Part shown: positions 1-64,000 of the stretch, in pieces
Numbering within the stretch: position 1 is the stretch's first letter
How the letters are laid out: each line of letters begins with the position of its first letter
Source of the DNA: Tropicimonas marinistellae
Lineage (GTDB): Bacteria > Pseudomonadota > Alphaproteobacteria > Rhodobacterales > Rhodobacteraceae
Direction: 5' to 3'
DNA: 64,000 bases
NCBI RefSeq assembly: GCF_001509585.1
Contig: NZ_LNCI01000001.1
Coordinates: 310,001-374,000 of the forward strand
Notes under the pieces: generated by a model
What the model was told of the DNA's origin: nothing
Seen by the model: the letters and a program-made list of their open reading frames with translations, nothing else
Database searches by the model: none
Program-made: the position numbers and the translations under genes

Positions 1-235
1 GGATGTCGACCGGGCCGAGATCGGCCTCGACCTGCTTGATGCCGTTCTCGCAACCTTCGTAATCGGCCACGGACCATTTGTAGGTCTTGATCCCGGTCTC
101 CGCGGAAAACTTGGCGGCTGCCTCCTCGTTCCCTCCGAAGTTCGCGGCGACTTCGTAACCGGCTTCTTTCAATCCCATCGAAATCGCGGCGCCGATGCCT
201 CGGGTTCCTCCGGTGACGACTGCAACTCTTGCCAT
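1..235 (-). CDS. phbB: Acetoacetyl-CoA reductase, N-terminal part (cut by window edge)
   Basis: NADPH-dependent reduction of acetoacetyl-CoA to (R)-3-hydroxybutyryl-CoA, the second step of polyhydroxybutyrate synthesis in the cytoplasm. Only the first ~78 residues are in the window. They begin MARVAVVTGG and carry the short-chain dehydrogenase TGGTRGIG dinucleotide-binding loop at residues 8-15. The ATG at 235 is preceded by GGAGGAAA at good spacing, which fixes the start. It follows phbA on the same strand, with a terminator-like hairpin between them, so it may have its own promoter as well. The function rests on the SDR motif plus the phbA neighbour. Confidence 0.85.
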   Translation of the reverse strand, partial: MARVAVVTGGTRGIGAAISMGLKEAGYEVAANFGGNEEAAAKFSAETGIKTYKWSVADYEGCENGIKQVEADLGPVDI

Positions 236-344
236 GGCTTTCCTCCAGTCTGGCATAAATCTTCGGCAACTCTGTTAATCGACCTGCCGCCTCCCCAGCA
301 ACAATCTTGCGTAGTCTACGTGTCGCATCAAGGGGCGGCGCCGT

Positions 345-383
345 CGAAACAGAAAGAAAAGGGGCGCCGGACGGGCGCCCCTT
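345..383 (-). terminator. Rho-independent terminator after phbA
   Basis: Perfect inverted repeat GGGGCGCC (361-368) / GGCGCCCC (374-381), extended by AA/TT, with a 5-nt loop. Read on the minus strand it is followed by a T-rich run (complement of 345-360). It sits 28 bp beyond the phbA stop and upstream of phbB. Confidence 0.75.
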
Positions 384-410
384 GGTCCATATTCCTCCGG
401 GGCCGAGGTG

Positions 411-1586
411 TTACGGGCGTTCGACGCATAGGGCCACGCCCATGCCGCCACCGATGCACAGCGTTGCAAGGCCCTTTTTCGCGTCGCGACGCTTCATCTC
501 GAACAGCAGGGTGTTGAGTACGCGGCAGCCAGAAGCGCCGATCGGGTGGCCGATTGCGATGGCGCCGCCGTTCACGTTCACGATCGACGGATCCCAGCCC
601 ATGTCCTTGTTCACGGCGCAGGCCTGGGCGGCGAAGGCTTCGTTGGCTTCGACCAGATCGAGGTCGTCCACGGACCAGCCGGCTTTCTCCAGTGCCTTGC
701 GCGAGGCGTAGATTGGCCCGACGCCCATGATCGACGGGTCGAGACCAGCGGTGGCATAGGAGGCAATGCGGGCGAGGGGCTCGATGCCGCGCTTCTCGGC
801 TTCATCTGCGCTCATGCAGAGCACCGCGGCCGCGCCGTCATTGATGCCCGAGGCATTGGCGGCCGTGACGGTGCCGTCCTTGATGAAGGCCGGGCGCAGC
901 TTCTGCATGGCCTCGATCGTGGCGCCCTTGCGGATGTACTCGTCGCTTTCGACCACGATGTCGCCCTTGCGGGTCTTGACGGTGAAGGGAACGATCTCAT
1001 CGGCAAACTTGCCGGCGGCCTGCGCTGCCTCGGCCTTGTTCTGCGAGGCGACGGCGAATTCATCCTGCATGTCGCGGGAGATCTGCCATTTCTCGGCGAC
1101 GTTCTCAGCGGTCTGTCCCATGTGGTAGCCGTTGAAGGCGTCCCAAAGGCCGTCCTTGATCATCGTGTCGACATACTTCATGTCGCCCATCTTCTGGCCA
1201 GCGCGCAATGCAGCGGCATGGGGCGAAAGCGACATGCTCTCCTGGCCGCCAGCGGCGACAATGGCGGCGTCGCCCAGTTGAATGTGCTGCGCGGCAAGCG
1301 CAACGGTGCGCAGCCCCGAGCCGCAGACCTGGTTGATGCCCCAGGCGGCGGATTCCTGCGGAAACCCGGCATTGATATGCGCCTGACGGGCGGGGTTCTG
1401 ACCCTGAGCGGCGGTCAGCACCTGGCCCAGAATTGTCTCCGAAACCTCGGAAGGGTCCACGCCGGCGCGTTCGACGACTGCCTTGAGCACCGTGGCGCCC
1501 AGATCATGTGCCGGGGTATTGGCAAACGATCCGAGGAAACTGCCGACGGCGGTGCGGCCGGCCGATGCGATAACGACGTTGGTCAT
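411..1586 (-). CDS. phbA: Acetyl-CoA acetyltransferase (beta-ketothiolase)
   Basis: Condenses two acetyl-CoA to acetoacetyl-CoA, the entry reaction of PHB synthesis, and also works in the reverse thiolytic direction. 391 residues, the normal length of biosynthetic thiolases. Visible catalytic residues are the nucleophilic Cys88 in NQVCGSG, His347 in AIGHPIG and Cys377 in LCIGGGMG. It is followed on the same strand by phbB, the standard pairing. A strong hairpin in the 3' flank suggests that much of the transcript ends before phbB. A G/C-run inverted repeat (1643-1676) lies just upstream of its start. Confidence 0.95.
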
Positions 1587-2005
1587 GATGGCTCCTTTTC
1601 AAGTCATCGTTTCGGGGGCATGTTTCCGTCGATTCAGACCTGGCCCCCCCAAGCTAACAACTTGGTAAGGGGGGGCTAGGGTTCGTTGCAACAGACAGGG
1701 TGTCCCACCCCGGCCGCATTCAAATCCGCGCGTCCTGCGGAGTTAACGGCCTTGCGACGCGAGGCGATTGGGTTGGAAAAACCGTGGGTTGTGCGATTTC
1801 TGGAGAACCGTTCGGTGACCGAGTGCGCAAAACAGCGGGCTCATACGGGGCTCGGGATTGGGTGGTTCGCCCATCCATTCCGGTCGAATCGTTGTACTGT
1901 GGTCCGCGCGGAGAATGAATGCCTTTGGGAAGGCGAGAGGCCCGCAGCCGAATTTGACGTCGCGATCGGTGTGAACTCAATTCGGAATGCGCGGGCGGTG
2001 GTCTC
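1587..2005. other. Intergenic region upstream of phbA
   Basis: No convincing gene. It holds the presumed phbA promoter and an inverted repeat of GCCCCCCC (1643-1650) and GGGGGGGC (1669-1676) separated by 18 bp, which itself contains a smaller CAAG/CTTG pairing. The remaining ~300 bp show nothing recognisable; short open frames here have no family features. Confidence 0.5.
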
Positions 2006-2857
2006 CTACGCTGTGCTGCGCGCTCGCGACGGAAACTCCGGCCATGTCGGCCGTGTGGTTGGCACGCCGAAGAAGAACCCTTGCAGACAGTCCACACCCA
2101 TCTGTGACAACAGGAGCGCGTCTGCCTGGCTTTCCACTGCTTCGGCAACGGTCAGCATGTCGAACTGCTGGGCGATTGAGACCAGTGCTTGCGTGAGAAT
2201 CCGGTTGTCCGGGTTTGCGTGAATGCCGGTGATGAACTCGCCGGCAATCTTGATGATGTCGAAGTCCAGGTCCCTGAGGTGGCGGAAGGCCGTGTAGCCG
2301 GCACCGAAATCGTCCAGTGCGAAGCTGATTCCCATATCTTGCAGCCGCTCCATGAACACCTTGGTGATGTCAGGCATCAGGATGGCAGACGATTCCGTGA
2401 TCTCGATTATCAGTCGCTCCCCTGCGGTCGCATCCGCTTGGAGACCCTCCTCCAATGTCTTCGTCCACCGGGGATACCCGATGGAGCGGGCCGACATATT
2501 GATTGCCAGCCGCAGGTTCGGCGCCCTGCTCAACGAAGTAAGCCCCAGTTCGAGAGCGAGACAATCCATGATTCGACCGATCTCGTTCGTCTCGCAAACA
2601 TCGATGAAGTCCTTCGCCGGAATGATCCGTCCCGTGTCGTCGACCACACGTATGAGCCCCTCGTAGAAGGCGGTATGATCGGTCCGTCGTGCTTCGACGA
2701 CCGGCTGGAATGCAAGGAGCACGTCCTTGCGGTCGAGCGACCGGCGGACCAGCGACAAAACGTTCTTGTCGCGTTGCGATACGGCCGCGGCCAGTGGATT
2801 GGCCAGCCCGTCGACACCAACGCTGTCGAGAATGCTTATTTCCGGTTCGGGTTGCAT
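2006..2857 (-). CDS. EAL-domain protein (c-di-GMP phosphodiesterase family)
   Basis: A single EAL domain of ~240 residues after a ~40-residue N-terminal stretch; no membrane segment or GGDEF domain. Motifs seen: the signature is EGLIR rather than EALIR, then NMSARS, EITES, DDFGAG, and QGFFFG near the end. The usual Lys-x-Asp after DDFGAG reads KIAG, so the aspartate is absent, and activity towards c-di-GMP is uncertain. The start at 2857 was chosen because GGGAG lies 8 bp upstream; a longer frame would run into the divergent tag gene. Family knowledge: EAL proteins hydrolyse c-di-GMP and lower biofilm formation. Confidence 0.85.
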   Translation of the reverse strand: MQPEPEISILDSVGVDGLANPLAAAVSQRDKNVLSLVRRSLDRKDVLLAFQPVVEARRTDHTAFYEGLIRVVDDTGRIIPAKDFIDVCETNEIGRIMDCLALELGLTSLSRAPNLRLAINMSARSIGYPRWTKTLEEGLQADATAGERLIIEITESSAILMPDITKVFMERLQDMGISFALDDFGAGYTAFRHLRDLDFDIIKIAGEFITGIHANPDNRILTQALVSIAQQFDMLTVAEAVESQADALLLSQMGVDCLQGFFFGVPTTRPTWPEFPSRARSTA

Positions 2858-2975
2858 GGCTACTCCCGCGAATGCGCCGCCACATTTACGCTCCGGGTTT
2901 TGAATATCTGGTAAATCTTCGCGTTTTGTTCTAATTTTGTTCGAAATTGGTTTTGATGCTGGGGTGGAATCGGCA

Positions 2976-3548
2976 ATGGGCGAGCGATGCGGCTGGGTTG
3001 GGCAGGAGCCCATTTACGTGGCCTACCACGACACGGAATGGGGAGTTCCGGAGTTCGACTCCCGGGCCCTCTGGGAGAAACTCATCCTCGACGGGTTCCA
3101 GGCCGGTTTGTCGTGGATCACGATCCTCAAGAAACGCGAGAACTTTCAGGATGCGTTTTGCGGATTCGCACCGGAAGTGATTGCGGGCTGGGGTGAGGCC
3201 GAAATCGAAACCCTGCTCGCCAACCCGGGAATCGTGCGCCACAGAGGAAAGATCGAGGCGACGATCGGGAATGCGCGTGCCTATTTGGAGATCGAGGCGC
3301 AAAAGGGCTTCTCTACCTTTTTGTGGGACAGGCTTGACGGTGTGCCGATCTGCAACCGGTTTTCAACTATGGCAGAGGTTCCCGCACAAACCGACCTGTC
3401 GCGCACGCTCTCCAAAGAGTTGAAGGCCGCGGGGTTCCGGTTCTGCGGGCCCACCATCGTCTATGCCTTCATGCAAGCCGTTGGCATGGTGAACGACCAT
3501 TTGATCACTTGTCCGCGCCACGCCGAGGTTGCCGCGATGCGCAGGTGA
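2976..3548 (+). CDS. tag: DNA-3-methyladenine glycosylase I
   Basis: Base-excision repair enzyme that removes 3-methyladenine from alkylated DNA. 190 residues, close to E. coli Tag (187). The zinc-snap residues are recognisable: Cys5 (ERCGW), His18 (AYHDTEWG) and the C-terminal HLITCPRH pair. The core DGFQAGLSW motif carries Asp where the E. coli enzyme has Glu38. The start is ATG at 2976, preceded by GGGGTGGA; the alternative upstream start would overlap the promoter region shared with the divergent EAL gene. It stands alone, with a rhodanese gene following. Confidence 0.93.
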   Translation: MGERCGWVGQEPIYVAYHDTEWGVPEFDSRALWEKLILDGFQAGLSWITILKKRENFQDAFCGFAPEVIAGWGEAEIETLLANPGIVRHRGKIEATIGNARAYLEIEAQKGFSTFLWDRLDGVPICNRFSTMAEVPAQTDLSRTLSKELKAAGFRFCGPTIVYAFMQAVGMVNDHLITCPRHAEVAAMRR

Positions 3549-3611
3549 CCAGTGCAGGTTGAACGCCTAGCGCCTTCGTGGATATATGCAGGAAAACATA
3601 TACGAGGCGCG

Positions 3612-3986
3612 ATGGCGATGCTGATGACACTGCTGAATCCCTTTGCGGAGAAGGCAAAACCTGTGAGCGGTACGCGGGCGGTTGAACTGGTGGAATCCGG
3701 TGAGGCGGCCTTGATCGACGTGCGCGAACTGGCAGAGCTGCGGCAGAGCGGACATGCCCGAGGGGCGATCAACATACCGCTTGGGGCGCTTCGTGAGCGC
3801 GCGGATCCAAGGAACGCGAGTTGCGAACCATCCCTCGTGCGGGCGCAGGCAGTGATCGTCTATTGTGCGACGGGAGCGCGTTCCGCCATTGCGGGCAAGC
3901 TATTGCGCAAACTCGGGCACAATGAGGTCTACGACCTGGGATCGCTTGGCAATTGGCAAGCCGCGGGTGGCCAGATCTCCACCTGA
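3612..3986 (+). CDS. Rhodanese-like domain protein
   Basis: 124 residues with one rhodanese domain. DVREL marks the N-terminal conserved element and the active-site cysteine (Cys85) sits in VIVYCATGARSA, in the expected loop. It probably acts as a sulfurtransferase or persulfide carrier in the cytoplasm; the substrate cannot be told. There is no signal peptide. The ATG at 3612 with GAGGCG just upstream is preferred over a longer in-frame start. It lies downstream of tag with a 63-bp gap. Confidence 0.85.
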   Translation: MAMLMTLLNPFAEKAKPVSGTRAVELVESGEAALIDVRELAELRQSGHARGAINIPLGALRERADPRNASCEPSLVRAQAVIVYCATGARSAIAGKLLRKLGHNEVYDLGSLGNWQAAGGQIST

Positions 3987-3996
3987 CGGAGTGTGT

Positions 3997-4016
3997 ATGC
4001 GCGCGGGGGCGCGCAT
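3997..4016. terminator. Hairpin between convergent genes
   Basis: Perfect 8-bp stem ATGCGCGC / GCGCGCAT with a GGGG loop, in the 49-bp gap between the convergent rhodanese gene and the unknown gene. There is no T-run on either side, so it is a hairpin terminator by position only. Confidence 0.5.
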
Positions 4017-4035
4017 GGTCTCACTGTCGGGACAC

Positions 4036-4455
4036 CTAGATAGCGAGGCCAAGACGGTTCGCGATTTCGGGGCGATTCATACCAAGAAATTCAAGCGTTT
4101 CTTCTGCGTGCGAGAAGACCTCGCAATGGATCGCGGGGATCTCCTCCAGCAACATGTTCCACATGCGCGCCATTCCGAACGCATAGTCGGAGGGTGCATA
4201 GTGCGCCCACAGGATCGGCCCCGGTAGCCCGACGTACCGTGCATGCAACCGGTCGCGCAGCGCGATCAGGTCGCTGAGGCGGAGGTTTGCCTCGACCAGG
4301 CTCGACGAATCGCAGAGCTTCGCGAGTTCCGGCCGGTAGACATCGTCGCTCGCCAAGTATCTGACCAGGCGCCGTTGGTCGTTTAGCGAGACGCACCCCG
4401 AATAGCGCATGAAGAGTAGGTTGAGATCCGCGTGAACCGAGTAACTGAACGCCAT
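4036..4455 (-). CDS. Conserved hypothetical protein
   Basis: 139 residues, start chosen at the ATG at 4455 (MAFSYSVHAD). Not recognised with certainty. It is soluble, with no signal peptide or membrane segment. The arrangement (a short beta-rich start, DLNLLFMRYSG, then a helix with DQRRLVRYL and a CDSSSL element) is reminiscent of small STAS/SpoIIAA-like roseobacter proteins, but this is only an impression. It is convergent with the rhodanese gene and followed upstream by 236 bp without a gene. Confidence 0.55.
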   Translation of the reverse strand: MAFSYSVHADLNLLFMRYSGCVSLNDQRRLVRYLASDDVYRPELAKLCDSSSLVEANLRLSDLIALRDRLHARYVGLPGPILWAHYAPSDYAFGMARMWNMLLEEIPAIHCEVFSHAEETLEFLGMNRPEIANRLGLAI

Positions 4456-4691
4456 TTCCTTTTCCCGGGCCTTGACCCAGAACCATCGCCGTTGATGCGC
4501 GACGTCTTCGAATATGCCCAACGCTTGCCGAGTGAGTGGAACGACCGGCGACGATCTCAAGGCCTGACTGTGAGTGAGTGACTACTACGTAATAATCGCG
4601 CGATTTCGCACGTTCGGCAAATCATACCCGCAGGCTCGTCTAGCGGTGTGCTATTTTGGCGTCGGGCGTACACTACCCGTGGGCAACGGCC

Positions 4692-5249
4692 TCATGAACC
4701 GGCTACGAGCGCGTCCAGAATCGCAATGGCGCTGTCACTGTCCCAATGGGCGTCGCCCCGAAGCCGTGCCACTTCCTGACCCTGCGGGTCGATGATCACC
4801 GTGATAGGGAGCCCGAGGATTCCCATCTTCCGCGCCAGTTCCTGTTTCGGATCCCGGAGTTCGGGCAGGTTTGCTACGTCGATTTCGTCGAAAAACCGCC
4901 GGATCGCGGCAGGTGCATTCCGGCCCGTGGCAATCGTGACGACCTCGACGGGTTGCTCGGAAAAGTGCGTCTGCAGGTTGGAGAGTGTCGGCATCTCCTT
5001 GCGGCAGGGTGCGCACCAAGTCGCCCAGAAATTCACGACCAGCCAGTCGCCCTGCATCTCTGACAGGCGGCGTTCGGCTCCATCCGCGTCGATCACGGCA
5101 ATGTCCGGCACCGGCTGCGGCTGGGCATGGAACACGAGCTTTTTCATGTCGCCATCGCGCAGAGCTTCCAGATCCGCGATGTCCGCAGCGCCTGGATTTG
5201 CCATCAGAGCGAGGCCCGTATAGACCACTGCGGCCAACAAGTGCTTCAT
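4692..5249 (-). CDS. TlpA-like periplasmic thiol-disulfide oxidoreductase
   Basis: 185 residues starting [10 protein letters not shown], an N-terminal secretion signal ending near ANPGAAD. The thioredoxin-fold domain carries the redox motif WCAPC at 78-82 and the cis-Pro element GLPITVI. It probably keeps exported thiols (cytochrome c or other redox proteins) reduced in the periplasm. The start at 5249 is supported by GGAGG 5-6 bp upstream; longer frames lack this. Divergent from argH with only 22 bp between the starts, so the two promoters must overlap with each other's coding regions. This TlpA-argH pairing is usual in Rhodobacteraceae. Confidence 0.88.
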
Positions 5250-5271
5250 CTTTTCCTCCGGGGTCCGATCC

Positions 5272-6672
5272 ATGACCGATGTCTCTTCCAAGGCCGCCAA
5301 CCAGATGTGGGGCGGGCGCTTTGCCGCCGGTCCCGACGCGATCATGGAGGCCATCAACGCCTCCATCGATTTCGACCGCCGCCTGGCCCGTCAGGACATC
5401 GAGGGCTCCCGCGCCCACGCCGCGATGCTGGCAGCAACGGGCATCGTAAGCGATAGCGATGCCGAGGCGATACGGGAAGGGCTTCTCACGGTCTTGTCAG
5501 AGATCGAGGGCGGTTCGTTCGAGTTCTCCGCTGCCCTGGAAGATATTCACATGAATGTCGAGGCGCGGCTGAAGGAACTGATCGGCGAGCCGGCGGGAAG
5601 GCTGCACACGGCACGGTCGCGCAACGATCAGGTTGCGACGGATTTCCGGTTGTGGGTGCGGGACCAGTGCGATGCGGCCATCGACGGCTTGCGCGCGTTG
5701 CAAGAGGCGCTGCTGGAGCAGGCCGAGGTCGGGGCCGGCTGGGTGATGCCCGGCTTTACCCATCTGCAAACAGCGCAGCCGGTGACCTGGGGCCACCACA
5801 TGATGGCCTATGTCGAGATGTTCGGGCGGGACCTGAGCCGGTTTCAGGATGCGCGTGCGCGAATGAATGAATGCCCGCTCGGCGCGGCGGCCCTTGCCGG
5901 CACGTCCTTTCCCATTGATCGGGAAGCGACCGCATCGGCGCTCGGGTTCGACCGCCCGATGGCAAACTCGCTCGACGCGGTCAGCGACCGCGATTTTGCG
6001 CTGGAGTTCCTGGCCGCCGCCAGCATTTGCGCGATGCATCTCAGCCGCCTGGCAGAAGAACTGGTGATCTGGTCGTCGGCGCAGTTCCGTTTCGTGACCT
6101 TGTCGGACCGCTTCTCCACCGGCTCTTCGATCATGCCGCAGAAAAAGAACCCGGACGCTGCCGAGCTGATCCGGGCGAAGATCGGCCGTATCCTGGGCGC
6201 GAACATCGCCTTGCTCACGGTGATGAAGGGTCTTCCGCTGGCCTATTCCAAGGACATGCAGGAGGACAAGGAGCAGGTGTTCGATGCGGCCGATACGCTA
6301 ATGCTGGCGCTGGCGGCGATGACAGGCATGGTCAGCGACATGGTCGCCAACCGCGACGCACTGGCCGCTGCGGCATCGAGCGGCTTTTCGACCGCGACCG
6401 ATCTGGCCGACTGGCTGGTGCGCGTGCTCGACCTGCCGTTCCGAGAGGCGCACCATGTCACCGGGTCGCTGGTTGCCATGGCCGAGGCGCAGGCGTGCGA
6501 CTTACCGGACCTGAGTTTGCAGGACATGCAATCGGTTCACGCCGGTATCACCGATGCCGTCTTCGATGTGTTGGGCGTCGAGAACTCGGTCGCGAGCCGG
6601 ACGTCCTTTGGCGGAACCGCTCCCGATCAGGTGCGGTCCCGGATCGCCGAGTGGAAGACGCGCATCGGCTAG
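5272..6672 (+). CDS. argH: Argininosuccinate lyase
   Basis: Last step of arginine synthesis: argininosuccinate to arginine plus fumarate. 466 residues, normal length. The fumarase/aspartase superfamily signature [12 protein letters not shown] is present near residue 283, and the N-terminal MWGGRF and [12 protein letters not shown] motifs are intact. It begins the conserved series argH, small lipoprotein, lysA, TIGR02302, with a divergent DUF374 gene between the lipoprotein and lysA. Confidence 0.96.
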
Positions 6673-6703
6673 GCCCGAACGGCAATTACATCGAGGGAAT
6701 TTC

Positions 6704-6868
6704 ATGGAACGGATATTGAGACTACTGGCGCCTTTGACGATTGTGTTGACGCTGGCATCCTGTGGCGTGGATGGAGAGCCGCTTCCGCCAGCCGACAATT
6801 CCGACACGAGCGCACCGGGTGTAACGATCAGCGGTACTGCGAGTGTTGGCGTTGTCGGGGGCAGTTGA
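6704..6868 (+). CDS. Small lipoprotein
   Basis: 54 residues. Signal with lipobox LASC and lipidated Cys20, then a short acidic/Ser/Thr/Gly-rich tail (GVDGEPLPPAD...). Start ATG at 6704 has GAGGG 6 bp upstream. It lies 31 bp after argH and is likely co-transcribed with it. Similar short lipoproteins at this position are common in roseobacters; no function is known. Confidence 0.78.
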   Translation: MERILRLLAPLTIVLTLASCGVDGEPLPPADNSDTSAPGVTISGTASVGVVGGS

Positions 6869-6927
6869 ATCCGCTGATCTGCAACCGCTGTTAGGTCCGT
6901 CCGATGCTCGCCCGGAGGGAGATCGGC

Positions 6928-7650
6928 TCAGTTGATCAACCCCGAGTGACCGACACGCTGGTCTGCCCGCAATGTCAGGGCATTGAGATCGTCCTCAAGT
7001 TTGAGGCGCAGCTTTTCTCGGCAATCGGCATCCATCCGTTTCGGGATTTCTGCGTCCCACCGTTCGTAGAGCATTATTCCCCGCCCGCCCGACACGGGCA
7101 TCGCCATCCTGTCCCATGATTTTTCAATGCAGCGAAATCGCTCGTAGGACGCGGAATAGAGCCAGATCGGAGCGCCCGTGAGGCGTGCCCAGTCGATTGG
7201 GACGGATTTTGCCTTCCGTGCCGGTCCGAGCGGGCCGTCAGCCGCAAATCCGATGGAGGTGCGGCCGCGTGCCATGCGGGCAACCTGCATCACGGCGGCC
7301 CTGTTCGCCTTTCGGTCGCGCATCCGGATCGTGTCATGCCCGAATTGCTGCATGACGCGCCCCACCATCTTTCCGGGCGGTGCCGCAGAGGTCACCACGC
7401 AGAGCTTGCCCCAATTGGTGTCCCAGCCAATCGGTGCCGCCGGCAAACGCCCGTGCCAGAGTACCATGATCACTGCCTGGCCCGATTGCACCTCCGCCGC
7501 CAGCGCATCGCGTCCTTCGTAACTCCATTCGATGTTGTCCGCCCGGGCGCGTAAGTTGCGAGAGATTACTCGACAGATCGGACCAGATATCGCCGGGCTG
7601 TCGATCATCGTTTCAACGCGCTTTCGCACTCTCTTGCTGAGTGAGTCCAT
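6928..7650 (-). CDS. DUF374 lysophospholipid acyltransferase-like protein
   Basis: 240 residues. The WHGRLPAAP element fits the acyltransferase His-containing motif, followed by MRDRKANRAAV and GFAADGPLGPARKAK, which are characteristic of the DUF374 family (LPLAT superfamily). Probably transfers an acyl chain to a lipid in the inner membrane; KDO/lipid A-related and phospholipid roles have been suggested for relatives. The start was set at the ATG at 7650; a GTG at 7692 is an alternative. Divergent from lysA. Confidence 0.82.
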   Translation of the reverse strand: MDSLSKRVRKRVETMIDSPAISGPICRVISRNLRARADNIEWSYEGRDALAAEVQSGQAVIMVLWHGRLPAAPIGWDTNWGKLCVVTSAAPPGKMVGRVMQQFGHDTIRMRDRKANRAAVMQVARMARGRTSIGFAADGPLGPARKAKSVPIDWARLTGAPIWLYSASYERFRCIEKSWDRMAMPVSGGRGIMLYERWDAEIPKRMDADCREKLRLKLEDDLNALTLRADQRVGHSGLIN

Positions 7651-7813
7651 TCGGCCGGTTTCCGTCGTTTTGTCGTTGTTTCTTCGGAGCACCCGCCCCT
7701 GTTGGACCGCGTTGATACATCGATCCTGTCACTGAAAGCGAGTCCCGCGATTGCGGCCACTCGTTGGTGTGGTAAGACCCGGATTCGACCGGAGCCGCCA
7801 GGGACGCGCCAGC

Positions 7814-9082
7814 ATGGACCATTTTCTTTACCGCGACGGCGCGCTTTATGCCGAAGACGTACCGGTCGCCGAGATCGCCGCGGCGGTTGGTACGCCCGTG
7901 TATGTGTACTCTACCGCGACGCTCGAGCGGCATTTCCGCTTGTTTGACGAGGCACTTGACCCGCTGGACCACCTCGTCTGCTTTGCGATGAAGTCGAATT
8001 CGAACCAGGCCATATTGCGAACGCTGGCCGCCCTTGGTGCGGGAATGGACGTGGTCTCGGGCGGCGAATATGCACGAGCCAAGGCTGCCGGGGTGCCAGG
8101 GGAACGGATCGTTTTCTCCGGCGTCGGCAAGACCGGCTCGGAGATGCGCGCCGCGTTGGAAGGCGGCATCCGGCAGTTCAACGTCGAAAGCGAGCCGGAA
8201 CTGGAGATCCTGAGCGCGATTGCCGACAGCATGGGCGTCACCGCGCCGGTTACATTGCGGATCAATCCCGACGTCGATGCTCGCACGCATGCGAAGATCG
8301 CGACCGGGAAGTCGGAGAACAAGTTCGGTATTCCAATAGCGCGGGCGCGCGAGGTTTACGCGCGGGCGGCGGCGCTGCCGGGGCTTGAGGTGATCGGTGT
8401 CGACGTCCATATCGGCTCGCAGCTTACCGAACTCGAACCCTTCGAACTTGCCTATACCAAGGTGGCGGGGCTCGTTGAACTGCTGCGCGCAGATGGGCAC
8501 GCCATCCGGCGGCTCGACCTCGGCGGTGGCCTCGGCATTCCCTACACCCGCAGCAACGAAGCGCCGCCCTTGCCCAGCGATTACGGTGAGATGATCAAGC
8601 GCACCGTTGGGCACCTGGGGTGCGAGGTGGAGATAGAGCCGGGGCGGCTGATTTCGGGCAACGCCGGGATCATGGTGAGCGCGGTCATCTACGTGAAAAA
8701 CGGAGAAGGTCGGGATTTCCTGATTCTCGATGGCGCAATGAACGATCTGGTACGCCCGTCGATGTACGATGCACATCACGATATCGTGCCCGTGGTCGAA
8801 CCCGCCGCAGGTGTGGAACAGGTGCCGTTCGACATCGTTGGCCCGGTCTGTGAAACCGGCGATACCTTTGCTCGCGGGCGGCACATGCCCCCCCTAAAGG
8901 CAGGCGATCTCGTCGCTTTCCGGTCAGCCGGCGCCTACGGGGCAGTGATGGCTTCAGAATACAACACCAGGCCGCTGATCCCGGAGGTGCTGGTGCGCGG
9001 GGATCAATTCGCCGTCATTCGCGCGCGTCCGACCTTTGACGAAATGATCTCGCGCGATAACATTCCCGAGTGGCTGTTGTAG
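7814..9082 (+). CDS. lysA: Diaminopimelate decarboxylase
   Basis: Converts meso-diaminopimelate to lysine, PLP-dependent. 422 residues. The PLP lysine is Lys60 in CFAMKSNSN; also seen are HIGSQ, GGGLGIPY, EPGR and CETGD, all family-typical. The ATG at 7814 (MDHFLYRDG) has AGGGA upstream and matches the usual N-terminus; the longer frame has no homology-like features. It is followed after a hairpin by the TIGR02302 gene. Confidence 0.96.
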   Translation: MDHFLYRDGALYAEDVPVAEIAAAVGTPVYVYSTATLERHFRLFDEALDPLDHLVCFAMKSNSNQAILRTLAALGAGMDVVSGGEYARAKAAGVPGERIVFSGVGKTGSEMRAALEGGIRQFNVESEPELEILSAIADSMGVTAPVTLRINPDVDARTHAKIATGKSENKFGIPIARAREVYARAAALPGLEVIGVDVHIGSQLTELEPFELAYTKVAGLVELLRADGHAIRRLDLGGGLGIPYTRSNEAPPLPSDYGEMIKRTVGHLGCEVEIEPGRLISGNAGIMVSAVIYVKNGEGRDFLILDGAMNDLVRPSMYDAHHDIVPVVEPAAGVEQVPFDIVGPVCETGDTFARGRHMPPLKAGDLVAFRSAGAYGAVMASEYNTRPLIPEVLVRGDQFAVIRARPTFDEMISRDNIPEWLL

Positions 9083-9097
9083 TACGGCCCCCCTCCC

Positions 9098-9114
9098 TGC
9101 CCGCCAGGCGGGCA
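9098..9114. terminator. Hairpin between lysA and the TIGR02302 gene
   Basis: TGCCCGCC and GGCGGGCA arms around a single A (effective loop CCAGG), immediately before the GAAAGGAG ribosome-binding site of the next gene. It could partly terminate lysA transcription or stabilise mRNA ends. No T-run. Confidence 0.45.
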
Positions 9115-9128
9115 TCGAAAGGAGCGAG

Positions 9129-11729
9129 ATGGAGCCGGACGCCCCAAGACCACCCGCTCTCGAGCGCCTTGGCAGACCCTTGCGGCTCACTCGCCTGGGG
9201 ATGGTCGCCGAACGCCTGACGATAGCCTTCTGGCCCGTCTGGACGGTTCTCTTTAGCGTTGCTGCGCTCGTTTTGCTCGGCTTGCACGAAACAGCGCCGG
9301 TCGAGGTTCTCTGGATCGGGGCGCTGGCGGTTACCGCCACGTTGCTTTGGTTCATCGTCGCGGGCCTCCGCCGTTTTCGCTGGCCTAGCCGCGCAGAAGC
9401 GGTCGCGCGGCTGGACGAGACGCTGCCCGGTCGTCCGCTTCAAGCATTGGGCGACGTTCAGGCGATCGGTGCGGGAGACGCGGAATCGACCGCGGTCTGG
9501 GAGGCACACCAGCGCCGCATGGCGGAGCGCGCCGCGTCTGCCCGGCGGGTGCCGCCGGATCTGAGATTGTCCACGCGAGACCCTTTCGCGCTTCGCTACG
9601 TCGCCCTCGTGGCCCTGGTGCTCGGGGTGCTCTTTGGCTCGATCTGGCACGTCGCCAATGTGGGCCAGACGGTTGCACGCGGCAGCGATCTGGATCTCGC
9701 GGGCGGGCCCGCTTGGGAAGGATGGGTGGAACCTCCAGCCTATACGGGCCTGCCGAGCCTCTATCTGAACGATATTGGCGCCGGCGTCCTGTCGGCTCCG
9801 GCCGGAAGCCGGGTGACGTTGCGCCTGTACGGCGAAGTCGGTGCGCTCAGCGTGGACGAGACCGTCTCAGGACGTGAGGGCGAAGAAATCGTCCCGGCCA
9901 CCGACGCGAACCAGGACTTCGAGATCGCACAAGGCGGACGGCTGGCAATCATGGGGCCGGGCGGACGGGAATGGCGCGTTGAGATCGTGTCGGACGCTCC
10001 GCCGAGCATTGCCGCGGAAGGCGACCTGGAGCGCGAAGCCAATGGCCGGATGAGCCAGCCATTCCGGGCCACCGACGACTACGGGGTGTCGGCGGGGCAG
10101 GCGCTGATCTCGCTCGATATGCCGGCCTTGTCGCGGCAACACGGTCTAGCGGTCGAACCCGATCCGCGTGAGCCGATCACGTTGGATCTGCCGATGACGA
10201 TCTCCGGCGACCGGCGGGATTTCGTCGAAACACTGATCGAGGATTTCTCGAAACACCCTTGGGTCGGGCTGCCGGTAGCGCTTACCTTCACGGCGGTGGA
10301 TGCGGCGGGTCAGGAGGGCGAGAGCGCGCCGCTGGAGATGCATCTTCCGGGGCGGCGGTTCTTCGATCCATTGGCTGCGGCGCTGATCGAACAACGCCGC
10401 GACCTTCTCTGGGCGCGGGCGAACGGACCGCGGGTGGCGCAAGTGCTGCGGGCGGTAACGCACCGCCCCGACGAGATCATTCGCGACGGTGGGAGCTATT
10501 TGCCGCTCCGCGTCGCGATCCGCCGGCTGGAAGTCGGAACGGACGCCGCAGGCGGTCTCTCCGCGGAGGTGCAGGAGGAGGTTGCCGAAGCGCTCTGGAT
10601 CATCGCCTTGCAGATCGAGGAAGGCGATCTGTCAGACGCCCTGGAGCGTTTGCGCCGGGCGCAGGACAGGCTGACCGAGGCGATCCGGGACGGCGCAACA
10701 GATGAGGAAATCGCGGCGCTGATGGATGAGTTCCGCGAGGCGCTTCAGGACTACATGCGTCAGCTTGCCGAACAGCAGGACCCGAATGCGCAGACAGAAA
10801 TGTCCGAGAATACCCAGACGATGACCGGCGATCAGCTGCAGGAGCTGCTGGACCGGTTGCAGCAGCTCATGGAGGAGGGTCGGACCGAGGAAGCGATGGC
10901 TCTGATGGAGCAGCTTCGCCAGATGATGGAGAACATGCAGGTCACGCAGGGCGGGCAGGGGCAGCAAGGCCAGTCGCCGGGCGATCAGGCGATGCAGGGG
11001 TTGGCAGAGACGTTGCGCGACCAGCAGGGCCTGTCTGACGAGGCATTCCGCAATCTGCAGGAACAGTTCAATCCGAATTTCGGTCAGCAGGGTCAACAGG
11101 GTCAGCAAGGTCAGGGCCAGCCGGGGCAGGGTCAGATGGGGCAGGGCCAGCAAGGTCAGGGCCAGATGGGCGATGCAAGTCCCGATGGCCAACCGTCGCA
11201 GCCCGGACAATCCGGCCAGCAGGGAGCACCGGACGCAGAAGAGCTTGCAGAACGCCAGGGGGCGCTCCGCAGGCGGCTGGAAGGGTTGCGGCAGAATCTT
11301 CCCGGTGCGGGCACGGAGGCCGGCGATGCGGCGCGTGAATCGCTGGGTGAAGCCGAGGGCGCGATGGATCGCGCCGAGGACGCGCTGGAGGGCAACGATC
11401 TGGCCGGTGCAATAGATGAGCAATCCCGGGCGATGGAGGCAATCCGCGAGGGGATGCGCAACCTTGGCGAGGCAATGGCGCAGCAGCAGCGCGGCCAGGA
11501 GGGGCAGGGCGAGCAGTTCGGGCGGGCCGACAGCGACACGCAACGTGACCCGCTCGGGCGCGAGGCCGGCACCTCGGGGAGCTTCGGCAGCGACGAGAAC
11601 CTGCTCCAAGGCGAGGACATCTATCGTCGCGCACGCGACCTGCTCGATGAAATCCGTCGGCGGTCCGGAGACCGGGAGCGGCCCGAGCTGGAACTCGACT
11701 ACCTGAAGCGGCTGCTTGACCGGTTCTGA
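9129..11729 (+). CDS. TIGR02302 family (DUF4175) large membrane-anchored protein
   Basis: 866 residues. Two hydrophobic segments near residues 37-80 and a third near 155-175 anchor it in the inner membrane; the rest is predicted outside the membrane. A central region is rich in Glu/Met helices, followed by a low-complexity Gln/Gly stretch (about 605-700, QGQQGQ-type) and a charged helical C-terminus. This layout is that of TIGR02302 proteins, always found beside lysA in Rhodobacteraceae. Role unknown; an envelope function is inferred only from topology. GAAAGGAG upstream supports the start. Confidence 0.9.
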   Translation: MEPDAPRPPALERLGRPLRLTRLGMVAERLTIAFWPVWTVLFSVAALVLLGLHETAPVEVLWIGALAVTATLLWFIVAGLRRFRWPSRAEAVARLDETLPGRPLQALGDVQAIGAGDAESTAVWEAHQRRMAERAASARRVPPDLRLSTRDPFALRYVALVALVLGVLFGSIWHVANVGQTVARGSDLDLAGGPAWEGWVEPPAYTGLPSLYLNDIGAGVLSAPAGSRVTLRLYGEVGALSVDETVSGREGEEIVPATDANQDFEIAQGGRLAIMGPGGREWRVEIVSDAPPSIAAEGDLEREANGRMSQPFRATDDYGVSAGQALISLDMPALSRQHGLAVEPDPREPITLDLPMTISGDRRDFVETLIEDFSKHPWVGLPVALTFTAVDAAGQEGESAPLEMHLPGRRFFDPLAAALIEQRRDLLWARANGPRVAQVLRAVTHRPDEIIRDGGSYLPLRVAIRRLEVGTDAAGGLSAEVQEEVAEALWIIALQIEEGDLSDALERLRRAQDRLTEAIRDGATDEEIAALMDEFREALQDYMRQLAEQQDPNAQTEMSENTQTMTGDQLQELLDRLQQLMEEGRTEEAMALMEQLRQMMENMQVTQGGQGQQGQSPGDQAMQGLAETLRDQQGLSDEAFRNLQEQFNPNFGQQGQQGQQGQGQPGQGQMGQGQQGQGQMGDASPDGQPSQPGQSGQQGAPDAEELAERQGALRRRLEGLRQNLPGAGTEAGDAARESLGEAEGAMDRAEDALEGNDLAGAIDEQSRAMEAIREGMRNLGEAMAQQQRGQEGQGEQFGRADSDTQRDPLGREAGTSGSFGSDENLLQGEDIYRRARDLLDEIRRRSGDRERPELELDYLKRLLDRF

Positions 11730-11742
11730 CGCCCGACCGTCG

Positions 11743-12525
11743 TCAGCCCGGAAGCGACCCCACAAACGGATCGTCCGGATAGCCCACCCTGGCCAGGTAC
11801 AGCCCCTGTGGCGGGCACACCGGCCCACATGCGGCCCTGTCTTGCGCGTCTAACGCTTCTTTGACGTCACCGGGCGTCCATGCGCCCGCGCCGACACGTT
11901 CCAGCGTTCCCACGAAACTACGCACCTGGTTGTGAAGAAACGACCGTGCACGAACGTGGAAGTGGATTTCCTGCCCCATGGGCCCATCCACAGGTTCGAT
12001 ATCCAGCTGATCCAGCGTGCGCACCGGGCTGTCCGCCTGGCACTCGGAGGCGCGGAATGTCGTGAAATCGTGCCGTCCGACAAGAAATCCGGCCGCCGCC
12101 TGCATGGCGCTGGCGTCAAGCGCGTGCGGCACTTGCCAGACCTGCCCGGCCAGCAAGGTAGCGGGTGCGCGCCGCATCAAAAGGCGGAACAAGTACTGCC
12201 GCTCTGTCGCGGAAAACCGAGCGTGCCAGTCATCCGGGACGGGGGCGATGGCGACAATGGCCACCGGGTTCGGCTTCAAGTGAAAATTTAGGGCTTCGGA
12301 CAGGCGGAACGGGTCCCATGCCCGGGCCATGTCCACGTGTGCGACCTGGCCGAGCGCGTGCACCCCCGCGTCCGTCCGGCCGGCGGCCGCAATGGTGATC
12401 GGGCCAGGCTGCAGGCGCGCAATCGCAGCCTCGACGGCTTGCTGGACCGACGGATGGTCCTTTTGGCGCTGCCAGCCGGCGAAGGGTGCGCCGTCATATT
12501 CGATCTTCAGTGCGTAGCGGGGCAT
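11743..12525 (-). CDS. truA: tRNA pseudouridine(38-40) synthase
   Basis: Isomerises uridines 38-40 in the anticodon arm of tRNAs. 260 residues. The catalytic aspartate is Asp52 in [12 protein letters not shown]; the N-terminal [12 protein letters not shown] and the later RSFLHNQVR motif are typical. Convergent with the TIGR02302 gene, stops 13 bp apart. Confidence 0.95.
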
Positions 12526-12645
12526 GCCCGGCGCTTACCCTTCCCGAGGCGTCCTGTCCATTCGTCGGTTCTTCAGCGCACATCGTACCCTAGGCAGGGC
12601 CGATTGCCGGCCATATGTAGGGCTGGGCTGAAATGGGGAGTGCTG

Positions 12646-14061
12646 GTGGTCATCGGTCGGATTGCAGATGGGCTCGCGCAGGGCGTGGAAGCGGCCGGCG
12701 CCGTTGTCTCGGAGGCGTTCTTCGAGCCGACGATCCGCCTTGGCGTGACGGGGTTCGCCCGCGCCGGAAAGACCGTTTTCATCACCTCGCTGGTGTCAAA
12801 CCTGATGGATCGCGGCAGGATGCCCGGGCTGCGTGCTGCGGCGGATGGTCAGATCACCGCCGCGTGGCTGCAACCGCAGCCCGACGACACCATCCCGCGC
12901 TTCGCCTTCGAAGACCATCTCGCCGCGCTCACCGGTCCGCAGCCGCGCTGGCCAGAACCCACGAGCGCGGTCTCTGAGCTACGCCTGTCGCTCAGGATCC
13001 AGCCGCGCGGCATGTTGGGTTCCCTATCGGGGCCACGCACTGTGCATCTGGACATCATCGACTATCCCGGCGAATGGCTGCTCGATCTCGAACTGCTCGA
13101 CAGGGACTACGAAGCCTGGTCCGAGGGTGTTCTGGCCCTGGCGCGATCTCGACCTGAAGCGGCAGAGTTTCTTGCCACGCTCGACGCATCGGACCCGGCG
13201 ATGGGCTTTGAGGAACCCGCTGCGCAGGCACTCACGCACAGCTACACCGGATACCTGCGGGCGGCACGCGCCGCGGGATATTCGGATTGCACACCCGGAC
13301 GGTTCCTGATGCCCGGCGAGATGGAGGGTTCGCCTGCGCTCACCTTCGTGCCGATGCCTGCGGCCTCTTCCGGGCGCGGCTCGCTCAGGCGTGAAATGGA
13401 GCGGCGCTACGAGGCCTATAAATCGCGGGTCGTCAAACCGTTCTTCAGGGAGCACTTTGCTCGGATCGACCGGCAGGTGGTGCTGGTGGATCTGCTTGGT
13501 GCCGTTCACGCCGGACCGCGTGCGATGGAGGACCTCGGTCGATCCATGAACAGCATCCTCGGCGCGTTTCGGCCCGGTCCGACCGCGTGGCTTGCCCGCC
13601 TGCTGGGGCAGAAACGGGTGGACCGGATTCTCTTCGCCGCAACAAAGGCCGATCATATCCACCACAGCCAGCACGGCCGGATGACCGCAATTATGGAGGC
13701 GCTGCTGCGTCAGGCGCGGGACCGGGCGGATTTCGCCGGCGCGAAAACCCGCGCGATGGCAATCGCCGCGTTGCGGGCGACGGTGGAGGAAACGCGCGAG
13801 GTGGATGGAACCGAGCTCGACATGGTGCGCGGCCGTCTGATGGATACCGGGCGGGAAGCCGCCCTGTACCCGGGAACCCTGCCGGAGGACCCGGCCCGTC
13901 TGCTCGCTCCGGCGCGGAACGGCGCGGAGAGCTGGCTTGACGACGATTTCTCGGTCATGCGTTTCGCGCCCGCGGCGGAAACCTTGAAGCTGGGCGAGGG
14001 GCCGCCGCATATCCGGCTCGATCAGGCGACCGAATTCCTGATCGGGGACCGGCTGACATGA
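12646..14061 (+). CDS. ycjX: YcjX-family P-loop NTPase
   Basis: 471 residues if begun at GTG 12646, where GGGGAG sits 5 bp upstream; longer frames overlap truA. P-loop GFARAGKT at 36-43, then DIIDYPGEW (Walker B-like) and later FAATKADHI, resembling the NKxD base motif of GTPases. YcjX proteins are conserved with YcjF (DUF697), encoded two genes on; in E. coli the pair belongs to the psp regulon, suggesting envelope stress. Overlaps the following GNAT gene by 4 bp. Confidence 0.88.
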   Translation: MVIGRIADGLAQGVEAAGAVVSEAFFEPTIRLGVTGFARAGKTVFITSLVSNLMDRGRMPGLRAAADGQITAAWLQPQPDDTIPRFAFEDHLAALTGPQPRWPEPTSAVSELRLSLRIQPRGMLGSLSGPRTVHLDIIDYPGEWLLDLELLDRDYEAWSEGVLALARSRPEAAEFLATLDASDPAMGFEEPAAQALTHSYTGYLRAARAAGYSDCTPGRFLMPGEMEGSPALTFVPMPAASSGRGSLRREMERRYEAYKSRVVKPFFREHFARIDRQVVLVDLLGAVHAGPRAMEDLGRSMNSILGAFRPGPTAWLARLLGQKRVDRILFAATKADHIHHSQHGRMTAIMEALLRQARDRADFAGAKTRAMAIAALRATVEETREVDGTELDMVRGRLMDTGREAALYPGTLPEDPARLLAPARNGAESWLDDDFSVMRFAPAAETLKLGEGPPHIRLDQATEFLIGDRLT

Positions 14062-14507
14062 CACGGCTCCGACCAGCAACCCCGGCCGACGTGCCGGCCA
14101 TGGCCGAAATACTGCAGGAATGGCTGGACGCGACCGCCTGGATGCCCGCGCTGCACGACCTTTCGGAGACAGAGCAATTCCTCGCACGGCTCCAAAGCGA
14201 GACGAAGATCACCGTCGCGGAAATTGAGCAGGCCGACGCACCCGCCGTGACGGGTTTTCTGAGCCTCGACGGGGCGGAGATACCGGCGCTCTATGTGGCG
14301 CATTCGGCGCGATGCGCGGGTATAGGCTCGGCCTTGCTGGGTGCGGCCCAGGAAGCCCGGCCGCATCTTGCGCTCTGGACCTTCAAGGCAAATGGGCGTG
14401 CACGCCGATTCTATCGGTGCCATGGGTTCCGGGAGGTCGGGACGACGGACGGATCTGAGAACGCGGAGCGGCTGCCAGATGTGCGGCTGGAATGGAGCCG
14501 ACAATGA
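14058..14507 (+). CDS. GNAT-family N-acetyltransferase
   Basis: 149 residues with one GNAT fold. Acetyl-CoA-binding element around ARCAGIGSALL (the R/Q-x-x-G-x-G/A motif), then the beta-strand and FYRCHGF motif near the C-terminus. Substrate unknown. It overlaps ycjX by ATGA at the start and the ycjF-like gene at its end, so the three are translationally coupled, which is unusual for a GNAT gene. Confidence 0.85.
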   Translation: MTRLRPATPADVPAMAEILQEWLDATAWMPALHDLSETEQFLARLQSETKITVAEIEQADAPAVTGFLSLDGAEIPALYVAHSARCAGIGSALLGAAQEARPHLALWTFKANGRARRFYRCHGFREVGTTDGSENAERLPDVRLEWSRQ

Positions 14508-15517
14508 GTGAGCCGACCAAGAAACCCGTCGTCATCGATATCGAGGCGCCGTCCGGTTCGGCCTCCCCCGGCCCGGCCGAGGCGCCACCGGTTCCGGATC
14601 TGCCGGAGAGGCCGCCGCAGGGGCGGGCGATGCAATCGGTGGTCGCGCTGGGCGGGCGGCGGGGCTCGCCGCTTGGTCGCGTTTTCCTGGGCGCGCTGCT
14701 GTCGCTGATCGGGTTTGCGGCGTCGGTGGCGGCGTGGAATTTCGTGACGGGCTTGCTGGCAAGCAACGCGCTGCTCGGCGGCGTGGCGCTCGCATTGGTC
14801 GCGGTCCTCGGCCTGTCGCTGCTGGGGCTTGCTTTGCGGGAGGCTGCGGGCTTCTTCCGCCTCGGCCGGCTCGACGGGATTCACCGCGAGGCGGGCGCGG
14901 CATTGGCCGCGCAGGATCTCGGCGCGGCCCGGAAGGTCGTGGCCCGGCTCGACGCGCTCTATGCCCCGCGGCGGGAGATGGAATGGGGCCGGCAGCGGCT
15001 CAAGGAGCGGGCCGGCGAGCAATTCGACGCGGATGCGCTGCTCGGGCTTGCGGAGGCGGAGCTGATGGCGCCGCTGGACGAGGCGGCGCGGCGGGAGGTC
15101 GAGACGGCCGCGCGGAACGTGGCCACGGTCACCGCGATCGTGCCGCTGGCGCTGGCGGACATGATCACGGCGCTGGTCTCCACCATTCGGATGATCCGGC
15201 GGATCGGGGAGATCTATGGCGGCCGCTCCGGCACGCTGGGCAGCCTGCGGCTCACCCGCTCCGTGCTGACCCACCTGGTGGCGACCGGCGCGGTGGCTGT
15301 GGGCGACGACCTGATCCAGTCGGTGGCCGGGGGCGGCCTGCTCAGCCGGGTCTCGCGGCGCTTCGGCGAGGGGGTGGTCAACGGCGCGCTGACGGCCCGC
15401 GTGGGGGTTGCGGCGATCGAGGTCTGCCGGCCGCTGCCTTTCGTGCGGCTGAACAAGCCTTCGGTCTCCTCGCTGGTCAAACGGGCTCTCGCGGGGCTCT
15501 TCGGGTCGGCGGAATAG
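14504..15517 (+). CDS. ycjF: YcjF-family protein (TIGR01620, DUF697)
   Basis: 337 residues. Pro-rich N-terminal cytoplasmic tail, two hydrophobic segments near 65-115 (LGALLSLIGFAAS and the GGVALALVAVLGLSLLGLAL region), then the DUF697 domain. Inner-membrane protein partnered with YcjX. The start at 14504 overlaps the GNAT stop. Very high GC. Last gene of the conserved block before the accessory island. Confidence 0.86.
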   Translation: MSEPTKKPVVIDIEAPSGSASPGPAEAPPVPDLPERPPQGRAMQSVVALGGRRGSPLGRVFLGALLSLIGFAASVAAWNFVTGLLASNALLGGVALALVAVLGLSLLGLALREAAGFFRLGRLDGIHREAGAALAAQDLGAARKVVARLDALYAPRREMEWGRQRLKERAGEQFDADALLGLAEAELMAPLDEAARREVETAARNVATVTAIVPLALADMITALVSTIRMIRRIGEIYGGRSGTLGSLRLTRSVLTHLVATGAVAVGDDLIQSVAGGGLLSRVSRRFGEGVVNGALTARVGVAAIEVCRPLPFVRLNKPSVSSLVKRALAGLFGSAE

Positions 15518-16179
15518 GGTCGGGGGACGTGGCGTGTCCCACGCGTGAGACACCGGTCCGGTTGAGGAAAATCAAGGGCTTGTGGGGGCGTCTTTACCAA
15601 GGCTTAACGCTTTGGGGCGTCAGCCGCCGCCATCCGTCGCGCGGTTGCCCCTCACCGAATTTCCGTGGTGGGCGTGCCGATCTTCGAGCCACGCGCGTCG
15701 TTCGTGACCAATAGAAACCTGGTCAGTCGGAAACCGGCCAAGGCGAGGGAGAGCAGACGTTTATCGTAAGATATGCAATGGTCGAATTGCGGAATATTCC
15801 GTCGTTCATCTGCTCGGCCCGTGCGGCTGCTATCTGCGCATATCTGCCGCTCACGTTGTGCGGGCGCTTCGCACGTGCAGCGTCATTCCCTGAACCCGAA
15901 GCCGCCGTTCAGGATCGGTGCTGCGATTGGCTGTGGAGAGCCCATCACCTATCCATCAGAGAAGCGGCACTCGTATCATCAAAGCCGCTGTGCTTGTGGT
16001 TCCGCGAGTACCAATCGCGGTGCATGAGACCCGGGCTTTGTCCCTGAACGTCGTGAAGGTCTGCTTTTTCCAACCCGGATGGCAGCTCCGTATTGTTAGG
16101 ACTGAGCGACGACGTGATTGATACCAGGGGTAGCGATCAACTGAGAATACCCAGCGGGCACCAAAAATCTGACGTTGAG
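15518..16179. other. 660 bp without a gene at the left edge of an accessory island
   Basis: Contains a 20-bp imperfect palindrome GTGTCCCACGCGTGAGACAC (15534-15553) 16 bp after ycjF. From about 15.7 kb the composition becomes less GC-rich. Short open frames at 15773-16047 have no family features. Nothing else recognised. Confidence 0.5.
15534..15553. repeat. Near-perfect 20-bp palindrome
   Basis: GTGTC-C-CACGCGTG-A-GACAC: all positions pair except one symmetrical pair (C/A). Located 16 bp past the ycjF stop. Could be an operator or a terminator stem; no T-run follows. Confidence 0.5.
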
Positions 16180-16620
16180 CTACGACAGTTTCTTGACGTC
16201 GATCACCTGCGTTCCATTGAGAGAACATTTCTTTTTGATCGACTTGCAATCCCGTAGAGACTTGCCGGCGGTAACGAGATCTACGCCTTCCTTCAAGCAG
16301 AGAGCTAGAAGCTCAAACCTCTCTGGAAGTGGTATTCCGCCAAGAATGCCTGCGCCAAAGCTCTCCATGAGAACGCCCGAAGCCGTTTCGTGGGCGACAC
16401 GAACGTGCATGTACTTCTTCGGCTTGATGGTCTGAAAGTCCTGATAGGTGTCGGGATACAGATCCTTCAACTCTTTGCTTACTCCGCCCACGACTTGCAT
16501 CTTGCCGCTTTGAATGGAGTCGATGACGGTAGACTTCACTTGGTTGTTGCCGGTCGTAAGCGCTTCTACGATCCCGTGAAGGTCGATCACCATCTCAGGA
16601 ACTACTTTTTCGGAGGCCAT
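16180..16620 (-). CDS. PIN-like domain protein, probable toxin of an IrrE-type pair
   Basis: 146 residues. Begins MASEKVVPEMVIDL, with an Asp in the first strand, SKELKDLYP as a possible second acidic position and ERFELLALCLKEGVDLVTAGKSL, which reads like the PIN-domain LA.A....LVTxDxxL element but with Gly in place of the usual third aspartate. If it is a PIN ribonuclease the active site is altered. It starts 5 bp after the stop of the upstream metallopeptidase gene with GAGGG as ribosome site, so the two are one operon. Gene pairs of this kind are known as candidate toxin-antitoxin modules; the role here is inferred. Confidence 0.55.
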   Translation of the reverse strand: MASEKVVPEMVIDLHGIVEALTTGNNQVKSTVIDSIQSGKMQVVGGVSKELKDLYPDTYQDFQTIKPKKYMHVRVAHETASGVLMESFGAGILGGIPLPERFELLALCLKEGVDLVTAGKSLRDCKSIKKKCSLNGTQVIDVKKLS

Positions 16621-16625
16621 GTGAG

Positions 16626-17747
16626 TCAGCCCTCGAAAAGTGGTTTCTGATATTTTGGTTTGATACCCGAGAGACGATAGACATCAATCTCGTCGAGATA
16701 GTCTTCGCGAACGGCTACCGCGAGCGCTCGGATCAAAGAGGTACCGTACTGCGTCCTTTTGTTTCGAATTGGGTCACTGGTCCCACCGCCCCCGTCACTT
16801 TGATCGCCGGGCGGCACTACTCCTGCGAACAACGATCGCCATCTCGAGTAGTTCGCGTCGGAAGCGGCACCGAATTCAACGAGCCGAAGAGCTGTCGCAT
16901 GTTGGCTAAGACCAATTTTCGCAGCAAACCGCCGCACGTCGTCTCGATCCAAGCCGCCTGGATACTTGAACTCCTTAATAGCGCGCCCAATCAAATGATC
17001 GGGCGCTAGAAGATGCGCCGCGAACTTGTTGCAGAACCTTTCAACACTGTTCTTGAGAACAGACGGATTGGAGGCGCCGGTCTTGCCAATGAGAACGTGG
17101 CAAAACTCATGGGCGAGCGTAAACAGTTTCCGAGCTTTGTTTGAACCGGTGGTGTTGATGACAACCACATCTGGGCCGTCACCGACTTTGGTGTAGACGC
17201 CTGCAACTTCATCAGTCCCAAAGGTCCGGTGAACAACAAACACGCCCATGCCTTCGATGAAGTCGCGCAGGCTGTTGTAGACGGCGTGAGAACTCCTCCA
17301 GTCGAGTTGCTGGCGGTCGGTAATTCCCCACCTTTTCCGCCATGACTCGGCGAGATTGATTGCGTTTCTCTTGGTTAATTGTCCGTCGAAACGTTCGACT
17401 GTCGAGTTCGGCGCGACGTTGTGGGGCAGCGAAGACAACGTACTCGATAGCTTCTCGACAAAACCAAGCGCGTTAAGTGTCCCTTTGTGGTAGAGGCCCG
17501 GCCTTGGAGTTCTCCGTCTGAAGTCAGGAACTACGCTCAGAGGAAGAGGCACCTCAGAAAACAGTGCCCTAATCGGAACCGCAAGCTCGTCAGCAACTCG
17601 AAAAAGTTGATCGTCGGTGAGAGAGCTATTGCGCTCAATCGCATCAGCGAGTTCATCTATTGGAACGTCTGCACGATCTGCCAACTCCGCGACGCTCATC
17701 TCTCTTTTGGTCAGAGCGTCAACAACGGCTGGACCTAAGGTACTCAC
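16626..17747 (-). CDS. HTH plus ImmA/IrrE-type metallo-endopeptidase
   Basis: 373 residues. N-terminal helix-turn-helix-like part (about 10-60, VAELADRADVPIDELADAI), then a zinc-metallopeptidase domain with HEFCH at 213-217 in LFTLAHEFCHVLIG. Family knowledge: ImmA/IrrE peptidases cleave a repressor or regulate stress responses, and are common in phage and toxin-antitoxin loci. The start is GTG at 17747, with AAGGAAA 5-6 bp upstream. The only other start nearby is that of the divergent membrane protein 1 bp away, so its promoter lies inside that gene. AT-richer than flanking housekeeping genes, indicating acquisition. Confidence 0.82.
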   Translation of the reverse strand: MSTLGPAVVDALTKREMSVAELADRADVPIDELADAIERNSSLTDDQLFRVADELAVPIRALFSEVPLPLSVVPDFRRRTPRPGLYHKGTLNALGFVEKLSSTLSSLPHNVAPNSTVERFDGQLTKRNAINLAESWRKRWGITDRQQLDWRSSHAVYNSLRDFIEGMGVFVVHRTFGTDEVAGVYTKVGDGPDVVVINTTGSNKARKLFTLAHEFCHVLIGKTGASNPSVLKNSVERFCNKFAAHLLAPDHLIGRAIKEFKYPGGLDRDDVRRFAAKIGLSQHATALRLVEFGAASDANYSRWRSLFAGVVPPGDQSDGGGGTSDPIRNKRTQYGTSLIRALAVAVREDYLDEIDVYRLSGIKPKYQKPLFEG

Positions 17748-17748
17748 A

Positions 17749-18270
17749 ATGATTTCCTTGCTCGAAAAAATTTGCGCCTGCTACCCTCATACGATTGAAT
17801 TGAGAGAATTTTCAAGCGTCCAGAGCGTCGGTATCGGCCTGTTTTTGGGCCTCGCGGTGCTACAAATCATCACTGTCGGAGGGTTGTCTAGTCTCTACCG
17901 AAAGACTGACCGTCTGCGTGATGCAGTTGAGTCGAACAACTTAAACGGTCAACGGCAGCGCGTAAGAAGAATTAGAAACCAGTTGGTGACTCTAGAGCAA
18001 AGTGTGCAGTCCTTTGGAGCAACCGTATTCGGGGCAGTTCTAGTTCTTGTTGCGATTGCAGTTGCGGGGCTCGGTTACTCCACATTAAACCTCAACGTAC
18101 CAGTTAGCTGCTACTACGGTTACGGAATTCTCGTGTATAATTTAGGGCTGCCTGTCGTCATTTTTTTGCTCGTTGCAGGCTTTGTTCGTAAAATGTCCAA
18201 GAGTGTCAGAAATGACCTGGCGACGTTCGAGCGAGAACTGGTGGCGTTGATCGCCGCTCAGAGTCCGTAG
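17749..18270 (+). CDS. Small membrane protein of unknown function
   Basis: 173 residues from ATG 17749. Three hydrophobic segments: near 27-47 (VGIGLFLGLAVLQIITVGG), 92-114 (FGATVFGAVLVLVAIAVAGLG) and 127-150 (ILVYNLGLPVVIFLLVAGF), with a basic helical stretch (RKTDRLRDAVESNN...QRQRVRR) between the first two. Not recognised. The start is uncertain because it almost abuts the divergent metallopeptidase start. In this island it could be the membrane effector or partner of the IrrE/PIN pair, but that is inference. Confidence 0.6.
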   Translation: MISLLEKICACYPHTIELREFSSVQSVGIGLFLGLAVLQIITVGGLSSLYRKTDRLRDAVESNNLNGQRQRVRRIRNQLVTLEQSVQSFGATVFGAVLVLVAIAVAGLGYSTLNLNVPVSCYYGYGILVYNLGLPVVIFLLVAGFVRKMSKSVRNDLATFERELVALIAAQSP

Positions 18271-18318
18271 TGAGCATTTCAGGGCTTCACCAACAGAACA
18301 GGGTTTCTGCACCCACAC

Positions 18319-18339
18319 AACGTGCACTTTGTGCACGTT
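18319..18339. repeat. Perfect 9-bp inverted repeat, 3-nt spacer
   Basis: Arms AACGTGCAC (18319-18327) and GTGCACGTT (18331-18339) around TTT, 48 bp after the membrane-protein stop. Fits either a terminator hairpin or a protein-binding site. Confidence 0.6.
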
Positions 18340-18547
18340 CGAGACGTTCGTTGCATCCTGCGTCGATGGACTGTTTTGGATGGCCTATGAACCCTGTGCC
18401 TTCATATGAAAGCTATGCGCCAATTGCAGTTGTAGCGGCCCCTCGCACGGACGACGACTTTGTCCGCTGAACTGACCTTCATGTTGCCCGACGCGAACGT
18501 CCGGCACTCACTCGAAGGGCTGGCTACAAGCTTTGCAAACTAGGGAT

Positions 18548-18581
18548 TGCTGCGCTGCCGAGAATGACCGCAAGGTCGGCT
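18548..18581 (+). repeat. Degenerate interspersed repeat, copy 1
   Basis: 34 bp that match 29109-29142 at 29 positions, both beginning TGCTGCGCTGCCG and ending GTCGGCT. Both copies lie in gene-free DNA beside accessory genes. Confidence 0.5.
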
Positions 18582-19088
18582 CCGGGCCGGTCGTGACAGC
18601 GTCGTCCCATGCTGCAAGTGCGAAGCGCCGTACAGCGGACAATGGCCGGCTCAGCGCAGGTTTTTGGAGAAATCCCGGCACGGAACGAGGCGAAGCCGCC
18701 GTGCCGGCGCCGGCCCGTCCGGGCGGGCTGGCGCTTTGGTGGGGCAGGGTGCGCCGCCCGAGCGATGCAGTTGGTTGCACACTAAAGGTCGACGTTCCGG
18801 CGTAGGAGCGTTCGCCGGGCTTGCGCGGCCCCACCGGGGCCACGGTCCCGGCTCACTCCCACGGGCCGGTGCTGGCGCGGCTCCCGTTGCGCTCCGGCTC
18901 CCTCGGCGTCGCACGCTCTGGACCCTTGCGGGCGGGGCGGGTATAGCGCTGGGCAAGATGCTGATACGGTCGATCATCATTCGAATTAGCAGCCCGGCGC
19001 TCTGAGTATCGAGCCGCCGGGACAAGGCGCATGGAAGCCCGCGCCGACCCTCTCCCCGACAAGACGACCAATCCGAAGGACGCAGGCC

Positions 19089-22022
19089 ATGTGTGCCGAT
19101 ACACCCGAGACGACCGCCCCCGATTACAAGGACACCCTCAACCTGCCGCGCACGGGTTTCCCGATGCGTGCCGGATTGCCGAAGCGCGAACCCGGCTGGC
19201 TGGAGCGGTGGGAGCAGATCGGCATCTACGAGCGGCTGCGGGAGAAGGCGGAGGCGGAACCGCGTACGCCCTTCACGCTGCATGACGGCCCGCCCTATGC
19301 CAACGGGAACCTGCACATCGGCCATGCGCTGAACAAGACGATCAAGGACATGATCGTGCGGTCGCACCAGATGCTCGGCCACGATTCCCGCTACGTGCCC
19401 GGCTGGGACTGCCATGGCCTGCCGATCGAATGGAAGATCGAGGAGCAGTACCGCCAGAAGGGCAAGAACAAGGACGAGGTTCCGGTGCTGGAGCTGCGCC
19501 AGGAATGCCGCGCCTTTGCCGAGAAATGGGTCGGTATCCAGCGCGAGGAGTTCAAGCGGCTGGGCGTGACCGGCAAGTGGGACGATCCGTACCTGACCAT
19601 GGACTTCCATGCGGAGGCGGTGATCGCCGAGGAATTCATGAAATTCCTGATGAACGGGACGCTCTACCAGGGGTCCAAGCCGGTCATGTGGTCGGTGGTG
19701 GAGAAAACCGCGCTGGCCGAGGCGGAGGTGGAATACCACGACCACCAGAGCCACACGATCTGGGTGAAGTTCCCGGTGATCCGGGCGGTCGAGCCCACCG
19801 GCGCGCGGTCGGAACTGCGCGGCGTGAACGTGGTGATCTGGACCACGACGCCCTGGACGATCCCGTCGAACCGGGCGGTGGCCTTCAACCCGGCGCTGTC
19901 CTACGGGCTCTACGAAGTGACGGCGGCGCCGGAGGACAACTGGGCGACGGTGGGCGAGCAGTACCTGCTCGCGGACAACCTGGCCGGGGAGGTGATGAAG
20001 GCCGCGCGGGTCGAGGGGTTCGAGCGGTTGCGCGATGTCACGGCCGGGCAGCTCGACCTGATGGTCTGCGCGCATCCGTTCCGCGGGATCACGGGCGGCG
20101 AGGGCGAGTGGGATTACGACGTGCCGCTCCTGCCGGGCGATCACGTGACCGACGAGGCGGGCACCGGCTTTGTCCATACCGCGCCCAGCCACGGTGCCGA
20201 CGACTACATCCTCGGTGTCAAGCATGGGCTGCCGATGACCTATAACGTGCTGGAAGACGGCACGTTCCGGCCCGACCTGCCGCTTTTCGGCGGCGCGGTG
20301 ATCTTCGATCACAAGGGCAAGGAGAAGGACGCCAACAAGCGGGTGATCGACGCGATGGCCGGCGCCGGGGCGCTGATCGCGCGCGGCCGGATCAAGCATT
20401 CCTACCCGCATTCCTGGCGCTCCAAGGCGCCGCTGATCTTCCGCAACACGCCGCAATGGTTCGTCGCCATCGACCGCGAGGTGGGCGACGGGCAGGACAC
20501 CTATGGCAAGACGGTACGCGCGCGCGCCCTGCGTTCCATCGACGAGCTGGTGGCCTGGACGCCGCCGGCCGGCCGCAACCGCCTGCATTCGATGATCGAG
20601 ACGCGGCCCGACTGGGTGCTGTCGCGGCAGCGCGCCTGGGGCGTGCCGCTCACCTGTTTCGTCAAGGCCGGTGCCCGGCCGGACGATCCGGATTTCCTGC
20701 TGCGCGACCCGGCCGTCAACGCCCGCATCGTCGCCGCCTTCGAAGCGGAAGGCGCGGATGCCTGGTATGCCGATGGCGCCAAGGCGCGCTTCCTCGGCAA
20801 CGATCACGATCCGGACGCCTACGAGCAGATCTTCGACATCCTCGATGTCTGGTTCGATTCCGGATCCACCCATGCCTTCGTGCTGCGCGACCGCGAGGAC
20901 GGCACCGAGGACGGCATCGCCGATGTCTACATGGAGGGCACCGACCAGCACCGCGGCTGGTTCCATTCCTCGCTGCTGCAGGCCTGCGGCACGCTCGGGC
21001 GCGCGCCCTACCGCAACGTGGTAACGCACGGGTTCACGCTGGACGAGAAGGGCAACAAGATGTCCAAGTCGCTCGGCAACACGGTCGCGCCGGAGGACGT
21101 GATCCGGCAGTACGGCGCGGACATCCTGCGCCTGTGGGTTGCGCAGACGGATTACACCGCCGACCAGCGGATCGGGCCGGAGATCCTGAAAGGCGTGGCC
21201 GACAGCTACCGGCGGCTGCGCAACACGCTGCGCTTCATCCTCGGGTCACTGCCCGAGTTCGAGGAGGAGAAGCGTGTCGCCTACGACGACATGCCGATGC
21301 TGGAAAAGGTGGTTCTGCACCGGCTGGCGGAACTCGACGTGGTCGTCCGCGAGGGGTATGCGAAGTTCGATTTCCAGAGCGTGCTGCAAGCGGTCTTCAA
21401 CTTCGCGACGCTCAACCTGTCGTCCTACTACCTCGACGTGCGCAAGGATGCGCTCTACTGCGACGCCGACCACAACCCGCGCCGCCTGGCCGCGCTCACC
21501 ATGCTCGACATCCTGTTCCATCGGCTGACCACGTGGCTTGCGCCGATCCTGGTCTTCACCATGGAGGAGGTCTGGCTGGAGCGCTTCCCGGGCGAGGACA
21601 GCTCCGTCCACCTGCAGGATTTCCCCGAAACGCCGAAGGAATGGCTGAACCCGGAGCTGGCGGAGAAGGGCGTACGCATCCGCGACGTGCGCCGCGTCGT
21701 GACCGGCGCGCTGGAAATCGCGCGGCGCGACAAGGTGATCGGCTCCTCGCTGGAGGCGGCACCTGTCGTCCATGTGCCCGAGGACATGCTGGAGCTGCTC
21801 AATCCGGATTTCTTCGCCGATCTCTGCATCACCTCGGCGATCACCGTCACCGCCACGCCGGTCCCGGACGGGGCCTTTACCCTGGAGGACGTGCCAGGTG
21901 TCGGCGTGATCTTCGCCCGGGCCGAGGGCGAGAAATGCCAACGCTGCTGGAAGATCCTGCCGGACGTGGGAACGCATGCCCACGCGGGCACCTGCGGGCG
22001 TTGCAACGACGTTCTGGGCTGA
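19089..22022 (+). CDS. ileS: Isoleucyl-tRNA synthetase
   Basis: Charges tRNA-Ile with isoleucine. 977 residues. HIGH motif at 76-79 (NLHIGHALNK), KMSKS at 657-661 (NKMSKSLGNT), editing domain between, and a C-terminal zinc finger with CQRCW and CGRC cysteine pairs. AAGGAC is present upstream of the ATG at 19089. Stand-alone gene; a 2.4-kb open frame on the opposite strand inside it is a shadow. Confidence 0.97.
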   Translation: MCADTPETTAPDYKDTLNLPRTGFPMRAGLPKREPGWLERWEQIGIYERLREKAEAEPRTPFTLHDGPPYANGNLHIGHALNKTIKDMIVRSHQMLGHDSRYVPGWDCHGLPIEWKIEEQYRQKGKNKDEVPVLELRQECRAFAEKWVGIQREEFKRLGVTGKWDDPYLTMDFHAEAVIAEEFMKFLMNGTLYQGSKPVMWSVVEKTALAEAEVEYHDHQSHTIWVKFPVIRAVEPTGARSELRGVNVVIWTTTPWTIPSNRAVAFNPALSYGLYEVTAAPEDNWATVGEQYLLADNLAGEVMKAARVEGFERLRDVTAGQLDLMVCAHPFRGITGGEGEWDYDVPLLPGDHVTDEAGTGFVHTAPSHGADDYILGVKHGLPMTYNVLEDGTFRPDLPLFGGAVIFDHKGKEKDANKRVIDAMAGAGALIARGRIKHSYPHSWRSKAPLIFRNTPQWFVAIDREVGDGQDTYGKTVRARALRSIDELVAWTPPAGRNRLHSMIETRPDWVLSRQRAWGVPLTCFVKAGARPDDPDFLLRDPAVNARIVAAFEAEGADAWYADGAKARFLGNDHDPDAYEQIFDILDVWFDSGSTHAFVLRDREDGTEDGIADVYMEGTDQHRGWFHSSLLQACGTLGRAPYRNVVTHGFTLDEKGNKMSKSLGNTVAPEDVIRQYGADILRLWVAQTDYTADQRIGPEILKGVADSYRRLRNTLRFILGSLPEFEEEKRVAYDDMPMLEKVVLHRLAELDVVVREGYAKFDFQSVLQAVFNFATLNLSSYYLDVRKDALYCDADHNPRRLAALTMLDILFHRLTTWLAPILVFTMEEVWLERFPGEDSSVHLQDFPETPKEWLNPELAEKGVRIRDVRRVVTGALEIARRDKVIGSSLEAAPVVHVPEDMLELLNPDFFADLCITSAITVTATPVPDGAFTLEDVPGVGVIFARAEGEKCQRCWKILPDVGTHAHAGTCGRCNDVLG

Positions 22023-22405
22023 CGCGCGGTTGCCGCCTGCGGCCGCCAATGGCAGCCGCGGGCGGATGGATCGACGGGAAGCAAGCTGATTGACCTTCAA
22101 CACGGGTGCTTGCGCACCAGTTCGTGGCGAGGGGGCGGGCCGGGTTCTTTGTGACAACGAGAGTTCGACGGCAAGGAGCCCCCGATGAAATCACCGGGGG
22201 GATGTGTGCCCCCGATCCCGGCTGAGCGGCACGGCCGTGCCCATGGTCTTAACCGATGAGGCCGCTCGCGCCACAAAGCCACCGCGCGACCGGCCACCGC
22301 CGGTTGGGCGTGACGACCAGGAAAGATCAACGGGCGCCGAATGCGGCGCCCGCTGCGAGCCGATCGGCGGCCGACCAGAAAGAGGGAAAAAGGCGCGGGC
22401 GCGCC
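22023..22405. other. Convergent intergenic region between ileS and the RTX gene
   Basis: 383 bp. Two stem-loops: CCCCCGATGA / TCACCGGGGG (22180-22201, one wobble or mismatch) and the perfect hairpin at 22331-22352. No gene seen. Confidence 0.5.
22320..22352 (-). terminator. Terminator for the RTX protein gene
   Basis: Perfect stem CGGGCGCCG (22331-22339) / CGGCGCCCG (22344-22352) with an AATG loop, followed on the minus strand by a TTGATCTTTCCT tail. It lies 54 bp past the stop of the RTX gene. Confidence 0.65.
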
Positions 22406-23668
22406 TCAGGCGATGAAGTCGCCCGCGTCCACGCTCCCGGGGTTCACGTCTTCCAGATAGACTTCGGCGTTCTTGTTCAGGCGTACCAGCGTGTCGTTGC
22501 CGCCATCGCGTGACAGGATCTTCAGATCGCTCTTCTTGGTCGCGGCCATGATGGTCAGGCTGTCGCCGTCGCCGGCGTTGTAATCGCCGACATAGTCCGA
22601 TCCGAAGCTGTCACCATAGAACTTGAAGGTGTCGGCGCCCTCGTCGCCGTTCATCCAGTCGTTGCCGCCGTAGATGCGGAACAAGTCATTCCCGTCGCGG
22701 CCTCTGAAACCGTGGTCCTTCCCGCTGTCGATGAAGACATCGCGCTCGTCCGAGCCGTCGACCCGTTCGATGCTCTTGATGGTATCGGTGGTGCCGAACC
22801 CGTCCTTGATCTTCCCTTTCTTCATGTCGGCACGGATGCCGGCATAGCCGCCCTGGTCGTCGTCGCGGTCGTAACGAAGCCTGTCCCAGCCGCCGCGGCC
22901 GTCGAGGACGTCGTTGCCGGCAAAGCCGACCATCGTGTTGTCCTTTCCATCGCCGCGGATGACATCCTTGAGGAACGTGCCGCGGACCCCTTCGATGCCC
23001 TTGACGCTGTCCTTCGCTCCGTCGGGGCCGACAATCGTTCCGGCCTTCAGATCGGCCTTGATCCCCGAAACGGCGCCATCCGGGTTATAGTACCATTCCT
23101 CGTAGCTCAATTGGTCGTACCCGGCGCCACCGTTGTAGGAATCCTTCCCTCCCATGTCCTGGATGAAATCATGACCGCCATTGGCATTGACCGTGTCGTT
23201 GCCGCGTCCGGTGCGGATATCGTCCCAGCTCAGCTCCAGGTCCCAGGTTTTCGGCTTGCCGTTGTCGGAGCCCATATGCGTGGACTTGAAGCTATCGAGA
23301 AAGGTGAAGACGCGGTCGAAATCCTCTTCCCGGTTGTACCAGCCTTGCATGGCGACCAGCGGCACGTCGATATTCGTCACCTTGATCTGAAGGTTTCCGG
23401 TCGCATCAAACATCCGGATTTCGGTAACTGAGCCTGCGTAGTACTGATCCTCGCCCTTGTTGGGGCCTTCCTCTGGCTTGTAGGTCTTTGCGCCCTTTGT
23501 CAGGAACTCGATACGATAGGCATTCCGGTCGTCCTCAAAACTCCGCCCGAGGCTCTCATTGTAGGTCAGCACGATCTTGTTCGACTTGGGATTGATGTCA
23601 TAATATTCCGTATCCCACCGGAAACCGTGAATTCCCTTGTTCGCTTCGTAGTACTTCCAGATAGCCAT
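22406..23668 (-). CDS. RTX-type calcium-binding protein
   Basis: 420 residues, acidic. N-terminal ~150 residues unlike known domains, then glycine/aspartate nonapeptide-like repeats: GRGNDTVNANGGHDF, GFAGNDVLDGRGGWD, GRDGNDLFRIYGGND and GDEGADTF. Such repeats fold into calcium-loaded beta-rolls in proteins exported by type I secretion, with the signal at the C-terminus; here it ends SVDAGDFIA, and there is no N-terminal signal peptide. No ABC/HlyD type I genes lie next to it, so export would depend on a system elsewhere. Possible roles: surface or secreted protein; the substrate is unknown. A terminator follows. Confidence 0.82.
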   Translation of the reverse strand: MAIWKYYEANKGIHGFRWDTEYYDINPKSNKIVLTYNESLGRSFEDDRNAYRIEFLTKGAKTYKPEEGPNKGEDQYYAGSVTEIRMFDATGNLQIKVTNIDVPLVAMQGWYNREEDFDRVFTFLDSFKSTHMGSDNGKPKTWDLELSWDDIRTGRGNDTVNANGGHDFIQDMGGKDSYNGGAGYDQLSYEEWYYNPDGAVSGIKADLKAGTIVGPDGAKDSVKGIEGVRGTFLKDVIRGDGKDNTMVGFAGNDVLDGRGGWDRLRYDRDDDQGGYAGIRADMKKGKIKDGFGTTDTIKSIERVDGSDERDVFIDSGKDHGFRGRDGNDLFRIYGGNDWMNGDEGADTFKFYGDSFGSDYVGDYNAGDGDSLTIMAATKKSDLKILSRDGGNDTLVRLNKNAEVYLEDVNPGSVDAGDFIA

Positions 23669-23983
23669 TTGTCCCCCCTGTCTCTTTACTTAGAAAACCG
23701 CGAAAAAAGTCAGAAGAGCCTATCACGCATCCGGCATTCGAACAACGATCAGAAATTGTTGGAGATTTTTCGCTCCCTCCGCGCGACGGCTTCGTCGCGA
23801 GGGACCTCCCGGCCGGACGTCGATCTGTGAGACGCATCCCACACCTCACCCCGCGCCCGGCTACGGGGTGATCCACACCTTCCGGTTCGGCCCGGACCAT
23901 CGTCCGGCGCAGGCCGCGATGAGCACGGCGCGTGGCGGACGGAGCGATGCCTGACACTCGCTGTCAGGCGGTCGCCCCACATT
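23669..23983. other. Intergenic region upstream of the RTX gene
   Basis: 315 bp. Next to the RTX start is an A/T-richer stretch (23690-23770) that may hold its promoter. Towards the globin gene are two inverted repeats: TCACCCCG / CGGGGTGA around 23846-23871 and the 8-bp hairpin at 23949-23969. No gene. Confidence 0.5.
23949..23969 (-). terminator. Hairpin after the globin gene
   Basis: Perfect 8-bp stem GCCTGACA / TGTCAGGC with a 5-nt loop, 14 bp beyond the globin stop on the minus strand. No clear T-run. Confidence 0.5.
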
Positions 23984-24403
23984 CTAGGCGGGAATGTCGC
24001 CCGCTTCGATGAGCTTGGCGCTGAACGCCTTGTAGGCACGCCGCCAGGCGTCCTCCAGTTCGGGCGTCAGGGCATCGCCGAGCTTGTCGGCCAGCGACTC
24101 GATCAGCGCGTCTTCCATCGGGACGAAATGCGACTGGCGTATGCCGAGCGTCGTGTGCAGGCGTCCGAGCTCCGCGTAGTCGATGGTCGAATCCTCGGGG
24201 TGCTCCATGTCGGCGAGGATCAGGCCGAGGGTGTTCATGAACCGCATGCCCTGACCCTTCAGATCCTCCCGGAACAACTCGCGCAACTCCGGTGCGCGCT
24301 TGAACAGCGCTTCGTAGAAGTGCACGGAGGTTGGCTCCAAATATGGGCGCAGATCTTCGAAGCTCTGCTTGACCCGCGTTATGTCGTCTTGTGTCGGCGG
24401 CAT
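23984..24403 (-). CDS. Bacterial globin (single-domain haemoglobin-like)
   Basis: 139 residues, the length of Vitreoscilla-type single-domain globins. The predicted proximal haem-binding histidine is His92 in RQSHFVPM, and the B/C-helix region has the Phe-rich VHFYEALFKRAPELRELF block. It probably binds O2 or NO for respiration or NO detoxification. No reductase domain is fused. Divergent from trxC across 290 bp in which no FNR/NsrR-like palindrome was made out. Confidence 0.85.
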   Translation of the reverse strand: MPPTQDDITRVKQSFEDLRPYLEPTSVHFYEALFKRAPELRELFREDLKGQGMRFMNTLGLILADMEHPEDSTIDYAELGRLHTTLGIRQSHFVPMEDALIESLADKLGDALTPELEDAWRRAYKAFSAKLIEAGDIPA

Positions 24404-24693
24404 CGCTTACTCCTTGCTGGCGTTACGGCCTCCCTTGCATGAGAGTGTCACGGAAATGCGAACCGCGGATTTGATTCAGCGCAAACTGCGGGTCTTGCAC
24501 GGCTGTTTCGGGGCTCGCTGGATGCGCGTGATGAAAATATCGTCAGGAATCGGCGGCCCCGACACCGGATTCCGGTGGAATGCCATTGATTTCCGGTGGG
24601 CGTGAGTGAGTCCCTGCCGGGGATCGGGCGGGGTTGGAACGGCGATGCCGCGCCCTATATATTCGTGATGATGAATGTTAAGGAGCCGATCCC

Positions 24694-25140
24694 ATGGGCC
24701 GCGACCTGAAACTTACGTGCTTTTCCTGCGGTGTGACCAACCGGCTCCCGGCCGGAAAGATGGAAGCGGGCCCCAAGTGCGGCACCTGCGGTGCGCGCCT
24801 GGCGGACGGGCGCGTGCACGAACTGGACTTCCGGGACATGCAGTCGGCGATCCGCCATGACGGTCTGCCGCTTCTGGTGGATTTCTGGGCGCCGTGGTGC
24901 GGCCCGTGCCGGGCGATGGCGCCGGAGTTTTCCAAGGCGGCGGAGACGCTGCGCGGCAAGGTGCGGTTTGCAAAGGTGGACACGCAACGCAACCCCGACG
25001 CGACGGTGCATTACAATATCCGCGGTATCCCGCAGCTGATCCTGTTCGACCGTGGCCGAGAGGTGGCGCGCTTGTCCGGTGCCCGCCCGGCAGCGCAGAT
25101 CGCGGCCTTCGTGCGCGATCACGCGTCGCTTCCGGCTTGA
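24694..25140 (+). CDS. trxC: Thioredoxin 2
   Basis: 148 residues. N-terminal zinc-finger extension with two CxxC pairs (Cys9/Cys12, Cys29/Cys32), which distinguishes TrxC from TrxA, then the thioredoxin fold with WCGPC at 68-72 and the cis-Pro loop GIPQLIL. Cytoplasmic disulfide reductase, usually linked to oxidative stress. It begins [10 protein letters not shown] after AAGGAG at good spacing. A tRNA gene follows on the same strand. Confidence 0.94.
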
Positions 25141-25175
25141 CATCGCGGCACCGTTGGGCGAAGGGAAGCCCCCGT

Positions 25176-25251
<76 letters not shown>

Positions 25252-25491
25252 ATGAAATCAGACAGTTAGATGGCGCCCGCGACAGGCAACTTGCGCCCCG
25301 ATCGCACCGGGATCGCACCATTTCTGGCCGGGTTGGCGATTGCCCGCGCTGATCCGTCCGGGATTTGAAAGGCATCTGATGCGATTCCATCTGGCCTTGA
25401 GGCGAGATCGGGCGTCCTCCCATGTGGGAGGAACGGGTTTTGGGGCATTTTCGGCCTGGCGATCTGCCGCAGACGCGGAAATGGCGGGAGG

Positions 25492-26211
25492 TTGTCGACC
25501 TCCTGCAAGCGGACGCGCGGTCGCGGCGGTTGCTTCGGCAGCAGCTATTGCCGCGAGAGACGCGCTGAGGAGCGCAGCCAGAGACCCGCAGTCCTGACCG
25601 TTGTCGGCCTGCTCACCGAATTGCCGCACACGGCGCGAGGCCCCGCCTTGCGTGATTCCATGGCTGGGCTTGGCATCACAAATCTCGATTCCGTTCCCGC
25701 GCTGCTCTCCGGGATCGCGTAGGCGGTCGACCGTGAATGGCTGAGGGCCGGGCACCGCACCGACATTGGCGAGATCGGGCTGACATCCCTGCTGACAACA
25801 CTATCGGAGCGCTTTGATCGGGACCTGCCGAGCCTTTTCGATCCCACGCCAGCCCGGATCCGTACCGCGCTCGGTCGGCTCGCCTCGGGTGACCGCTTCG
25901 GCTCCCTGACGCGCAGTTATTTCGCCCGCGCCGTGGAGCAGACGCTGCAACATTATCTCCGCCGCGAGCTTTCTAATCACGTAGGCCCGGGACAGCGTTT
26001 TGCCAATGACGCAGATCGCCGGGCCTTCGATCAGGTGCTGGACCAACATGCCTGGGAAGCTGCGCGGATCGTGGAGAGCTATGCCGGTGGCTGGTACGGC
26101 AAGACGATCTGGCAAGGCCGCGGGGCCGAACCGGAGGACATCCGCGAGTTCACCCTCTTCTCGATGAAGAAGCTGCGGAGCGAGCTGGAACGGCGGAGCG
26201 ATGCCGCGTGA
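25492..26211 (+). pseudogene. Decayed gene of a QatC-like two-gene cassette (upstream partner)
   Basis: One reading frame runs through this stretch but is broken by a TAG at 25720-25722; the part before it also looks shifted. The readable C-terminal portion has GITNLDSVPALL, then LTRSYFARAVEQTLQHYL, ESYAGGWYGKTIWQ and FSMKKLRSELERR. Proteins ending in this way (GGWYGK... then a KLRxEL helix) occur directly upstream of QueC-like genes in defence-type cassettes, as here, where the next start (26201) overlaps its end by 11 bp. Function unknown and almost certainly lost. Confidence 0.55.
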
Positions 26212-26443
26212 GGTCCGCATCCGCCTGAACGGCCCGCTTGCGGGCGGGCAGAAGGAGCAATTGCCCTTCGACATCGACGGCACCGCCGTCAGCATGCGTT
26301 TTCGGGTTGGCGAGCTTGGTCGCAAGCAGGTCACGGCTGTCCCGGAAATGGTGCATGATCTGCTCGACATTGCCGCGACCCTTTACGCCGCCGACTGTAA
26401 CATCAGCCGATGGCGATCAGTGCTGCAGCGGCTGTGGCTTTGA
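26201..26443 (+). pseudogene. N-terminal fragment of a QatC-like (QueC-like) protein
   Basis: 80 codons. It begins MPREVRIRLNGPL and proceeds to MVHDLLDIAATLYAADCNISR, the N-terminal pattern (DLLDIAA.VYAAD...SR) of QueC-like proteins such as QatC of the Qat anti-phage system. After that pattern the frame goes to unrelated residues and stops, without the ATP-binding SGGxDS segment. The matching C-terminal part is at 42732-43508 on the same strand. Best read as a gene split by a 16.3-kb insertion or rearrangement. Confidence 0.6.
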
Positions 26444-26493
26444 GGCTCGTGTTGAACATTGGTCTATCCTTTGTCAGGTGAAGTTGACTGGAT

Positions 26494-26862
26494 TTAGCGA
26501 TTGAAGCCAGCGACATGGTCGCCGAACTCGGCAGCCAAGCCCATGCCTTGAATGGCCTGCTTTAACTCTGATGGAAGTTTGCCGAAAAAGTAGAACGCGC
26601 CGGGCGTGGCCACTTCGAGCAGGCTTTGGAAGTGGGGTCCCGCCGTTTCCTGAAGGTGGAAGCCGACTGCAGCCGCGTCTGCAAACTCGTCGCGGACATA
26701 GAGCGCGCCTTCGTCCTCCGACACGTAGACATGTACGGCCAATGCCCCGGGCTCGTTGGCTTCCATGGCGTCTGTGACGCCTTTGTAGATCGTCGTCAGA
26801 GCCGCAAGCCGGCCCGGCTTGGCCGTCCATTTGTAGACGACTGTAACTGCGTTGGTGTCCAT
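26494..26862 (-). CDS. Antibiotic biosynthesis monooxygenase (ABM) domain protein
   Basis: 122 residues. One ferredoxin-like ABM fold: YKWTAKPGRLAALTTIYKGV, then VHVYVSEDEGALYVRDEF, HLQETAGPHFQSLLEV. Such small cofactor-free monooxygenases oxidise quinones or aromatic compounds. Start at 26862 with GGAGAGAG upstream. It is divergent from a TetR gene and twin palindromes lie between them, so it is very probably repressed by that TetR in the absence of its ligand. Confidence 0.78.
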   Translation of the reverse strand: MDTNAVTVVYKWTAKPGRLAALTTIYKGVTDAMEANEPGALAVHVYVSEDEGALYVRDEFADAAAVGFHLQETAGPHFQSLLEVATPGAFYFFGKLPSELKQAIQGMGLAAEFGDHVAGFNR

Positions 26863-26904
26863 GTTCTCTCTCCGTGTCCAGGCTTCGTCTGATCAGCTCT
26901 GCTT

Positions 26905-26924
26905 AGGTAACTGATCGGTTACCT
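26905..26924. promoter_or_regulatory. TetR operator, site 1
   Basis: Near-palindrome AGGTAACTGATCGGTTACCT, consensus AGGTAACYGATCRGTTACCT shared with site 2. Located in the divergent promoter region between the ABM and TetR genes. Confidence 0.75.
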
Positions 26925-26951
26925 TGACATGGGTAACTGATCGATTACCTT
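26924..26951 (+). promoter_or_regulatory. Candidate tetR promoter overlapping both operators
   Basis: TTGACA at 26924-26929 and TACCTT at 26946-26951, 16-bp spacer. The -35 touches operator 1 and the -10 lies in operator 2, consistent with autorepression. Confidence 0.5.
26931..26950. promoter_or_regulatory. TetR operator, site 2
   Basis: GGGTAACTGATCGATTACCT, same palindromic core GTAACTGATCRRTTAC as site 1, centre-to-centre distance 26 bp. Confidence 0.75.
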
Positions 26952-26979
26952 TGAGTCAACGAAAAAAGTGAGGACGACG

Positions 26980-27567
26980 ATGCCAAGCCCAAAGGGATAC
27001 AAACGCGAGGACGTTCTGGACCGCGCGATAGAGCTGTTTCGAAGGCAAGGCTATTCCGCCACAAGCACGGCGGAACTGGTGGAAGAGCTGGGGATGAACC
27101 GGAAGAGTATGTATGCCGAGTTCGGGTCGAAGCAGGAACTCTTTGAAGCCGCGCTCGAGCGCTATAGCGAAATCAACCTCGCGCGTGTGCTTTCTCCGAT
27201 AGAGGCTCGAGGCGCGAACGCTCAAACAATACGCGAAGCCTTTCTCGGATACGCCTCCGCGAGCGAAACAAGGTATCGGGGTCTTGGTTGCCTCATGGCA
27301 AACACCGCTGTCGAAAGGGCGGCCCTTGATCCAGGCAGTGCGAGGTATGTCGATGCCTATCTACAACGCCTTGCGAAGGGGTTCCGCAACGCTCTCGAGA
27401 ACGCACGCAAAGAAGGCGATGTGGACGACGCGGCAGACCTGGACGATCTCGCGGCGCATTTCGTGAACTCGGTGGTGGGCATCTCGGCATTGCTGCGAGC
27501 AAAGGCGACGCCAGATCAGATGTACGCCGCGGGTCGAGGCGCGACATCCATGCTTGGAGCACGCTGA
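26980..27567 (+). CDS. TetR/AcrR family transcriptional regulator
   Basis: 195 residues. N-terminal HTH: LDRAIELFRRQGYSATSTAELVEELGMNRKSMYAEFGSKQELFEAAL, a textbook TetR DNA-binding domain, then a ligand-binding domain of the COG1309 type with GLGCLMANTAVE. Start ATG 26980 is preferred over GTG 26968 because GAGG is placed properly before it. It likely binds the two AGGTAACYGATCRGTTACCT operators and represses itself and the divergent ABM gene. Confidence 0.9.
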   Translation: MPSPKGYKREDVLDRAIELFRRQGYSATSTAELVEELGMNRKSMYAEFGSKQELFEAALERYSEINLARVLSPIEARGANAQTIREAFLGYASASETRYRGLGCLMANTAVERAALDPGSARYVDAYLQRLAKGFRNALENARKEGDVDDAADLDDLAAHFVNSVVGISALLRAKATPDQMYAAGRGATSMLGAR

Positions 27568-27882
27568 GGCCGAGCAGCAAGATCGGCCATCCAATTGGCC
27601 AACCTCATCGGCACCTTTGTCCGCATCTTCCCAACTCCTTGCCAGCGCTGCGAATGACGGCAGCGGACTTTGTTGGTTGACGGCGCCCGCCGACGGTCGG
27701 TCTGGGGACTATGGCTGTGCTGGCGAACACGCAACGGAGCGGTGATTGGCAGTAGCGCGCCCGAGAGAGGTCGCTCAGTCCGGTTGTGCAAGGACCGTCC
27801 TATGGGTCGATCCCGCGCTATCATGGACGTGTGCCGAGGAAGCAGGTCCCAGAGCCAAGAATAGGACTTCAAACGCTCAGCG
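27568..27882. other. Gene-free region between tetR and the exported protein
   Basis: 315 bp with degenerate sequence such as GCGCTGCGAATGACGGCAGC (27645-27664), which resembles other gene-free stretches of the window. No gene supported. Confidence 0.4.
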
Positions 27883-28818
27883 TTACAGTGTGACGTCCAC
27901 CTTTGTGGCCGGGTTCAGATCATCATTCGGGTCCGTCAGGATGCCCTCTGGGAAAGAAACCGAGATCGGCTGGTCTTTCGTGTCCATGCAGAGCATGTGG
28001 TTGTTGTCCCCATCACCCAGGTTGGCCAGAGCTGCAGGCTTTACGTCGCGCCGTGTCCCATCGGTTGCCTCGACCGTGATCGTGTAAAGATCGCGCTCCG
28101 CCTCGCCTGGTTCGGTACCGTCTTCCAGCGTCACGCCGCCCTCCCACGTGACACGGATTGCCTGGACGATGCCCTCTTTTGGGCAGAGGCTGCCCCTAAC
28201 GCGACGCGGGCCCAGAGTTCCGACAAGTGTCCAGTCTTCCACGACTTCGGCCAGAGTGATCGACGGCCCGTCTTCGAGGGGTATCACCGACACGCTGGCT
28301 CCACGAAAATCCACTGTTCCGTCGATGGAGTGCAGATGCCCGACGACGTCAACTTTGACCGGCGGATCGCTGTCAGCAGGTCCCAGTTGCCCTATCAGAA
28401 GGACCGTGCGCAACTCGCCCGGATCGGTGGCGGGCAAAACTGACGCGCAGTGCATAGTCCCGATCGCACCTGACCGTGTTGTGACCTGAAAGTCACCCGC
28501 CTGCATCGTGGCGACGTCTATCTCCGTTGAGAAGATCACAGGCATTCCAGTTTTGCCCTCTGATCCTCTGCAAATCACATTGGAGAGGCGTGGCAGCGCA
28601 TCGAGCCCGTGAAAGGCCGAAAGGAGCTCAGCAGATTGTCCATTTGCCTCTCTCGGAAGGCCTGCGTCCGCGGTCGTGTCGAAGAGTTCGCGATTCGAGA
28701 TATTGTCAGTCCAAGCCCCGGGTCCATAAGAAATAATCCAGATGATGCCAGCGCTGATCACCGCTGCCACAGCAACCAACCCACTTATCAAAGTGCGCTT
28801 CGAAATATACCTGAGCAT
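27883..28818 (-). CDS. Hypothetical exported or membrane-anchored protein
   Basis: 311 residues, not recognised. A hydrophobic segment at 9-29 (TLISGLVAVAAVISAGIIWII) acts as signal anchor; the remainder is a predicted beta-rich periplasmic domain with scattered cysteines (ICRGSEG, MHCAS, SLCPKEG, MLCMD). Repeated Asp/Gly-rich loops and DGTEPGEAERDLYTITVEATDGT suggest immunoglobulin-like strands. It has no partner gene and lies in the accessory stretch between the two QatC-like halves. Confidence 0.6.
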   Translation of the reverse strand: MLRYISKRTLISGLVAVAAVISAGIIWIISYGPGAWTDNISNRELFDTTADAGLPREANGQSAELLSAFHGLDALPRLSNVICRGSEGKTGMPVIFSTEIDVATMQAGDFQVTTRSGAIGTMHCASVLPATDPGELRTVLLIGQLGPADSDPPVKVDVVGHLHSIDGTVDFRGASVSVIPLEDGPSITLAEVVEDWTLVGTLGPRRVRGSLCPKEGIVQAIRVTWEGGVTLEDGTEPGEAERDLYTITVEATDGTRRDVKPAALANLGDGDNNHMLCMDTKDQPISVSFPEGILTDPNDDLNPATKVDVTL

Positions 28819-29108
28819 ACGACATACCTCCGCTCAATCAGGCTCACTGTTAATACTTACTCCGTACTCCCTGAGACCCAAATCAGGGTGTCGGAGATGC
28901 GAAACGCGTTTGAAAGAACCCGAATTGGCAGAGGGGCGATGCTTATCGGAATTCGCCGATCCGAACCATGCAGATTGCTACGACTACGATGCGACAGTTG
29001 GGTTCTCCATGAAAAACGGTCTGTCCGACAGATTCACCTTTGATGTGGTGAGCGAAGAATGTCCGGTTCCTGATTGCAGAGTCTGACAACTGGCGACCAC
29101 GCAGGGAG

Positions 29109-29142
29109 TGCTGCGCTGCCGCGGATGTCCGCGAAGTCGGCT
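29109..29142 (+). repeat. Degenerate interspersed repeat, copy 2
   Basis: 29 of 34 positions equal to 18548-18581 (TGCTGCGCTGCCG at the left, GTCGGCT at the right). Confidence 0.5.
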
Positions 29143-29171
29143 AAGCTGACTCTGAAAACGTCGTGAAGTGG

Positions 29172-29196
29172 TGGGCCGATCGGGTAGATCGGCCCA
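29172..29196 (-). terminator. Hairpin after the integrase pseudogene
   Basis: 10-bp stem TGGGCCGATC (29172-29181) / GATCGGCCCA (29187-29196), loop GGGTA, 6 bp past the integrase stop on the minus strand. No T-run. Confidence 0.5.
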
Positions 29197-29201
29197 ACTC
29201 G

Positions 29202-29834
29202 TCAAAGCTCGACGGACTCGGCGATTGAGAGCGCATCTTCCAGATCGACACCGAGATAACGGACAGTGCTATCCATCTTCATTTGTCCCAGTAGGAGTTG
29301 CACCGCTCTCAGGTTGCCAGTCTTACGATATATCTGCGCAACCTTGGTTCGACGCATCGAATGCGTTCCGTACGAAGTGGGGTCCGGGCCGATCGACTGG
29401 ACCCATTCTCGAACCAGGCGCGCATACTTGCGGCTGGAGACGAGCGGCCGCTCATGGAAGCGGCCTGGCCATAGGAACTCCGAACCGATCATCAAAGGAT
29501 CCGCGATTCACTGCGAGATCGATCTGCGCGTTCCTTCCGAAATCTCGAACCGAACTGGTTTGTCCGTTTTGCTTTGGATGATCGAAGCGCGCTCCTTGAC
29601 CAGTCCGGCAGCGTAAACATCCGCGACCTTGAGTTTCACGAGATCGCACCCTCGCAGTTTGCTGTCGATGGCAAGATTGAAGAGGGCCAGGTCACGATAC
29701 CGCTCGGCAAGTTCCAGTCGTTCCCGGATGGCCCAAACCTGCTTGGGCAGCAGCGGTCGCTTCTGACCGACAATTCGCCCCTTGTTCCACGGTTGTCGGC
29801 AAGCTCGGACAACAGGAAGGTCTACGTTTTCCAT
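29202..29834 (-). pseudogene. Small tyrosine recombinase/integrase with one in-frame stop
   Basis: One continuous frame of 210 codons encodes a short tyrosine recombinase of a type widespread in Rhodobacteraceae (LPKQVWAIRERLELAE, then SKLRGCDLVKLKVADV with the first catalytic Arg, THSMRR as the HxxR motif, and STVRYLG with the tyrosine). It is interrupted by a TGA at 29508-29510 where family members have tryptophan (ISQ-stop-IADPLMIG), i.e. a TGG to TGA change; the frame itself is not shifted. The usual LLGH histidine reads LLGQ. Probably inactivated, though an otherwise intact frame suggests a recent change. Confidence 0.82.
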
Positions 29835-30200
29835 GACGTTTCCTCAGATCCGCCACTCCCATCCGCAGCGCCAACCCGGCGTCGGCGACCCGGGATTTGC
29901 CTTTGGGGCTGCTTTCGGGAGATCTCCGAAGCCCAGCGTACGGCGGCTGTAACCTACCAACCTGCCGTTCGACGTTGGTATCCATCAACACCGTTCGCAA
30001 ACGCGGCATCGTTCAAGAAGGGCGCGCTCCGGCCGTTAATTGTACGGCGCAACGATGTCGGCAACGTACGTAATGAACGATTTCTTGGACGCAGGCTGAC
30101 CGGCGGGCAGTGGAACGAGTATACATGTTGCTTATCGATGAAAACGGTCCAGCCCCAATTTCGTCTACTGCAAAATGCTGAACATGCGGCGAGACAATGA
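29835..30200. other. Gene-free region beyond the integrase
   Basis: 366 bp. Would hold the integrase promoter. No gene, tRNA or clear repeat could be made out. Confidence 0.4.
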
Positions 30201-31379
30201 CTATAGGTCTGTCCAAGCCCCTCCGGCATCGTTGCTGTCAGCCGCGGCATGAAAGAAGTCGACCCCACGCGCGCCCTCTGCGAGCAGCGGAAGGTTGAGC
30301 AGACCATCCTCAAGCGCAACCCGGTCGCGACGCGCCTCAATGGCAACCGCCGCCTCGGTATAGAGATTGGCCCAGGCATCGGACAGCGCCTCGCCGTGGC
30401 CGCGCGGCAAGCGGATCATGCGCTCCGCGCGGGGATGCATGCCCGCGCCGGCACCACGGGTGATCGTCTGACGTGGTGCGTTGCGCATGTTTACGTGCAG
30501 GTGTTCGGGCATCTCATGATCCCATTCGATCCCGCCCTTTTCGCCGTACACCCGCAAGCGCAGCCCAGTCGTGTTGCCAATTGCGGCCTGCGACAGCCAC
30601 ATCACGCCCGGAGCGCCGTTTTCCAGCCGGAAGTTGATGAAGGACGTGTCTTCCATCGGCTTCTCGCCGCCGCAGACGTGGAAATCCGCACGCAGCTTCG
30701 CGATCCGCTGGCCGGTGACGAACTCCATCATGTGGACGGCGTGGGTGCCAATATCTCCGGTCGTGGCCGTTCTGCCGCCTTTGGCGGGGTCCAGCCGCCA
30801 GGCCAGTTGCTTGACGCTCGGGTCGAATGCACCTGCGCGCCCGTCCTGCGCATATTCGACCATGACCTGGCGCACGGAGCCGATTGCCCCCTCGGCAACC
30901 ATGCAGGCCGCTTGAACAACCATGGGATGATAGGCGTAGGGATAGGTGACGGCAAAGACGACGCCGGTGTTTTCCGCGATCTCGGCCATCGCGGCGCAGT
31001 CTTGCCGCGTGAGCGCAACGGGCTTGTCGCAGATGATATCGATCCCGGCCGCCATGAACGCCTCGGCGACCGGCCTGTGCAGGAAATTGGGCGTGCAGAT
31101 CGCGACCGCGTCGATACCATCGGTCCGCGCCGCCTCTTCCCGCGCCATCACGGAAAAGTCGGAATAGCTGCGCTCTTCGGCGATGAGCCAGTCTTTCCCG
31201 GACCTGCGCGCCGTTTCCGGGTCCGACGACAGGGCCCCGGCGACGATCTCCCAGCGACCCGAAAGGCGCGCGCCATTCGCGTGCCATTGAGCGACCAGCG
31301 AGCCGCGCCCGCCGCCGACGAAGCCGAGCCGCAGACGCCGTTGCGCGGCGGGATAGCTGGACGAATGCTTGTCATACAT
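30201..31379 (-). CDS. Gfo/Idh/MocA family oxidoreductase (C)
   Basis: 392 residues. NAD(P)-binding Rossmann motif GFVGGGRGSLVAQWH near residue 18, ICDKPVALT as the EKP-type motif with the conserved lysine, and GDIGTHAVHMMEFVTG in the substrate domain. Family acts on sugars, inositols and their derivatives. Last gene of a four-gene minus-strand cluster; ~40 bp separate it from oxidoreductase B, to which it is closely similar in plan. Cytoplasmic. Exact substrate unknown. Confidence 0.86.
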   Translation of the reverse strand: MYDKHSSSYPAAQRRLRLGFVGGGRGSLVAQWHANGARLSGRWEIVAGALSSDPETARRSGKDWLIAEERSYSDFSVMAREEAARTDGIDAVAICTPNFLHRPVAEAFMAAGIDIICDKPVALTRQDCAAMAEIAENTGVVFAVTYPYAYHPMVVQAACMVAEGAIGSVRQVMVEYAQDGRAGAFDPSVKQLAWRLDPAKGGRTATTGDIGTHAVHMMEFVTGQRIAKLRADFHVCGGEKPMEDTSFINFRLENGAPGVMWLSQAAIGNTTGLRLRVYGEKGGIEWDHEMPEHLHVNMRNAPRQTITRGAGAGMHPRAERMIRLPRGHGEALSDAWANLYTEAAVAIEARRDRVALEDGLLNLPLLAEGARGVDFFHAAADSNDAGGAWTDL

Positions 31380-31420
31380 GGCGTCTCTCCCGCCTTACCT
31401 TTCGCCTGTCGGGCGGGCCG

Positions 31421-32617
31421 TTACAGCCGCACCCATTCTCCGCCCGCCTCGTTCGAACGAACGGTGGCTTCTATGAACCGTACCCCGTCAGCGCCGTGGG
31501 CAACAGTTGGCAGGCCCAGCCACCCCTCGGGGATACCGACCCCATCCTTGCGCGCCACGACGGCCATGGCGAACTCCGTGTAGAGATTGCCCCAGGCCTC
31601 GATGATGCCTTCCGGGAATCCGCGCGCGGTCCGCACCAGCCGTTCAACCGACGGGCTGACGCCGTGGCCGTGACCGCGGCTGATGATCCGGTCCGCCTCG
31701 CCGAAGCGATTGAACCGGAGCTGTTCGGCCTTCTCCAGATCCCACTCGATGCCCCCTTCGGAGCCGAAAATGCGCAGCCGCAGACCACCACGGTTCCCCG
31801 GTGCCAACCGGGTTGCCATCAATGTTCCCGGCACCTCGCCGGTATGGCGGGTCCAGGCGAAGAACGTGTCCTCCACGGGTTTGGGAGCGCCGCAGACGTG
31901 GAACTCGGCCCTGAGATCGGTCAGCGTGAGCCCGCTGACGAATTGTGCCAGATGCGCGGCATGGGTTCCGATATCGCCGACGCAGCTGGTTTTCCCGGTC
32001 TTGGACGGGTCGAGGCGCCATTTGACGTGGGGCGCGTCGGCCACCTCGTCGGGCGTCATCCAGTCCTGCAGAAACTCGACATGGATCTGGTTGATCCGGC
32101 CCAGCCCGCCCTCGGCCACGATCTGGCGCGCTTGCCGGATCATCGGAAAGCAGGACATCACATAAGACACGCCGAAGACGCAGCCCGAGGTTTCGGCAAG
32201 CCCGATCAGATCCTCGGCCTCGGACATCTCGTTGGTCAGCGGCTTGTCACAGAGCACGTCGATGCCGGCATTCAGGAAAGCCTTAGCTGCAGCGTGGTGC
32301 AGGTGGTTGGGCGTCGTGATCATCACTGCGTCCACACCCTCGGGATGGCGCGCCTCGCCCTCGGCCATCTCCTCGAAGGAGGCATAGGCGCGATCCGGGG
32401 CGATCCGGAACCCGGCCGCTCGTGCCTTCGCATTTTCCGGATCGGAGGAAAGCGCGCCGGCGACCACCTCCCAGTGGTCGCTCATCCGGGCGGCCATTGC
32501 CTGCGTCGCGGCGATCCGCCCGCCGCCAGCGATCCCGAGGCGCAGCCTGCGGTTGAGCTGCGGAAAAGGACCGTCGAAGTCTTGATTTTCGGGGAATAGC
32601 TTCATCGCGGGCCTCAT
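31421..32617 (-). CDS. Gfo/Idh/MocA family oxidoreductase (B)
   Basis: 398 residues. Rossmann motif GIAGGGRIAATQAMA, the VLCDKPLTNEM motif, and GDIGTHAAHLAQFVSG with the conserved histidine. Its ATG overlaps the stop of the cupin-like gene by 4 bp, implying translational coupling. Like C it has WRLDPxKxG...GDIGTHA in the substrate domain, so B and C look like paralogues acting in successive or reversible oxidation/reduction of one sugar. Confidence 0.86.
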   Translation of the reverse strand: MRPAMKLFPENQDFDGPFPQLNRRLRLGIAGGGRIAATQAMAARMSDHWEVVAGALSSDPENAKARAAGFRIAPDRAYASFEEMAEGEARHPEGVDAVMITTPNHLHHAAAKAFLNAGIDVLCDKPLTNEMSEAEDLIGLAETSGCVFGVSYVMSCFPMIRQARQIVAEGGLGRINQIHVEFLQDWMTPDEVADAPHVKWRLDPSKTGKTSCVGDIGTHAAHLAQFVSGLTLTDLRAEFHVCGAPKPVEDTFFAWTRHTGEVPGTLMATRLAPGNRGGLRLRIFGSEGGIEWDLEKAEQLRFNRFGEADRIISRGHGHGVSPSVERLVRTARGFPEGIIEAWGNLYTEFAMAVVARKDGVGIPEGWLGLPTVAHGADGVRFIEATVRSNEAGGEWVRL

Positions 32618-33270
32618 TCTGGGGGCGTGGCGCCTTCGGGCAGCATTTCAACTGCCATAAAAATCGAGGGCGTGATCGTTTCGAACTGGTGCCAGGGATA
32701 GTTCCCTTCGGCATCGAACATCGGGCGATGCGTGCTGCCGGGCGCCATCGGCTCTTCGAGATAGAGCGTGTCGACATCCCTTTCGCGGCATTGCTGCATC
32801 TTTCCGAAGCCCACGATCTGGGTATGCACCTCGCGGAAGCCCGGCACCGGGCAGAAGGCGTGGTCGCGGTGCAGCCCGACATTCAGCGGAACCGAGCCGG
32901 AATGGTAGAAGGTGAAGCCGAACTGACCGATCCAGACCTTGGGCGACATGTAATGGCTGACGCCGCGCAGGCGCTCTTCCTGCCGGACGTCGAAAGCCGA
33001 GGGCCAGACCTTCTTGACCTCCTCAAAAAGCGCCGCCTCGTCGGGATAGTCGGCGAAGCGTTCAACAATCACGGCATGGTCGAGATCGCGCAGCTCAACA
33101 TCGCGCACAACCGTCGATTGCAAGTAACGAAGCTCTTGGTCGCGGATGCCAATCGGCGTTTCGCTCAGGTTCAGCACGATGACCTTGCCATGAATCTCCA
33201 GTTTGGGCTCATCGGAGACGATGCGCGTTGTGAAAAATGGCTCGGAGATGGAGAGGGTTTCGATCGGCAT
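32614..33270 (-). CDS. Conserved hypothetical, cupin-like protein
   Basis: 218 residues. Probable double-stranded beta-helix: a His-rich stretch LHRDHAFCPVPGFREVHTQIVGFGKM, followed by LYLEEPM and PGSTHRPMFDAEGNYPWHQFET, where several His/Glu could bind a metal. No signal peptide. It lies between oxidoreductases A and B and is coupled to both (1-bp overlap with A, 4-bp with B). A sugar isomerase/epimerase or lactonase-like step is possible, but not shown by sequence. Confidence 0.6.
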   Translation of the reverse strand: MPIETLSISEPFFTTRIVSDEPKLEIHGKVIVLNLSETPIGIRDQELRYLQSTVVRDVELRDLDHAVIVERFADYPDEAALFEEVKKVWPSAFDVRQEERLRGVSHYMSPKVWIGQFGFTFYHSGSVPLNVGLHRDHAFCPVPGFREVHTQIVGFGKMQQCRERDVDTLYLEEPMAPGSTHRPMFDAEGNYPWHQFETITPSIFMAVEMLPEGATPPE

Positions 33271-34421
33271 CAGTTTCGGCCTTGCGGGAAGGTTTCAGGT
33301 AGGGGTTCAGGCTGCGCGCAGCGGCTGGTCAGATCGACAAAGCGGCCGGTCTCGGCGGAGGAGAGCATCCCCTCCATCGCCTCGTAGACGTGAAAGGCCA
33401 TCTCGCCGCTGGCGCGCGGCTGGCGGCCTTCCCGGACCGCCTGCGCCATATCGAGCAGGCCGATCCCGCGGGCGTCGTAGTTGTACCCATGCGTGTTTTC
33501 GGCCACCGACCATTCCGCCGGCGCCTTGGGCCGGGGACGCATGGTCCAGCGCGACGTGGCCCGGGTCCGGTACCAGACCGGCCCCTGAAAGATATTCGCG
33601 CCATCGCCGGGATCGGGATCGGGGATACAGATCGTGCCCTCTTCTCCATAGATCTCCAGCCGGGGCGTCTCGCTCTCCCAGACATCGAAACTCACCATCA
33701 TCTGGCCGATGACGCCGGAGTCGAACTCCATCAGGCTGAGACAATGGGTGTCGACCGCGACCGGCATCATCTCGCCATGACGCGGGCCGTTCTCGATCAT
33801 GCGCTCGGGGAAGGTCTTGCGCGCCATGCCCGCCACGCGCCGAATGGGGCCGAGGCAAAACACGAGGGCCGTTAGGTAGTACGGGCCAAGGTCCAGAAGC
33901 GGCCCGCCGCCCGTCGCATAGTAGAAATCGGGGTTGGGATGGTGCCGCTCTACACCATGGGTCGGCACGAAGGCGGCCACGCCCGTGGGCGCGCCGATCA
34001 CGCCGCTGTCGAGCAGTTTTCGCACGGTCTGCCAGCGCCCGCCGAGGAACGTGTCGGGCGCGTTGCCCACGAGCAGGCCCTTGTCCCGGCCAAGCGACAG
34101 GATTGCCCGCCCCTCGTCCAGATCGGTCACGAAGGGTTTCTCGGAATAGACATGCTTGCCAGATTCCAGCGCTGCGCGGCTGATCTGCGAATGCGCCGCT
34201 GGGATGGTCAGGTTCAGGATCGCATCCACGTCTTGCGCAGCAATGACCGCTTCGGGAACCGTTGCACGCGGGATGCCGTATTGCGCCGCCTTCGCCCGGC
34301 TCTCGGAAATGTCGAGGCTCGCACAGGCGACGATCTCCAGGCGGTCAAAGCTCTTGCAGTTCTTAATGTAGATATCGCTGATCTTTCCGCACCCGATCAG
34401 GCCTACACGCAGCTTGTCCAT
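33270..34421 (-). CDS. Gfo/Idh/MocA family oxidoreductase (A)
   Basis: 383 residues from ATG 34421, which has GGAGAGGAA just upstream. Rossmann motif GLIGCGKISDIYIKNC, EKP motif VYSEKPFVTDL, and GGGPLLDLGPYYLTALVF, the family's His/Tyr-replacing variant region. First gene of the minus-strand cluster, divergent from a LacI regulator over 151 bp. Different subfamily from B and C. Confidence 0.87.
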   Translation of the reverse strand: MDKLRVGLIGCGKISDIYIKNCKSFDRLEIVACASLDISESRAKAAQYGIPRATVPEAVIAAQDVDAILNLTIPAAHSQISRAALESGKHVYSEKPFVTDLDEGRAILSLGRDKGLLVGNAPDTFLGGRWQTVRKLLDSGVIGAPTGVAAFVPTHGVERHHPNPDFYYATGGGPLLDLGPYYLTALVFCLGPIRRVAGMARKTFPERMIENGPRHGEMMPVAVDTHCLSLMEFDSGVIGQMMVSFDVWESETPRLEIYGEEGTICIPDPDPGDGANIFQGPVWYRTRATSRWTMRPRPKAPAEWSVAENTHGYNYDARGIGLLDMAQAVREGRQPRASGEMAFHVYEAMEGMLSSAETGRFVDLTSRCAQPEPLPETFPQGRN

Positions 34422-34514
34422 ACGTTCCTCTCCAAGTGTCCCTCTAAGCAAGCCGGAACCGGCGGTAGAGTCGCAATCAATTTCGGATCACGGATAAATA
34501 CTGATGCACCAGTT

Positions 34515-34549
34515 ACATCATTGGTGATGCTAAATGAGGTGAATGATGT
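34515..34549. promoter_or_regulatory. Candidate LacI-type operator between oxidoreductase A and lacI
   Basis: Inverted repeat ACATCATT (34515-34522) / AATGATGT (34542-34549), with a nested CATCA-TTGG-TGATG palindrome at 34516-34529. Sits in the 151-bp divergent promoter region, where autoregulation of the LacI-like gene and repression of the cluster would occur. Confidence 0.5.
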
Positions 34550-34572
34550 GATTTGATTTGGAGTTCTACGCC

Positions 34573-35595
34573 ATGGACGTGAGCCGCCGCGCCACGATTG
34601 CCGAGATTGCCCGACTGGCGGGGGTTGGAACGGCGACGGTCGACCGAGTGCTGCATAACCGCGGGACTGTCCGGGAGACCACGCGACAGAGGGTCGAGCA
34701 GGCACGCGCGGCAATCGAAAGTGGCGCGCCAATGTCGCCGCGCGCCCGTCCGTGGCGGCTTAAGGTGCTTTTACCCGAACTCGCCGGAGCCTCCACCGAC
34801 TATCTGGGCCGCTGCCTCCAAGCCTGCGGCGCAAAAGGCAATGCGACCGTCGAATGTGTCTTCGCCCGCAGGTTGGAGCCAGCGGCGCTCGCGCGCAAGC
34901 TCAGGGCCTGTGCCGGGCAGGGGATCGACGCCGTCGCCTTCCAGGCATTGGAAGACCCCCGCGTGCATGATGCCGTCGATTTCCTGCATGACGTCAGGAT
35001 CCCCGCGCTCGCGCTCCTGTCGGGGCTGGCAAACCCCAATATCATCGGCACCGTCGGCATCGACAACAGGGCCGCGGGCCGAACGGCAGGCCATCTCATG
35101 GGGCGTCTCACCCGGCAGGCCGGGCAGGTGGTCATTGTCACCGCGGGTAGCCTCTACCGGCTTCATGAGGACCGCGAGATGGGGTTCCGGGCGGCGCTGC
35201 GCACGGGATTTCCACATATCACCGAGACAATCGTTTTGAATGGTGAGGATGACGGAAATCGTAACTTCACCGTCATGCGCGAGGCATTGACCAAGTTTCC
35301 TGATCTTGTGGGGGTCTACAATGTCGGAGGCGGCCACGAAGGAATCGTGAACGCGATGCAGGAGGCCGGGGTCGTCGGTGAACTGGTCCATATTGGCCAC
35401 AACCTCTCGCAAGAAACCCGCTCTTTCCTTATCGATGGGAGCATGGACATCGTGCTGCATCTCGACATGAGTACAGTAGCTGAACTCGCAGTCGAAGCGA
35501 TGGTCGCGCAATTGGAGCAACGGCAAGTTTCGACGGGCTTTCTTCCCACCGGTATCGTGACGCGCGAGAATACCTTTGGCTTTGCTTTTTCCTGA
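34573..35595 (+). CDS. LacI-family transcriptional regulator
   Basis: 340 residues. N-terminal HTH (7-26, ATIAEIARLAGVGTATVDRV) followed by a periplasmic-binding-protein-like sugar domain (VLLPELAG..., NIIGTVGIDNRAAGRTAGHLMG, VYNVGGGHEGIVNAM). Substrate domain resembles ribose/inositol-type regulators. The ATG at 34573 with GGAG upstream is preferred over TTG at 34558. It likely controls the divergent oxidoreductase cluster in response to its sugar. Confidence 0.9.
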   Translation: MDVSRRATIAEIARLAGVGTATVDRVLHNRGTVRETTRQRVEQARAAIESGAPMSPRARPWRLKVLLPELAGASTDYLGRCLQACGAKGNATVECVFARRLEPAALARKLRACAGQGIDAVAFQALEDPRVHDAVDFLHDVRIPALALLSGLANPNIIGTVGIDNRAAGRTAGHLMGRLTRQAGQVVIVTAGSLYRLHEDREMGFRAALRTGFPHITETIVLNGEDDGNRNFTVMREALTKFPDLVGVYNVGGGHEGIVNAMQEAGVVGELVHIGHNLSQETRSFLIDGSMDIVLHLDMSTVAELAVEAMVAQLEQRQVSTGFLPTGIVTRENTFGFAFS

Positions 35596-36040
35596 GCCGG
35601 CTGCCGGAGTTAATACGGCCATTTTGAATCAATGACATTCTTCGTAACCATAGGGCCTGAAACTCCGTTCCGAATTTCGGATGCTGGCCGGGCCCGGTTG
35701 CCGCCTGGAGAGACGGATCCTGGGGATGTGACTGAAGACCAAAGCGGCCCTTGTCGTGCCCTTCGCTGCACAAGTCACAAATGACGCCATTGGGCCGTTC
35801 ACGACCCTTTCGGTGCACTCCGGATTGCGCAATTCGCCAGTGCAGAGAACAGCAAAGGGCGGCAACCGGTCATTCGCTGCAATTGCTGAGCTGAGCATTT
35901 GGAGCGATGACAGGGGACATTGACGCACGAGTCTGGGCCCCTGTGTTGGTTCGATACTTTGGCGTATGGTCTAAAGCGATTTTCGGCACGGTGGTCACTT
36001 GGATGAGTTGCGCCTAAGTTCATGGAACAACTGGGTGGGA
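35596..36040. other. Gene-free region between lacI and lysR
   Basis: 445 bp. Contains sequence of the degenerate kind seen elsewhere in the window (for example GTCATTCGCTGCAATTGCTG near 35868-35887, complement of GCAGCGAATGAC). Presumably includes the lysR promoter. No gene. Confidence 0.4.
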
Positions 36041-36958
36041 ATGGGGTCTGTGGCTTTCACGCTTCGTCAGATTCAGTACTTTGTGGCCGTTGCGGAGCAC
36101 GGCTCCATCAGTCATGCGGCGCAGGCGTTGTCGATTTCCCAGTCGTCAGTGACGGAGGCGGTACGGTTCCTCGAGGATGACCTGGGGGTGAAGCTTTTCG
36201 ACCGACACCCGAGAGGACTGCGGATCACCCACAAGGGGCACCAGTTTCTGCGGCATGCCACGTCGATCCTGGCAGAGGTGTCAGGCGCGCGGCGGGCGCT
36301 GGAACTGGAAGGCGAGGAGATTTCCGGGACGCTTCATCTTGGTGTGACCTCGCTGATGGCGGGCTACGTGATGTCTGATCTGCTGGCCCGCTACCGACGC
36401 GCCAATCCGCTGGTGGAGGTGTCGGCTATCGAGGACAACGGAGAATATCTGGAACACCTGTTGGTCGGGGGCGAACTGGACGTGGCGGTGATGGTCACGT
36501 CGAACCTCAACGACAGGATGGCGCTGCAGGTGGAAATTCTTGAGGTGTCGCCCTATCGCCTCTGGCTGCCGATCGGCCATCGACTTGTGGCTCAGGATAG
36601 CATCACTCTCGACGACCTGACGGGCGAGCAACTGATCATGCTGGACATCGACGAGATGGGGGAGGCGGCGGTCAAACTCCTGTCGGCGCTCGGCACACGC
36701 CCGCGTATCGCCTTTCGGACCAGGTCGGTCGAAGCTGTGCGCAGCCTGGCGGCCACCGGGGCGGGAATCGCCCTGCTGCCGGACCTCGTTTATCGGCCCT
36801 GGTCGCTCGAGGGGGATCGCATCGTTTCCCGGGATGTCTCGGGGTCACTTCCGGTGGTTCAGGTCGGGATGGCTTGGCGAAAGGGCTCGCCACTCTCCGA
36901 CGCGGCACGAGATTTCATTGCGATTGCGCAGGAGCATCAATCGGTTAGAGAGCGCTGA
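36041..36958 (+). CDS. LysR-family transcriptional regulator
   Basis: 305 residues. Winged HTH at the N-terminus (TLRQIQYFVAVAEHGSISHAAQALSISQSSVTEAVRFLED), then the LysR substrate domain (HLGVTSLMAGYVMSDLLARYRRANP). Start taken at ATG 36041 (GGGTGGGA close upstream); TTG 35999 would add 14 residues. It points towards the ABC transporter genes and a T-N11-A palindrome lies in the gap, so it probably regulates the polyamine-type operon. Confidence 0.88.
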   Translation: MGSVAFTLRQIQYFVAVAEHGSISHAAQALSISQSSVTEAVRFLEDDLGVKLFDRHPRGLRITHKGHQFLRHATSILAEVSGARRALELEGEEISGTLHLGVTSLMAGYVMSDLLARYRRANPLVEVSAIEDNGEYLEHLLVGGELDVAVMVTSNLNDRMALQVEILEVSPYRLWLPIGHRLVAQDSITLDDLTGEQLIMLDIDEMGEAAVKLLSALGTRPRIAFRTRSVEAVRSLAATGAGIALLPDLVYRPWSLEGDRIVSRDVSGSLPVVQVGMAWRKGSPLSDAARDFIAIAQEHQSVRER

Positions 36959-36965
36959 CATTCGG

Positions 36966-36982
36966 TATCGGAAATTCCGATA
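36966..36982. promoter_or_regulatory. LysR-type operator (T-N11-A palindrome)
   Basis: TATCGGAA-A-TTCCGATA, perfect 8-bp arms with a central A. It contains T-N11-A, the standard LysR box, 8 bp after the lysR stop and 105 bp before the solute-binding protein start. Confidence 0.65.
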
Positions 36983-37086
36983 GCGTCGTTTTGTATTTTG
37001 AATTTGCGAATTCCAAGCCCGGCGCTCATCCTGTTTGGCAAACCAGAAGCCCTCAAGGGCTCAGCTTTGTCCAACAGGAGACCGAA

Positions 37087-38247
37087 ATGCGCGCACTTTC
37101 CTACAAACTTGGCCTACTTGCATCAGCCAGCCTGATCTCGACCCAGGCCGTCGCGGCCGACATGATCACCGAGATCGGTGAAGGCGAAGGCCAGGTGAAC
37201 ATCGTGGCCTGGCCCGGCTACATCGAGCGAGGCGAGACCGACGCCAACTTCGACTGGGTGACCAAGTTCGAAGAAGCCACTGGCTGTATGGTCAACGTCA
37301 AGACCGCGAACACCTCCGACGAGATGGTCGCGCTGATGAACGAGGGTGGATTCGACCTCGTGACCGCCTCCGGCGACGCCTCGCTGCGGATGATCGCCGG
37401 TAAGCGGGTTCAGCCGGTCAACATCGACTTGATCCCGAGTTGGGCGAACGTGGACGACCGCCTGAAGGAAGCGCCCTGGCATTTCGTGAATGACACGCAT
37501 TACGGCACGCCCTACATGTGGGGGCCGAACGTGCTGATGTATTCGACCGATGCCTTCCCCGAAGCACCGACGAGCTGGTCGGTTGTGTTCGAAGAAACCA
37601 CGCTGGCCGACGGCGAGAGCAACAAGGGGCGTGTGCAGGCTTATGACGGGCCGATCCACATTGCGGATGCCGCCAACTACCTGATGCACCACAATCCGGA
37701 CCTTGGCATCACCTCGCCCTACGAGCTGAACCAGGAACAGTATGACGCGGCTCTCGAACTGCTGCGCGGGCAGCGCGAACTGGTCTCGCGCTACTGGCAC
37801 GATGCCTTCATCCAGATTGACGACTTCAAGAACGAGGGCATGGTCGCCTCGGGCTCCTGGCCGTTCCAGGTCAACCTGCTGCAGGGCGGCGGCGCAAATG
37901 TCTCCTCGGTGATCCCGGTCGAAGGCGCTACCGGCTGGGCCGATACCACGATGATGCATGCCGAGGCCGAGAACCCGAACTGCTCCTACATGTGGATGGA
38001 GCACACGCTGGCCTCGAACCTGCAATCCGACCTCTCGGTCTGGTTCGGCGCCAACCCGGCGGTTCCAGCCGCCTGCACCGACGGGCGCGGTATGCAGACC
38101 GCCGAGGGCTGCACCAAGAATGGCATGGACGACTTCGAGAAGATCAAGTTCTGGCAGACGCCCGTGTCCAAGTGCGAAAGCCAGGGCGAGTGCGTGCCCT
38201 ACTACCGCTGGGTTTCCGATTACATCGGCGTGATCGGCGGTCGCTGA
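37087..38247 (+). CDS. Polyamine-type ABC transporter, solute-binding protein
   Basis: 386 residues, periplasmic. Signal peptide with cleavage after ...TQAVAA; the mature protein starts DMITEIGEGEGQ. PotD/YdcS-type fold: NIVAWPGYIERG, a hinge region and YMWGPNVLMYSTD. Start ATG 37087 has AGGAGA upstream; the longer frame would place the signal peptide internally. First gene of an operon with ATPase, two permeases and an aldehyde dehydrogenase, i.e. the composition of E. coli ydcSTUVW. The ligand may be putrescine or a related amine; not provable from sequence. Confidence 0.88.
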   Translation: MRALSYKLGLLASASLISTQAVAADMITEIGEGEGQVNIVAWPGYIERGETDANFDWVTKFEEATGCMVNVKTANTSDEMVALMNEGGFDLVTASGDASLRMIAGKRVQPVNIDLIPSWANVDDRLKEAPWHFVNDTHYGTPYMWGPNVLMYSTDAFPEAPTSWSVVFEETTLADGESNKGRVQAYDGPIHIADAANYLMHHNPDLGITSPYELNQEQYDAALELLRGQRELVSRYWHDAFIQIDDFKNEGMVASGSWPFQVNLLQGGGANVSSVIPVEGATGWADTTMMHAEAENPNCSYMWMEHTLASNLQSDLSVWFGANPAVPAACTDGRGMQTAEGCTKNGMDDFEKIKFWQTPVSKCESQGECVPYYRWVSDYIGVIGGR

Positions 38248-38273
38248 TCCCCACATCCTGACACCACTCACAT

Positions 38274-38295
38274 CCATCGCCCTACGGGGCGGTGG
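38274..38295 (+). terminator. Intra-operon hairpin after the solute-binding gene
   Basis: Stem CCATCGCCC (38274-38282) / GGGCGGTGG (38287-38295) with one G-U pair and a TACG loop, between the solute-binding protein and ATPase genes. Such hairpins commonly protect the first cistron's mRNA so that the binding protein is made in excess. Confidence 0.6.
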
Positions 38296-38314
38296 ATCCT
38301 CCCGAGAGACTCCC

Positions 38315-39316
38315 ATGAGAACATCAGCAGTCCGATTCGATGGCGTGTCCCGCCATTATGGTGAAGTGCGTGCGGTCGATGCGGTCGACCTCGACATTGC
38401 CGAAGGCGAGTTCTTTGCCATGCTCGGCCCCTCCGGTTCCGGCAAGACGACCTGCCTGCGCCTGATCGCCGGCTTCGAGCAGCCGACCGATGGCGACATC
38501 GTCATCTTCGGCGAAACGGCGCAGGGGGTGCCGCCCTACAAGCGCCACGTGAACACGGTCTTCCAGGATTACGCGCTGTTCCCGCATCTGAACGTGCTCG
38601 ACAACGTGGCTTACGGGCTGATGATCGCCGGCAAGCCGAAGCGCGAGCGCCATGCAGCGGCCGAGGCCGCACTGGAACTGGTGGCCCTGCCGGGCTACGG
38701 CGCGCGCAAACCGTCGGAGCTTTCCGGTGGTCAGCGGCAGCGGGTGGCCTTGGCGCGTGCGCTCATCAACGAGCCCCGCGTGCTGCTGCTGGACGAGCCG
38801 CTTGGCGCGCTCGACCTGAAACTGCGCGAGCAGATGCAGGACGAACTCAAGGACCTCCAGCGCAAGCTCGGCATCACCTTCATCTTTGTCACCCATGATC
38901 AGGGCGAGGCCCTGTCGATGGCCGACCGCGTGGCGGTCTTCAACGAGGGCAAGATCGTCCAGATCGGCAAACCCGAAGATATCTACTACCGACCCGAAGT
39001 GCCCTTCGTGGCCGATTTTGTCGGCTCCTCCAATGTTCTACCGCCCCGTGTGGTCGAGAAGATGGCCGGCCAATGGAGCCATGCCTCCGTCCGACCGGAG
39101 GCCGTCAAACTGGTCGATGCCGGCATTGGCGCCGACGGGTTGCACGCAACGGTTCACTCCACCGCCTTCATCGGTACCGCGACCCGCGTGTCGCTGGATC
39201 TCGACGGATTCTCGATGGTCGCGCTGCTGCCCAAGGGGGCCCGGATCCCCGATGCCGGGGAACAGGTCCATGTCACCTGGGGTTCCGAAGACCTGCACCT
39301 GATGGACGCCGCGTGA
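38315..39316 (+). CDS. Polyamine-type ABC transporter, ATP-binding protein
   Basis: 333 residues. Walker A GPSGSGKT at 38-45, signature LSGGQRQRVALARAL, Walker B LLLDEPLGALD, and a C-terminal TOBE-like domain typical of PotA/YdcT. Drives import. It ends TGA overlapping the next gene's ATG (39316). Confidence 0.94.
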   Translation: MRTSAVRFDGVSRHYGEVRAVDAVDLDIAEGEFFAMLGPSGSGKTTCLRLIAGFEQPTDGDIVIFGETAQGVPPYKRHVNTVFQDYALFPHLNVLDNVAYGLMIAGKPKRERHAAAEAALELVALPGYGARKPSELSGGQRQRVALARALINEPRVLLLDEPLGALDLKLREQMQDELKDLQRKLGITFIFVTHDQGEALSMADRVAVFNEGKIVQIGKPEDIYYRPEVPFVADFVGSSNVLPPRVVEKMAGQWSHASVRPEAVKLVDAGIGADGLHATVHSTAFIGTATRVSLDLDGFSMVALLPKGARIPDAGEQVHVTWGSEDLHLMDAA

Positions 39317-40257
39317 TGACCGATCACGTTCTGGAAACCGACCGCTCCGGCGGCCTGAGGGGCATATCGGACGCGCTCTGGCGCAATCCGCGCCTCGTGA
39401 TCCTGCTGCTGCTGACCCCACCGGCCTTGTGGCTCGGCATCGTCTATCTCGGCTCACTCTTTGCGCTGCTGGCGCAGAGTTTCTTTTCGATCGACGAGTT
39501 CTCGGGGCTGATCCAGTACGAGTTCACGCTCAAGACCTACAAGGAACTCTTCACACCGACCAATCTCGACATCATTATCCGTACGGTGGTGATGTCGGCC
39601 TGCGTGACCATTGCCGCGGCCATCGTGGCCTTTCCAATCGCCTACTACGCGGCGCGCTATGCCCGTGGGAAATGGAAGGCGCTCTTCTATCTCGGTGTCA
39701 TGCTGCCGCTCTGGTCGAGTTATCTCGTGAAGGTCTATTCCTGGAAGCTGATCCTGGCCAAGGAAGGTATCCTGAACTGGCTTTTCGAGACGCTGCATCT
39801 GAGCTGGCTGCTAAATGCCTATCTGTCGATCCCCGTCATCGGCGGGAATTCCCTGTCGGTCAGTTGGACCGGCACCTTCCTGGTGTTCCTCTATGTCTGG
39901 CTGCCCTTCATGATCCTGCCGATCCAGGCCTCGTTGGAGCGTGTGCCGCGCTCGATGACAGAAGCCTCCGGTGATCTCGGCGCCTCACCGCGCCAGACCT
40001 TTTGTCACGTGTTGTTCCCGCTGGCGCTTCCGGGGGTGATCGCTGGCTCGATCTTCACCTTCTCGCTGACACTCGGCGACTACATCATTCCGCAGATCGT
40101 GGGTTCCTCGCGCCGCTTCATCGGACAGGCAGTCTATGCCTACCAGGGCACCGCCGGAAATATCCCGCTGGCCGCCGCCTTTGCCGTGGTGCCCATCGTG
40201 ATTATGGCCTTCTACCTCTGGATCGCCAAAAGAATGGGGGCGTTCGATGCGCTCTGA
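39316..40257 (+). CDS. Polyamine-type ABC transporter, permease 1
   Basis: 313 residues, inner membrane. About six transmembrane segments starting with [25 protein letters not shown]; the EAA loop is [25 protein letters not shown], PotB/YdcU type. Start at 39316 (MTDHVLETD) overlaps the ATPase stop codon. Overlaps the next permease by 11 bp. Confidence 0.92.
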
Positions 40258-41053
40258 TCGTGCTCCCTTGGGCCTCAAGATCGCCGCGGGTCTGGGCCTT
40301 GCCTTTATGCACCTGCCGATCCTGCTGATCTTTGTCTATGCCTTCACCACCGAGGACAAGTCCTACCAGTGGCCGCCCCCCGGCTTCACCACCAAGTGGT
40401 TCGGCGTGACCTGGGCCCGCCCGGATGTCTGGGAGGCACTGTCGCTCTCGGTGCGGGTTGCCGCGATCTCCACAGCCATCGCTCTGGTGCTCGGCACGCT
40501 CTGCGCCGCCGCCGTGAGCCGGACCAAGTTCTTCGGCCGCGAGGTGGTATCGCTGATGGTCATCCTGCCGATCGCGCTGCCGGGGATCATCACCGGTATC
40601 TCGCTTCGCTCGGCCTTCAACCTCGCGGACATTCCGTTCAGCTTCTGGACCATCGTGCTGGGCCACGCGACCTTCTGCGTCGTCGTTGTCTACAACAATG
40701 CCGTGGCGCGGTTCCGCCGCACCTCCGGGTCGCTGGTGGAGGCATCGATGGATCTCGGCGCGGACGGGTTCCAGACCTTCCGCTATGTGATCCTGCCCAA
40801 CATCGCCACGGCGTTGCTGGCAGGCGGGATGCTCGCCTTCGCGCTCAGCTTCGACGAGGTGATCGTCACCACCTTCACCGCCGGTCAGCAGCAGACGTTG
40901 CCGATCTGGATGCTGGAGGAACTCGTTCGCCCGCGCGAACGCCCGGTCACAAATGTCGTCGCCATGGTCGTGGTGATCGTGACGTTCCTGCCGATCCTCG
41001 GCGCCTATTACCTCACCCGCGGCACCGATACCGTTGCCGGACAGGGCAAATAA
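40247..41053 (+). CDS. Polyamine-type ABC transporter, permease 2
   Basis: 268 residues, inner membrane, six predicted segments. EAA loop [22 protein letters not shown]; PotC/YdcV type. Begins within the last codons of permease 1, so the two permeases are made together and form the heterodimeric channel. The downstream dehydrogenase starts 17 bp on. Confidence 0.92.
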
Positions 41054-41070
41054 GAACAGGGAGAAACCTC

Positions 41071-42495
41071 ATGGAAACCAACATGCTCATCGGCAGCTCC
41101 TTCGAGGCCGGAACCGAGATCGAGGAGTTGGTGCTCAACCCGCGCACGGGCGAGACAATCCTCCGGATGCCGGAGGCCAATGGCAACCAGATCGACCGCG
41201 CCGTTGCCGCTGCCCGCGCTGGCTTTGCCACCTGGTCCCGCACCACACCGGCCGAACGCTCCGAAAAGCTTCTGGCAATCGCTGACGCGGTGGACGCCAA
41301 TTCGGAAGAACTGGCACAGCTGGAAGCGCTCAACTGCGGCAAGCCGATCAACGAAGTCCGCAACGAAGAGGTCGGCGCCGTGGCGGACTGCTTCCGCTAT
41401 TTCGCCGGCGCAGTGCGCAACATGCACGGGCCGCTGGCGGGCGAATACATGGAGGGCCACACCTCGATGATTCGCCGCGATCCAATCGGCGTCGTCGCCT
41501 CCATCGCGCCGTGGAACTACCCGATGATGATGATGGCCTGGAAACTGGCCCCGGCGCTTGCGGGCGGCAACACGGTGGTTCTGAAGCCTTCCGAGCAGAC
41601 GCCGCTCACCGCCCTGAAACTGGCGCAAATCCTGTCCGGCATCCTGCCCGAAGGCGTGGTCAACGTCATCGTCGGTCAGGGCGCCAGCGTCGGCAATACT
41701 CTGATCAACCACCCGGGCGTCGACATGATCTCGATCACCGGCGACATCGCCACCGGCAAGAAGGTGCTGGTTGCTGCGGCCAATACGGTCAAGCGCACCC
41801 ATCTGGAACTGGGCGGTAAGGCCCCGGTGATCGTCTATGACGACGCCGATCTCGACCGCGTGGTCGAGGGGCTGAAGGCGTTCGGCTACTACAACGCGGG
41901 CCAGGACTGCACCGCTGCCTGCCGGATCTATGCGGGCCGGAAGATCTACGACAAGCTTGTCGGTGACCTTTCCGGCGCGGTCTCCTCCATCGTCTACGAC
42001 AATGCCGACGACACGCTGAACGAGATCCCGCCGCTGATCAGCCAACGCCAGCGCGACCGGGTGGCCAGCTTTGTTCAGCGCGCCGCCGATCAGAGCCACA
42101 TGGAAATCGCCACCGGCGGTGCGCTTCACGACGGCCCGGGCTTCTACTACCAGCCGACCGTGATCGCGGGCGCGCAACAAACCGACGAGATTGTCCAGCG
42201 CGAGGTGTTCGGCCCCGTGGTTTCGGTCACCCCCTTCGGTGATGATGACGACGTTATCGGCTGGGCTAACGACAGCCAGTACGGCCTCGCCTCCTCGGTC
42301 TGGACCACCGACATCGGCAAGGCGATGGATGCTTCCTCCCGCCTGAACTACGGTTGCACCTGGGTGAACACCCACTTCATGCTGGTCAACGAGATGCCGC
42401 ATGGCGGCCTCAAGCAGTCCGGCTACGGCAAGGACATGTCGATGTTCGCGCTCGAGGACTACACCGCCGTGCGCCACGTGATGATCGCGCATTGA
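41071..42495 (+). CDS. Aminobutyraldehyde-type aldehyde dehydrogenase
   Basis: 474 residues, the same length as E. coli YdcW (gamma-aminobutyraldehyde dehydrogenase). NAD-dependent ALDH motifs: [16 protein letters not shown], the LELGGKAP glutamate and catalytic Cys280 in [10 protein letters not shown]. It oxidises an aminoaldehyde to the amino acid, probably 4-aminobutanal to GABA. AGGGAGA precedes the ATG at 41071. Last gene of the operon and followed by a strong terminator, which closes the unit. Confidence 0.9.
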
Positions 42496-42525
42496 CCTGA
42501 TCGTTCCAGATTTCCAAACCGATTG

Positions 42526-42556
42526 ACGACCCGGGATAACCCCGGGTCGTTTCGTT
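42526..42556 (+). terminator. Rho-independent terminator after the ABC/dehydrogenase operon
   Basis: 10-bp perfect stem ACGACCCGGG (42526-42535) / CCCGGGTCGT (42541-42550), loop ATAAC, followed by TTCGTT. Confidence 0.8.
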
Positions 42557-42731
42557 GAAACTTTGGACGATCCTGAAACAACTTGGCGATTGTGAAGGTC
42601 GATCTTTCACTATGTCTCTAATGTCAGGTCCAAAAAAGCCGCAGCGCAGCGCGCGGTTGTTGCTCTTAACGCCGGTTTGGGCCGTTCGCGACTAACCCTA
42701 GTATGTTGCACCTTCAAAATGGGCAAGGTGA

Positions 42732-43508
42732 GTAAAGGTCGGGAATGCGCATGTGTCGGCGACCAAATTGACAAAGGTCCAGAAAGATCTCGTTGAGGCC
42801 CTCGGACGCCATGTGGGCGACGACCGCATCCTGCATGTGCCACTGACAGCCCAGCTGAACGACGGTGTTCGCAGGGAACGCACGCAGCGCAGCCGGTCCT
42901 TCCACTTTGCGTCACTCGGTGTTGCGGTTGCCGAGATGTTCGGGCTGAAAGCGGTGGAGTTCTTCGAGAACGGGGTGGTCAGTCTGAACCTGCCACCGGT
43001 GGCGCAGGTCGTTGGCGCCCGGGCGACCCGTTCGGCCCATCCAAAGGCTCTGAACGGGCTGGGACGGCTATTCACGCCGTTATTGGGATATCGTCGCAAG
43101 GTCCGCAACCCGTTCCTGTTGCGAACCAAGGGCGATGTCCTGGAGACAATGCGGCCTCTGGGGATGGCCGACGAGATCGAGCGAACACGCAGCGGTGCCG
43201 ATGTCCACCACCTTTCCGACATGTACCACCATTGTGGACGCTGCTCCCAGTGCATCGACAGGCGCTTCGCGGTTCTGGCTCAGGGCCACGCAACGCACGA
43301 TCCGGCCGGGACTTATGCGGTGGACCTGTTCGACGGCGCCCGTCCACGTGTGCAGGATCGGGAGAGGGTCCTGTCCTACGTCCGCAATGCGCGCTTTTTC
43401 AATATCTCCGATGCCGCACAACTGCTGCGCGGGTTTCCCGAGATTGCGCGGGTGATCGACGATGCCGGCTGCTGCAAGGAGGAGGACAGCGCGCGGCGTG
43501 CGGTTTAG
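42732..43508 (+). pseudogene. C-terminal fragment of a QatC-like (QueC-like) protein
   Basis: Open from just after a TGA at 42729 to the stop at 43508. From AHVSATKLTKVQKDLVEAL onward it follows QueC-like QatC proteins: TQRSRSFHFASLGVAVAEMFG, FFENGVVSLNLPPV, GARATRSAHP, NPFLLRTKGDV, and the zinc motif HHCGRCSQCIDRRF, then YVRNARFF. The N-terminal ATPase part is missing; its start is found at 26201-26443 on the same strand, and the last ~50 residues expected in relatives may also be missing. A start at GTG 42753 is possible but no good ribosome site is seen. Function in the ATP-pyrophosphatase sense is not expected without the SGGxDS segment. Confidence 0.65.
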
Positions 43509-43569
43509 ACGGCACGGCGACGTTTGAGGGAGGCCCAGCCGCAATCTGCCAGGGGCTCCCGTGCAGGAC

Positions 43570-45111
43570 CTACACCGTCAGGTCTCCCACGCCGGCAAAG
43601 CGGATGCCGCTCAGCGCTGCCATGTCCCTTTTCCAAGTGGTTATGTCCGCGGCGTTGAACTCGTTGAGGCTGGCATGTCCGCAGGCCCGGGCGAGGACCT
43701 GCATAAGCTCGACACTGGCGCCGAAGTAGCGTGCCAGCCGCTGCGCGCCGATCTCTACGTCGAGCCGCGCCCTGAGTTCCGGTTTCTGGGTGGCCACGCC
43801 GACGGGGCAATTGTTGGTGTTGCACATGCGCGCAGCGATGCAGCCGACGGCTTGCATGGCCGAGTTGGACACCGCAACTGCATCGGCGCCCAGCGCGAGG
43901 GCCTTCACGAAATCCTCCGCCACGCGCAGACCTCCGGTTATGACCAGCGTGACCTCGCGCCCCGTCCTCGCATCGAGGTGTCGGCGCGCTCGGGCAAGGG
44001 CGGGAATCGTCGGCACGGAGATATGGTCGCGGAAGATCAGAGGCGCCGCACCGGTGCCACCGCCGCGCCCGTCGAGAATGATGTAGTCGGCGCCGGCTTC
44101 CAGTGCGAAGTCGATATCGTCCTCGATATGGTTGGCCGAGAGCTTGAAGCCGATGGGAATGCCGCCGGAGCGTTCCCGCACCTCGTCAGCCAGCTTGGCG
44201 AAATCCTGCGGCGTCTCAAGGTCCGGGAAGGTACTGGGCGAGATGGCGCTCTGGCCAGGCTCCAGCCCGCGGACCTCGGCGATCTTGCCCTGCACCTTGT
44301 CGCCGGGCAGGTGCCCTCCCGTGCCGGTCTTCGCTCCCTGTCCGCCCTTGAAATGGAACGCTTGCACGTCCTCCACCAGTTCCGGGCGCCAGCCAAAGCG
44401 TGCCGAAGCCAGTTCGTAGAAATACCGGCTGTTCTCGGCCTTCTCCTCAGGCAGCATGCCGCCTTCGCCCGAGCAGATTCCGGTGCCGGCCCGCTCCGCC
44501 CCGCGGGCGAGCGCGGTCTTGGCTTCCTCGGACAGCGCCCCGAAGCTCATGTCGGAGACGAAGAGCGGAATGTCGAGCTGCAGCGGCTTGGCCGCGCGCG
44601 GGCCGATGACCACGCCGGTGGCCACGGGATGATTGTCCAGAAGTGGCTTGCGGGCCATTTGGGCCGGGAGGATCTGGATGTCGTCCCAATGCGGCAGGTC
44701 CTTTCGGGGCACACCCATCGCGCCCATCTCGCCGTGATGCCCGAGCTTCGAGAGCCCGTCCCGCGCCATTTCGTGGATGCGCGCCACCGTGGGTTCCTCG
44801 GGCGTTGGCTCGGCCTCCGGCGCCCCCGATGCCTTCGGTTTCGGCGAAGGGTCGCCAACCTTCAGGTCCCCAAGGCGTGCGTGGGTGCCGTCGCAAAAGG
44901 GCGCATTGGCGCTGGCCTTGCAGCGGCAGAGGGCGGCGCGACCGGTTTCCTCGGCGGTGAAGCTGACCGGCGTGATCCCGGTGCCGCGGTGCGAGCCGTC
45001 GCAAAAAGGCTGATTGGCCGACCGCCCGCAGCGGCACCACGTGTAGCGCTTGCCTTCTTCCAGATCGACCATTCCGGGTGTCTTGGCGGCGATGATGGGG
45101 GCATGTGTCAT
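43570..45111 (-). CDS. FMN-binding glutamate-synthase-like protein with two CDGSH domains
   Basis: 513 residues. Two N-terminal CDGSH iron-sulfur domains: Cys26, Cys28, Cys37, His41 and Cys62, Cys64, Cys73, His77 (CxC...CDGxH). After a Pro/Glu-rich linker (about 93-115) comes a GltS-like (beta/alpha)8 domain with SDMSFGALSEEAK, GKGGQGAKTGTGGHLPG-type loop, ILDGRGGGTGAAP and the [3Fe-4S] cysteine motif C-x5-C-x4-C in AARMCNTNNCPVG. So it may move electrons from CDGSH clusters to FMN/3Fe-4S. No glutaminase domain. Start ATG 45111 with AAGGA ~9 bp upstream. Confidence 0.85.
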   Translation of the reverse strand: MTHAPIIAAKTPGMVDLEEGKRYTWCRCGRSANQPFCDGSHRGTGITPVSFTAEETGRAALCRCKASANAPFCDGTHARLGDLKVGDPSPKPKASGAPEAEPTPEEPTVARIHEMARDGLSKLGHHGEMGAMGVPRKDLPHWDDIQILPAQMARKPLLDNHPVATGVVIGPRAAKPLQLDIPLFVSDMSFGALSEEAKTALARGAERAGTGICSGEGGMLPEEKAENSRYFYELASARFGWRPELVEDVQAFHFKGGQGAKTGTGGHLPGDKVQGKIAEVRGLEPGQSAISPSTFPDLETPQDFAKLADEVRERSGGIPIGFKLSANHIEDDIDFALEAGADYIILDGRGGGTGAAPLIFRDHISVPTIPALARARRHLDARTGREVTLVITGGLRVAEDFVKALALGADAVAVSNSAMQAVGCIAARMCNTNNCPVGVATQKPELRARLDVEIGAQRLARYFGASVELMQVLARACGHASLNEFNAADITTWKRDMAALSGIRFAGVGDLTV

Positions 45112-45225
45112 GTTGGGTTCGGTCCTTCTTTGGGCAGGTCGCAAGCAAATCACACGCGAGAATCGGGACAGGTTCTCATGCGGACGGGCCGCCATGCAAT
45201 GAGTCGGCTGGGTTAGGTGGGGGGC

Positions 45226-46167
45226 TCACAAGGCATCGCCATCCCGCCGCCGCAGCCATTCCTTCGACCCTGCGAAATGCTGGTGGGCGAGGTCTTGGTA
45301 GGGCCATTGCGCCAACTCGCTGGCGCCCTTGTAGAGGCTGTCTAGGAACGAAAGGATCGCACCGGAGGGAGAACTCGCCATGCGGGCGTCCGCGTATTTG
45401 AGGATCGCCAGCGCACCGCCGTTTTTCTCCGCCCAGAAGGCTTCCGAAGGTTTCAGCGGTGCTGTGCTCAAACCCTTGGGCTCAGGATAGGCATAGCCGT
45501 AGAAGGCAGCTTCCGGGAAGCTGTCGTCCCCGGGCCAGAAGCCAATCGAGATGACCTCGTGCGAATAGGCTTCCCTGTCCGATTGCGTGCCCCCATCCAA
45601 CGGATGCGCGCGCCCAGAGAAGCGGGTCACGACCAGGTCGAAGGAGTGCCAGTAGAGCTGAACCGGTGTCTGCTTTCCGGAAAAGTCCGAGCGATAGGCC
45701 TCGAAGATGCTGGCAATCGAGCAGAGCGCACGCCAGAAGTCCGAAACCCTGGCCTCGTCATAGACCCGTGGCGCGGAATCTTCGGGGAAAGGCACCTTGG
45801 ACTTGTTGTCGTAGGGCGTGGCGACGATCCTGACGGAGATCCCGAGCGCGTCGAGGCGGGAGAAGAGCGCCTCGTAAAACCCGGCCACTGTCAGCCCGGG
45901 AACCGAGAACGCCTCCTGCCGGCCATCATTCAAGGCAATGACAACCTTGTGCTCCAGCATGTCGTAGAGGATCTCGAAGCCGCTTCCCCCGTGGGGAATG
46001 CGCCCGGTCGTCAGGCCGCGCACATGGGGGTAGAGCGTGACATGCCACCAGTGGTTGAGCTTGGGGTGCGTCTTCAGCCGGACCTTGCCGATCATCTGCA
46101 GGAAAAGGTGTAAGGTGTCTTTCGTCTCGACCCAATCGGAATAGGGCAGCGGCGGCAGGGTGATCAT
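45226..46167 (-). CDS. DUF5996 family protein
   Basis: 313 residues, cytoplasmic, no signal or membrane part. Begins LPPLPYSDWVETKDTLHLFLQMIGKVRL, then HPKLNHWWHVTLY, VQLYWHSFDLVVTRFSGR and FYGYAYPEP, the conserved landmarks of the DUF5996 family as far as I recognise it. Function unknown. The ATG at 46167 is chosen because AAGGAGG lies 6 bp upstream; the ATG at 46182 would overlap that site. Confidence 0.75.
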   Translation of the reverse strand: MITLPPLPYSDWVETKDTLHLFLQMIGKVRLKTHPKLNHWWHVTLYPHVRGLTTGRIPHGGSGFEILYDMLEHKVVIALNDGRQEAFSVPGLTVAGFYEALFSRLDALGISVRIVATPYDNKSKVPFPEDSAPRVYDEARVSDFWRALCSIASIFEAYRSDFSGKQTPVQLYWHSFDLVVTRFSGRAHPLDGGTQSDREAYSHEVISIGFWPGDDSFPEAAFYGYAYPEPKGLSTAPLKPSEAFWAEKNGGALAILKYADARMASSPSGAILSFLDSLYKGASELAQWPYQDLAHQHFAGSKEWLRRRDGDAL

Positions 46168-46178
46168 CTCTTCCTCCT

Positions 46179-46481
46179 TCAACTCAGGCCGAACAGCATC
46201 AGCTCGGCGTTACTTCTCGCAGGTATCCCGCAATCGGATGTTGCCCCTAAGTGTAGTCCGTCTCCCGCGGAAAGCCCGTTTCCGGCGACCTCCACCACTC
46301 CACCGATCACCTGCAGGAAGCCAGCGCGGCCGGGGGCAAGTACTTTGCGGACCGTGGCGCCGTCATTGAGGCGGGCCATGTAGATCCGGGTGTCCGGCCG
46401 GAACGTTGCCCGCGCATCTTTCGGGACCGGCCCGGCGACGGGGACGAAAATGTTGCGCTCGGTGTCGAGGTCGACATCCAT
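46179..46481 (-). pseudogene. C-terminal fragment of a pirin-family protein
   Basis: 100 residues. DTRIYMARLNDG followed by GFLQVIGGVVEVAGNGLSAGDGLHL and NAELMLFGLS match the C-terminal half of YhhW-type pirins (cupins). The N-terminal cupin with the metal ligands is missing. Gene remnant rather than a working enzyme; whether it is still translated cannot be told. Confidence 0.6.
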
Positions 46482-46635
46482 CTGGGTGTGAATCGGCGCG
46501 AGTGCGCCGGAACGCTATTGTTCGTACACGACTAGATGGAGAGACTGGCCTGCTTTTCCGGGCTCCATGTGCTCCGTTTCCCCGTACGACGTGCATCTGT
46601 GCGAAGCCGAACGACGTCCGATCTTACCAGAAATA

Positions 46636-46648
46636 CAACCTTAGGTTG
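46636..46648. promoter_or_regulatory. Small palindrome upstream of the Flp pilin gene
   Basis: CAACC-TTA-GGTTG, 122 bp upstream of the pilin start in the presumed tad promoter region. Too short to be firm. Confidence 0.35.
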
Positions 46649-46770
46649 AATAACTCATCGTTTCGGATGACGCGCCGCTCGCTCGCACCTGTGATCATCG
46701 GGGAAGCTGGCCGGAGGATTCGGCGGCTGAATTTGGTGCCGGATACCGGCGCATGACCTGGAGGGAAGAC

Positions 46771-46977
46771 ATGCAAAACTATCTGCTTAAGACGATAAAG
46801 CGCTTCAAGAAGGACGAAAAGGGCGTGACGCTCGTGGAATACGGCATCGGCATCTCGCTAGCCATCGCACTCGGCGCGGGGGCGCTGACCCTGCTCGCCG
46901 GCGATATCAGCAGCACCATGGGCGTTGCTGCCGGCAAGATGTACACGACGGACCCGGGTGACTCCACGTCGTACTGA
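46771..46977 (+). CDS. Flp/Fap-type pilin
   Basis: 68 residues. Short basic leader ending KKDEKGVTLVEYGIGISLAIALG: a type IVb prepilin with cleavage at the G/V bond before TLVEYG and the conserved Glu at +4/+5 plus Tyr. Major subunit of the Tad pilus, processed by the CpaA-type peptidase at the end of this locus. Start at ATG 46771 with GGAGGGA upstream; the ATG at 46753 is less likely. Confidence 0.9.
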   Translation: MQNYLLKTIKRFKKDEKGVTLVEYGIGISLAIALGAGALTLLAGDISSTMGVAAGKMYTTDPGDSTSY

Positions 46978-47093
46978 TCGACATCGCGACCTGCTGCGAT
47001 CGTTCCGACGGTCGCAGCAGGACTCGGGATGTCATACCCATGTGCGCTCCGCATGACCGGGGCCGCCATCCACTTTCCCGAAAGGACCCATCG

Positions 47094-47891
47094 ATGCGAC
47101 TGAGTGCCATCCTGACCACGTTTCTGGGCCTCGCCGTTGCTGGCGGGTCTGCCTACGTCGCGCACGACTACGTTGAGCGCAGTAAAGCCTCGGCAAGCGT
47201 GACCGAGCAGGCCGAAATGGTGAATGTGATGGTCGCGCGTTCGAATATCGCGCTCGGCCAATCCATTGAGTCCCACGTAATGGAATCTATCTCATGGCCG
47301 CGTCAATCTGTGCCGGCGGGCGTCTACACTGACCGCAACGAACTACTGCCTGCGCAGGGGCAACCGGCCCGCCGTGCCAAGCGTGCGATAGCGCAGGGCG
47401 AACTCATCATGAAATCCAAGGTGTCAGACTTTGGAGAGAAGGTAACAATCGGTCAGACACTCGGCCCGAACCTACGCGCGATGGCGATCAAGGTTTCTGC
47501 CGAGACAGCCGTCGGTGGCTTCGTCACGCCCGGAGATTCCGTCGACGTTGTTCTGACGCAGGGGCGGGGCGGTGAGCTCAGCGCCGTGACCATCCTTCAG
47601 AACATCCGCATTGTCGGCGTGGACCAGGATGCGGACGAACACGCAGACACTCCCGAGATTGCCCGCACGGTGACCGTCGCCGTGACACCGGAGCAGAGCC
47701 AGCGGCTTGCCCTGGCGCAAAAGGCCGGCACGCTGAGCCTGACGCTCCGCAACTTCGAGGCCGCCGAGACGGAGAAGCTGCAGTTGATCAAGCTCAGCGA
47801 CATCCTGATGGACGCGCCTCTGGAGGAAAAGATCACACGTTCGGTCGTCGTCCGCCGCGGCAACGTCTCGGCCGTTGAGGAACTGCGCTGA
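47094..47891 (+). CDS. cpaB: CpaB/RcpC pilus assembly protein
   Basis: 265 residues. N-terminal hydrophobic segment (5-25), then SAF domain VNVMVARSNIALGQSIESHVMES, followed by the RcpC part LRAMAIKVSAETAVGGFVTPGDSVDVVLT. Acts in the periplasm, normally with the secretin CpaC; no secretin gene is found here. AAAGGA precedes the ATG at 47094. Confidence 0.9.
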   Translation: MRLSAILTTFLGLAVAGGSAYVAHDYVERSKASASVTEQAEMVNVMVARSNIALGQSIESHVMESISWPRQSVPAGVYTDRNELLPAQGQPARRAKRAIAQGELIMKSKVSDFGEKVTIGQTLGPNLRAMAIKVSAETAVGGFVTPGDSVDVVLTQGRGGELSAVTILQNIRIVGVDQDADEHADTPEIARTVTVAVTPEQSQRLALAQKAGTLSLTLRNFEAAETEKLQLIKLSDILMDAPLEEKITRSVVVRRGNVSAVEELR

Positions 47892-47913
47892 GGCGCGGCG
47901 CGGGGTGATTGCC

Positions 47914-49377
47914 ATGAAGCCGTTTCGCACATTGAGGGACCTGCACCGGGAGGAGGATGGCACCATCCTTGTCTTCTGGGGCGTCTCGCTCGGTGTACTG
48001 CTCGGTATCGTGGCGCTGTCGTTCGACCTTGGCCGCGTCGGCATCACCCAGACGGAAATGCAGTCTTTTACTGACCATGTTGCGCTGGCCGCCGCCGGAG
48101 AGCTCGACGGTCGGACGGACTCCATCGACCGGGCTCGAAGTGCGGCGGCGAACTTCATTGTCGACCGCAAGTCTTTTGGCGACGGCGACAGCACTCTGGC
48201 GGGTACGGCCGATTACACGCTCACGTTTTTCGAAACCCTGCCTTCGAGCGACCTGTCGGCGCTCACAGACGTGGCCACCGATCCGCGCGACGCGGCTTTC
48301 GTGCGCGTCACGGCGACCGCGAGCACGGTCGAGATGACCTTCGCCGCAGCCTTCTCGGCGCTTACCGGCGCCTCGGTAGAGGATCGCGCGGTTGGCGCGA
48401 CCGCGGTCGCGGGCTTCACGATGTTTGCATGCGACATCACGCCGATGATGTTCTGCGTACCGGGCCCAACCTGGGAAGCTGACAAGAACAGGGGTCAAAC
48501 GGTAGCGCTGCGCGCTGGCGGCAATGGCGCGGCCTGGGGCCCCGGTGACTTCGGCTTTCTCGACGTTGCCGACGGCGTCTACGTCGACCCTAACGGCCCT
48601 TGCGCCGGCATGAAAAGCAGAGAGCTTGATCGCTGCCTGCTCGGGGCCGTCGGCAACATCACCCAATGTTTCGCGAAGAATGGCGTCGACACCGAACCCG
48701 GCCAGCGGGTCGGCATCGAGGATGCGGCCATCAACGTCCGGTTCGACATCTTCAGCGCGAACATGAAGAAATTCAGCAGTAACCCCGACTACGCACCCGC
48801 GCCGAACGCGATTGACGGCATACTCACCGAAGGCTGCAAGGCGGAGCTCAACGTGGTCAGCAATAAGGACGACACCCCGCTGTCTGTCCCGCTACCGCCC
48901 GATGATTGCATGCCCGGATGTGGCCGTTTCGGTGACGGGAACTGGAGTGTCGGACGCGCGACCTACGAGGACATCAACTATGACGGGGCCAATCCGACCG
49001 GCTTGCCCGCGGGGGCCACACGCCACCAATACTATCTCAAGGAGATCGAGATGCATGGTGGCGCACTCTCTACCGAAGCGCTCCTACCGGCCGACAACGA
49101 CGAAACCGGCCGGCCGCAATGTGCGCCACAAGCGGCGGCGGACCCCGACCGCCGGGTTATCATCGCCGCGGGGATTGATTGCATAGGCAACGAAATCCAA
49201 GGGAAAGCCGCGGATGTGCCCGTCCAGGAGTTCGTCAAGATCTTCCTGGTCCAGCCCGGAAAGGTGAGCGGCGAAAAGAAGTTCGACATTTACGGCGAGA
49301 TCGTTGGCTCCGCGGGTGGCGCGGGCGGTGGTGGCGCTGAAGCAATCTTCCACGACGTTGTGCAGCTGTATCGGTGA
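47914..49377 (+). CDS. TadG-type pilus assembly protein
   Basis: 487 residues. N-terminal TadE/TadG-like sequence DGTILVFWGVSLGVLLGIVALSFDLGRVG, a single membrane anchor, with the rest in the periplasm. Cysteine-rich middle part (CDITPMMFC, CLLGAVGNITQC, DDCMPGCGRFGDG). No VWA MIDAS motif was noticed, which differs from classical TadG. Encoded between cpaB and two TadE-like genes, so it belongs to pilus assembly; probably a minor pseudopilin or assembly factor. Confidence 0.72.
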   Translation: MKPFRTLRDLHREEDGTILVFWGVSLGVLLGIVALSFDLGRVGITQTEMQSFTDHVALAAAGELDGRTDSIDRARSAAANFIVDRKSFGDGDSTLAGTADYTLTFFETLPSSDLSALTDVATDPRDAAFVRVTATASTVEMTFAAAFSALTGASVEDRAVGATAVAGFTMFACDITPMMFCVPGPTWEADKNRGQTVALRAGGNGAAWGPGDFGFLDVADGVYVDPNGPCAGMKSRELDRCLLGAVGNITQCFAKNGVDTEPGQRVGIEDAAINVRFDIFSANMKKFSSNPDYAPAPNAIDGILTEGCKAELNVVSNKDDTPLSVPLPPDDCMPGCGRFGDGNWSVGRATYEDINYDGANPTGLPAGATRHQYYLKEIEMHGGALSTEALLPADNDETGRPQCAPQAAADPDRRVIIAAGIDCIGNEIQGKAADVPVQEFVKIFLVQPGKVSGEKKFDIYGEIVGSAGGAGGGGAEAIFHDVVQLYR

Positions 49378-49382
49378 CAGAC

Positions 49383-49889
49383 ATGGCAAACAAATCCCGC
49401 AAAATCCCCGCCACACTCCGCCGCTTCGGTCGTGCGGAGGACGGTACGCAACTCGTCGAATTCGCGATCCTTTTGCCAATGCTGCTTCTGGTCTTTGCCG
49501 TGATCGTCGAAGGGGGAAGGATGATGTGGTCCTTCCAGGCGACCAACGCCGGAGTCCGCGACGCCTCGCGCTACCTCGCCCGTGTCGTGCCGTCCGACGT
49601 TTGCACCGTCGGCAGTTCGCTCGCCGGTTGGAAACCGAAAGTGGAAAGCATCGTTCGGACAACCTCTACCGGCGACGCGTTTTTTCCTGTCGGGATCACC
49701 ATCGACTCCGTCACCCCGTCGCTCGTCTGCTACAGCGGGAGCTACCGGGTTCCCGATGTTGGCATCGCGAGGGTCACGGCGCAATTGACCATCACATTCC
49801 CCTTCGAGGGCTTGTTCCGCCTGGCCGGGGCCGAGCGTGCCACCATCGTCACCACCGTGACCGACCAGAGCCGGATATTCGGAACATGA
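49383..49889 (+). CDS. TadE-like pseudopilin (1)
   Basis: 168 residues from ATG 49383 (GTG at 49374 would overlap the previous stop). RAEDGTQLVEFAILLPMLLLVFAVIVEGGRM is the TadE domain with a prepilin-like G/xxxxE(F) segment. Minor pseudopilin of the Tad system. It overlaps the next gene by 4 bp. Confidence 0.85.
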   Translation: MANKSRKIPATLRRFGRAEDGTQLVEFAILLPMLLLVFAVIVEGGRMMWSFQATNAGVRDASRYLARVVPSDVCTVGSSLAGWKPKVESIVRTTSTGDAFFPVGITIDSVTPSLVCYSGSYRVPDVGIARVTAQLTITFPFEGLFRLAGAERATIVTTVTDQSRIFGT

Positions 49890-50593
49890 CCCGACCCGAG
49901 AAATACGGCGTCGTCGGCAAGCGGCTTGCAGACTTCGGGAGCGACGAAGCAGGGACGTCACTTGTCGAGTTCGCGATGGTGTTGTCGCTGTTCCTGCTGA
50001 TCTTTTTCGGATTGATCGACTTCGGCCGGCTCGCGTTCCACTATGTCACGGCCGAAAAGGCAGTGCAGCGCGCCGCGCGTGTCGCGGCGGTGCGCCCGCC
50101 CGTGTGCGACGCCCTCTACGACAACGGCCTAAATGAGAGCAAATACCCGACCAACCAAATTGCGGTCGACAATACCGAGTTCGACTTCGGCGCCCGTTGC
50201 AACGCGGGTGCCAGCACGGGCAAAAACGTCTGTAAGACCATGAGCGTTTCGTGCTCGGGCGACGCTGGCGACCCAACATCAAGCGAGATCTGGCGGATCG
50301 TCAGGACCGCGCTGCCAAACGACGCGAGCGAGGCGAACCTTCGCTTCTCATACAACTCGGATCCCAATCTCGGGTTTCTTGGCGGACCCTACGTCCCCGT
50401 CGTCACGGTTGAATTGCAGAACGTCAATTTTCAGTTCCTGGGCGCCGGCGCCCTGGCCGGGTCCGTGCTTGCCGGGCTGACCGAAATGTCGGGCGCAACG
50501 CCGCCCAAGCTATTGAAGGATGGTTTCATCGAATTTCCCGCCCTGAGCGTGTCCCTGCCCGCAGAGGACCTGGCCCAGGGAATGGACGGATAG
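49886..50593 (+). CDS. TadE-like pseudopilin (2)
   Basis: 235 residues. EAGTSLVEFAMVLSLFLLIFFGLIDFGRLAFHYV gives the TadE anchor. The periplasmic part has cysteine pairs (PPVCDAL, ARCNAG, NVCKTMSVSC) and a C-terminal strand-rich stretch. Third TadE/G-type protein in a row; probably interacts with the other two at the base or tip of the pilus. Confidence 0.82.
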   Translation: MTRPEKYGVVGKRLADFGSDEAGTSLVEFAMVLSLFLLIFFGLIDFGRLAFHYVTAEKAVQRAARVAAVRPPVCDALYDNGLNESKYPTNQIAVDNTEFDFGARCNAGASTGKNVCKTMSVSCSGDAGDPTSSEIWRIVRTALPNDASEANLRFSYNSDPNLGFLGGPYVPVVTVELQNVNFQFLGAGALAGSVLAGLTEMSGATPPKLLKDGFIEFPALSVSLPAEDLAQGMDG

Positions 50594-50610
50594 TGAGAGG
50601 GGAGGCAGCC

Positions 50611-51819
50611 ATGACTGACAGCGCCCATTCAATTGCCCTTGTTGGGTTCAGCGATCCGATCGCGCGCGATCTGGCCGCGACGATCCGAAGCACGAATGCC
50701 TACGGGATAGAGGAAGTCATCTCTCCCTTGTCGGTGATCAACGGTCACGCAGTGGATTTGACCAAAAATCACGACGTGATCATTTTCCGCACCGACACCA
50801 CAGACAGCGGCGACGTCGATGCGCTGGAAGCAATTCAGGCAAGTGCGTCCGGCAAGTCCAAGATCATTGCCCTGACCGAAGAAACGGCGTCGCTGCAATC
50901 GGCGCACCGGCTGGCGCGGGCAGGGGCAGATGCCGTATTGCCGGATACGATCTCTGCTGAAGAGCTGCAAAATGCTATCCGGGATGCGCTTGCCGCGCTC
51001 GCCCCGAAGGCGGCAGAAGCACTCCGTCCGCAAGGCAAGATCATATCGGTTGCACAGGCACGGGGCGGTGTGGGAGCGACGACGGTTGCCGTGAACCTCG
51101 CGCACACACTGCTGGACCGCCAAGGCAAGTTCAAGAAGACCTCCGCCAACCGCGTCGCGCTTGTCGACCTCGACCTGCAGTTCGGCGCAGTCGCCGGTTT
51201 CCTCGACATTGCGGGCAACGACAGTCTGTTCCAGATGGCGAGCGAACAGACGATGCCCGACGCGGTTTTCCTCGAACAATCCATGGTCACGCTCGACACC
51301 GGACTATCCGTCCTTCCCGCGCCGTCGAGTATTGCGCCGGTCGACGCGCTCCAGCCGGAACAGGTGCGCGCGATACTTGAGACGCTTTCGCGCGACTTCG
51401 ACTATGTCGTGATCGACTTGCCGCGATCGCTGGTGGGTTGGATCGCGCCGGTACTCGAAATGAGTGACCGAATGCTGCTGGTTACCGACACCTCCGTACC
51501 CTCGATACAGCAGGCTCGTCGGCTGATCGACTTTTTCACCGAGGACAACCTCGCCCTGCCAATCGACATCGTGGTCAATCGTGAGTCGCGCCCGCTCGTC
51601 CTCGGGCGGCACCACACCGAGGCCGCGAAGGTGCTTGAGCGACCCTTTTTTTCCTGGCTGCCCGACGATGCGAAACCGGCACGGATTGCGCTCGACCGTG
51701 GGCAGCCCTTGTCCGAGGTCGCGGGCCGCGCCCCGCTGGCAAAGTCAATCAGAAAGCTCGGCCGAGCACTCGTGACCGCCTTCGAAGACGAAACGAAATC
51801 TCGGAAGATGACCCGCTAA
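50611..51819 (+). CDS. cpaE: CpaE/TadZ-type pilus localisation ATPase
   Basis: 402 residues. N-terminal receiver-like domain without a phospho-Asp pattern seen clearly (DVIIFRTDTTDS...), then a MinD/ParA-like ATPase with the deviant Walker A ARGGVGATT, typical of TadZ, and DFDYVVIDLPRS as Walker B. Places the Tad machine at the pole. Start ATG 50611 with AGGGGAGG upstream. Confidence 0.9.
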   Translation: MTDSAHSIALVGFSDPIARDLAATIRSTNAYGIEEVISPLSVINGHAVDLTKNHDVIIFRTDTTDSGDVDALEAIQASASGKSKIIALTEETASLQSAHRLARAGADAVLPDTISAEELQNAIRDALAALAPKAAEALRPQGKIISVAQARGGVGATTVAVNLAHTLLDRQGKFKKTSANRVALVDLDLQFGAVAGFLDIAGNDSLFQMASEQTMPDAVFLEQSMVTLDTGLSVLPAPSSIAPVDALQPEQVRAILETLSRDFDYVVIDLPRSLVGWIAPVLEMSDRMLLVTDTSVPSIQQARRLIDFFTEDNLALPIDIVVNRESRPLVLGRHHTEAAKVLERPFFSWLPDDAKPARIALDRGQPLSEVAGRAPLAKSIRKLGRALVTAFEDETKSRKMTR

Positions 51820-51832
51820 GGAGTGCGCCAGT

Positions 51833-53227
51833 ATGTTTAAGAACTTTAAGAAACGCTCGCTCTCCGACGCAGAGGGAAACGTGGTGGCCTTGCCGGGCGC
51901 ATCGAAGGAAATTGTCGATGAAGTCGTTGCCATGGCGCCAACTCGGGAAGAACAGGAACTCAGCGACTTTTTAACACTCAAAAGCCGGCTGCATGATGCT
52001 CTTCTCGACCGCCTGAACCTCTCGGTAATCGACAAGATCCAGCCGGATGACCTCCGGCGCGAGGTAGCCTCCTTGGTCAACCAGGTACTGACCGAAGAAG
52101 GCAATCCGATGCGGTCGGAACAATTCAAGGCCATCGTCGATGAATTGATGCACGAGGTGCTGGGGCTCGGCCCGCTCGAACCGTTGCTGGCCGACCCGAC
52201 GATCAACGACATCCTTGTCAACGGTCACCGCGACGTCTTCATCGAACGCAACGGGGTGCTGGAGCGCTCTCCGGTAAGATTCCTCGATGAGAAGCACCTT
52301 TTGCGGATCATCGACAAGATCGTATCGCGGATCGGTCGGCGCGTGGATGAGTCAAACCCCTGGGTCGATGCACGCCTTGAAGACGGCAGCCGGGTCAATG
52401 CGATCATCCGACCATGCGCCGTCGACGGCCCGAGCATCTCGATACGGAAGTTCTCGGAGAAGCCACTGACGATGCAGAAGCTGGTGAGCTTCGGGGCACT
52501 GTCGGAACCGGCGGCGCAGTTCTTGCAGGGGTTGGTATCCGCGCGGATGAACGTTCTCATTTCGGGGGGCACCGGTTCGGGAAAAACGACCATGCTCAAC
52601 GCCATGTCGGCATCAATCGACCCTCGCGAGCGCATCGTTACGATTGAAGACGCTGCGGAACTGCGGCTGCAGCAGGAGCACATCGTTCGGCTGGAGACCC
52701 GGCCTCCGAATCCGGCTGGTCAGGGCGCGGTGGTACAGCGGGATCTCGTCCGCAACGCGCTCCGGATGCGACCGGACCGGATCATCGTCGGCGAGGTGCG
52801 TGGCGCGGAAGCTTTCGACATGTTGCAGGCCATGAATACCGGCCACGACGGGTCTATGACAACGGTCCACGCCAACTCTACCCGCGATGCGCTCGGACGG
52901 ATCGAACAGATGGTGACTATGATGGGATCGGAGTTGCCGCTCTCGGCCATCAGAAGCCAAATTGCTTCCGGGCTCGACTTCGTCTTGCAACTCGCAAGAA
53001 TGTCGGATGGTCGCCGCAGGGTTGTTTCGGTTTCCGAGATCACCGGCATGGAGGGCGACATAATAACGATGCAGGACATGTTCGTCTTTCGTCGTCGGGG
53101 CATCTCGGAGACCGGTGATGTTCTGGGGGATTTCGTCGCCACCGGAACCCGCCCGTATTCCGCCGAGCGGCTGCTCGCGGCGGGGATCGACCTGCCGAGC
53201 GAGCTCTTCGCGACGCGGGAGGTCTGA
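51833..53227 (+). CDS. cpaF: CpaF/TadA secretion ATPase
   Basis: 464 residues. Walker A GGTGSGKT at 245-252, then the Asp box and Walker B in [37 protein letters not shown], the type II/IV secretion ATPase pattern. Powers pilin polymerisation from the cytoplasmic side of the inner membrane with TadB/TadC. The ATG at 51833 lies 13 bp after cpaE with AAGGAG upstream. Confidence 0.95.
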
Positions 53228-53230
53228 TCC

Positions 53231-54202
53231 ATGCTGGCAAATTTCGACGAACAGGATCTTCTCTATATCGTGTACTGCGGCATCGCCGTTGGTGCGCTGG
53301 TCTTCATCTCCGGGCTCGGGCAACTCCTGAGCCAGAAAGAGAACCGCAGCGAGGCGCGGAGCCGGCGGATGCGGATGATTGCGGAAGGCAAGTCGACGGC
53401 AGAACTGCTGGCGTTGCTGAAGCCGCCGGCACGTCGTGGGCTGCTGGGGCGGATTCCGCTTCTTGGCGATCTTCCCGCCCGCCTTCGCAAGGCTGGGCTG
53501 ATGATCAGTGCCAGGATGTTTCTGGCTCTGTGCGTCATGGTCTGGGGGGCGATCACGCTGGTCGGGCAACGCTTCATTGGCATAGAATTGGCAGCGGTCC
53601 TCGCAATCATTCCTGCCATCTTGGTTCCCTTCGTCGTGCTCGACGCCCGGGTAAAGAAGCGTTCGGATCAGATGGTCCGGCAACTTCCCGACGCGTTGGA
53701 ACTCATGGCACGCGGACTGAAGGTTGGCCACCCGCTCAGCACGTCCATTGCCACGGTCGCGCGGGAAATGCCGGATCCGATTGGCACCGAGTTCGGGTTG
53801 ATCCACGATCAGGTGAATTACGGCGACGATTTGGTCGACGCCTTCAAGGAGTTTGCCGAGCGGGTCGGGGTTGAAGACGTGGATTACCTCGCCTCAAGTA
53901 TCGGCATCCAATACGGCACTGGCGGCGACCTGGTGCGGGTGATCACCGTGCTGTCTCGGACAATCCGCAGCCGGATTACCATGCGCCGCAAGATCCGTGC
54001 GATCTCTTCGGAGGGGCGCCTTACCGCCTGGTTTCTGTCGGCCTTGCCGGTTTTGATCTTCGCCTACACCATGATCTCGACGCCAAGCTACTACGGCGGC
54101 GTAATGGACGACCCAATGTTTCGTCCGATGATGCTGACCGTGATCGGCCTGACCATCGCGAACGCGCTGGTTCTGCGCCGCCTTGTCAACTTCAAGATTT
54201 GA
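53231..54202 (+). CDS. tadB: TadB inner-membrane platform protein
   Basis: 323 residues. One N-terminal membrane segment ([19 protein letters not shown]), two around residues 95-135, a T2SSF domain ([32 protein letters not shown]) and C-terminal segments. Forms the platform with TadC. GGAGG precedes the ATG. Confidence 0.92.
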
Positions 54203-54212
54203 GGTCGCCGCC

Positions 54213-55211
54213 ATGGAACAGATTCAGACATATGTTGCGACTCTCGGCGAAAACGGCGAGCTACTGATCATCTTCGGCGCGGCGCTCGGCATGTTGCTGC
54301 TCGTATACGGGCTTTCCTCGGCGGCAACTTCGGGAAACCCGGCTGCGGACCGGCTCGCAGCATCCGGCCGTCGGCGGCACTCCGGGCAGGATCAGGGGAT
54401 CCTGAAGCCGGTGGATCGCGATCCGACCGGACTGATGAAGTCCTTCGTCCCCTCGAGCGACGCAGAACGCAGTTCCTTGCAACGCAAGTTGAAGCAGGCG
54501 GGTAAGGGAGGGCCGAACAGTCTTCTGCGTTTTTCGATGAAGCGCATCGGCCTGGCGCTTCTTCTGCCCGCGCTCTTTCTTGTCTTGCTGGCAGCGAGTC
54601 GCGAGGCGCCGCAGTACCTGCCGCAGGGTCTCGTGCGTGTCTTGTCCGGCATGTCTAACATCGGGGTCTTTCAAGTGTTGTCGGTCCTCATCGCTTTGGG
54701 GTACTTCGGCCCGCTACACTCGCTCAACGGCAAAGTGAAAGAGCGCCAGCAGCGGATTCAGGAGGGGTTCCCAAACGCACTCGACCTGCTGCAGATCTCC
54801 GTGGAAGCAGGGCTCGGGTTTGACGCCGCAATGACGCGTGTCGGCAACGAGCTAACGCGGATATCGCCGGACATCGCCTTCGAGTTCCTTTCGGTCCAGC
54901 ACGAGGTGCAGGCCGGTCGCGCGCGGGATGCGGCACTGATCGACATGGCCGACCGCATCGGGCTCGACTTCGTGCACTCCTTTGTCAACGTCGTGCGACA
55001 GTCCATGCAGTTCGGAACCAGCATGACCGACGCGCTCAACATCTACTCCGAAGAGTTGCGGAACTTCCGGGAACTGGCTGCCCAAGAAAAGGCGAACAAG
55101 CTTCCGGTAAAGATGTCGGCGGTGCTGGCCTCGATGATGCTGCCTGCGTTGATACTGATCACCCTCGGCCCTGTCGTCATCCGGTATGTTAATCTTTTCA
55201 GCGAAGGCTAA
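54213..55211 (+). CDS. tadC: TadC inner-membrane platform protein
   Basis: 332 residues. T2SSF domain GFPNALDLLQISVEAGLGFDAAMTRVGNEL, flanked by membrane segments (IIFGAALGMLLLVYGLSSA; LLLPALFLVLLAAS; C-terminal MMLPALILITLGPVVI). Pairs with TadB. Last of the contiguous assembly genes before the regulator; 10 bp after tadB. Confidence 0.92.
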   Translation: MEQIQTYVATLGENGELLIIFGAALGMLLLVYGLSSAATSGNPAADRLAASGRRRHSGQDQGILKPVDRDPTGLMKSFVPSSDAERSSLQRKLKQAGKGGPNSLLRFSMKRIGLALLLPALFLVLLAASREAPQYLPQGLVRVLSGMSNIGVFQVLSVLIALGYFGPLHSLNGKVKERQQRIQEGFPNALDLLQISVEAGLGFDAAMTRVGNELTRISPDIAFEFLSVQHEVQAGRARDAALIDMADRIGLDFVHSFVNVVRQSMQFGTSMTDALNIYSEELRNFRELAAQEKANKLPVKMSAVLASMMLPALILITLGPVVIRYVNLFSEG

Positions 55212-55327
55212 TGGGAATATGGGCGTCACAGTTTGGTCGCGTTTTGCAATCCTGAGCTGAAACTGTTTCGACATACATATCAATTGACCCAATTCTTAAG
55301 AATGATTGCCAGAACAGACTGTTGCGG

Positions 55328-55343
55328 TGTCAAAAATTTGACA
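55328..55343. promoter_or_regulatory. Palindrome upstream of the LuxR-type gene
   Basis: 7-bp arms TGTCAAA / TTTGACA with a 2-nt spacer. Possible autoregulatory site. Confidence 0.5.
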
Positions 55344-55349
55344 TATTCA

Positions 55350-55364
55350 TTAACGTTAAATTAA
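55350..55364. promoter_or_regulatory. CtrA-type binding site
   Basis: TTAA-CGTTAAA-TTAA: perfect TTAA-N7-TTAA, 86 bp upstream of the LuxR-type start and within the AT-rich control region. CtrA is a cell-cycle and motility/pilus regulator of alphaproteobacteria. Confidence 0.6.
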
Positions 55365-55449
55365 CTGGATTTCGAGGCAGTTAACACATTCAGACAAACT
55401 CCACGTCCGGGCAGGCGTATCGGTTTTTTTGTTGTGTCTGGAGTATTAA

Positions 55450-56286
55450 ATGTCGACGTTCGGGGGGAGGAACCGGCCAGACGGGATTGGCTGCGCAATG
55501 TCGTTGATCGACGCGGTCTACCGCTGGTGTCAATGCGTCAATGGAGACGAAGTCGTATCAACGGCGCTCCGATCCATTGGCGCCGGGCTTGGAGCCGAAG
55601 CGCTGGCGGTTTCCCGCGCGCGCCCGGGACCGGGCGGATCCGTTCGGGTGTTGGCATACGATGGACTTTCGCAATCCTCGTCGCTGCCCCGTCTCACGAG
55701 ATCCTTCGCCACTTCTATTCTCGGAGACTTCATGCCAAGCGCGCGGCCCGGATCGGTCTGGCTGCGGTCCGCGGTCGAAGTGGTAGCCGATCCTGCGTTG
55801 GAACTATTCCATTCTCGTCGGACACTGCGGGAACTCGCCATTGTGCCGTTGGCTACCGACCAGAAATCCCTGGACTTTCTTGAGATGCACTTCCCCGAGC
55901 CTCTTGTTCCGGGCCAGCATGCCGTTCTGAACGCGCTGGCGCAGACGCTGAGTGAGGCATGGCGCAACCGATCAGAAGGGATTTTCGTCTCCGGTGTGTT
56001 GGACAGCGATGAGCGTGATCCAAAGACGGCGTGGGCCGATGATCTGCTTGGACACCACAATCCAGCGAGCTTCAGCCGGGCCGAGTACCGGGTTTGCCTG
56101 CTTCTCAGCCGGGGCGCTCAATTGACAGCGGTATGCGACGAGCTTTCGATCGCACAATCCACGCTGCGAACGCATCTGCGAAACATCTACTCAAAGACAG
56201 CGACGGAAAACCTGCCAGAACTGCTGTACCTGTTGCTGCGGACTCCGGGCGCGCCTGCGTCTGAACCGATTTCGAAGACTGCGTAG
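55450..56286 (+). CDS. LuxR-type HTH regulator in the tad locus
   Basis: 278 residues. C-terminal LuxR HTH (about 207-265: FSRAEYRVCLLLSRGAQLTAVCDELSIAQSTLRTHLRNIYSKT). The N-terminal part is not a recognisable acyl-homoserine-lactone or receiver domain. Lies between tadC and the prepilin peptidase with an AT-rich control region upstream holding a CtrA box. Likely regulates the tad genes or itself. Confidence 0.82.
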   Translation: MSTFGGRNRPDGIGCAMSLIDAVYRWCQCVNGDEVVSTALRSIGAGLGAEALAVSRARPGPGGSVRVLAYDGLSQSSSLPRLTRSFATSILGDFMPSARPGSVWLRSAVEVVADPALELFHSRRTLRELAIVPLATDQKSLDFLEMHFPEPLVPGQHAVLNALAQTLSEAWRNRSEGIFVSGVLDSDERDPKTAWADDLLGHHNPASFSRAEYRVCLLLSRGAQLTAVCDELSIAQSTLRTHLRNIYSKTATENLPELLYLLLRTPGAPASEPISKTA

Positions 56287-56293
56287 GCCGAAA

Positions 56294-56764
56294 ATGGAAC
56301 TATTGCCCCTCATCCTGTCCGCACCATTGCTTGCCTGGATGGCCTATAGCGACTTGCGGTACATGCGTATACCGAACTGGCTCGTAATAGGCTTGGCTGT
56401 CGCGTTTCTTGTGTGCGTCCCGTTTTTGCCTGTTGCATCCGTCGGCGCACGGGCGGGCGTAGCAGCAGGTGTCCTTGTCGTCGGCTTCGTTGCGTTCGCG
56501 CTGGGTTTTCTTGGCGGTGGCGACGCGAAAGTCCTGAGCGCTTTACTTTTGCTCGTACCGCCGGGCACGTGGGCTGAATTCGCGTTGCTCTTCTCAGCGA
56601 CACTCCTCGTCGGGCTTGGTCTTGTGCTCAGCCTTCGTCTCGCACCCGGAGCCGCGCGCTCGACATGGGTAGGCCTGCGCGCACGGGGCATGTTCCCGAT
56701 GGGCGTCTCAATAGGCCTGGCTGGGCTGCTTCACCCTGTAATCGCGTCGCAACTGTTGTACTAG
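56294..56764 (+). CDS. cpaA: CpaA-type prepilin peptidase
   Basis: 156 residues, membrane protein with several hydrophobic segments. Aspartyl protease motifs: first Asp in AYSDLRYMRIPN and the GGGDAK motif (GFLGGGDAKVLSALLLL). Cleaves the Flp pilin and the TadE-like pseudopilins. Starts 8 bp after the regulator stop, so the two are one transcript. Confidence 0.9.
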   Translation: MELLPLILSAPLLAWMAYSDLRYMRIPNWLVIGLAVAFLVCVPFLPVASVGARAGVAAGVLVVGFVAFALGFLGGGDAKVLSALLLLVPPGTWAEFALLFSATLLVGLGLVLSLRLAPGAARSTWVGLRARGMFPMGVSIGLAGLLHPVIASQLLY

Positions 56765-57504
56765 GCGGTTCGCGACGCCCCCCAACGCCCCTCTCGCCGC
56801 CGCGGCCGTTCGCTCCCACCGTCAGTGAGGTCGCCAACCCGCTCTCTCACATCGGCAAGGCAAGACACCGGTAGCCGTAGCTCTCGTATATTCCGAGCAA
56901 TCTGGTCACCTACGCCACGAACCGATCCTCATCAGCGTTCGCTCGTGGGCGCCAGGGGTGCGTTGGCCGCTACCGCCCCGGAATCCGGCGTTCCGAAGCC
57001 TTCACCTTGCTATCGATTGAGTCAGTACGGGCCCTCCGACGCACAGGGCTAATAGTTCCTCTTCGTACAGGTTCCTTCGCGTTGCGCGCGTCTCGCGCTT
57101 GGTCCGATACGGGTAATCTGCGGCCGCGATATGTTTCATGGCACGAGCATCGCAAGTCATCGCACGGATCAACTCGGCCGCACGCATTGCCCTTTGGGGG
57201 GGGCTGCAAGGATTGGGCAGGTTTGTCGACTCGCAGGAGGAATCGGGCGATTCGAACTCAACCCCGAGGCAGGTAGCCCTCCAGGGCACTGCGCACCCAT
57301 TAATTTAGTGACTAAAAATTAAGCAAGTAGTGGCAATTGTGAAACAATTTCTATGCATGCAGATCATTGAAGCGATTCTTGCAACTTTGTGATAGGATGT
57401 GACGTAGGGGCAACTAGGCGCCGGTACGCCCCAAAATGCGGGGCTGCTTGGTTCAGAACACCGCAGGTCCCGTGCGACTAGTAAACTGTTGGGAGGACAC
57501 ACAC
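56765..57504. other. 740 bp without a gene after the tad locus
   Basis: Short open frames at 57007-57322 have no family features. From ~57300 the DNA is AT-rich with AATTGT-GAA-ACAATT (57335-57349), presumably the promoter region of the small secreted protein. Confidence 0.5.
57335..57349. promoter_or_regulatory. Small inverted repeat upstream of the secreted protein gene
   Basis: 6-bp arms AATTGT / ACAATT with GAA between, in the AT-rich presumed promoter, 155 bp upstream of the start. Candidate operator. Confidence 0.4.
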
Positions 57505-57807
57505 ATGAAAATTCTTGCATCCATCGCCGCTGCTGCCCTGCTTGCATCCACGGGCTTCGTATTCGCCGAAGGTAACGCCGTCGGGCAAGACCCCCTCACG
57601 CTCGCGACCACCAAGTGTGGCAACAATGGTGGCGGAAACGATGCAGAGGTTCTTCTTCGGACCAAAGATGGCCTTAAATGCATCAAGAACGTTAAACTGA
57701 GGCGCGGAGAAGATAATTACTGTGATGTCGATCCGGGAGGCTCTGGGCCGATTTCCATTGGTAAGCCGCCTAGAATAAAATGCTACAAGCCGAAGCCGGC
57801 GCCGTAG
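57505..57807 (+). CDS. Small secreted cysteine-containing protein
   Basis: 100 residues. Signal peptide MKILASIAAAALLASTGFVFA, cleavage near residue 21. The mature part (about 79 residues) has four cysteines (38, 59, 73, 93), suggesting two disulfides, a GNNGGGND loop, a basic stretch KNVKLRRGED and a Pro-rich end. Not recognised. GGGAGGA precedes the ATG. It is convergent with the MacB/MacA pair, sharing the hairpin between them. Confidence 0.72.
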   Translation: MKILASIAAAALLASTGFVFAEGNAVGQDPLTLATTKCGNNGGGNDAEVLLRTKDGLKCIKNVKLRRGEDNYCDVDPGGSGPISIGKPPRIKCYKPKPAP

Positions 57808-57870
57808 TAGGCCAACCACGGGATCTCGGGAAACCGTTTAGGCACCCGGGAAATTGACAGAAGCACGCAA

Positions 57871-57900
57871 GCGCCCATCTCGATCTTTTGAGGTGGGCGC
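57871..57900. terminator. Bidirectional hairpin between the secreted protein and MacB
   Basis: 11-bp stem GCGCCCATCTC (57871-57881) / GAGGTGGGCGC (57890-57900) with one G-U pair and loop GATCTTTT, between two convergent stop codons. Confidence 0.7.
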
Positions 57901-57911
57901 ATTGGTGTTCG

Positions 57912-59888
57912 CTATTCGATCCGCAATGCGGCGATTGGATCGAGAGATGCAGCACGCCGCGCCGGCAAGTAGCCAAAGACCAGCCCAACCGCGGCAGAAA
58001 AACCGGCGGCGAGCGCGACCGCCGCGGGTTCGACGATAATCGGCCAGCCGGCGATCACACCGATTCCAGAGGCAAGCGCCAATCCCAGCACAAGTCCGAT
58101 TACGCCGCCGAATACCGACAGGGTCGCGGATTCCACGAGGAACTGCCGACGGATATCACGTGGTCTTGCGCCAAGGGCCAACCTTAGCCCGATTTCCCGG
58201 GTTCGCTCGGTGACCGAAACCAGCATGATGTTCATGATGCTGATTCCGCCCACAGCAAGAGAGACAGATGCGACGGCCGCCAACAATATCGTGAGGGATC
58301 TGGACGTTTCCTCTTTGGCCGCGAAGATTGAGCCAAGGCTTGTAACGTCATAATGCGCGGAATGGCGTCGGTTGCGTGCTTTTAGCAAGGCGGCGATCTG
58401 TTCCGACACGGGTTCCAGCAGATCATCAGACTGGACCTTTACGAGCGCATACCGGATGGCTTTGCGCTCTCCCGGGCCTTTGGCTCCAAGGAGGCGTAAT
58501 TTGGCGGTTGTCATCGGAACCAGCACGATATTGTCCTGATCGATTCCGTTGGGGCTTTGCCCCTTGCGTTCAAGCAACCCGATGATCCGGACCGGGGTGT
58601 CATTCAGGCGTATGACCTCACCCACCGGATTGCGATCGGGCAAGAGTTCCTCGGCAAGGGTTGCGCCGATCAATGCCACCTTTTCGGGTGACGCCATCTC
58701 GGCCTCCACAAAGCTTCGACCCGAGACGACCTCCCATTCGCGCGCAATCAGGTATTCATGCGTAATGCCTGCAAGCGATGTCGCCCGCCGTTGGTTGCCA
58801 AAACTGGCGGAAAGCGTGCCCGAAACAGTGGGCGCAGAGACATCGACGCCGGGGATCTCGACAGAAATCGCCCTGGCGTCATCTTCCGTCAGCTTTACCG
58901 GCCGCTCTCCTGGGGCCGCATTGTCACGAAGTCCGGATTCCACCAGCAAGAGATTCGCGCCGAGGCTGTTGATCTGCATCTCGACCTGTTCTTGGGCGCC
59001 GCGCCCAACGGAAATCATGGTGATGACAGCGGCGACACCGATGACAACCCCAAGAACTGTCAATGCACTGCGAAGCGGCGATGCTTTGAACGATTCGAGT
59101 GCCATTCGCACACAGGCCCAAAGGCCCGGACCGACGACGCTTTCCCTGTTTGCGCTCGAACCGGCTGGAACTGGTGGATCTCGCAGCATCAATGCACTTT
59201 TATTTGAGGTGTCTTTGATGATGCTGCCGTCCCGCATTTCCACGACCCGACTGGCATGTGCGGCAACTTCTTGGTCGTGAGTCACAAGAATGATTGTCTT
59301 CCCCGCCTTGTGAAGGCGGTCGAGTGTGTCCATGATCACTGCCGCCGTCGCGGTATCGAGTGCCCCCGTAGGTTCGTCCGCGAGCAACAAGTCAGGCTGG
59401 CCAACAAGGGCGCGAGCAATCGCGACCCGCTGCTGTTCGCCCCCGGATAGCTGCCGCGCCGTATGGTGCAAGCGTTCCGACAAACCAACGTCGTCCAGTG
59501 CCCTTCTTGCCAGATCACGTCGCGTCTTCGATGGAATTCCGCGATACATCAACGGCGCTTGAACATTGTCCAGTGCGTCAACACGTGAAAGTAAATTGAA
59601 CGATTGAAAGATGAATCCCACGTGTCTGTTCCGAAGGGCAGCCCGTTCGTCCGGACGAATGTCCGTAACTTCTTTTCCATGAAGAAAGATCTGCCCGTCT
59701 GTTGGCACATCGAGCAAACCCAACATGTTAAGCAATGATGTTTTACCGGACCCCGAGCGCCCAACTATCGCGAGATAATCACCTGCGCTCACTTCGAGGT
59801 CGATTCCGTCTAGCGATCGGATGGTATCCGATCCAACACTATGGGTTCGCACAACGCCTGAGAGCCGTAGGATTGGCGGCGACATCAT
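57912..59888 (-). CDS. MacB-type ABC transporter (ATPase plus permease)
   Basis: 658 residues, normal MacB length. N-terminal ATPase: Walker A GRSGSGKT at 43-50, signature [15 protein letters not shown], Walker [13 protein letters not shown]. Then a membrane segment near 275-300 ([20 protein letters not shown]), a large periplasmic domain and three C-terminal segments of the FtsX/MacB type. Exports macrolides, peptides, lipoproteins or lipids together with MacA. Overlaps macA by 4 bp. Confidence 0.92.
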
Positions 59889-61231
59889 AGTCCGAACCGA
59901 AGTCCGAAAAGACCGCGCCGTTCTTTGATAAGGCGACTACCAACGATGAGATCCCGTCCAGGCTCAATACTGCCTTCGACTATCTCCGTCGCGAAATCAT
60001 CTGAAATCCCAGTCTTCACGGCTATAGGCGCGGCGGAACCGTTAGCATCAACGCCCCAGACAAACTGCCATCCGTCCTCATCCGGTGGGGTCGGTTCTTG
60101 CACATTGATGGGGCTGAAACGGAGTGCCGCGTTTGGCACCTTCACGACGTCCAAAGACTCCGCCGTAACGATGCTCACAATGGAGGTCATGCCCGGAAGC
60201 AGGATGAGATCAGGGTTTTCGACATACAGAACCACCGTATATGTAACGACGCCTTGGGAGGAATCTGCCAGTCGCCGAATCTGCCGAACCTCCCCGTAAA
60301 ACGTAGTATCCGGCGCTGCATCAACCGAGATGTACGCCGTCTGGCCAACAGAAATCCGCGCGATGTCGGCCTCGTCGATCTCCACATGCAAGTTCATTTG
60401 CCGAAGGTCCTCGGCAATCGTGAAGAGCGTCGGTGCTTCCAAACTCGTTGAGACGGTGCGCCCGGTCTCGACGCTCTTGCCAACAACAAGTCCGTCAATC
60501 GGAGATCGGATCGTCGCTCGATCCAGTTCTATCTCTGCGCGCCGAACGGCTGCTTCTCGCTGCGCAACGACTGAGATTGAATTGTGTTCTTGTGCCCTTG
60601 CAACACGTAGGTTTGCTTCTGCCGCATCAATTGAAATCCGGGCCGCCTCGCTTTTCAGCTCGGCGACCCTGACCGCAGCGGCCGAGTTCAGGAATTCAAT
60701 TTCCACACGATCCAGATCGATTGGGGAGATCAGGTTTCGTTTCGCAAGTGCTCGCATCCGTTCGACATGTCGGCTTGCTTCTTCGTGCGATGCGTTACGA
60801 GCCTGAGCTTCCGCCAGAGCAATTCTCTGGTTGACGCGCGCGGTCGCAACCTCGGATTCTGCACGTGATGAAGCGGCTTCTGCCATGGAGGCCGCTGCTG
60901 CAGCAACGTCGCGAGCCGCGGAAACTTCGTTGAGATTTGCAGTTAGGATTCTGTCGTCCAGCCGAGCCAATGTTTGGCCACGAGAGACCGAGTCATTGAA
61001 ATCTACAAGTACCTCATCAACTTGGCCAGAAACTTGCGATCCCACAGCAACCATTCCGATCGGTCGAAACGATCCTACAGCGGACACAATCATAACGACG
61101 TCGCCGCGCTCTGCCTCGTCGTACAACCAAGTTTCGGATTCACCCCGAGAACCCGCCCCAGAGACTTCTGTCAGTGTTAAGATGGCGGCACCGATCAACA
61201 GAAGCGATATCGTCACAGCAAAGCGTTTCAC
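59885..61231 (-). CDS. MacA/HlyD-type periplasmic adaptor protein
   Basis: 448 residues. Begins MKRFAVTISLLLIGAAILTLTEVSG, a membrane-anchoring signal. Lipoyl/beta-barrel parts (VDEVLVDFNDSVSRGQTLARLDDRI; RSPIDGLVVGKSVETG) enclose a long alpha-hairpin rich in Ala/Glu/Arg (about 105-230). Joins MacB to an outer-membrane channel (none is encoded nearby). Its stop overlaps the macB start, so both are co-translated. Confidence 0.9.
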   Translation of the reverse strand: MKRFAVTISLLLIGAAILTLTEVSGAGSRGESETWLYDEAERGDVVMIVSAVGSFRPIGMVAVGSQVSGQVDEVLVDFNDSVSRGQTLARLDDRILTANLNEVSAARDVAAAAASMAEAASSRAESEVATARVNQRIALAEAQARNASHEEASRHVERMRALAKRNLISPIDLDRVEIEFLNSAAAVRVAELKSEAARISIDAAEANLRVARAQEHNSISVVAQREAAVRRAEIELDRATIRSPIDGLVVGKSVETGRTVSTSLEAPTLFTIAEDLRQMNLHVEIDEADIARISVGQTAYISVDAAPDTTFYGEVRQIRRLADSSQGVVTYTVVLYVENPDLILLPGMTSIVSIVTAESLDVVKVPNAALRFSPINVQEPTPPDEDGWQFVWGVDANGSAAPIAVKTGISDDFATEIVEGSIEPGRDLIVGSRLIKERRGLFGLRFGL

Positions 61232-62041
61232 GCCAAGCCACCGGGTTCCGGCACATATCGGGCAGACGGGCTCCCGAGGAGCGTCAGCGCACCGCCAACA
61301 TGGATCGACGCATCAGACATTATGCGAATTTCCTCCCCGTCATTCACATTAGCGCAACATCAGCGTTCAAACTACTCAAACGTCCCAAGACCCACTGCAT
61401 CCTACGCGTCCGTATGCATTTTTTGGGTGGCAACCTCGATGCAAACGGTTGGCCGCAAGCCGATTTTCTCGTTGGTCCGATGTCGCAAGTGCCACGTGCC
61501 CGATGTCGGCACGGGCTTGTGATGCGACCGTGCACCAATAGCCAACGGTCGAATTTGCGAGCCACACCGCAGCGTTATGATATCCTTGTGAGCGACCGCA
61601 AAGGGCGGGTCGCGCATCTCAAGAAGAACGTTGCATTTGCGGGGCGAACGAGGCCTGAGGAAATCGGCTGTGCGCGGTTAGCGGAACAGTTGGTCCTTGG
61701 AGTGCGCCGGCACCACCGACGAGTCCGTCAACGGCAAGATCGCCGACCATCCGAAACTTCGCCGCGAGCGCGAGATCCAGAGTTCTGAGGATATGGCATT
61801 CGGCGTGGCAGACCAGAACCGGACGTTCGCGGCGGCCTAGACCAAGTTCAGTCCAGAGAACGAAGCAGCCGGAGCGCATGTAGAGCATCCTGCGGTTGTG
61901 GATGGCACCGAGACCACTCGCGGGGATTGTTGGATCCGGTAAAAAAATGTAGTGTCTGCAGTCAAATTCGGTTCGCGGTGCTTCGACTGAAATCCTGCCA
62001 AAATCAGTCAAACCCGCCGAGGTTGTGTTAAAGGGGGGGGA
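61232..62041. other. 810 bp without a supported gene
   Basis: The presumed macA promoter is at the left. A frame at 61174-61788 and others here have no recognisable domain and overlap the macA start. Nothing more could be supported. Confidence 0.4.
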
Positions 62042-62815
62042 ATGCGACTGCTTGTCATGGCTTCGTTGGTCGCCTTGGTGGGGTGCACACAGACTTCACG
62101 TCGAGTGTCTGAGTTCGAGTTTCTGAGGGCGCTCGACTACCGAATTGACTCGGAAGACGAATGCGATGTGCGCAAGTACATCAGGTCTCAACCTTGGGCG
62201 CTGCAGAGAAATGATGAACTTGCCAAGGTGCTTAACCAATTTCTTTCGCGGTCGCGACAGTCTTGCGCCGTCGGAAACACTGACCGTTCGGACGGCGGCT
62301 TGACGGCACAGCTGAGCGAGGCGATCTCCAATATCGATCCGGTTCCCGATACGTCGTCGATTCCGACACGCCCGACACCCATTTCCGAGACCGCACCAAT
62401 TGCTAGCGATCCTACGGGGAGCCCAGGCGCGGTAGCGCCGGTGGCAGGCTCCAGCGAATCCCTGAGGCAGACAGGCCCGTCAACGTCGGCGGCGCACTCC
62501 GTGGATCAGCCGAATGGCAGGGGTCGAAAAAGTGATACGGATGACGATCGTTCCAAGGGCAGGGGCAAGGACAAGGACAAGGATAAGGACAAGGATAGGG
62601 ATAAGGACGACGATAAGGACGACGATAAGGATAGGGACGACGACGAGGATAGGGATAAGGACGACGATAAGGATAGGGACGACGACGAGGATAGGGATAA
62701 GGACGACGATAAGGATAGGGACGACGACAAGGATAGGGATAGGGAAAAGGACGACGATAAGGATAGGGGTAAGGGCAGGGACAGATCCAAGGATAATGGA
62801 CACACAAGATTCTAG
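62042..62815 (+). CDS. Lipoprotein with a long Asp/Lys/Arg repeat tail
   Basis: 257 residues. Signal with lipobox LVGC (Cys15 lipidated). Residues ~20-90 form a compact domain (FLRALDYRIDSEDECDVRKYIRSQPW), then a Pro/Ser/Thr-rich linker and from ~160 to ~250 a tail of almost only Asp, Lys, Arg and Glu in short alternations (KDKDKD, RDKDDDKD). Probably a surface or periplasmic, disordered, cation-binding lipoprotein. The start follows a run of eight Gs and is preceded by AAAGG. Confidence 0.78.
   Translation: MRLLVMASLVALVGCTQTSRRVSEFEFLRALDYRIDSEDECDVRKYIRSQPWALQRNDELAKVLNQFLSRSRQSCAVGNTDRSDGGLTAQLSEAISNIDPVPDTSSIPTRPTPISETAPIASDPTGSPGAVAPVAGSSESLRQTGPSTSAAHSVDQPNGRGRKSDTDDDRSKGRGKDKDKDKDKDRDKDDDKDDDKDRDDDEDRDKDDDKDRDDDEDRDKDDDKDRDDDKDRDREKDDDKDRGKGRDRSKDNGHTRF
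62630..62761 (+). repeat. 42-bp tandem repeats within the lipoprotein gene
   Basis: Two perfect 42-bp units (62630-62671 and 62672-62713) encoding 14 residues (DRDDDEDRDKDDDK), followed by a diverged third unit from 62714. Shorter AAGGACAAGGAT-type repeats precede them from 62565. Confidence 0.8.
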
Positions 62816-62999
62816 CGTTGAGCAAAACCAATTAAGTGAAAAAGGCATCTTGCGTTTGCTATCAGGACTTCAACGTCCAAAGCTGCGCTACAGTCGAATC
62901 GAACGTCCGCACTGCATTCTGCAGTGCCCTTAATGGCCAAACCGACAAAATTTCGGTGAAAGACTCGCCGCTGCAAATGCACTGGAATGCCCTAGGTAT

Positions 63000-63260
63000 T
63001 CAGGGCAAGCGTCTTTTCTTTCGCGCGCTTCGCGCTTTCTGCGGCGCGGGAAAGATCTTTGCCAGTATGCGGAGGTTCTGGGCGGTTGCTGCGAGCAGGA
63101 ATTCATCGTTGGCGCCGCAGGGTCCCCGCAATCGAAGGCGACGGAGCCCGGGAATGCGTTTGAGGTGTGCTAAAAGCATTTCGACTTTCTTGCAGAGCTT
63201 CATCGAGACCTCGTACTGCCTGGTCTCGGCGATGTCGCGGGCAACCTGTCTGACACGGGA
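63000..63260 (-). mobile_element. Truncated transposase remnant (IS5-type DDE), C-terminal end
   Basis: In one minus-strand frame: RQVARDIAETRQYE...KLCKKVEMLLAHLKRIPGLRRLRLRGPCGANDEFLLAATAQNLRILAKIFP, which is the C-terminal end of a common IS5-like DDE transposase. The N-terminal part, terminal repeats and start are not present, so the element is dead. Confidence 0.75.
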
Positions 63261-63268
63261 GCGCGGCA

Positions 63269-63601
63269 TTGGTTCCTGTGCCCCGCTCAGAACTGCGGAC
63301 TGCATTTGCGGTGCCCTACGACGGTCGGATCTTCGTGTGCCGTCATTGCCAGTGTCTGGCCTACCCGTCTCAGCGCGAAGACGCGGGCGACAGGGCGGCA
63401 CCGAAGGCCGACAGGATACGCGAACGGCTGGGCTGCGAATCCGGCATAAAAAATGGTCCTGGCTGGCAGGAACCCATCGGTATGCATCGGTCAACGTTCG
63501 ACAGGTTGTCCCATGAGCACGACATGCTCGTGGGACATGCGCTGCGCTGTGTCGCGGACAGGTTCGGGGTCGGGGTAGAGCATCATGGGTGTCCAGAATA
63601 G
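63269..63601 (+). pseudogene. Remnant of a conserved hypothetical gene
   Basis: 110 codons. The middle part FVCRHCQCLAYPSQRED..., ADRIRERLG and GMHRSTFDRL matches a family of short alphaproteobacterial proteins with a CxxC pair and the KIRERLG...PKGMHRRTYDRL pattern. The N-terminal part, expected to carry a beta-rich section, is absent and it abuts the transposase remnant. Probably a fragment brought together by IS-mediated rearrangement. Confidence 0.45.
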
Positions 63602-64000
63602 GTGAAAAAGGAACCCGACCATCTTGTCCGGCATCACTAGGCGAGGGGGGCGGGTCCAATCTCTGTGCCCATTGCGACGGAAACCGCCCGCCCATGAACA
63701 CACGCACATCCCCAATTCAAACATCGTAAGATCCGGTGAAGCGGGCTCTGGATTCACCCATCATCCTCCGGAACCGGACTCAAACGGCGGGATTGTCGGC
63801 CTAGCGGTCATAGGACTCGCATCGCCTGATGTCCGCTGTCGTGGCGACATTGATTGAGTGCTCTTAGTCGTCCAACTTGCTGGAGATGTCACGACGACGC
63901 ATTGGTGATACTCTCTCTATGCGCCGATTTCGTTGCGAGTGCCACGTATCGGAGGCACGGCTTCGGTGTATGTCATTGTCAGACGTGTATCCGAAGAAGA
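63602..64000. other. Right end of the window, no gene supported
   Basis: 399 bp of mixed composition. Short open frames only. Probably decayed accessory DNA beyond the IS remnant. Confidence 0.4.

Follow-up and report, generated by a model that had tools for sequence, protein, structure and literature searches.

The QatC-like locus examined here, in a window that is the whole analysed stretch of 64,000 nucleotides of Tropicimonas marinistellae DNA (NZ_LNCI01000001.1), is a split relic of one gene, a reading that we hold as virtually certain. Its anatomy, the order of its parts, its losses and an intact copy at the same site are observed. The parent of the relic is a two-gene operon of orf1 plus a gene for a QatC-like enzyme, and not qatABCD. 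Taken as a whole, the account that we consider likely is that of a dead remnant of a tRNA-Ala(CGC) cassette, whose intact pair would combine N-terminal modification with anti-phage action, and the broken two-gene cassette was probably made for phage defence originally. The split itself amounts to ordinary decay of a mobile cassette; the interest lies in the two-gene family, whose intact members suggest a widespread two-gene cousin of Qat. The features of the locus are as follows (strand in brackets, a dot where none is assigned):

25176..25251 (+), tRNA-Ala (CGC), the cassette start site (ARAGORN)
25252..25319 (+), cassette left end: CAGACAGTTA, some 7 variable bases behind the tRNA's CCA, followed by two GATCGCACC
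25440..26208 (+), pseudogene of the partner gene orf1, with TTG start (tblastn with IMCC6043 orf1)
26201..26410 (+), left piece of the QatC-like gene, residues 1-70 (tblastn 64%, E 1e-22; codon comparison)
26411..42746 (.), inserted mosaic block of 16,336 bp (its parts differ in their closest relatives)
26411..26459 (-), start of a gene (16 codons) that is truncated at the left junction (sequence; signal-peptide-like by eye)
26494..27567 (.), ABM monooxygenase gene (-) and TetR regulator (+) (Pfam ABM 3.6e-8, TetR_N 1.5e-15)
27883..28818 (-), gene without assigned function (L072 has a protein with 75% identity)
29127..29892 (-), disrupted gene for an XerC-type tyrosine recombinase (open in two pieces, 29202-29495 and 29508-29834)
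30201..35595 (.), three oxidoreductases of the Gfo/Idh/MocA type, a LacI-type regulator and a gene of 218 aa with no Pfam match at 1e-8 (Pfam)
35999..42495 (+), polyamine-type operon: LysR, solute-binding protein, ABC ATPase, permeases, aldehyde dehydrogenase (Pfam)
42747..43508 (+), right piece of the QatC-like gene, covering residues 177 to about 417 and followed by a stop (tblastn 65%, E 5e-93; residue check)
43531..45195 (-), right flank, where homology to another Tropicimonas genome resumes, with a glutamate-synthase-like gene (named by eye)

The initial annotation had proposed one QueC/QatC-type gene in two pieces on the same strand and in the correct order, and this holds, both pieces being on the + strand: searched separately, both pieces align in order to one full-length homologue, the intact 616-aa QatC-like protein of Tropicimonas sp. 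IMCC6043 (L063 = L077), which served as reference for both. In this related roseobacter the gene is whole and uninterrupted by the block, and it occupies the same position next to tRNA-Ala CGC. The right-piece alignment to its residues 177-417 spans window positions 42747-43469 (tblastn), and the left-piece ORF continues in foreign sequence up to 26443. A profile from four full-length relatives, IMCC6043 included, detects the left piece at E 1.6e-22 and the right piece at E 1.4e-109, and 16 ORFs of 615-671 aa in a sample of the family match both pieces (left piece E 1e-12 to 0.003). With the more general PADLOC QatC model the right piece gives 2e-24 and the left piece 0.012, a weak match on its own that would fit two unrelated QueC-like fragments standing in order by chance; however, as both pieces are 64-65% identical to a single protein, encoded by an intact gene at the same site, the probability of this explanation is negligible.

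Gone from the gene are residues 71-176 (106 codons, 318 bp), including SGGLDS, so the ATP-binding middle (SGGxDS) is indeed absent, and the 3' third of the gene is also gone from the window. The missing 106 codons were not found elsewhere in the genome, where the only match, with 29% identity, was to the qatC that belongs to a separate qat locus. A misjoin of unrelated sequences inside the gene would be conceivable for a 41-contig draft genome, analysed here from its assembly, but it should have left these codons elsewhere in the assembly. Furthermore, the block is flanked by both parts of one gene in correct order, and within 15 bp on each side of the two junctions the longest shared repeat is a 5-bp match, with no target-site duplication. 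An assembly artefact is therefore highly unlikely. The right junction (42496-42750), searched as a repeated element, matched the remainder of the genome over no more than 19 bp (E 0.6). Among 46 family-invariant residues in the window gene, 14 are deleted, 29 kept and three, all in the right piece, changed (L229H, T273A, C326G), with Cys326 belonging to the likely zinc site; since as many as 4 of the 32 remaining conserved positions differ in intact but more distant relatives, the three changes alone do not prove decay. A right piece reaching 43631 (via L045) was dropped, because chromosomal-flank homology starts at 43531, from where the sequence is 84% identical over 110 bp to L050; the glutamate-synthase-like gene has 81-94% identity in 4 other genomes of the genus.

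The block inside the gene is a mosaic of ordinary genes. Pfam confirms the regulators, sugar oxidoreductases and polyamine-type operon annotated there, and positions 26400-42800 gave no blastn match to IMCC6043. The ABM monooxygenase and TetR genes occur together in L073, while the polyamine-type operon is colinear at 76-77% in L066-L068 (its second permease, 40247-41053, was outside the Pfam query and named by eye). The broken XerC-type gene has a 92% copy in contig C16 of the same genome and matches Pfam Phage_integrase and NCBIfam XerC, in all cases under the curated cut-offs; as the cassette's own integrase it was ruled out, since the cassette-integrase profile gives no match. Acquisition of the whole block at once as one island, as opposed to part by part, would be consistent with the one interruption, its one 318-bp loss and the ends without repeats. 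Nevertheless, each of the 8 loci compared has one block part only, with the closest relatives of the parts unlinked, which makes a single event rather doubtful. An exchange of a defence gene for catabolic cargo is likewise not shown, as the cassette is damaged in at least three places, the block parts are unlinked in these loci and a complete qatABCD is kept elsewhere in the genome (contig C4).

Relatives of the enzyme were collected from scans of genomes (417) and of viral contigs in IMG/VR (169), and the best 80 of each were inspected; the remainder may include true QatC. Upstream of the QatC-like gene, 77 of the 80 genome loci carry orf1, which encodes a predicted helical protein of about 260 aa with the N-terminus MGHxRLGxLP. 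With orf1 starts picked by that motif, a start codon followed by G[H/Q]..[L/I] is found in 76 of the 77 (L108 is without the 5' part). On the viral contigs, orf1 is present in 74 of the 80 loci and the motif in 68 of these, and the six others comprise five genes cut by a contig edge and one with MGHIRVG. The MGHxRLGxLP tail is kept across genomes labelled as several phyla and is among the most conserved parts of orf1, with residues 1-6 predicted at pLDDT <50. The protein has no match to PDB folds at E<=0.001 (first 50 of 492 weaker matches inspected; the library includes the QatB-QatC complex 9y01), nothing credible in a profile search against solved structures and no significant Pfam match; tblastn found no orf1 in phage and plasmid collections, although IMG/VR has enzyme relatives. 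For the enzyme model, QatC from the QatB-QatC complex ranks first among the PDB matches (9y01_B, E 5e-17, TM 0.69 by target), ahead of QueC and Cap9. In the genome scan, 23 of the 80 relatives have a match that ends at or before query residue 516. An extra, winged-helix-like C-terminal part is found in the window's clade.

The cassette is, with high probability, a tRNA-linked integrative element. A convergent tyrosine recombinase lies 3' of the operon in 20 of the 80 genome loci, mostly from Rhodobacteraceae, and a tRNA gene adjoins orf1 in 16 of 17 integrase loci with >400 bp upstream, compared with 3 of 58 loci without integrase (Fisher p 1.8e-12); the tRNA genes used as sites are those for Lys, Thr, Arg and Ala. 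At the left end in the window, two GATCGCACC copies stand at 25300 and 25311, 11 bp apart, with the same layout in IMCC6043, whereas 16 of the 19 tRNA-linked loci carry two exact GGTAAGC at that spacing instead. The orf1 pseudogene is 84.6% identical to IMCC6043 orf1 over residues 1-26 and 68.8% over residues 50-257 (tblastn), is broken by a TAG at 25720-25722 and, further upstream, by a frameshift near 25517, and leaves an open 3' ORF at 25933-26211. Within the window we detected neither the recombinase nor the HTH genes that belong to the cassette, and for the recombinase a search of the genome was also negative. While the tRNA-Ala(CGC) gene is present at the corresponding site in 8 other genomes of the genus, including IMCC6043 with its intact cassette, orf1 and QatC-like matches occur in three of nine Tropicimonas genomes, i.e., the relic in the window, one intact copy and G007. 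The latter has the left end both beside tRNA-Ala(CGC) and beside tRNA-Thr(CGT), with genes that run into contig ends. The suggestion that the locus is a hot spot gains modest support from a cassette end at tRNA-Ala(CGC) in these three genomes and from a similar end at this gene in a fourth, which has neither orf1 nor the QatC-like gene (by eye). The far end of the element was not located, because a second copy of the tRNA 3' end (>=12 bp) was found in none of the 19 tRNA-linked loci within the stored downstream sequence, and may lie beyond that sequence.

The remnant probably formed in a few steps. A small integrative cassette inserted beside tRNA-Ala(CGC) in the order end, orf1, QatC-like gene, convergent tyrosine recombinase and HTH genes; orf1 suffered a frameshift, the QatC-like gene took in the 16.3-kb mosaic block and lost 318 bp, and another deletion took away the 3' third of that gene together with the mobility genes.

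The gene had been annotated as a component of QatABCD, which the comparisons contradict. Against the cut-off of 280 of the NCBIfam QatC model NF041925, the intact IMCC6043 protein scores 219.9 bits (one intact relative tested) and the window fragment 93.5. A phmmer search with the genome's own qatD, a query that matches true Qat loci, found no qatD beside the relatives in 80 genome and 80 viral loci, and qatB was likewise found in none of the 80 genome loci; 3 kb on both sides were scanned for qat genes in 58 of these. With the genome's own qatA as query (PADLOC QatA 1.4e-240), phmmer gave one weak match among the 80 genome loci (L103) and none among the 80 viral loci, and the L103 match is a different ATPase (PADLOC PDC-S20 1.6e-62 vs 8.9e-14). 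As QatB, orf1 gives a weak hhalign match (probability 44, E 2e-4, 90 columns), with no match in the phmmer qatB comparison and none to PADLOC for the L043 orf1. A degenerate qatABCD, i.e., a full Qat operon that has lost qatA and qatD, would agree with the PADLOC and NCBIfam QatC models being the best matches. Yet the intact copy at the same site has neither qatA nor qatD beside orf1 and the QatC-like gene, and this, together with the absence of qatB and qatD from the 80 relatives, the better fit of L103 to PDC-S20, the lack of a PADLOC QatB match for orf1 and the unreached QatC cut-off, makes such an origin extremely improbable. The two-gene parent also carries a warning: as the sole PADLOC match of the window gene is QatC, yet no other Qat gene was found beside its intact relatives, a match to a QatC model need not mean a Qat operon.

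PMC13329287 gives the motifs of the QatC cluster as D(x)4R(x)7WxR, SGGxDS, RxRxxxF/Y, ExG, HP, P(x)4TK and C(x)19CGxCxxRR. By eye, these are present in the conserved columns of the family with different spacing (R-to-WxR 11, Cys motif CGxCSQCxDRR), and the window gene has lost SGGxDS and WxR by deletion and has one Cys of the motif changed. PMC13279940 states that QatBC alone defends against lambda-vir, that the N-terminal motif of QatB is essential, that QatC lacks the nucleobase-binding Tyr/Asp of QueC and Cap9, and that Cap9 conjugates deazaguanine to the N-terminal glycine of its partner. In intact copies, the QatC-like enzyme might couple a group, perhaps a 7-deazaguanine, onto the glycine at the N-terminus of orf1 at the expense of ATP, and the pair would act against phage. 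By analogy with QatBC and Cap9, the glycine modification is an evenly balanced proposal, and we lean slightly towards a defence role for the intact pair. At some loci elsewhere, serine recombinases and defence genes are among the neighbours (no control set scanned). The substrate analogy draws on gene position and the N-terminus, because orf1 has no QatB fold match and a weak profile match. We tentatively see in the intact relatives an undescribed family of two-gene mobile immune operons, in which a QatC-like ligase would modify the N-terminal glycine of a small helical partner. The family is associated with at least two unrelated recombinase types and also occurs on contigs catalogued as viral. 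In the literature searched, we saw no description of a QatC-like operon of two genes that is accompanied by a tRNA-linked integrase, with bioRxiv and most subscription papers outside the search, which is weak evidence of novelty.

Alternatively, the intact operon could be a regulator of the element instead of a defence system, with the winged-helix-like C-terminal domain binding DNA and the pair controlling integration or transfer. Of 7 proteins tested, 4 have HTH or Trans_reg_C matches below threshold towards the C-terminus, which points in this direction, as does the linkage to two kinds of recombinase. However, the C-terminal part is not kept family-wide, given the 23 relatives with the shorter match, the recombinases differ between loci, and the QatC fold and motifs suggest protein modification, so that we regard a regulatory role as unlikely. 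The parent family bears on a question of the QueC field, namely how QatC acts on QatB and for what reason QatBC can defend on its own, and a natural two-gene system with a strictly kept Met-Gly-His N-terminus is a simple pair for testing N-terminal modification. If the proposal is true, the family would join Qat and type IV CBASS as a third natural system of QueC-based protein modification, and one already reduced to a minimal pair.

Compared with tRNA-targeting integrative elements, the cassette is alike in its recombinase, its excisionase-like HTH and the short direct repeats beside the tRNA 3' end, but differs in its use of several tRNA genes (two in G007) and in that no second tRNA-end copy was found. 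With the Cap9-CD-NTase pair of type IV CBASS it shares a QueC-fold enzyme and a partner with an N-terminal glycine. In contrast, orf1 is not a recognised CD-NTase (no CD-NTase match for orf1, and none among 25 of 48 Pfam families listed for 148 neighbours), and Cap9 measures about 185 aa according to PMC13329287, against 616 aa for the IMCC6043 enzyme. The likeness to Qat lies in an enzyme with a QatC-type QueC domain of the same motifs and fold, and in a partner from the gene immediately before it, which is predicted to be helical and whose N-terminus, modelled with low confidence, begins Met-Gly; QatB and QatC alone suffice against some phages (PMC13279940). Unlike Qat, the two-gene operon has no recognisable qatA, qatB or qatD nearby, orf1 starts with MGHxRLG on a short tail instead of the MGTS and the tail of 30-90 residues of QatB, the enzyme is longer, with a C-terminal winged-helix-like part in the window's clade, and this clade is tied to a tRNA gene and an integrase.

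The two open reading frames that the initial annotation took for separated parts of one QatC-like gene are present where it placed them, and the reading of one gene in two pieces (left piece 26201-26410, right piece 42747-43508) is confirmed. Against the PADLOC QatC profile the left piece matches weakly (E 0.012, profile positions 50-81) and the right piece strongly (E 6.5e-24, or 2.3e-24 if begun at 42732; positions 187-371), in the correct order. The right piece is matched in 31 of 394 sampled family genomes, own genome counted; 16 of the matching open reading frames are 615-671 aa long, and the left piece matches the N-terminal part of all 16 (E 1e-12 to 0.003). Both pieces align in order to residues 1-70 and 177-417 of an intact 616-aa protein of Tropicimonas sp. 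IMCC6043, whose residue numbers are used here. Codon comparison with this copy shows that 106 codons are missing and that the gene breaks off at 26410/26411 and resumes at 42746/42747. The ATP-binding middle is absent, as had been noted: residues 71-176 are missing and the ATP-binding loop with them.

The expected intact gene without the intervening block is found in that related roseobacter (contig NZ_SELO01000019.1), where a thioredoxin-like gene (named by eye) and tRNA-Ala(CGC) precede the partner gene orf1 (257 aa) and the QatC-like gene (616 aa), which are followed by a tyrosine recombinase of 350 aa in convergent orientation and then by HTH genes. A search of nine genus genomes found orf1 and the QatC-like gene in three: the window genome, IMCC6043 and G007. 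In G007 the left end of this cassette lies at two tRNA genes, tRNA-Ala(CGC) (end of locus L060), where the contig stops at orf1 codon 21, and tRNA-Thr(CGT) (L237:1-1353), beside which orf1 has an open frame and ~108 codons of the enzyme gene are present before the contig ends. The final 60 bases of the Ala-site contig recur exactly in the Thr-site contig, and a third contig holds the integrase and the 3' portion of the enzyme gene; G007 has either two cassette copies or one shared assembly path. Beside the G007 QatC-like gene and integrase (L042, contig C61, 4168-8750) there are type II CRISPR cas9 and cas1 genes (PADLOC Cas9 4e-82, Cas1_II 4.8e-97), with a cas2-like gene seen by eye. In a further Tropicimonas genome, G396, a motif resembling the cassette's left end, with GATCGCAC-like repeats, was seen by eye immediately 3' of tRNA-Ala(CGC) (L065, 10158-10233); a search of that genome for orf1 and the QatC-like gene gave no match, and the element is perhaps related to the cassette, with other cargo.

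In the window, the cassette has decayed beyond the split itself:
25440-26208, orf1 pseudogene, frameshifted near 25517 and carrying an in-frame TAG

The QatC-like gene lacks residues 71-176 and everything beyond ~417. At the 46 columns invariant in 30 relatives (alignment A4), it has 14 deleted, 29 kept and three changed (L229H, T273A, C326G). For comparison, each of the 14 members of a second alignment, A1, differs at 0-4 of these 32 remaining positions; several are genes also included in A4, which score 0 by construction, and the distant L019 and L020 reach 4. The window's count of three alone is therefore not extreme. The telling change is the lost Cys326, which is invariant in both alignments and is probably a zinc ligand, judged by the QatC motif in PMC13329287. 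Since the ATP-binding loop is gone and orf1 is broken, the modification proposed below cannot work in the window. The cassette recombinase family has no match anywhere in the own genome. Four other loci (L017, L026, L091 and L104) have split or shortened QatC-like open reading frames that also look broken, and from their appearance cassette loss may be frequent among relatives.

The regulators, sugar oxidoreductase cluster and polyamine-type operon reported between the pieces are all present within the block, whose parts have the following contents and relatives:
26411-42746, whole block: ABM/TetR pair; gene of unknown function; broken XerC-type recombinase gene; three Gfo/Idh/MocA oxidoreductases with a LacI-type regulator; operon of LysR, polyamine-type ABC and aldehyde dehydrogenase genes
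26504-27540, 75% in G082
27905-28740, 75% in G005
29127-29891, 92% copy elsewhere in the own genome
31431-34331, 73% in G126
31545-34409, 73% in G201
36050-42495, colinear at 76-77% in G074, G197 and G067

The closest compared relatives of these parts are separate loci. Some part was matched in 291 of 295 genomes, mostly through common gene families, in a search that scored a single candidate per genome, or two at most, and may miss linked copies. The left junction truncates the start of another gene. Compared over 15 bp to each side, the two junctions have no repeat in common that exceeds 5 bp. We regard the block as a composite acquisition through illegitimate joining, with little certainty as to the number of events. 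The gene split is an ordinary event, and the suggestion that a defence gene was exchanged for catabolic cargo is not demonstrated; the own genome also has an open qatABCD on contig C4. That set (L055:5966-10833) is complete, and all four proteins match PADLOC models strongly.

Within the block, 29127-29892 is a broken short tyrosine recombinase gene whose 92% identical copy is a 210-aa open reading frame on own contig C16; with DNA matches of 71-76% in many family genomes, it looks like a repeated mobile gene. A 218-aa gene between the oxidoreductases (32614-33270) has no Pfam match at 1e-8. Outside the block, 45226-46182 encodes a DUF5996 protein (Pfam E 2e-108) adjoining a glutamate-synthase-like gene.

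The part deserving experiments is the two-gene family from which the cassette derives. Scanning genome contigs with an enzyme profile yielded 417 relatives, and the best 80 were inspected (L077 and L063 being the same contig, that of IMCC6043); orf1 lies directly upstream in 77 of these 80. Of the others, L096 and L097 are on contigs that start inside the enzyme gene, and L144 has upstream sequence with no orf1 match. An in-frame start followed by G[H/Q]..[L/I] exists in 76 of the 77 (75 read MGH), starts having been picked by this motif, so that the Met-Gly of these 76 follows from the selection; the exception, L108, lacks its 5' part. In the orf1 motif MGHxRLGxLP, eight of ten positions are at least 0.92 after weighting. 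The AlphaFold2 model of orf1 is confidently helical (88.9) apart from residues 1-6 (pLDDT <50). IMG/VR yielded 169 enzyme relatives; among the best 80, orf1 is present in 74, the other six having no upstream sequence, and its motif in 68 of the 74, with five truncated and one reading MGHIRVG.

The name QatC holds as a superfamily label and fails as a statement of Qat membership: beside the enzyme gene, qatB and qatD were found in none of the best 80 of 417 genome loci or the best 80 of 169 viral loci, and the own-genome qatA (PADLOC QatA 1.4e-240) as query gave a single weak match in the genome loci (L103) and none in the viral ones. The L103 protein fits PADLOC PDC-S20 better than QatA (1.6e-62 vs 8.9e-14), and was rejected as qatA.

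A convergent integrase accompanies 20 of the best 80 of 417 loci. A tRNA gene adjoins orf1 in 16 of the 17 integrase loci with >400 bp upstream (exception L079) and in three of 58 loci without integrase (L093, L098, L104). In these 19 linked loci the tRNAs are Lys(TTT), Thr(TGT/CGT), Arg(TCT) and Ala(CGC), and the tRNA CCA is followed by ~7 variable bases and, by eye, a CAAnnnCTTA-like motif. Two exact GGTAAGC repeats 11 bp apart occur in 16 of the 19, and one exact copy at that place in L087 and L092; in L077 and the window, two GATCGCACC stand at the same spacing. We infer that these left-end repeats are integrase arm sites, with a crossover region of ~7 bp. No second copy of the tRNA end of 12 bp or longer was found in the available downstream sequence of the 19 loci.

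Outside the integrase clade, 148 neighbouring proteins were collected (on each side at most two genes of 120-900 aa, loci L099-L142, leaving out L143-L156; L108 gave none). As raw counts without a control set, Pfam found AAA_24 in 14, serine recombinase domains in 13 and DUF2924 in nine, and PADLOC (25 of 129 matched models listed) SoFic in four, AbiEii in three and type I methyltransferase in two, its methyltransferase and Fic models being broad.

In the simplest model, the enzyme would modify Gly2 of orf1. Two points count against this: the tail motif of orf1 differs from that of QatB, and homology between orf1 and QatB is not demonstrable by profile comparison or fold search. The best solved match of the enzyme model is QatC of the QatB-QatC complex, followed by QueC and Cap9-CdnD; its C-terminal part gave sub-threshold winged-helix matches in four of seven proteins tested. 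What the two-gene family has in common with Qat is the fold and motifs of the enzyme, the order of the genes, and a helical partner that begins with Met-Gly.
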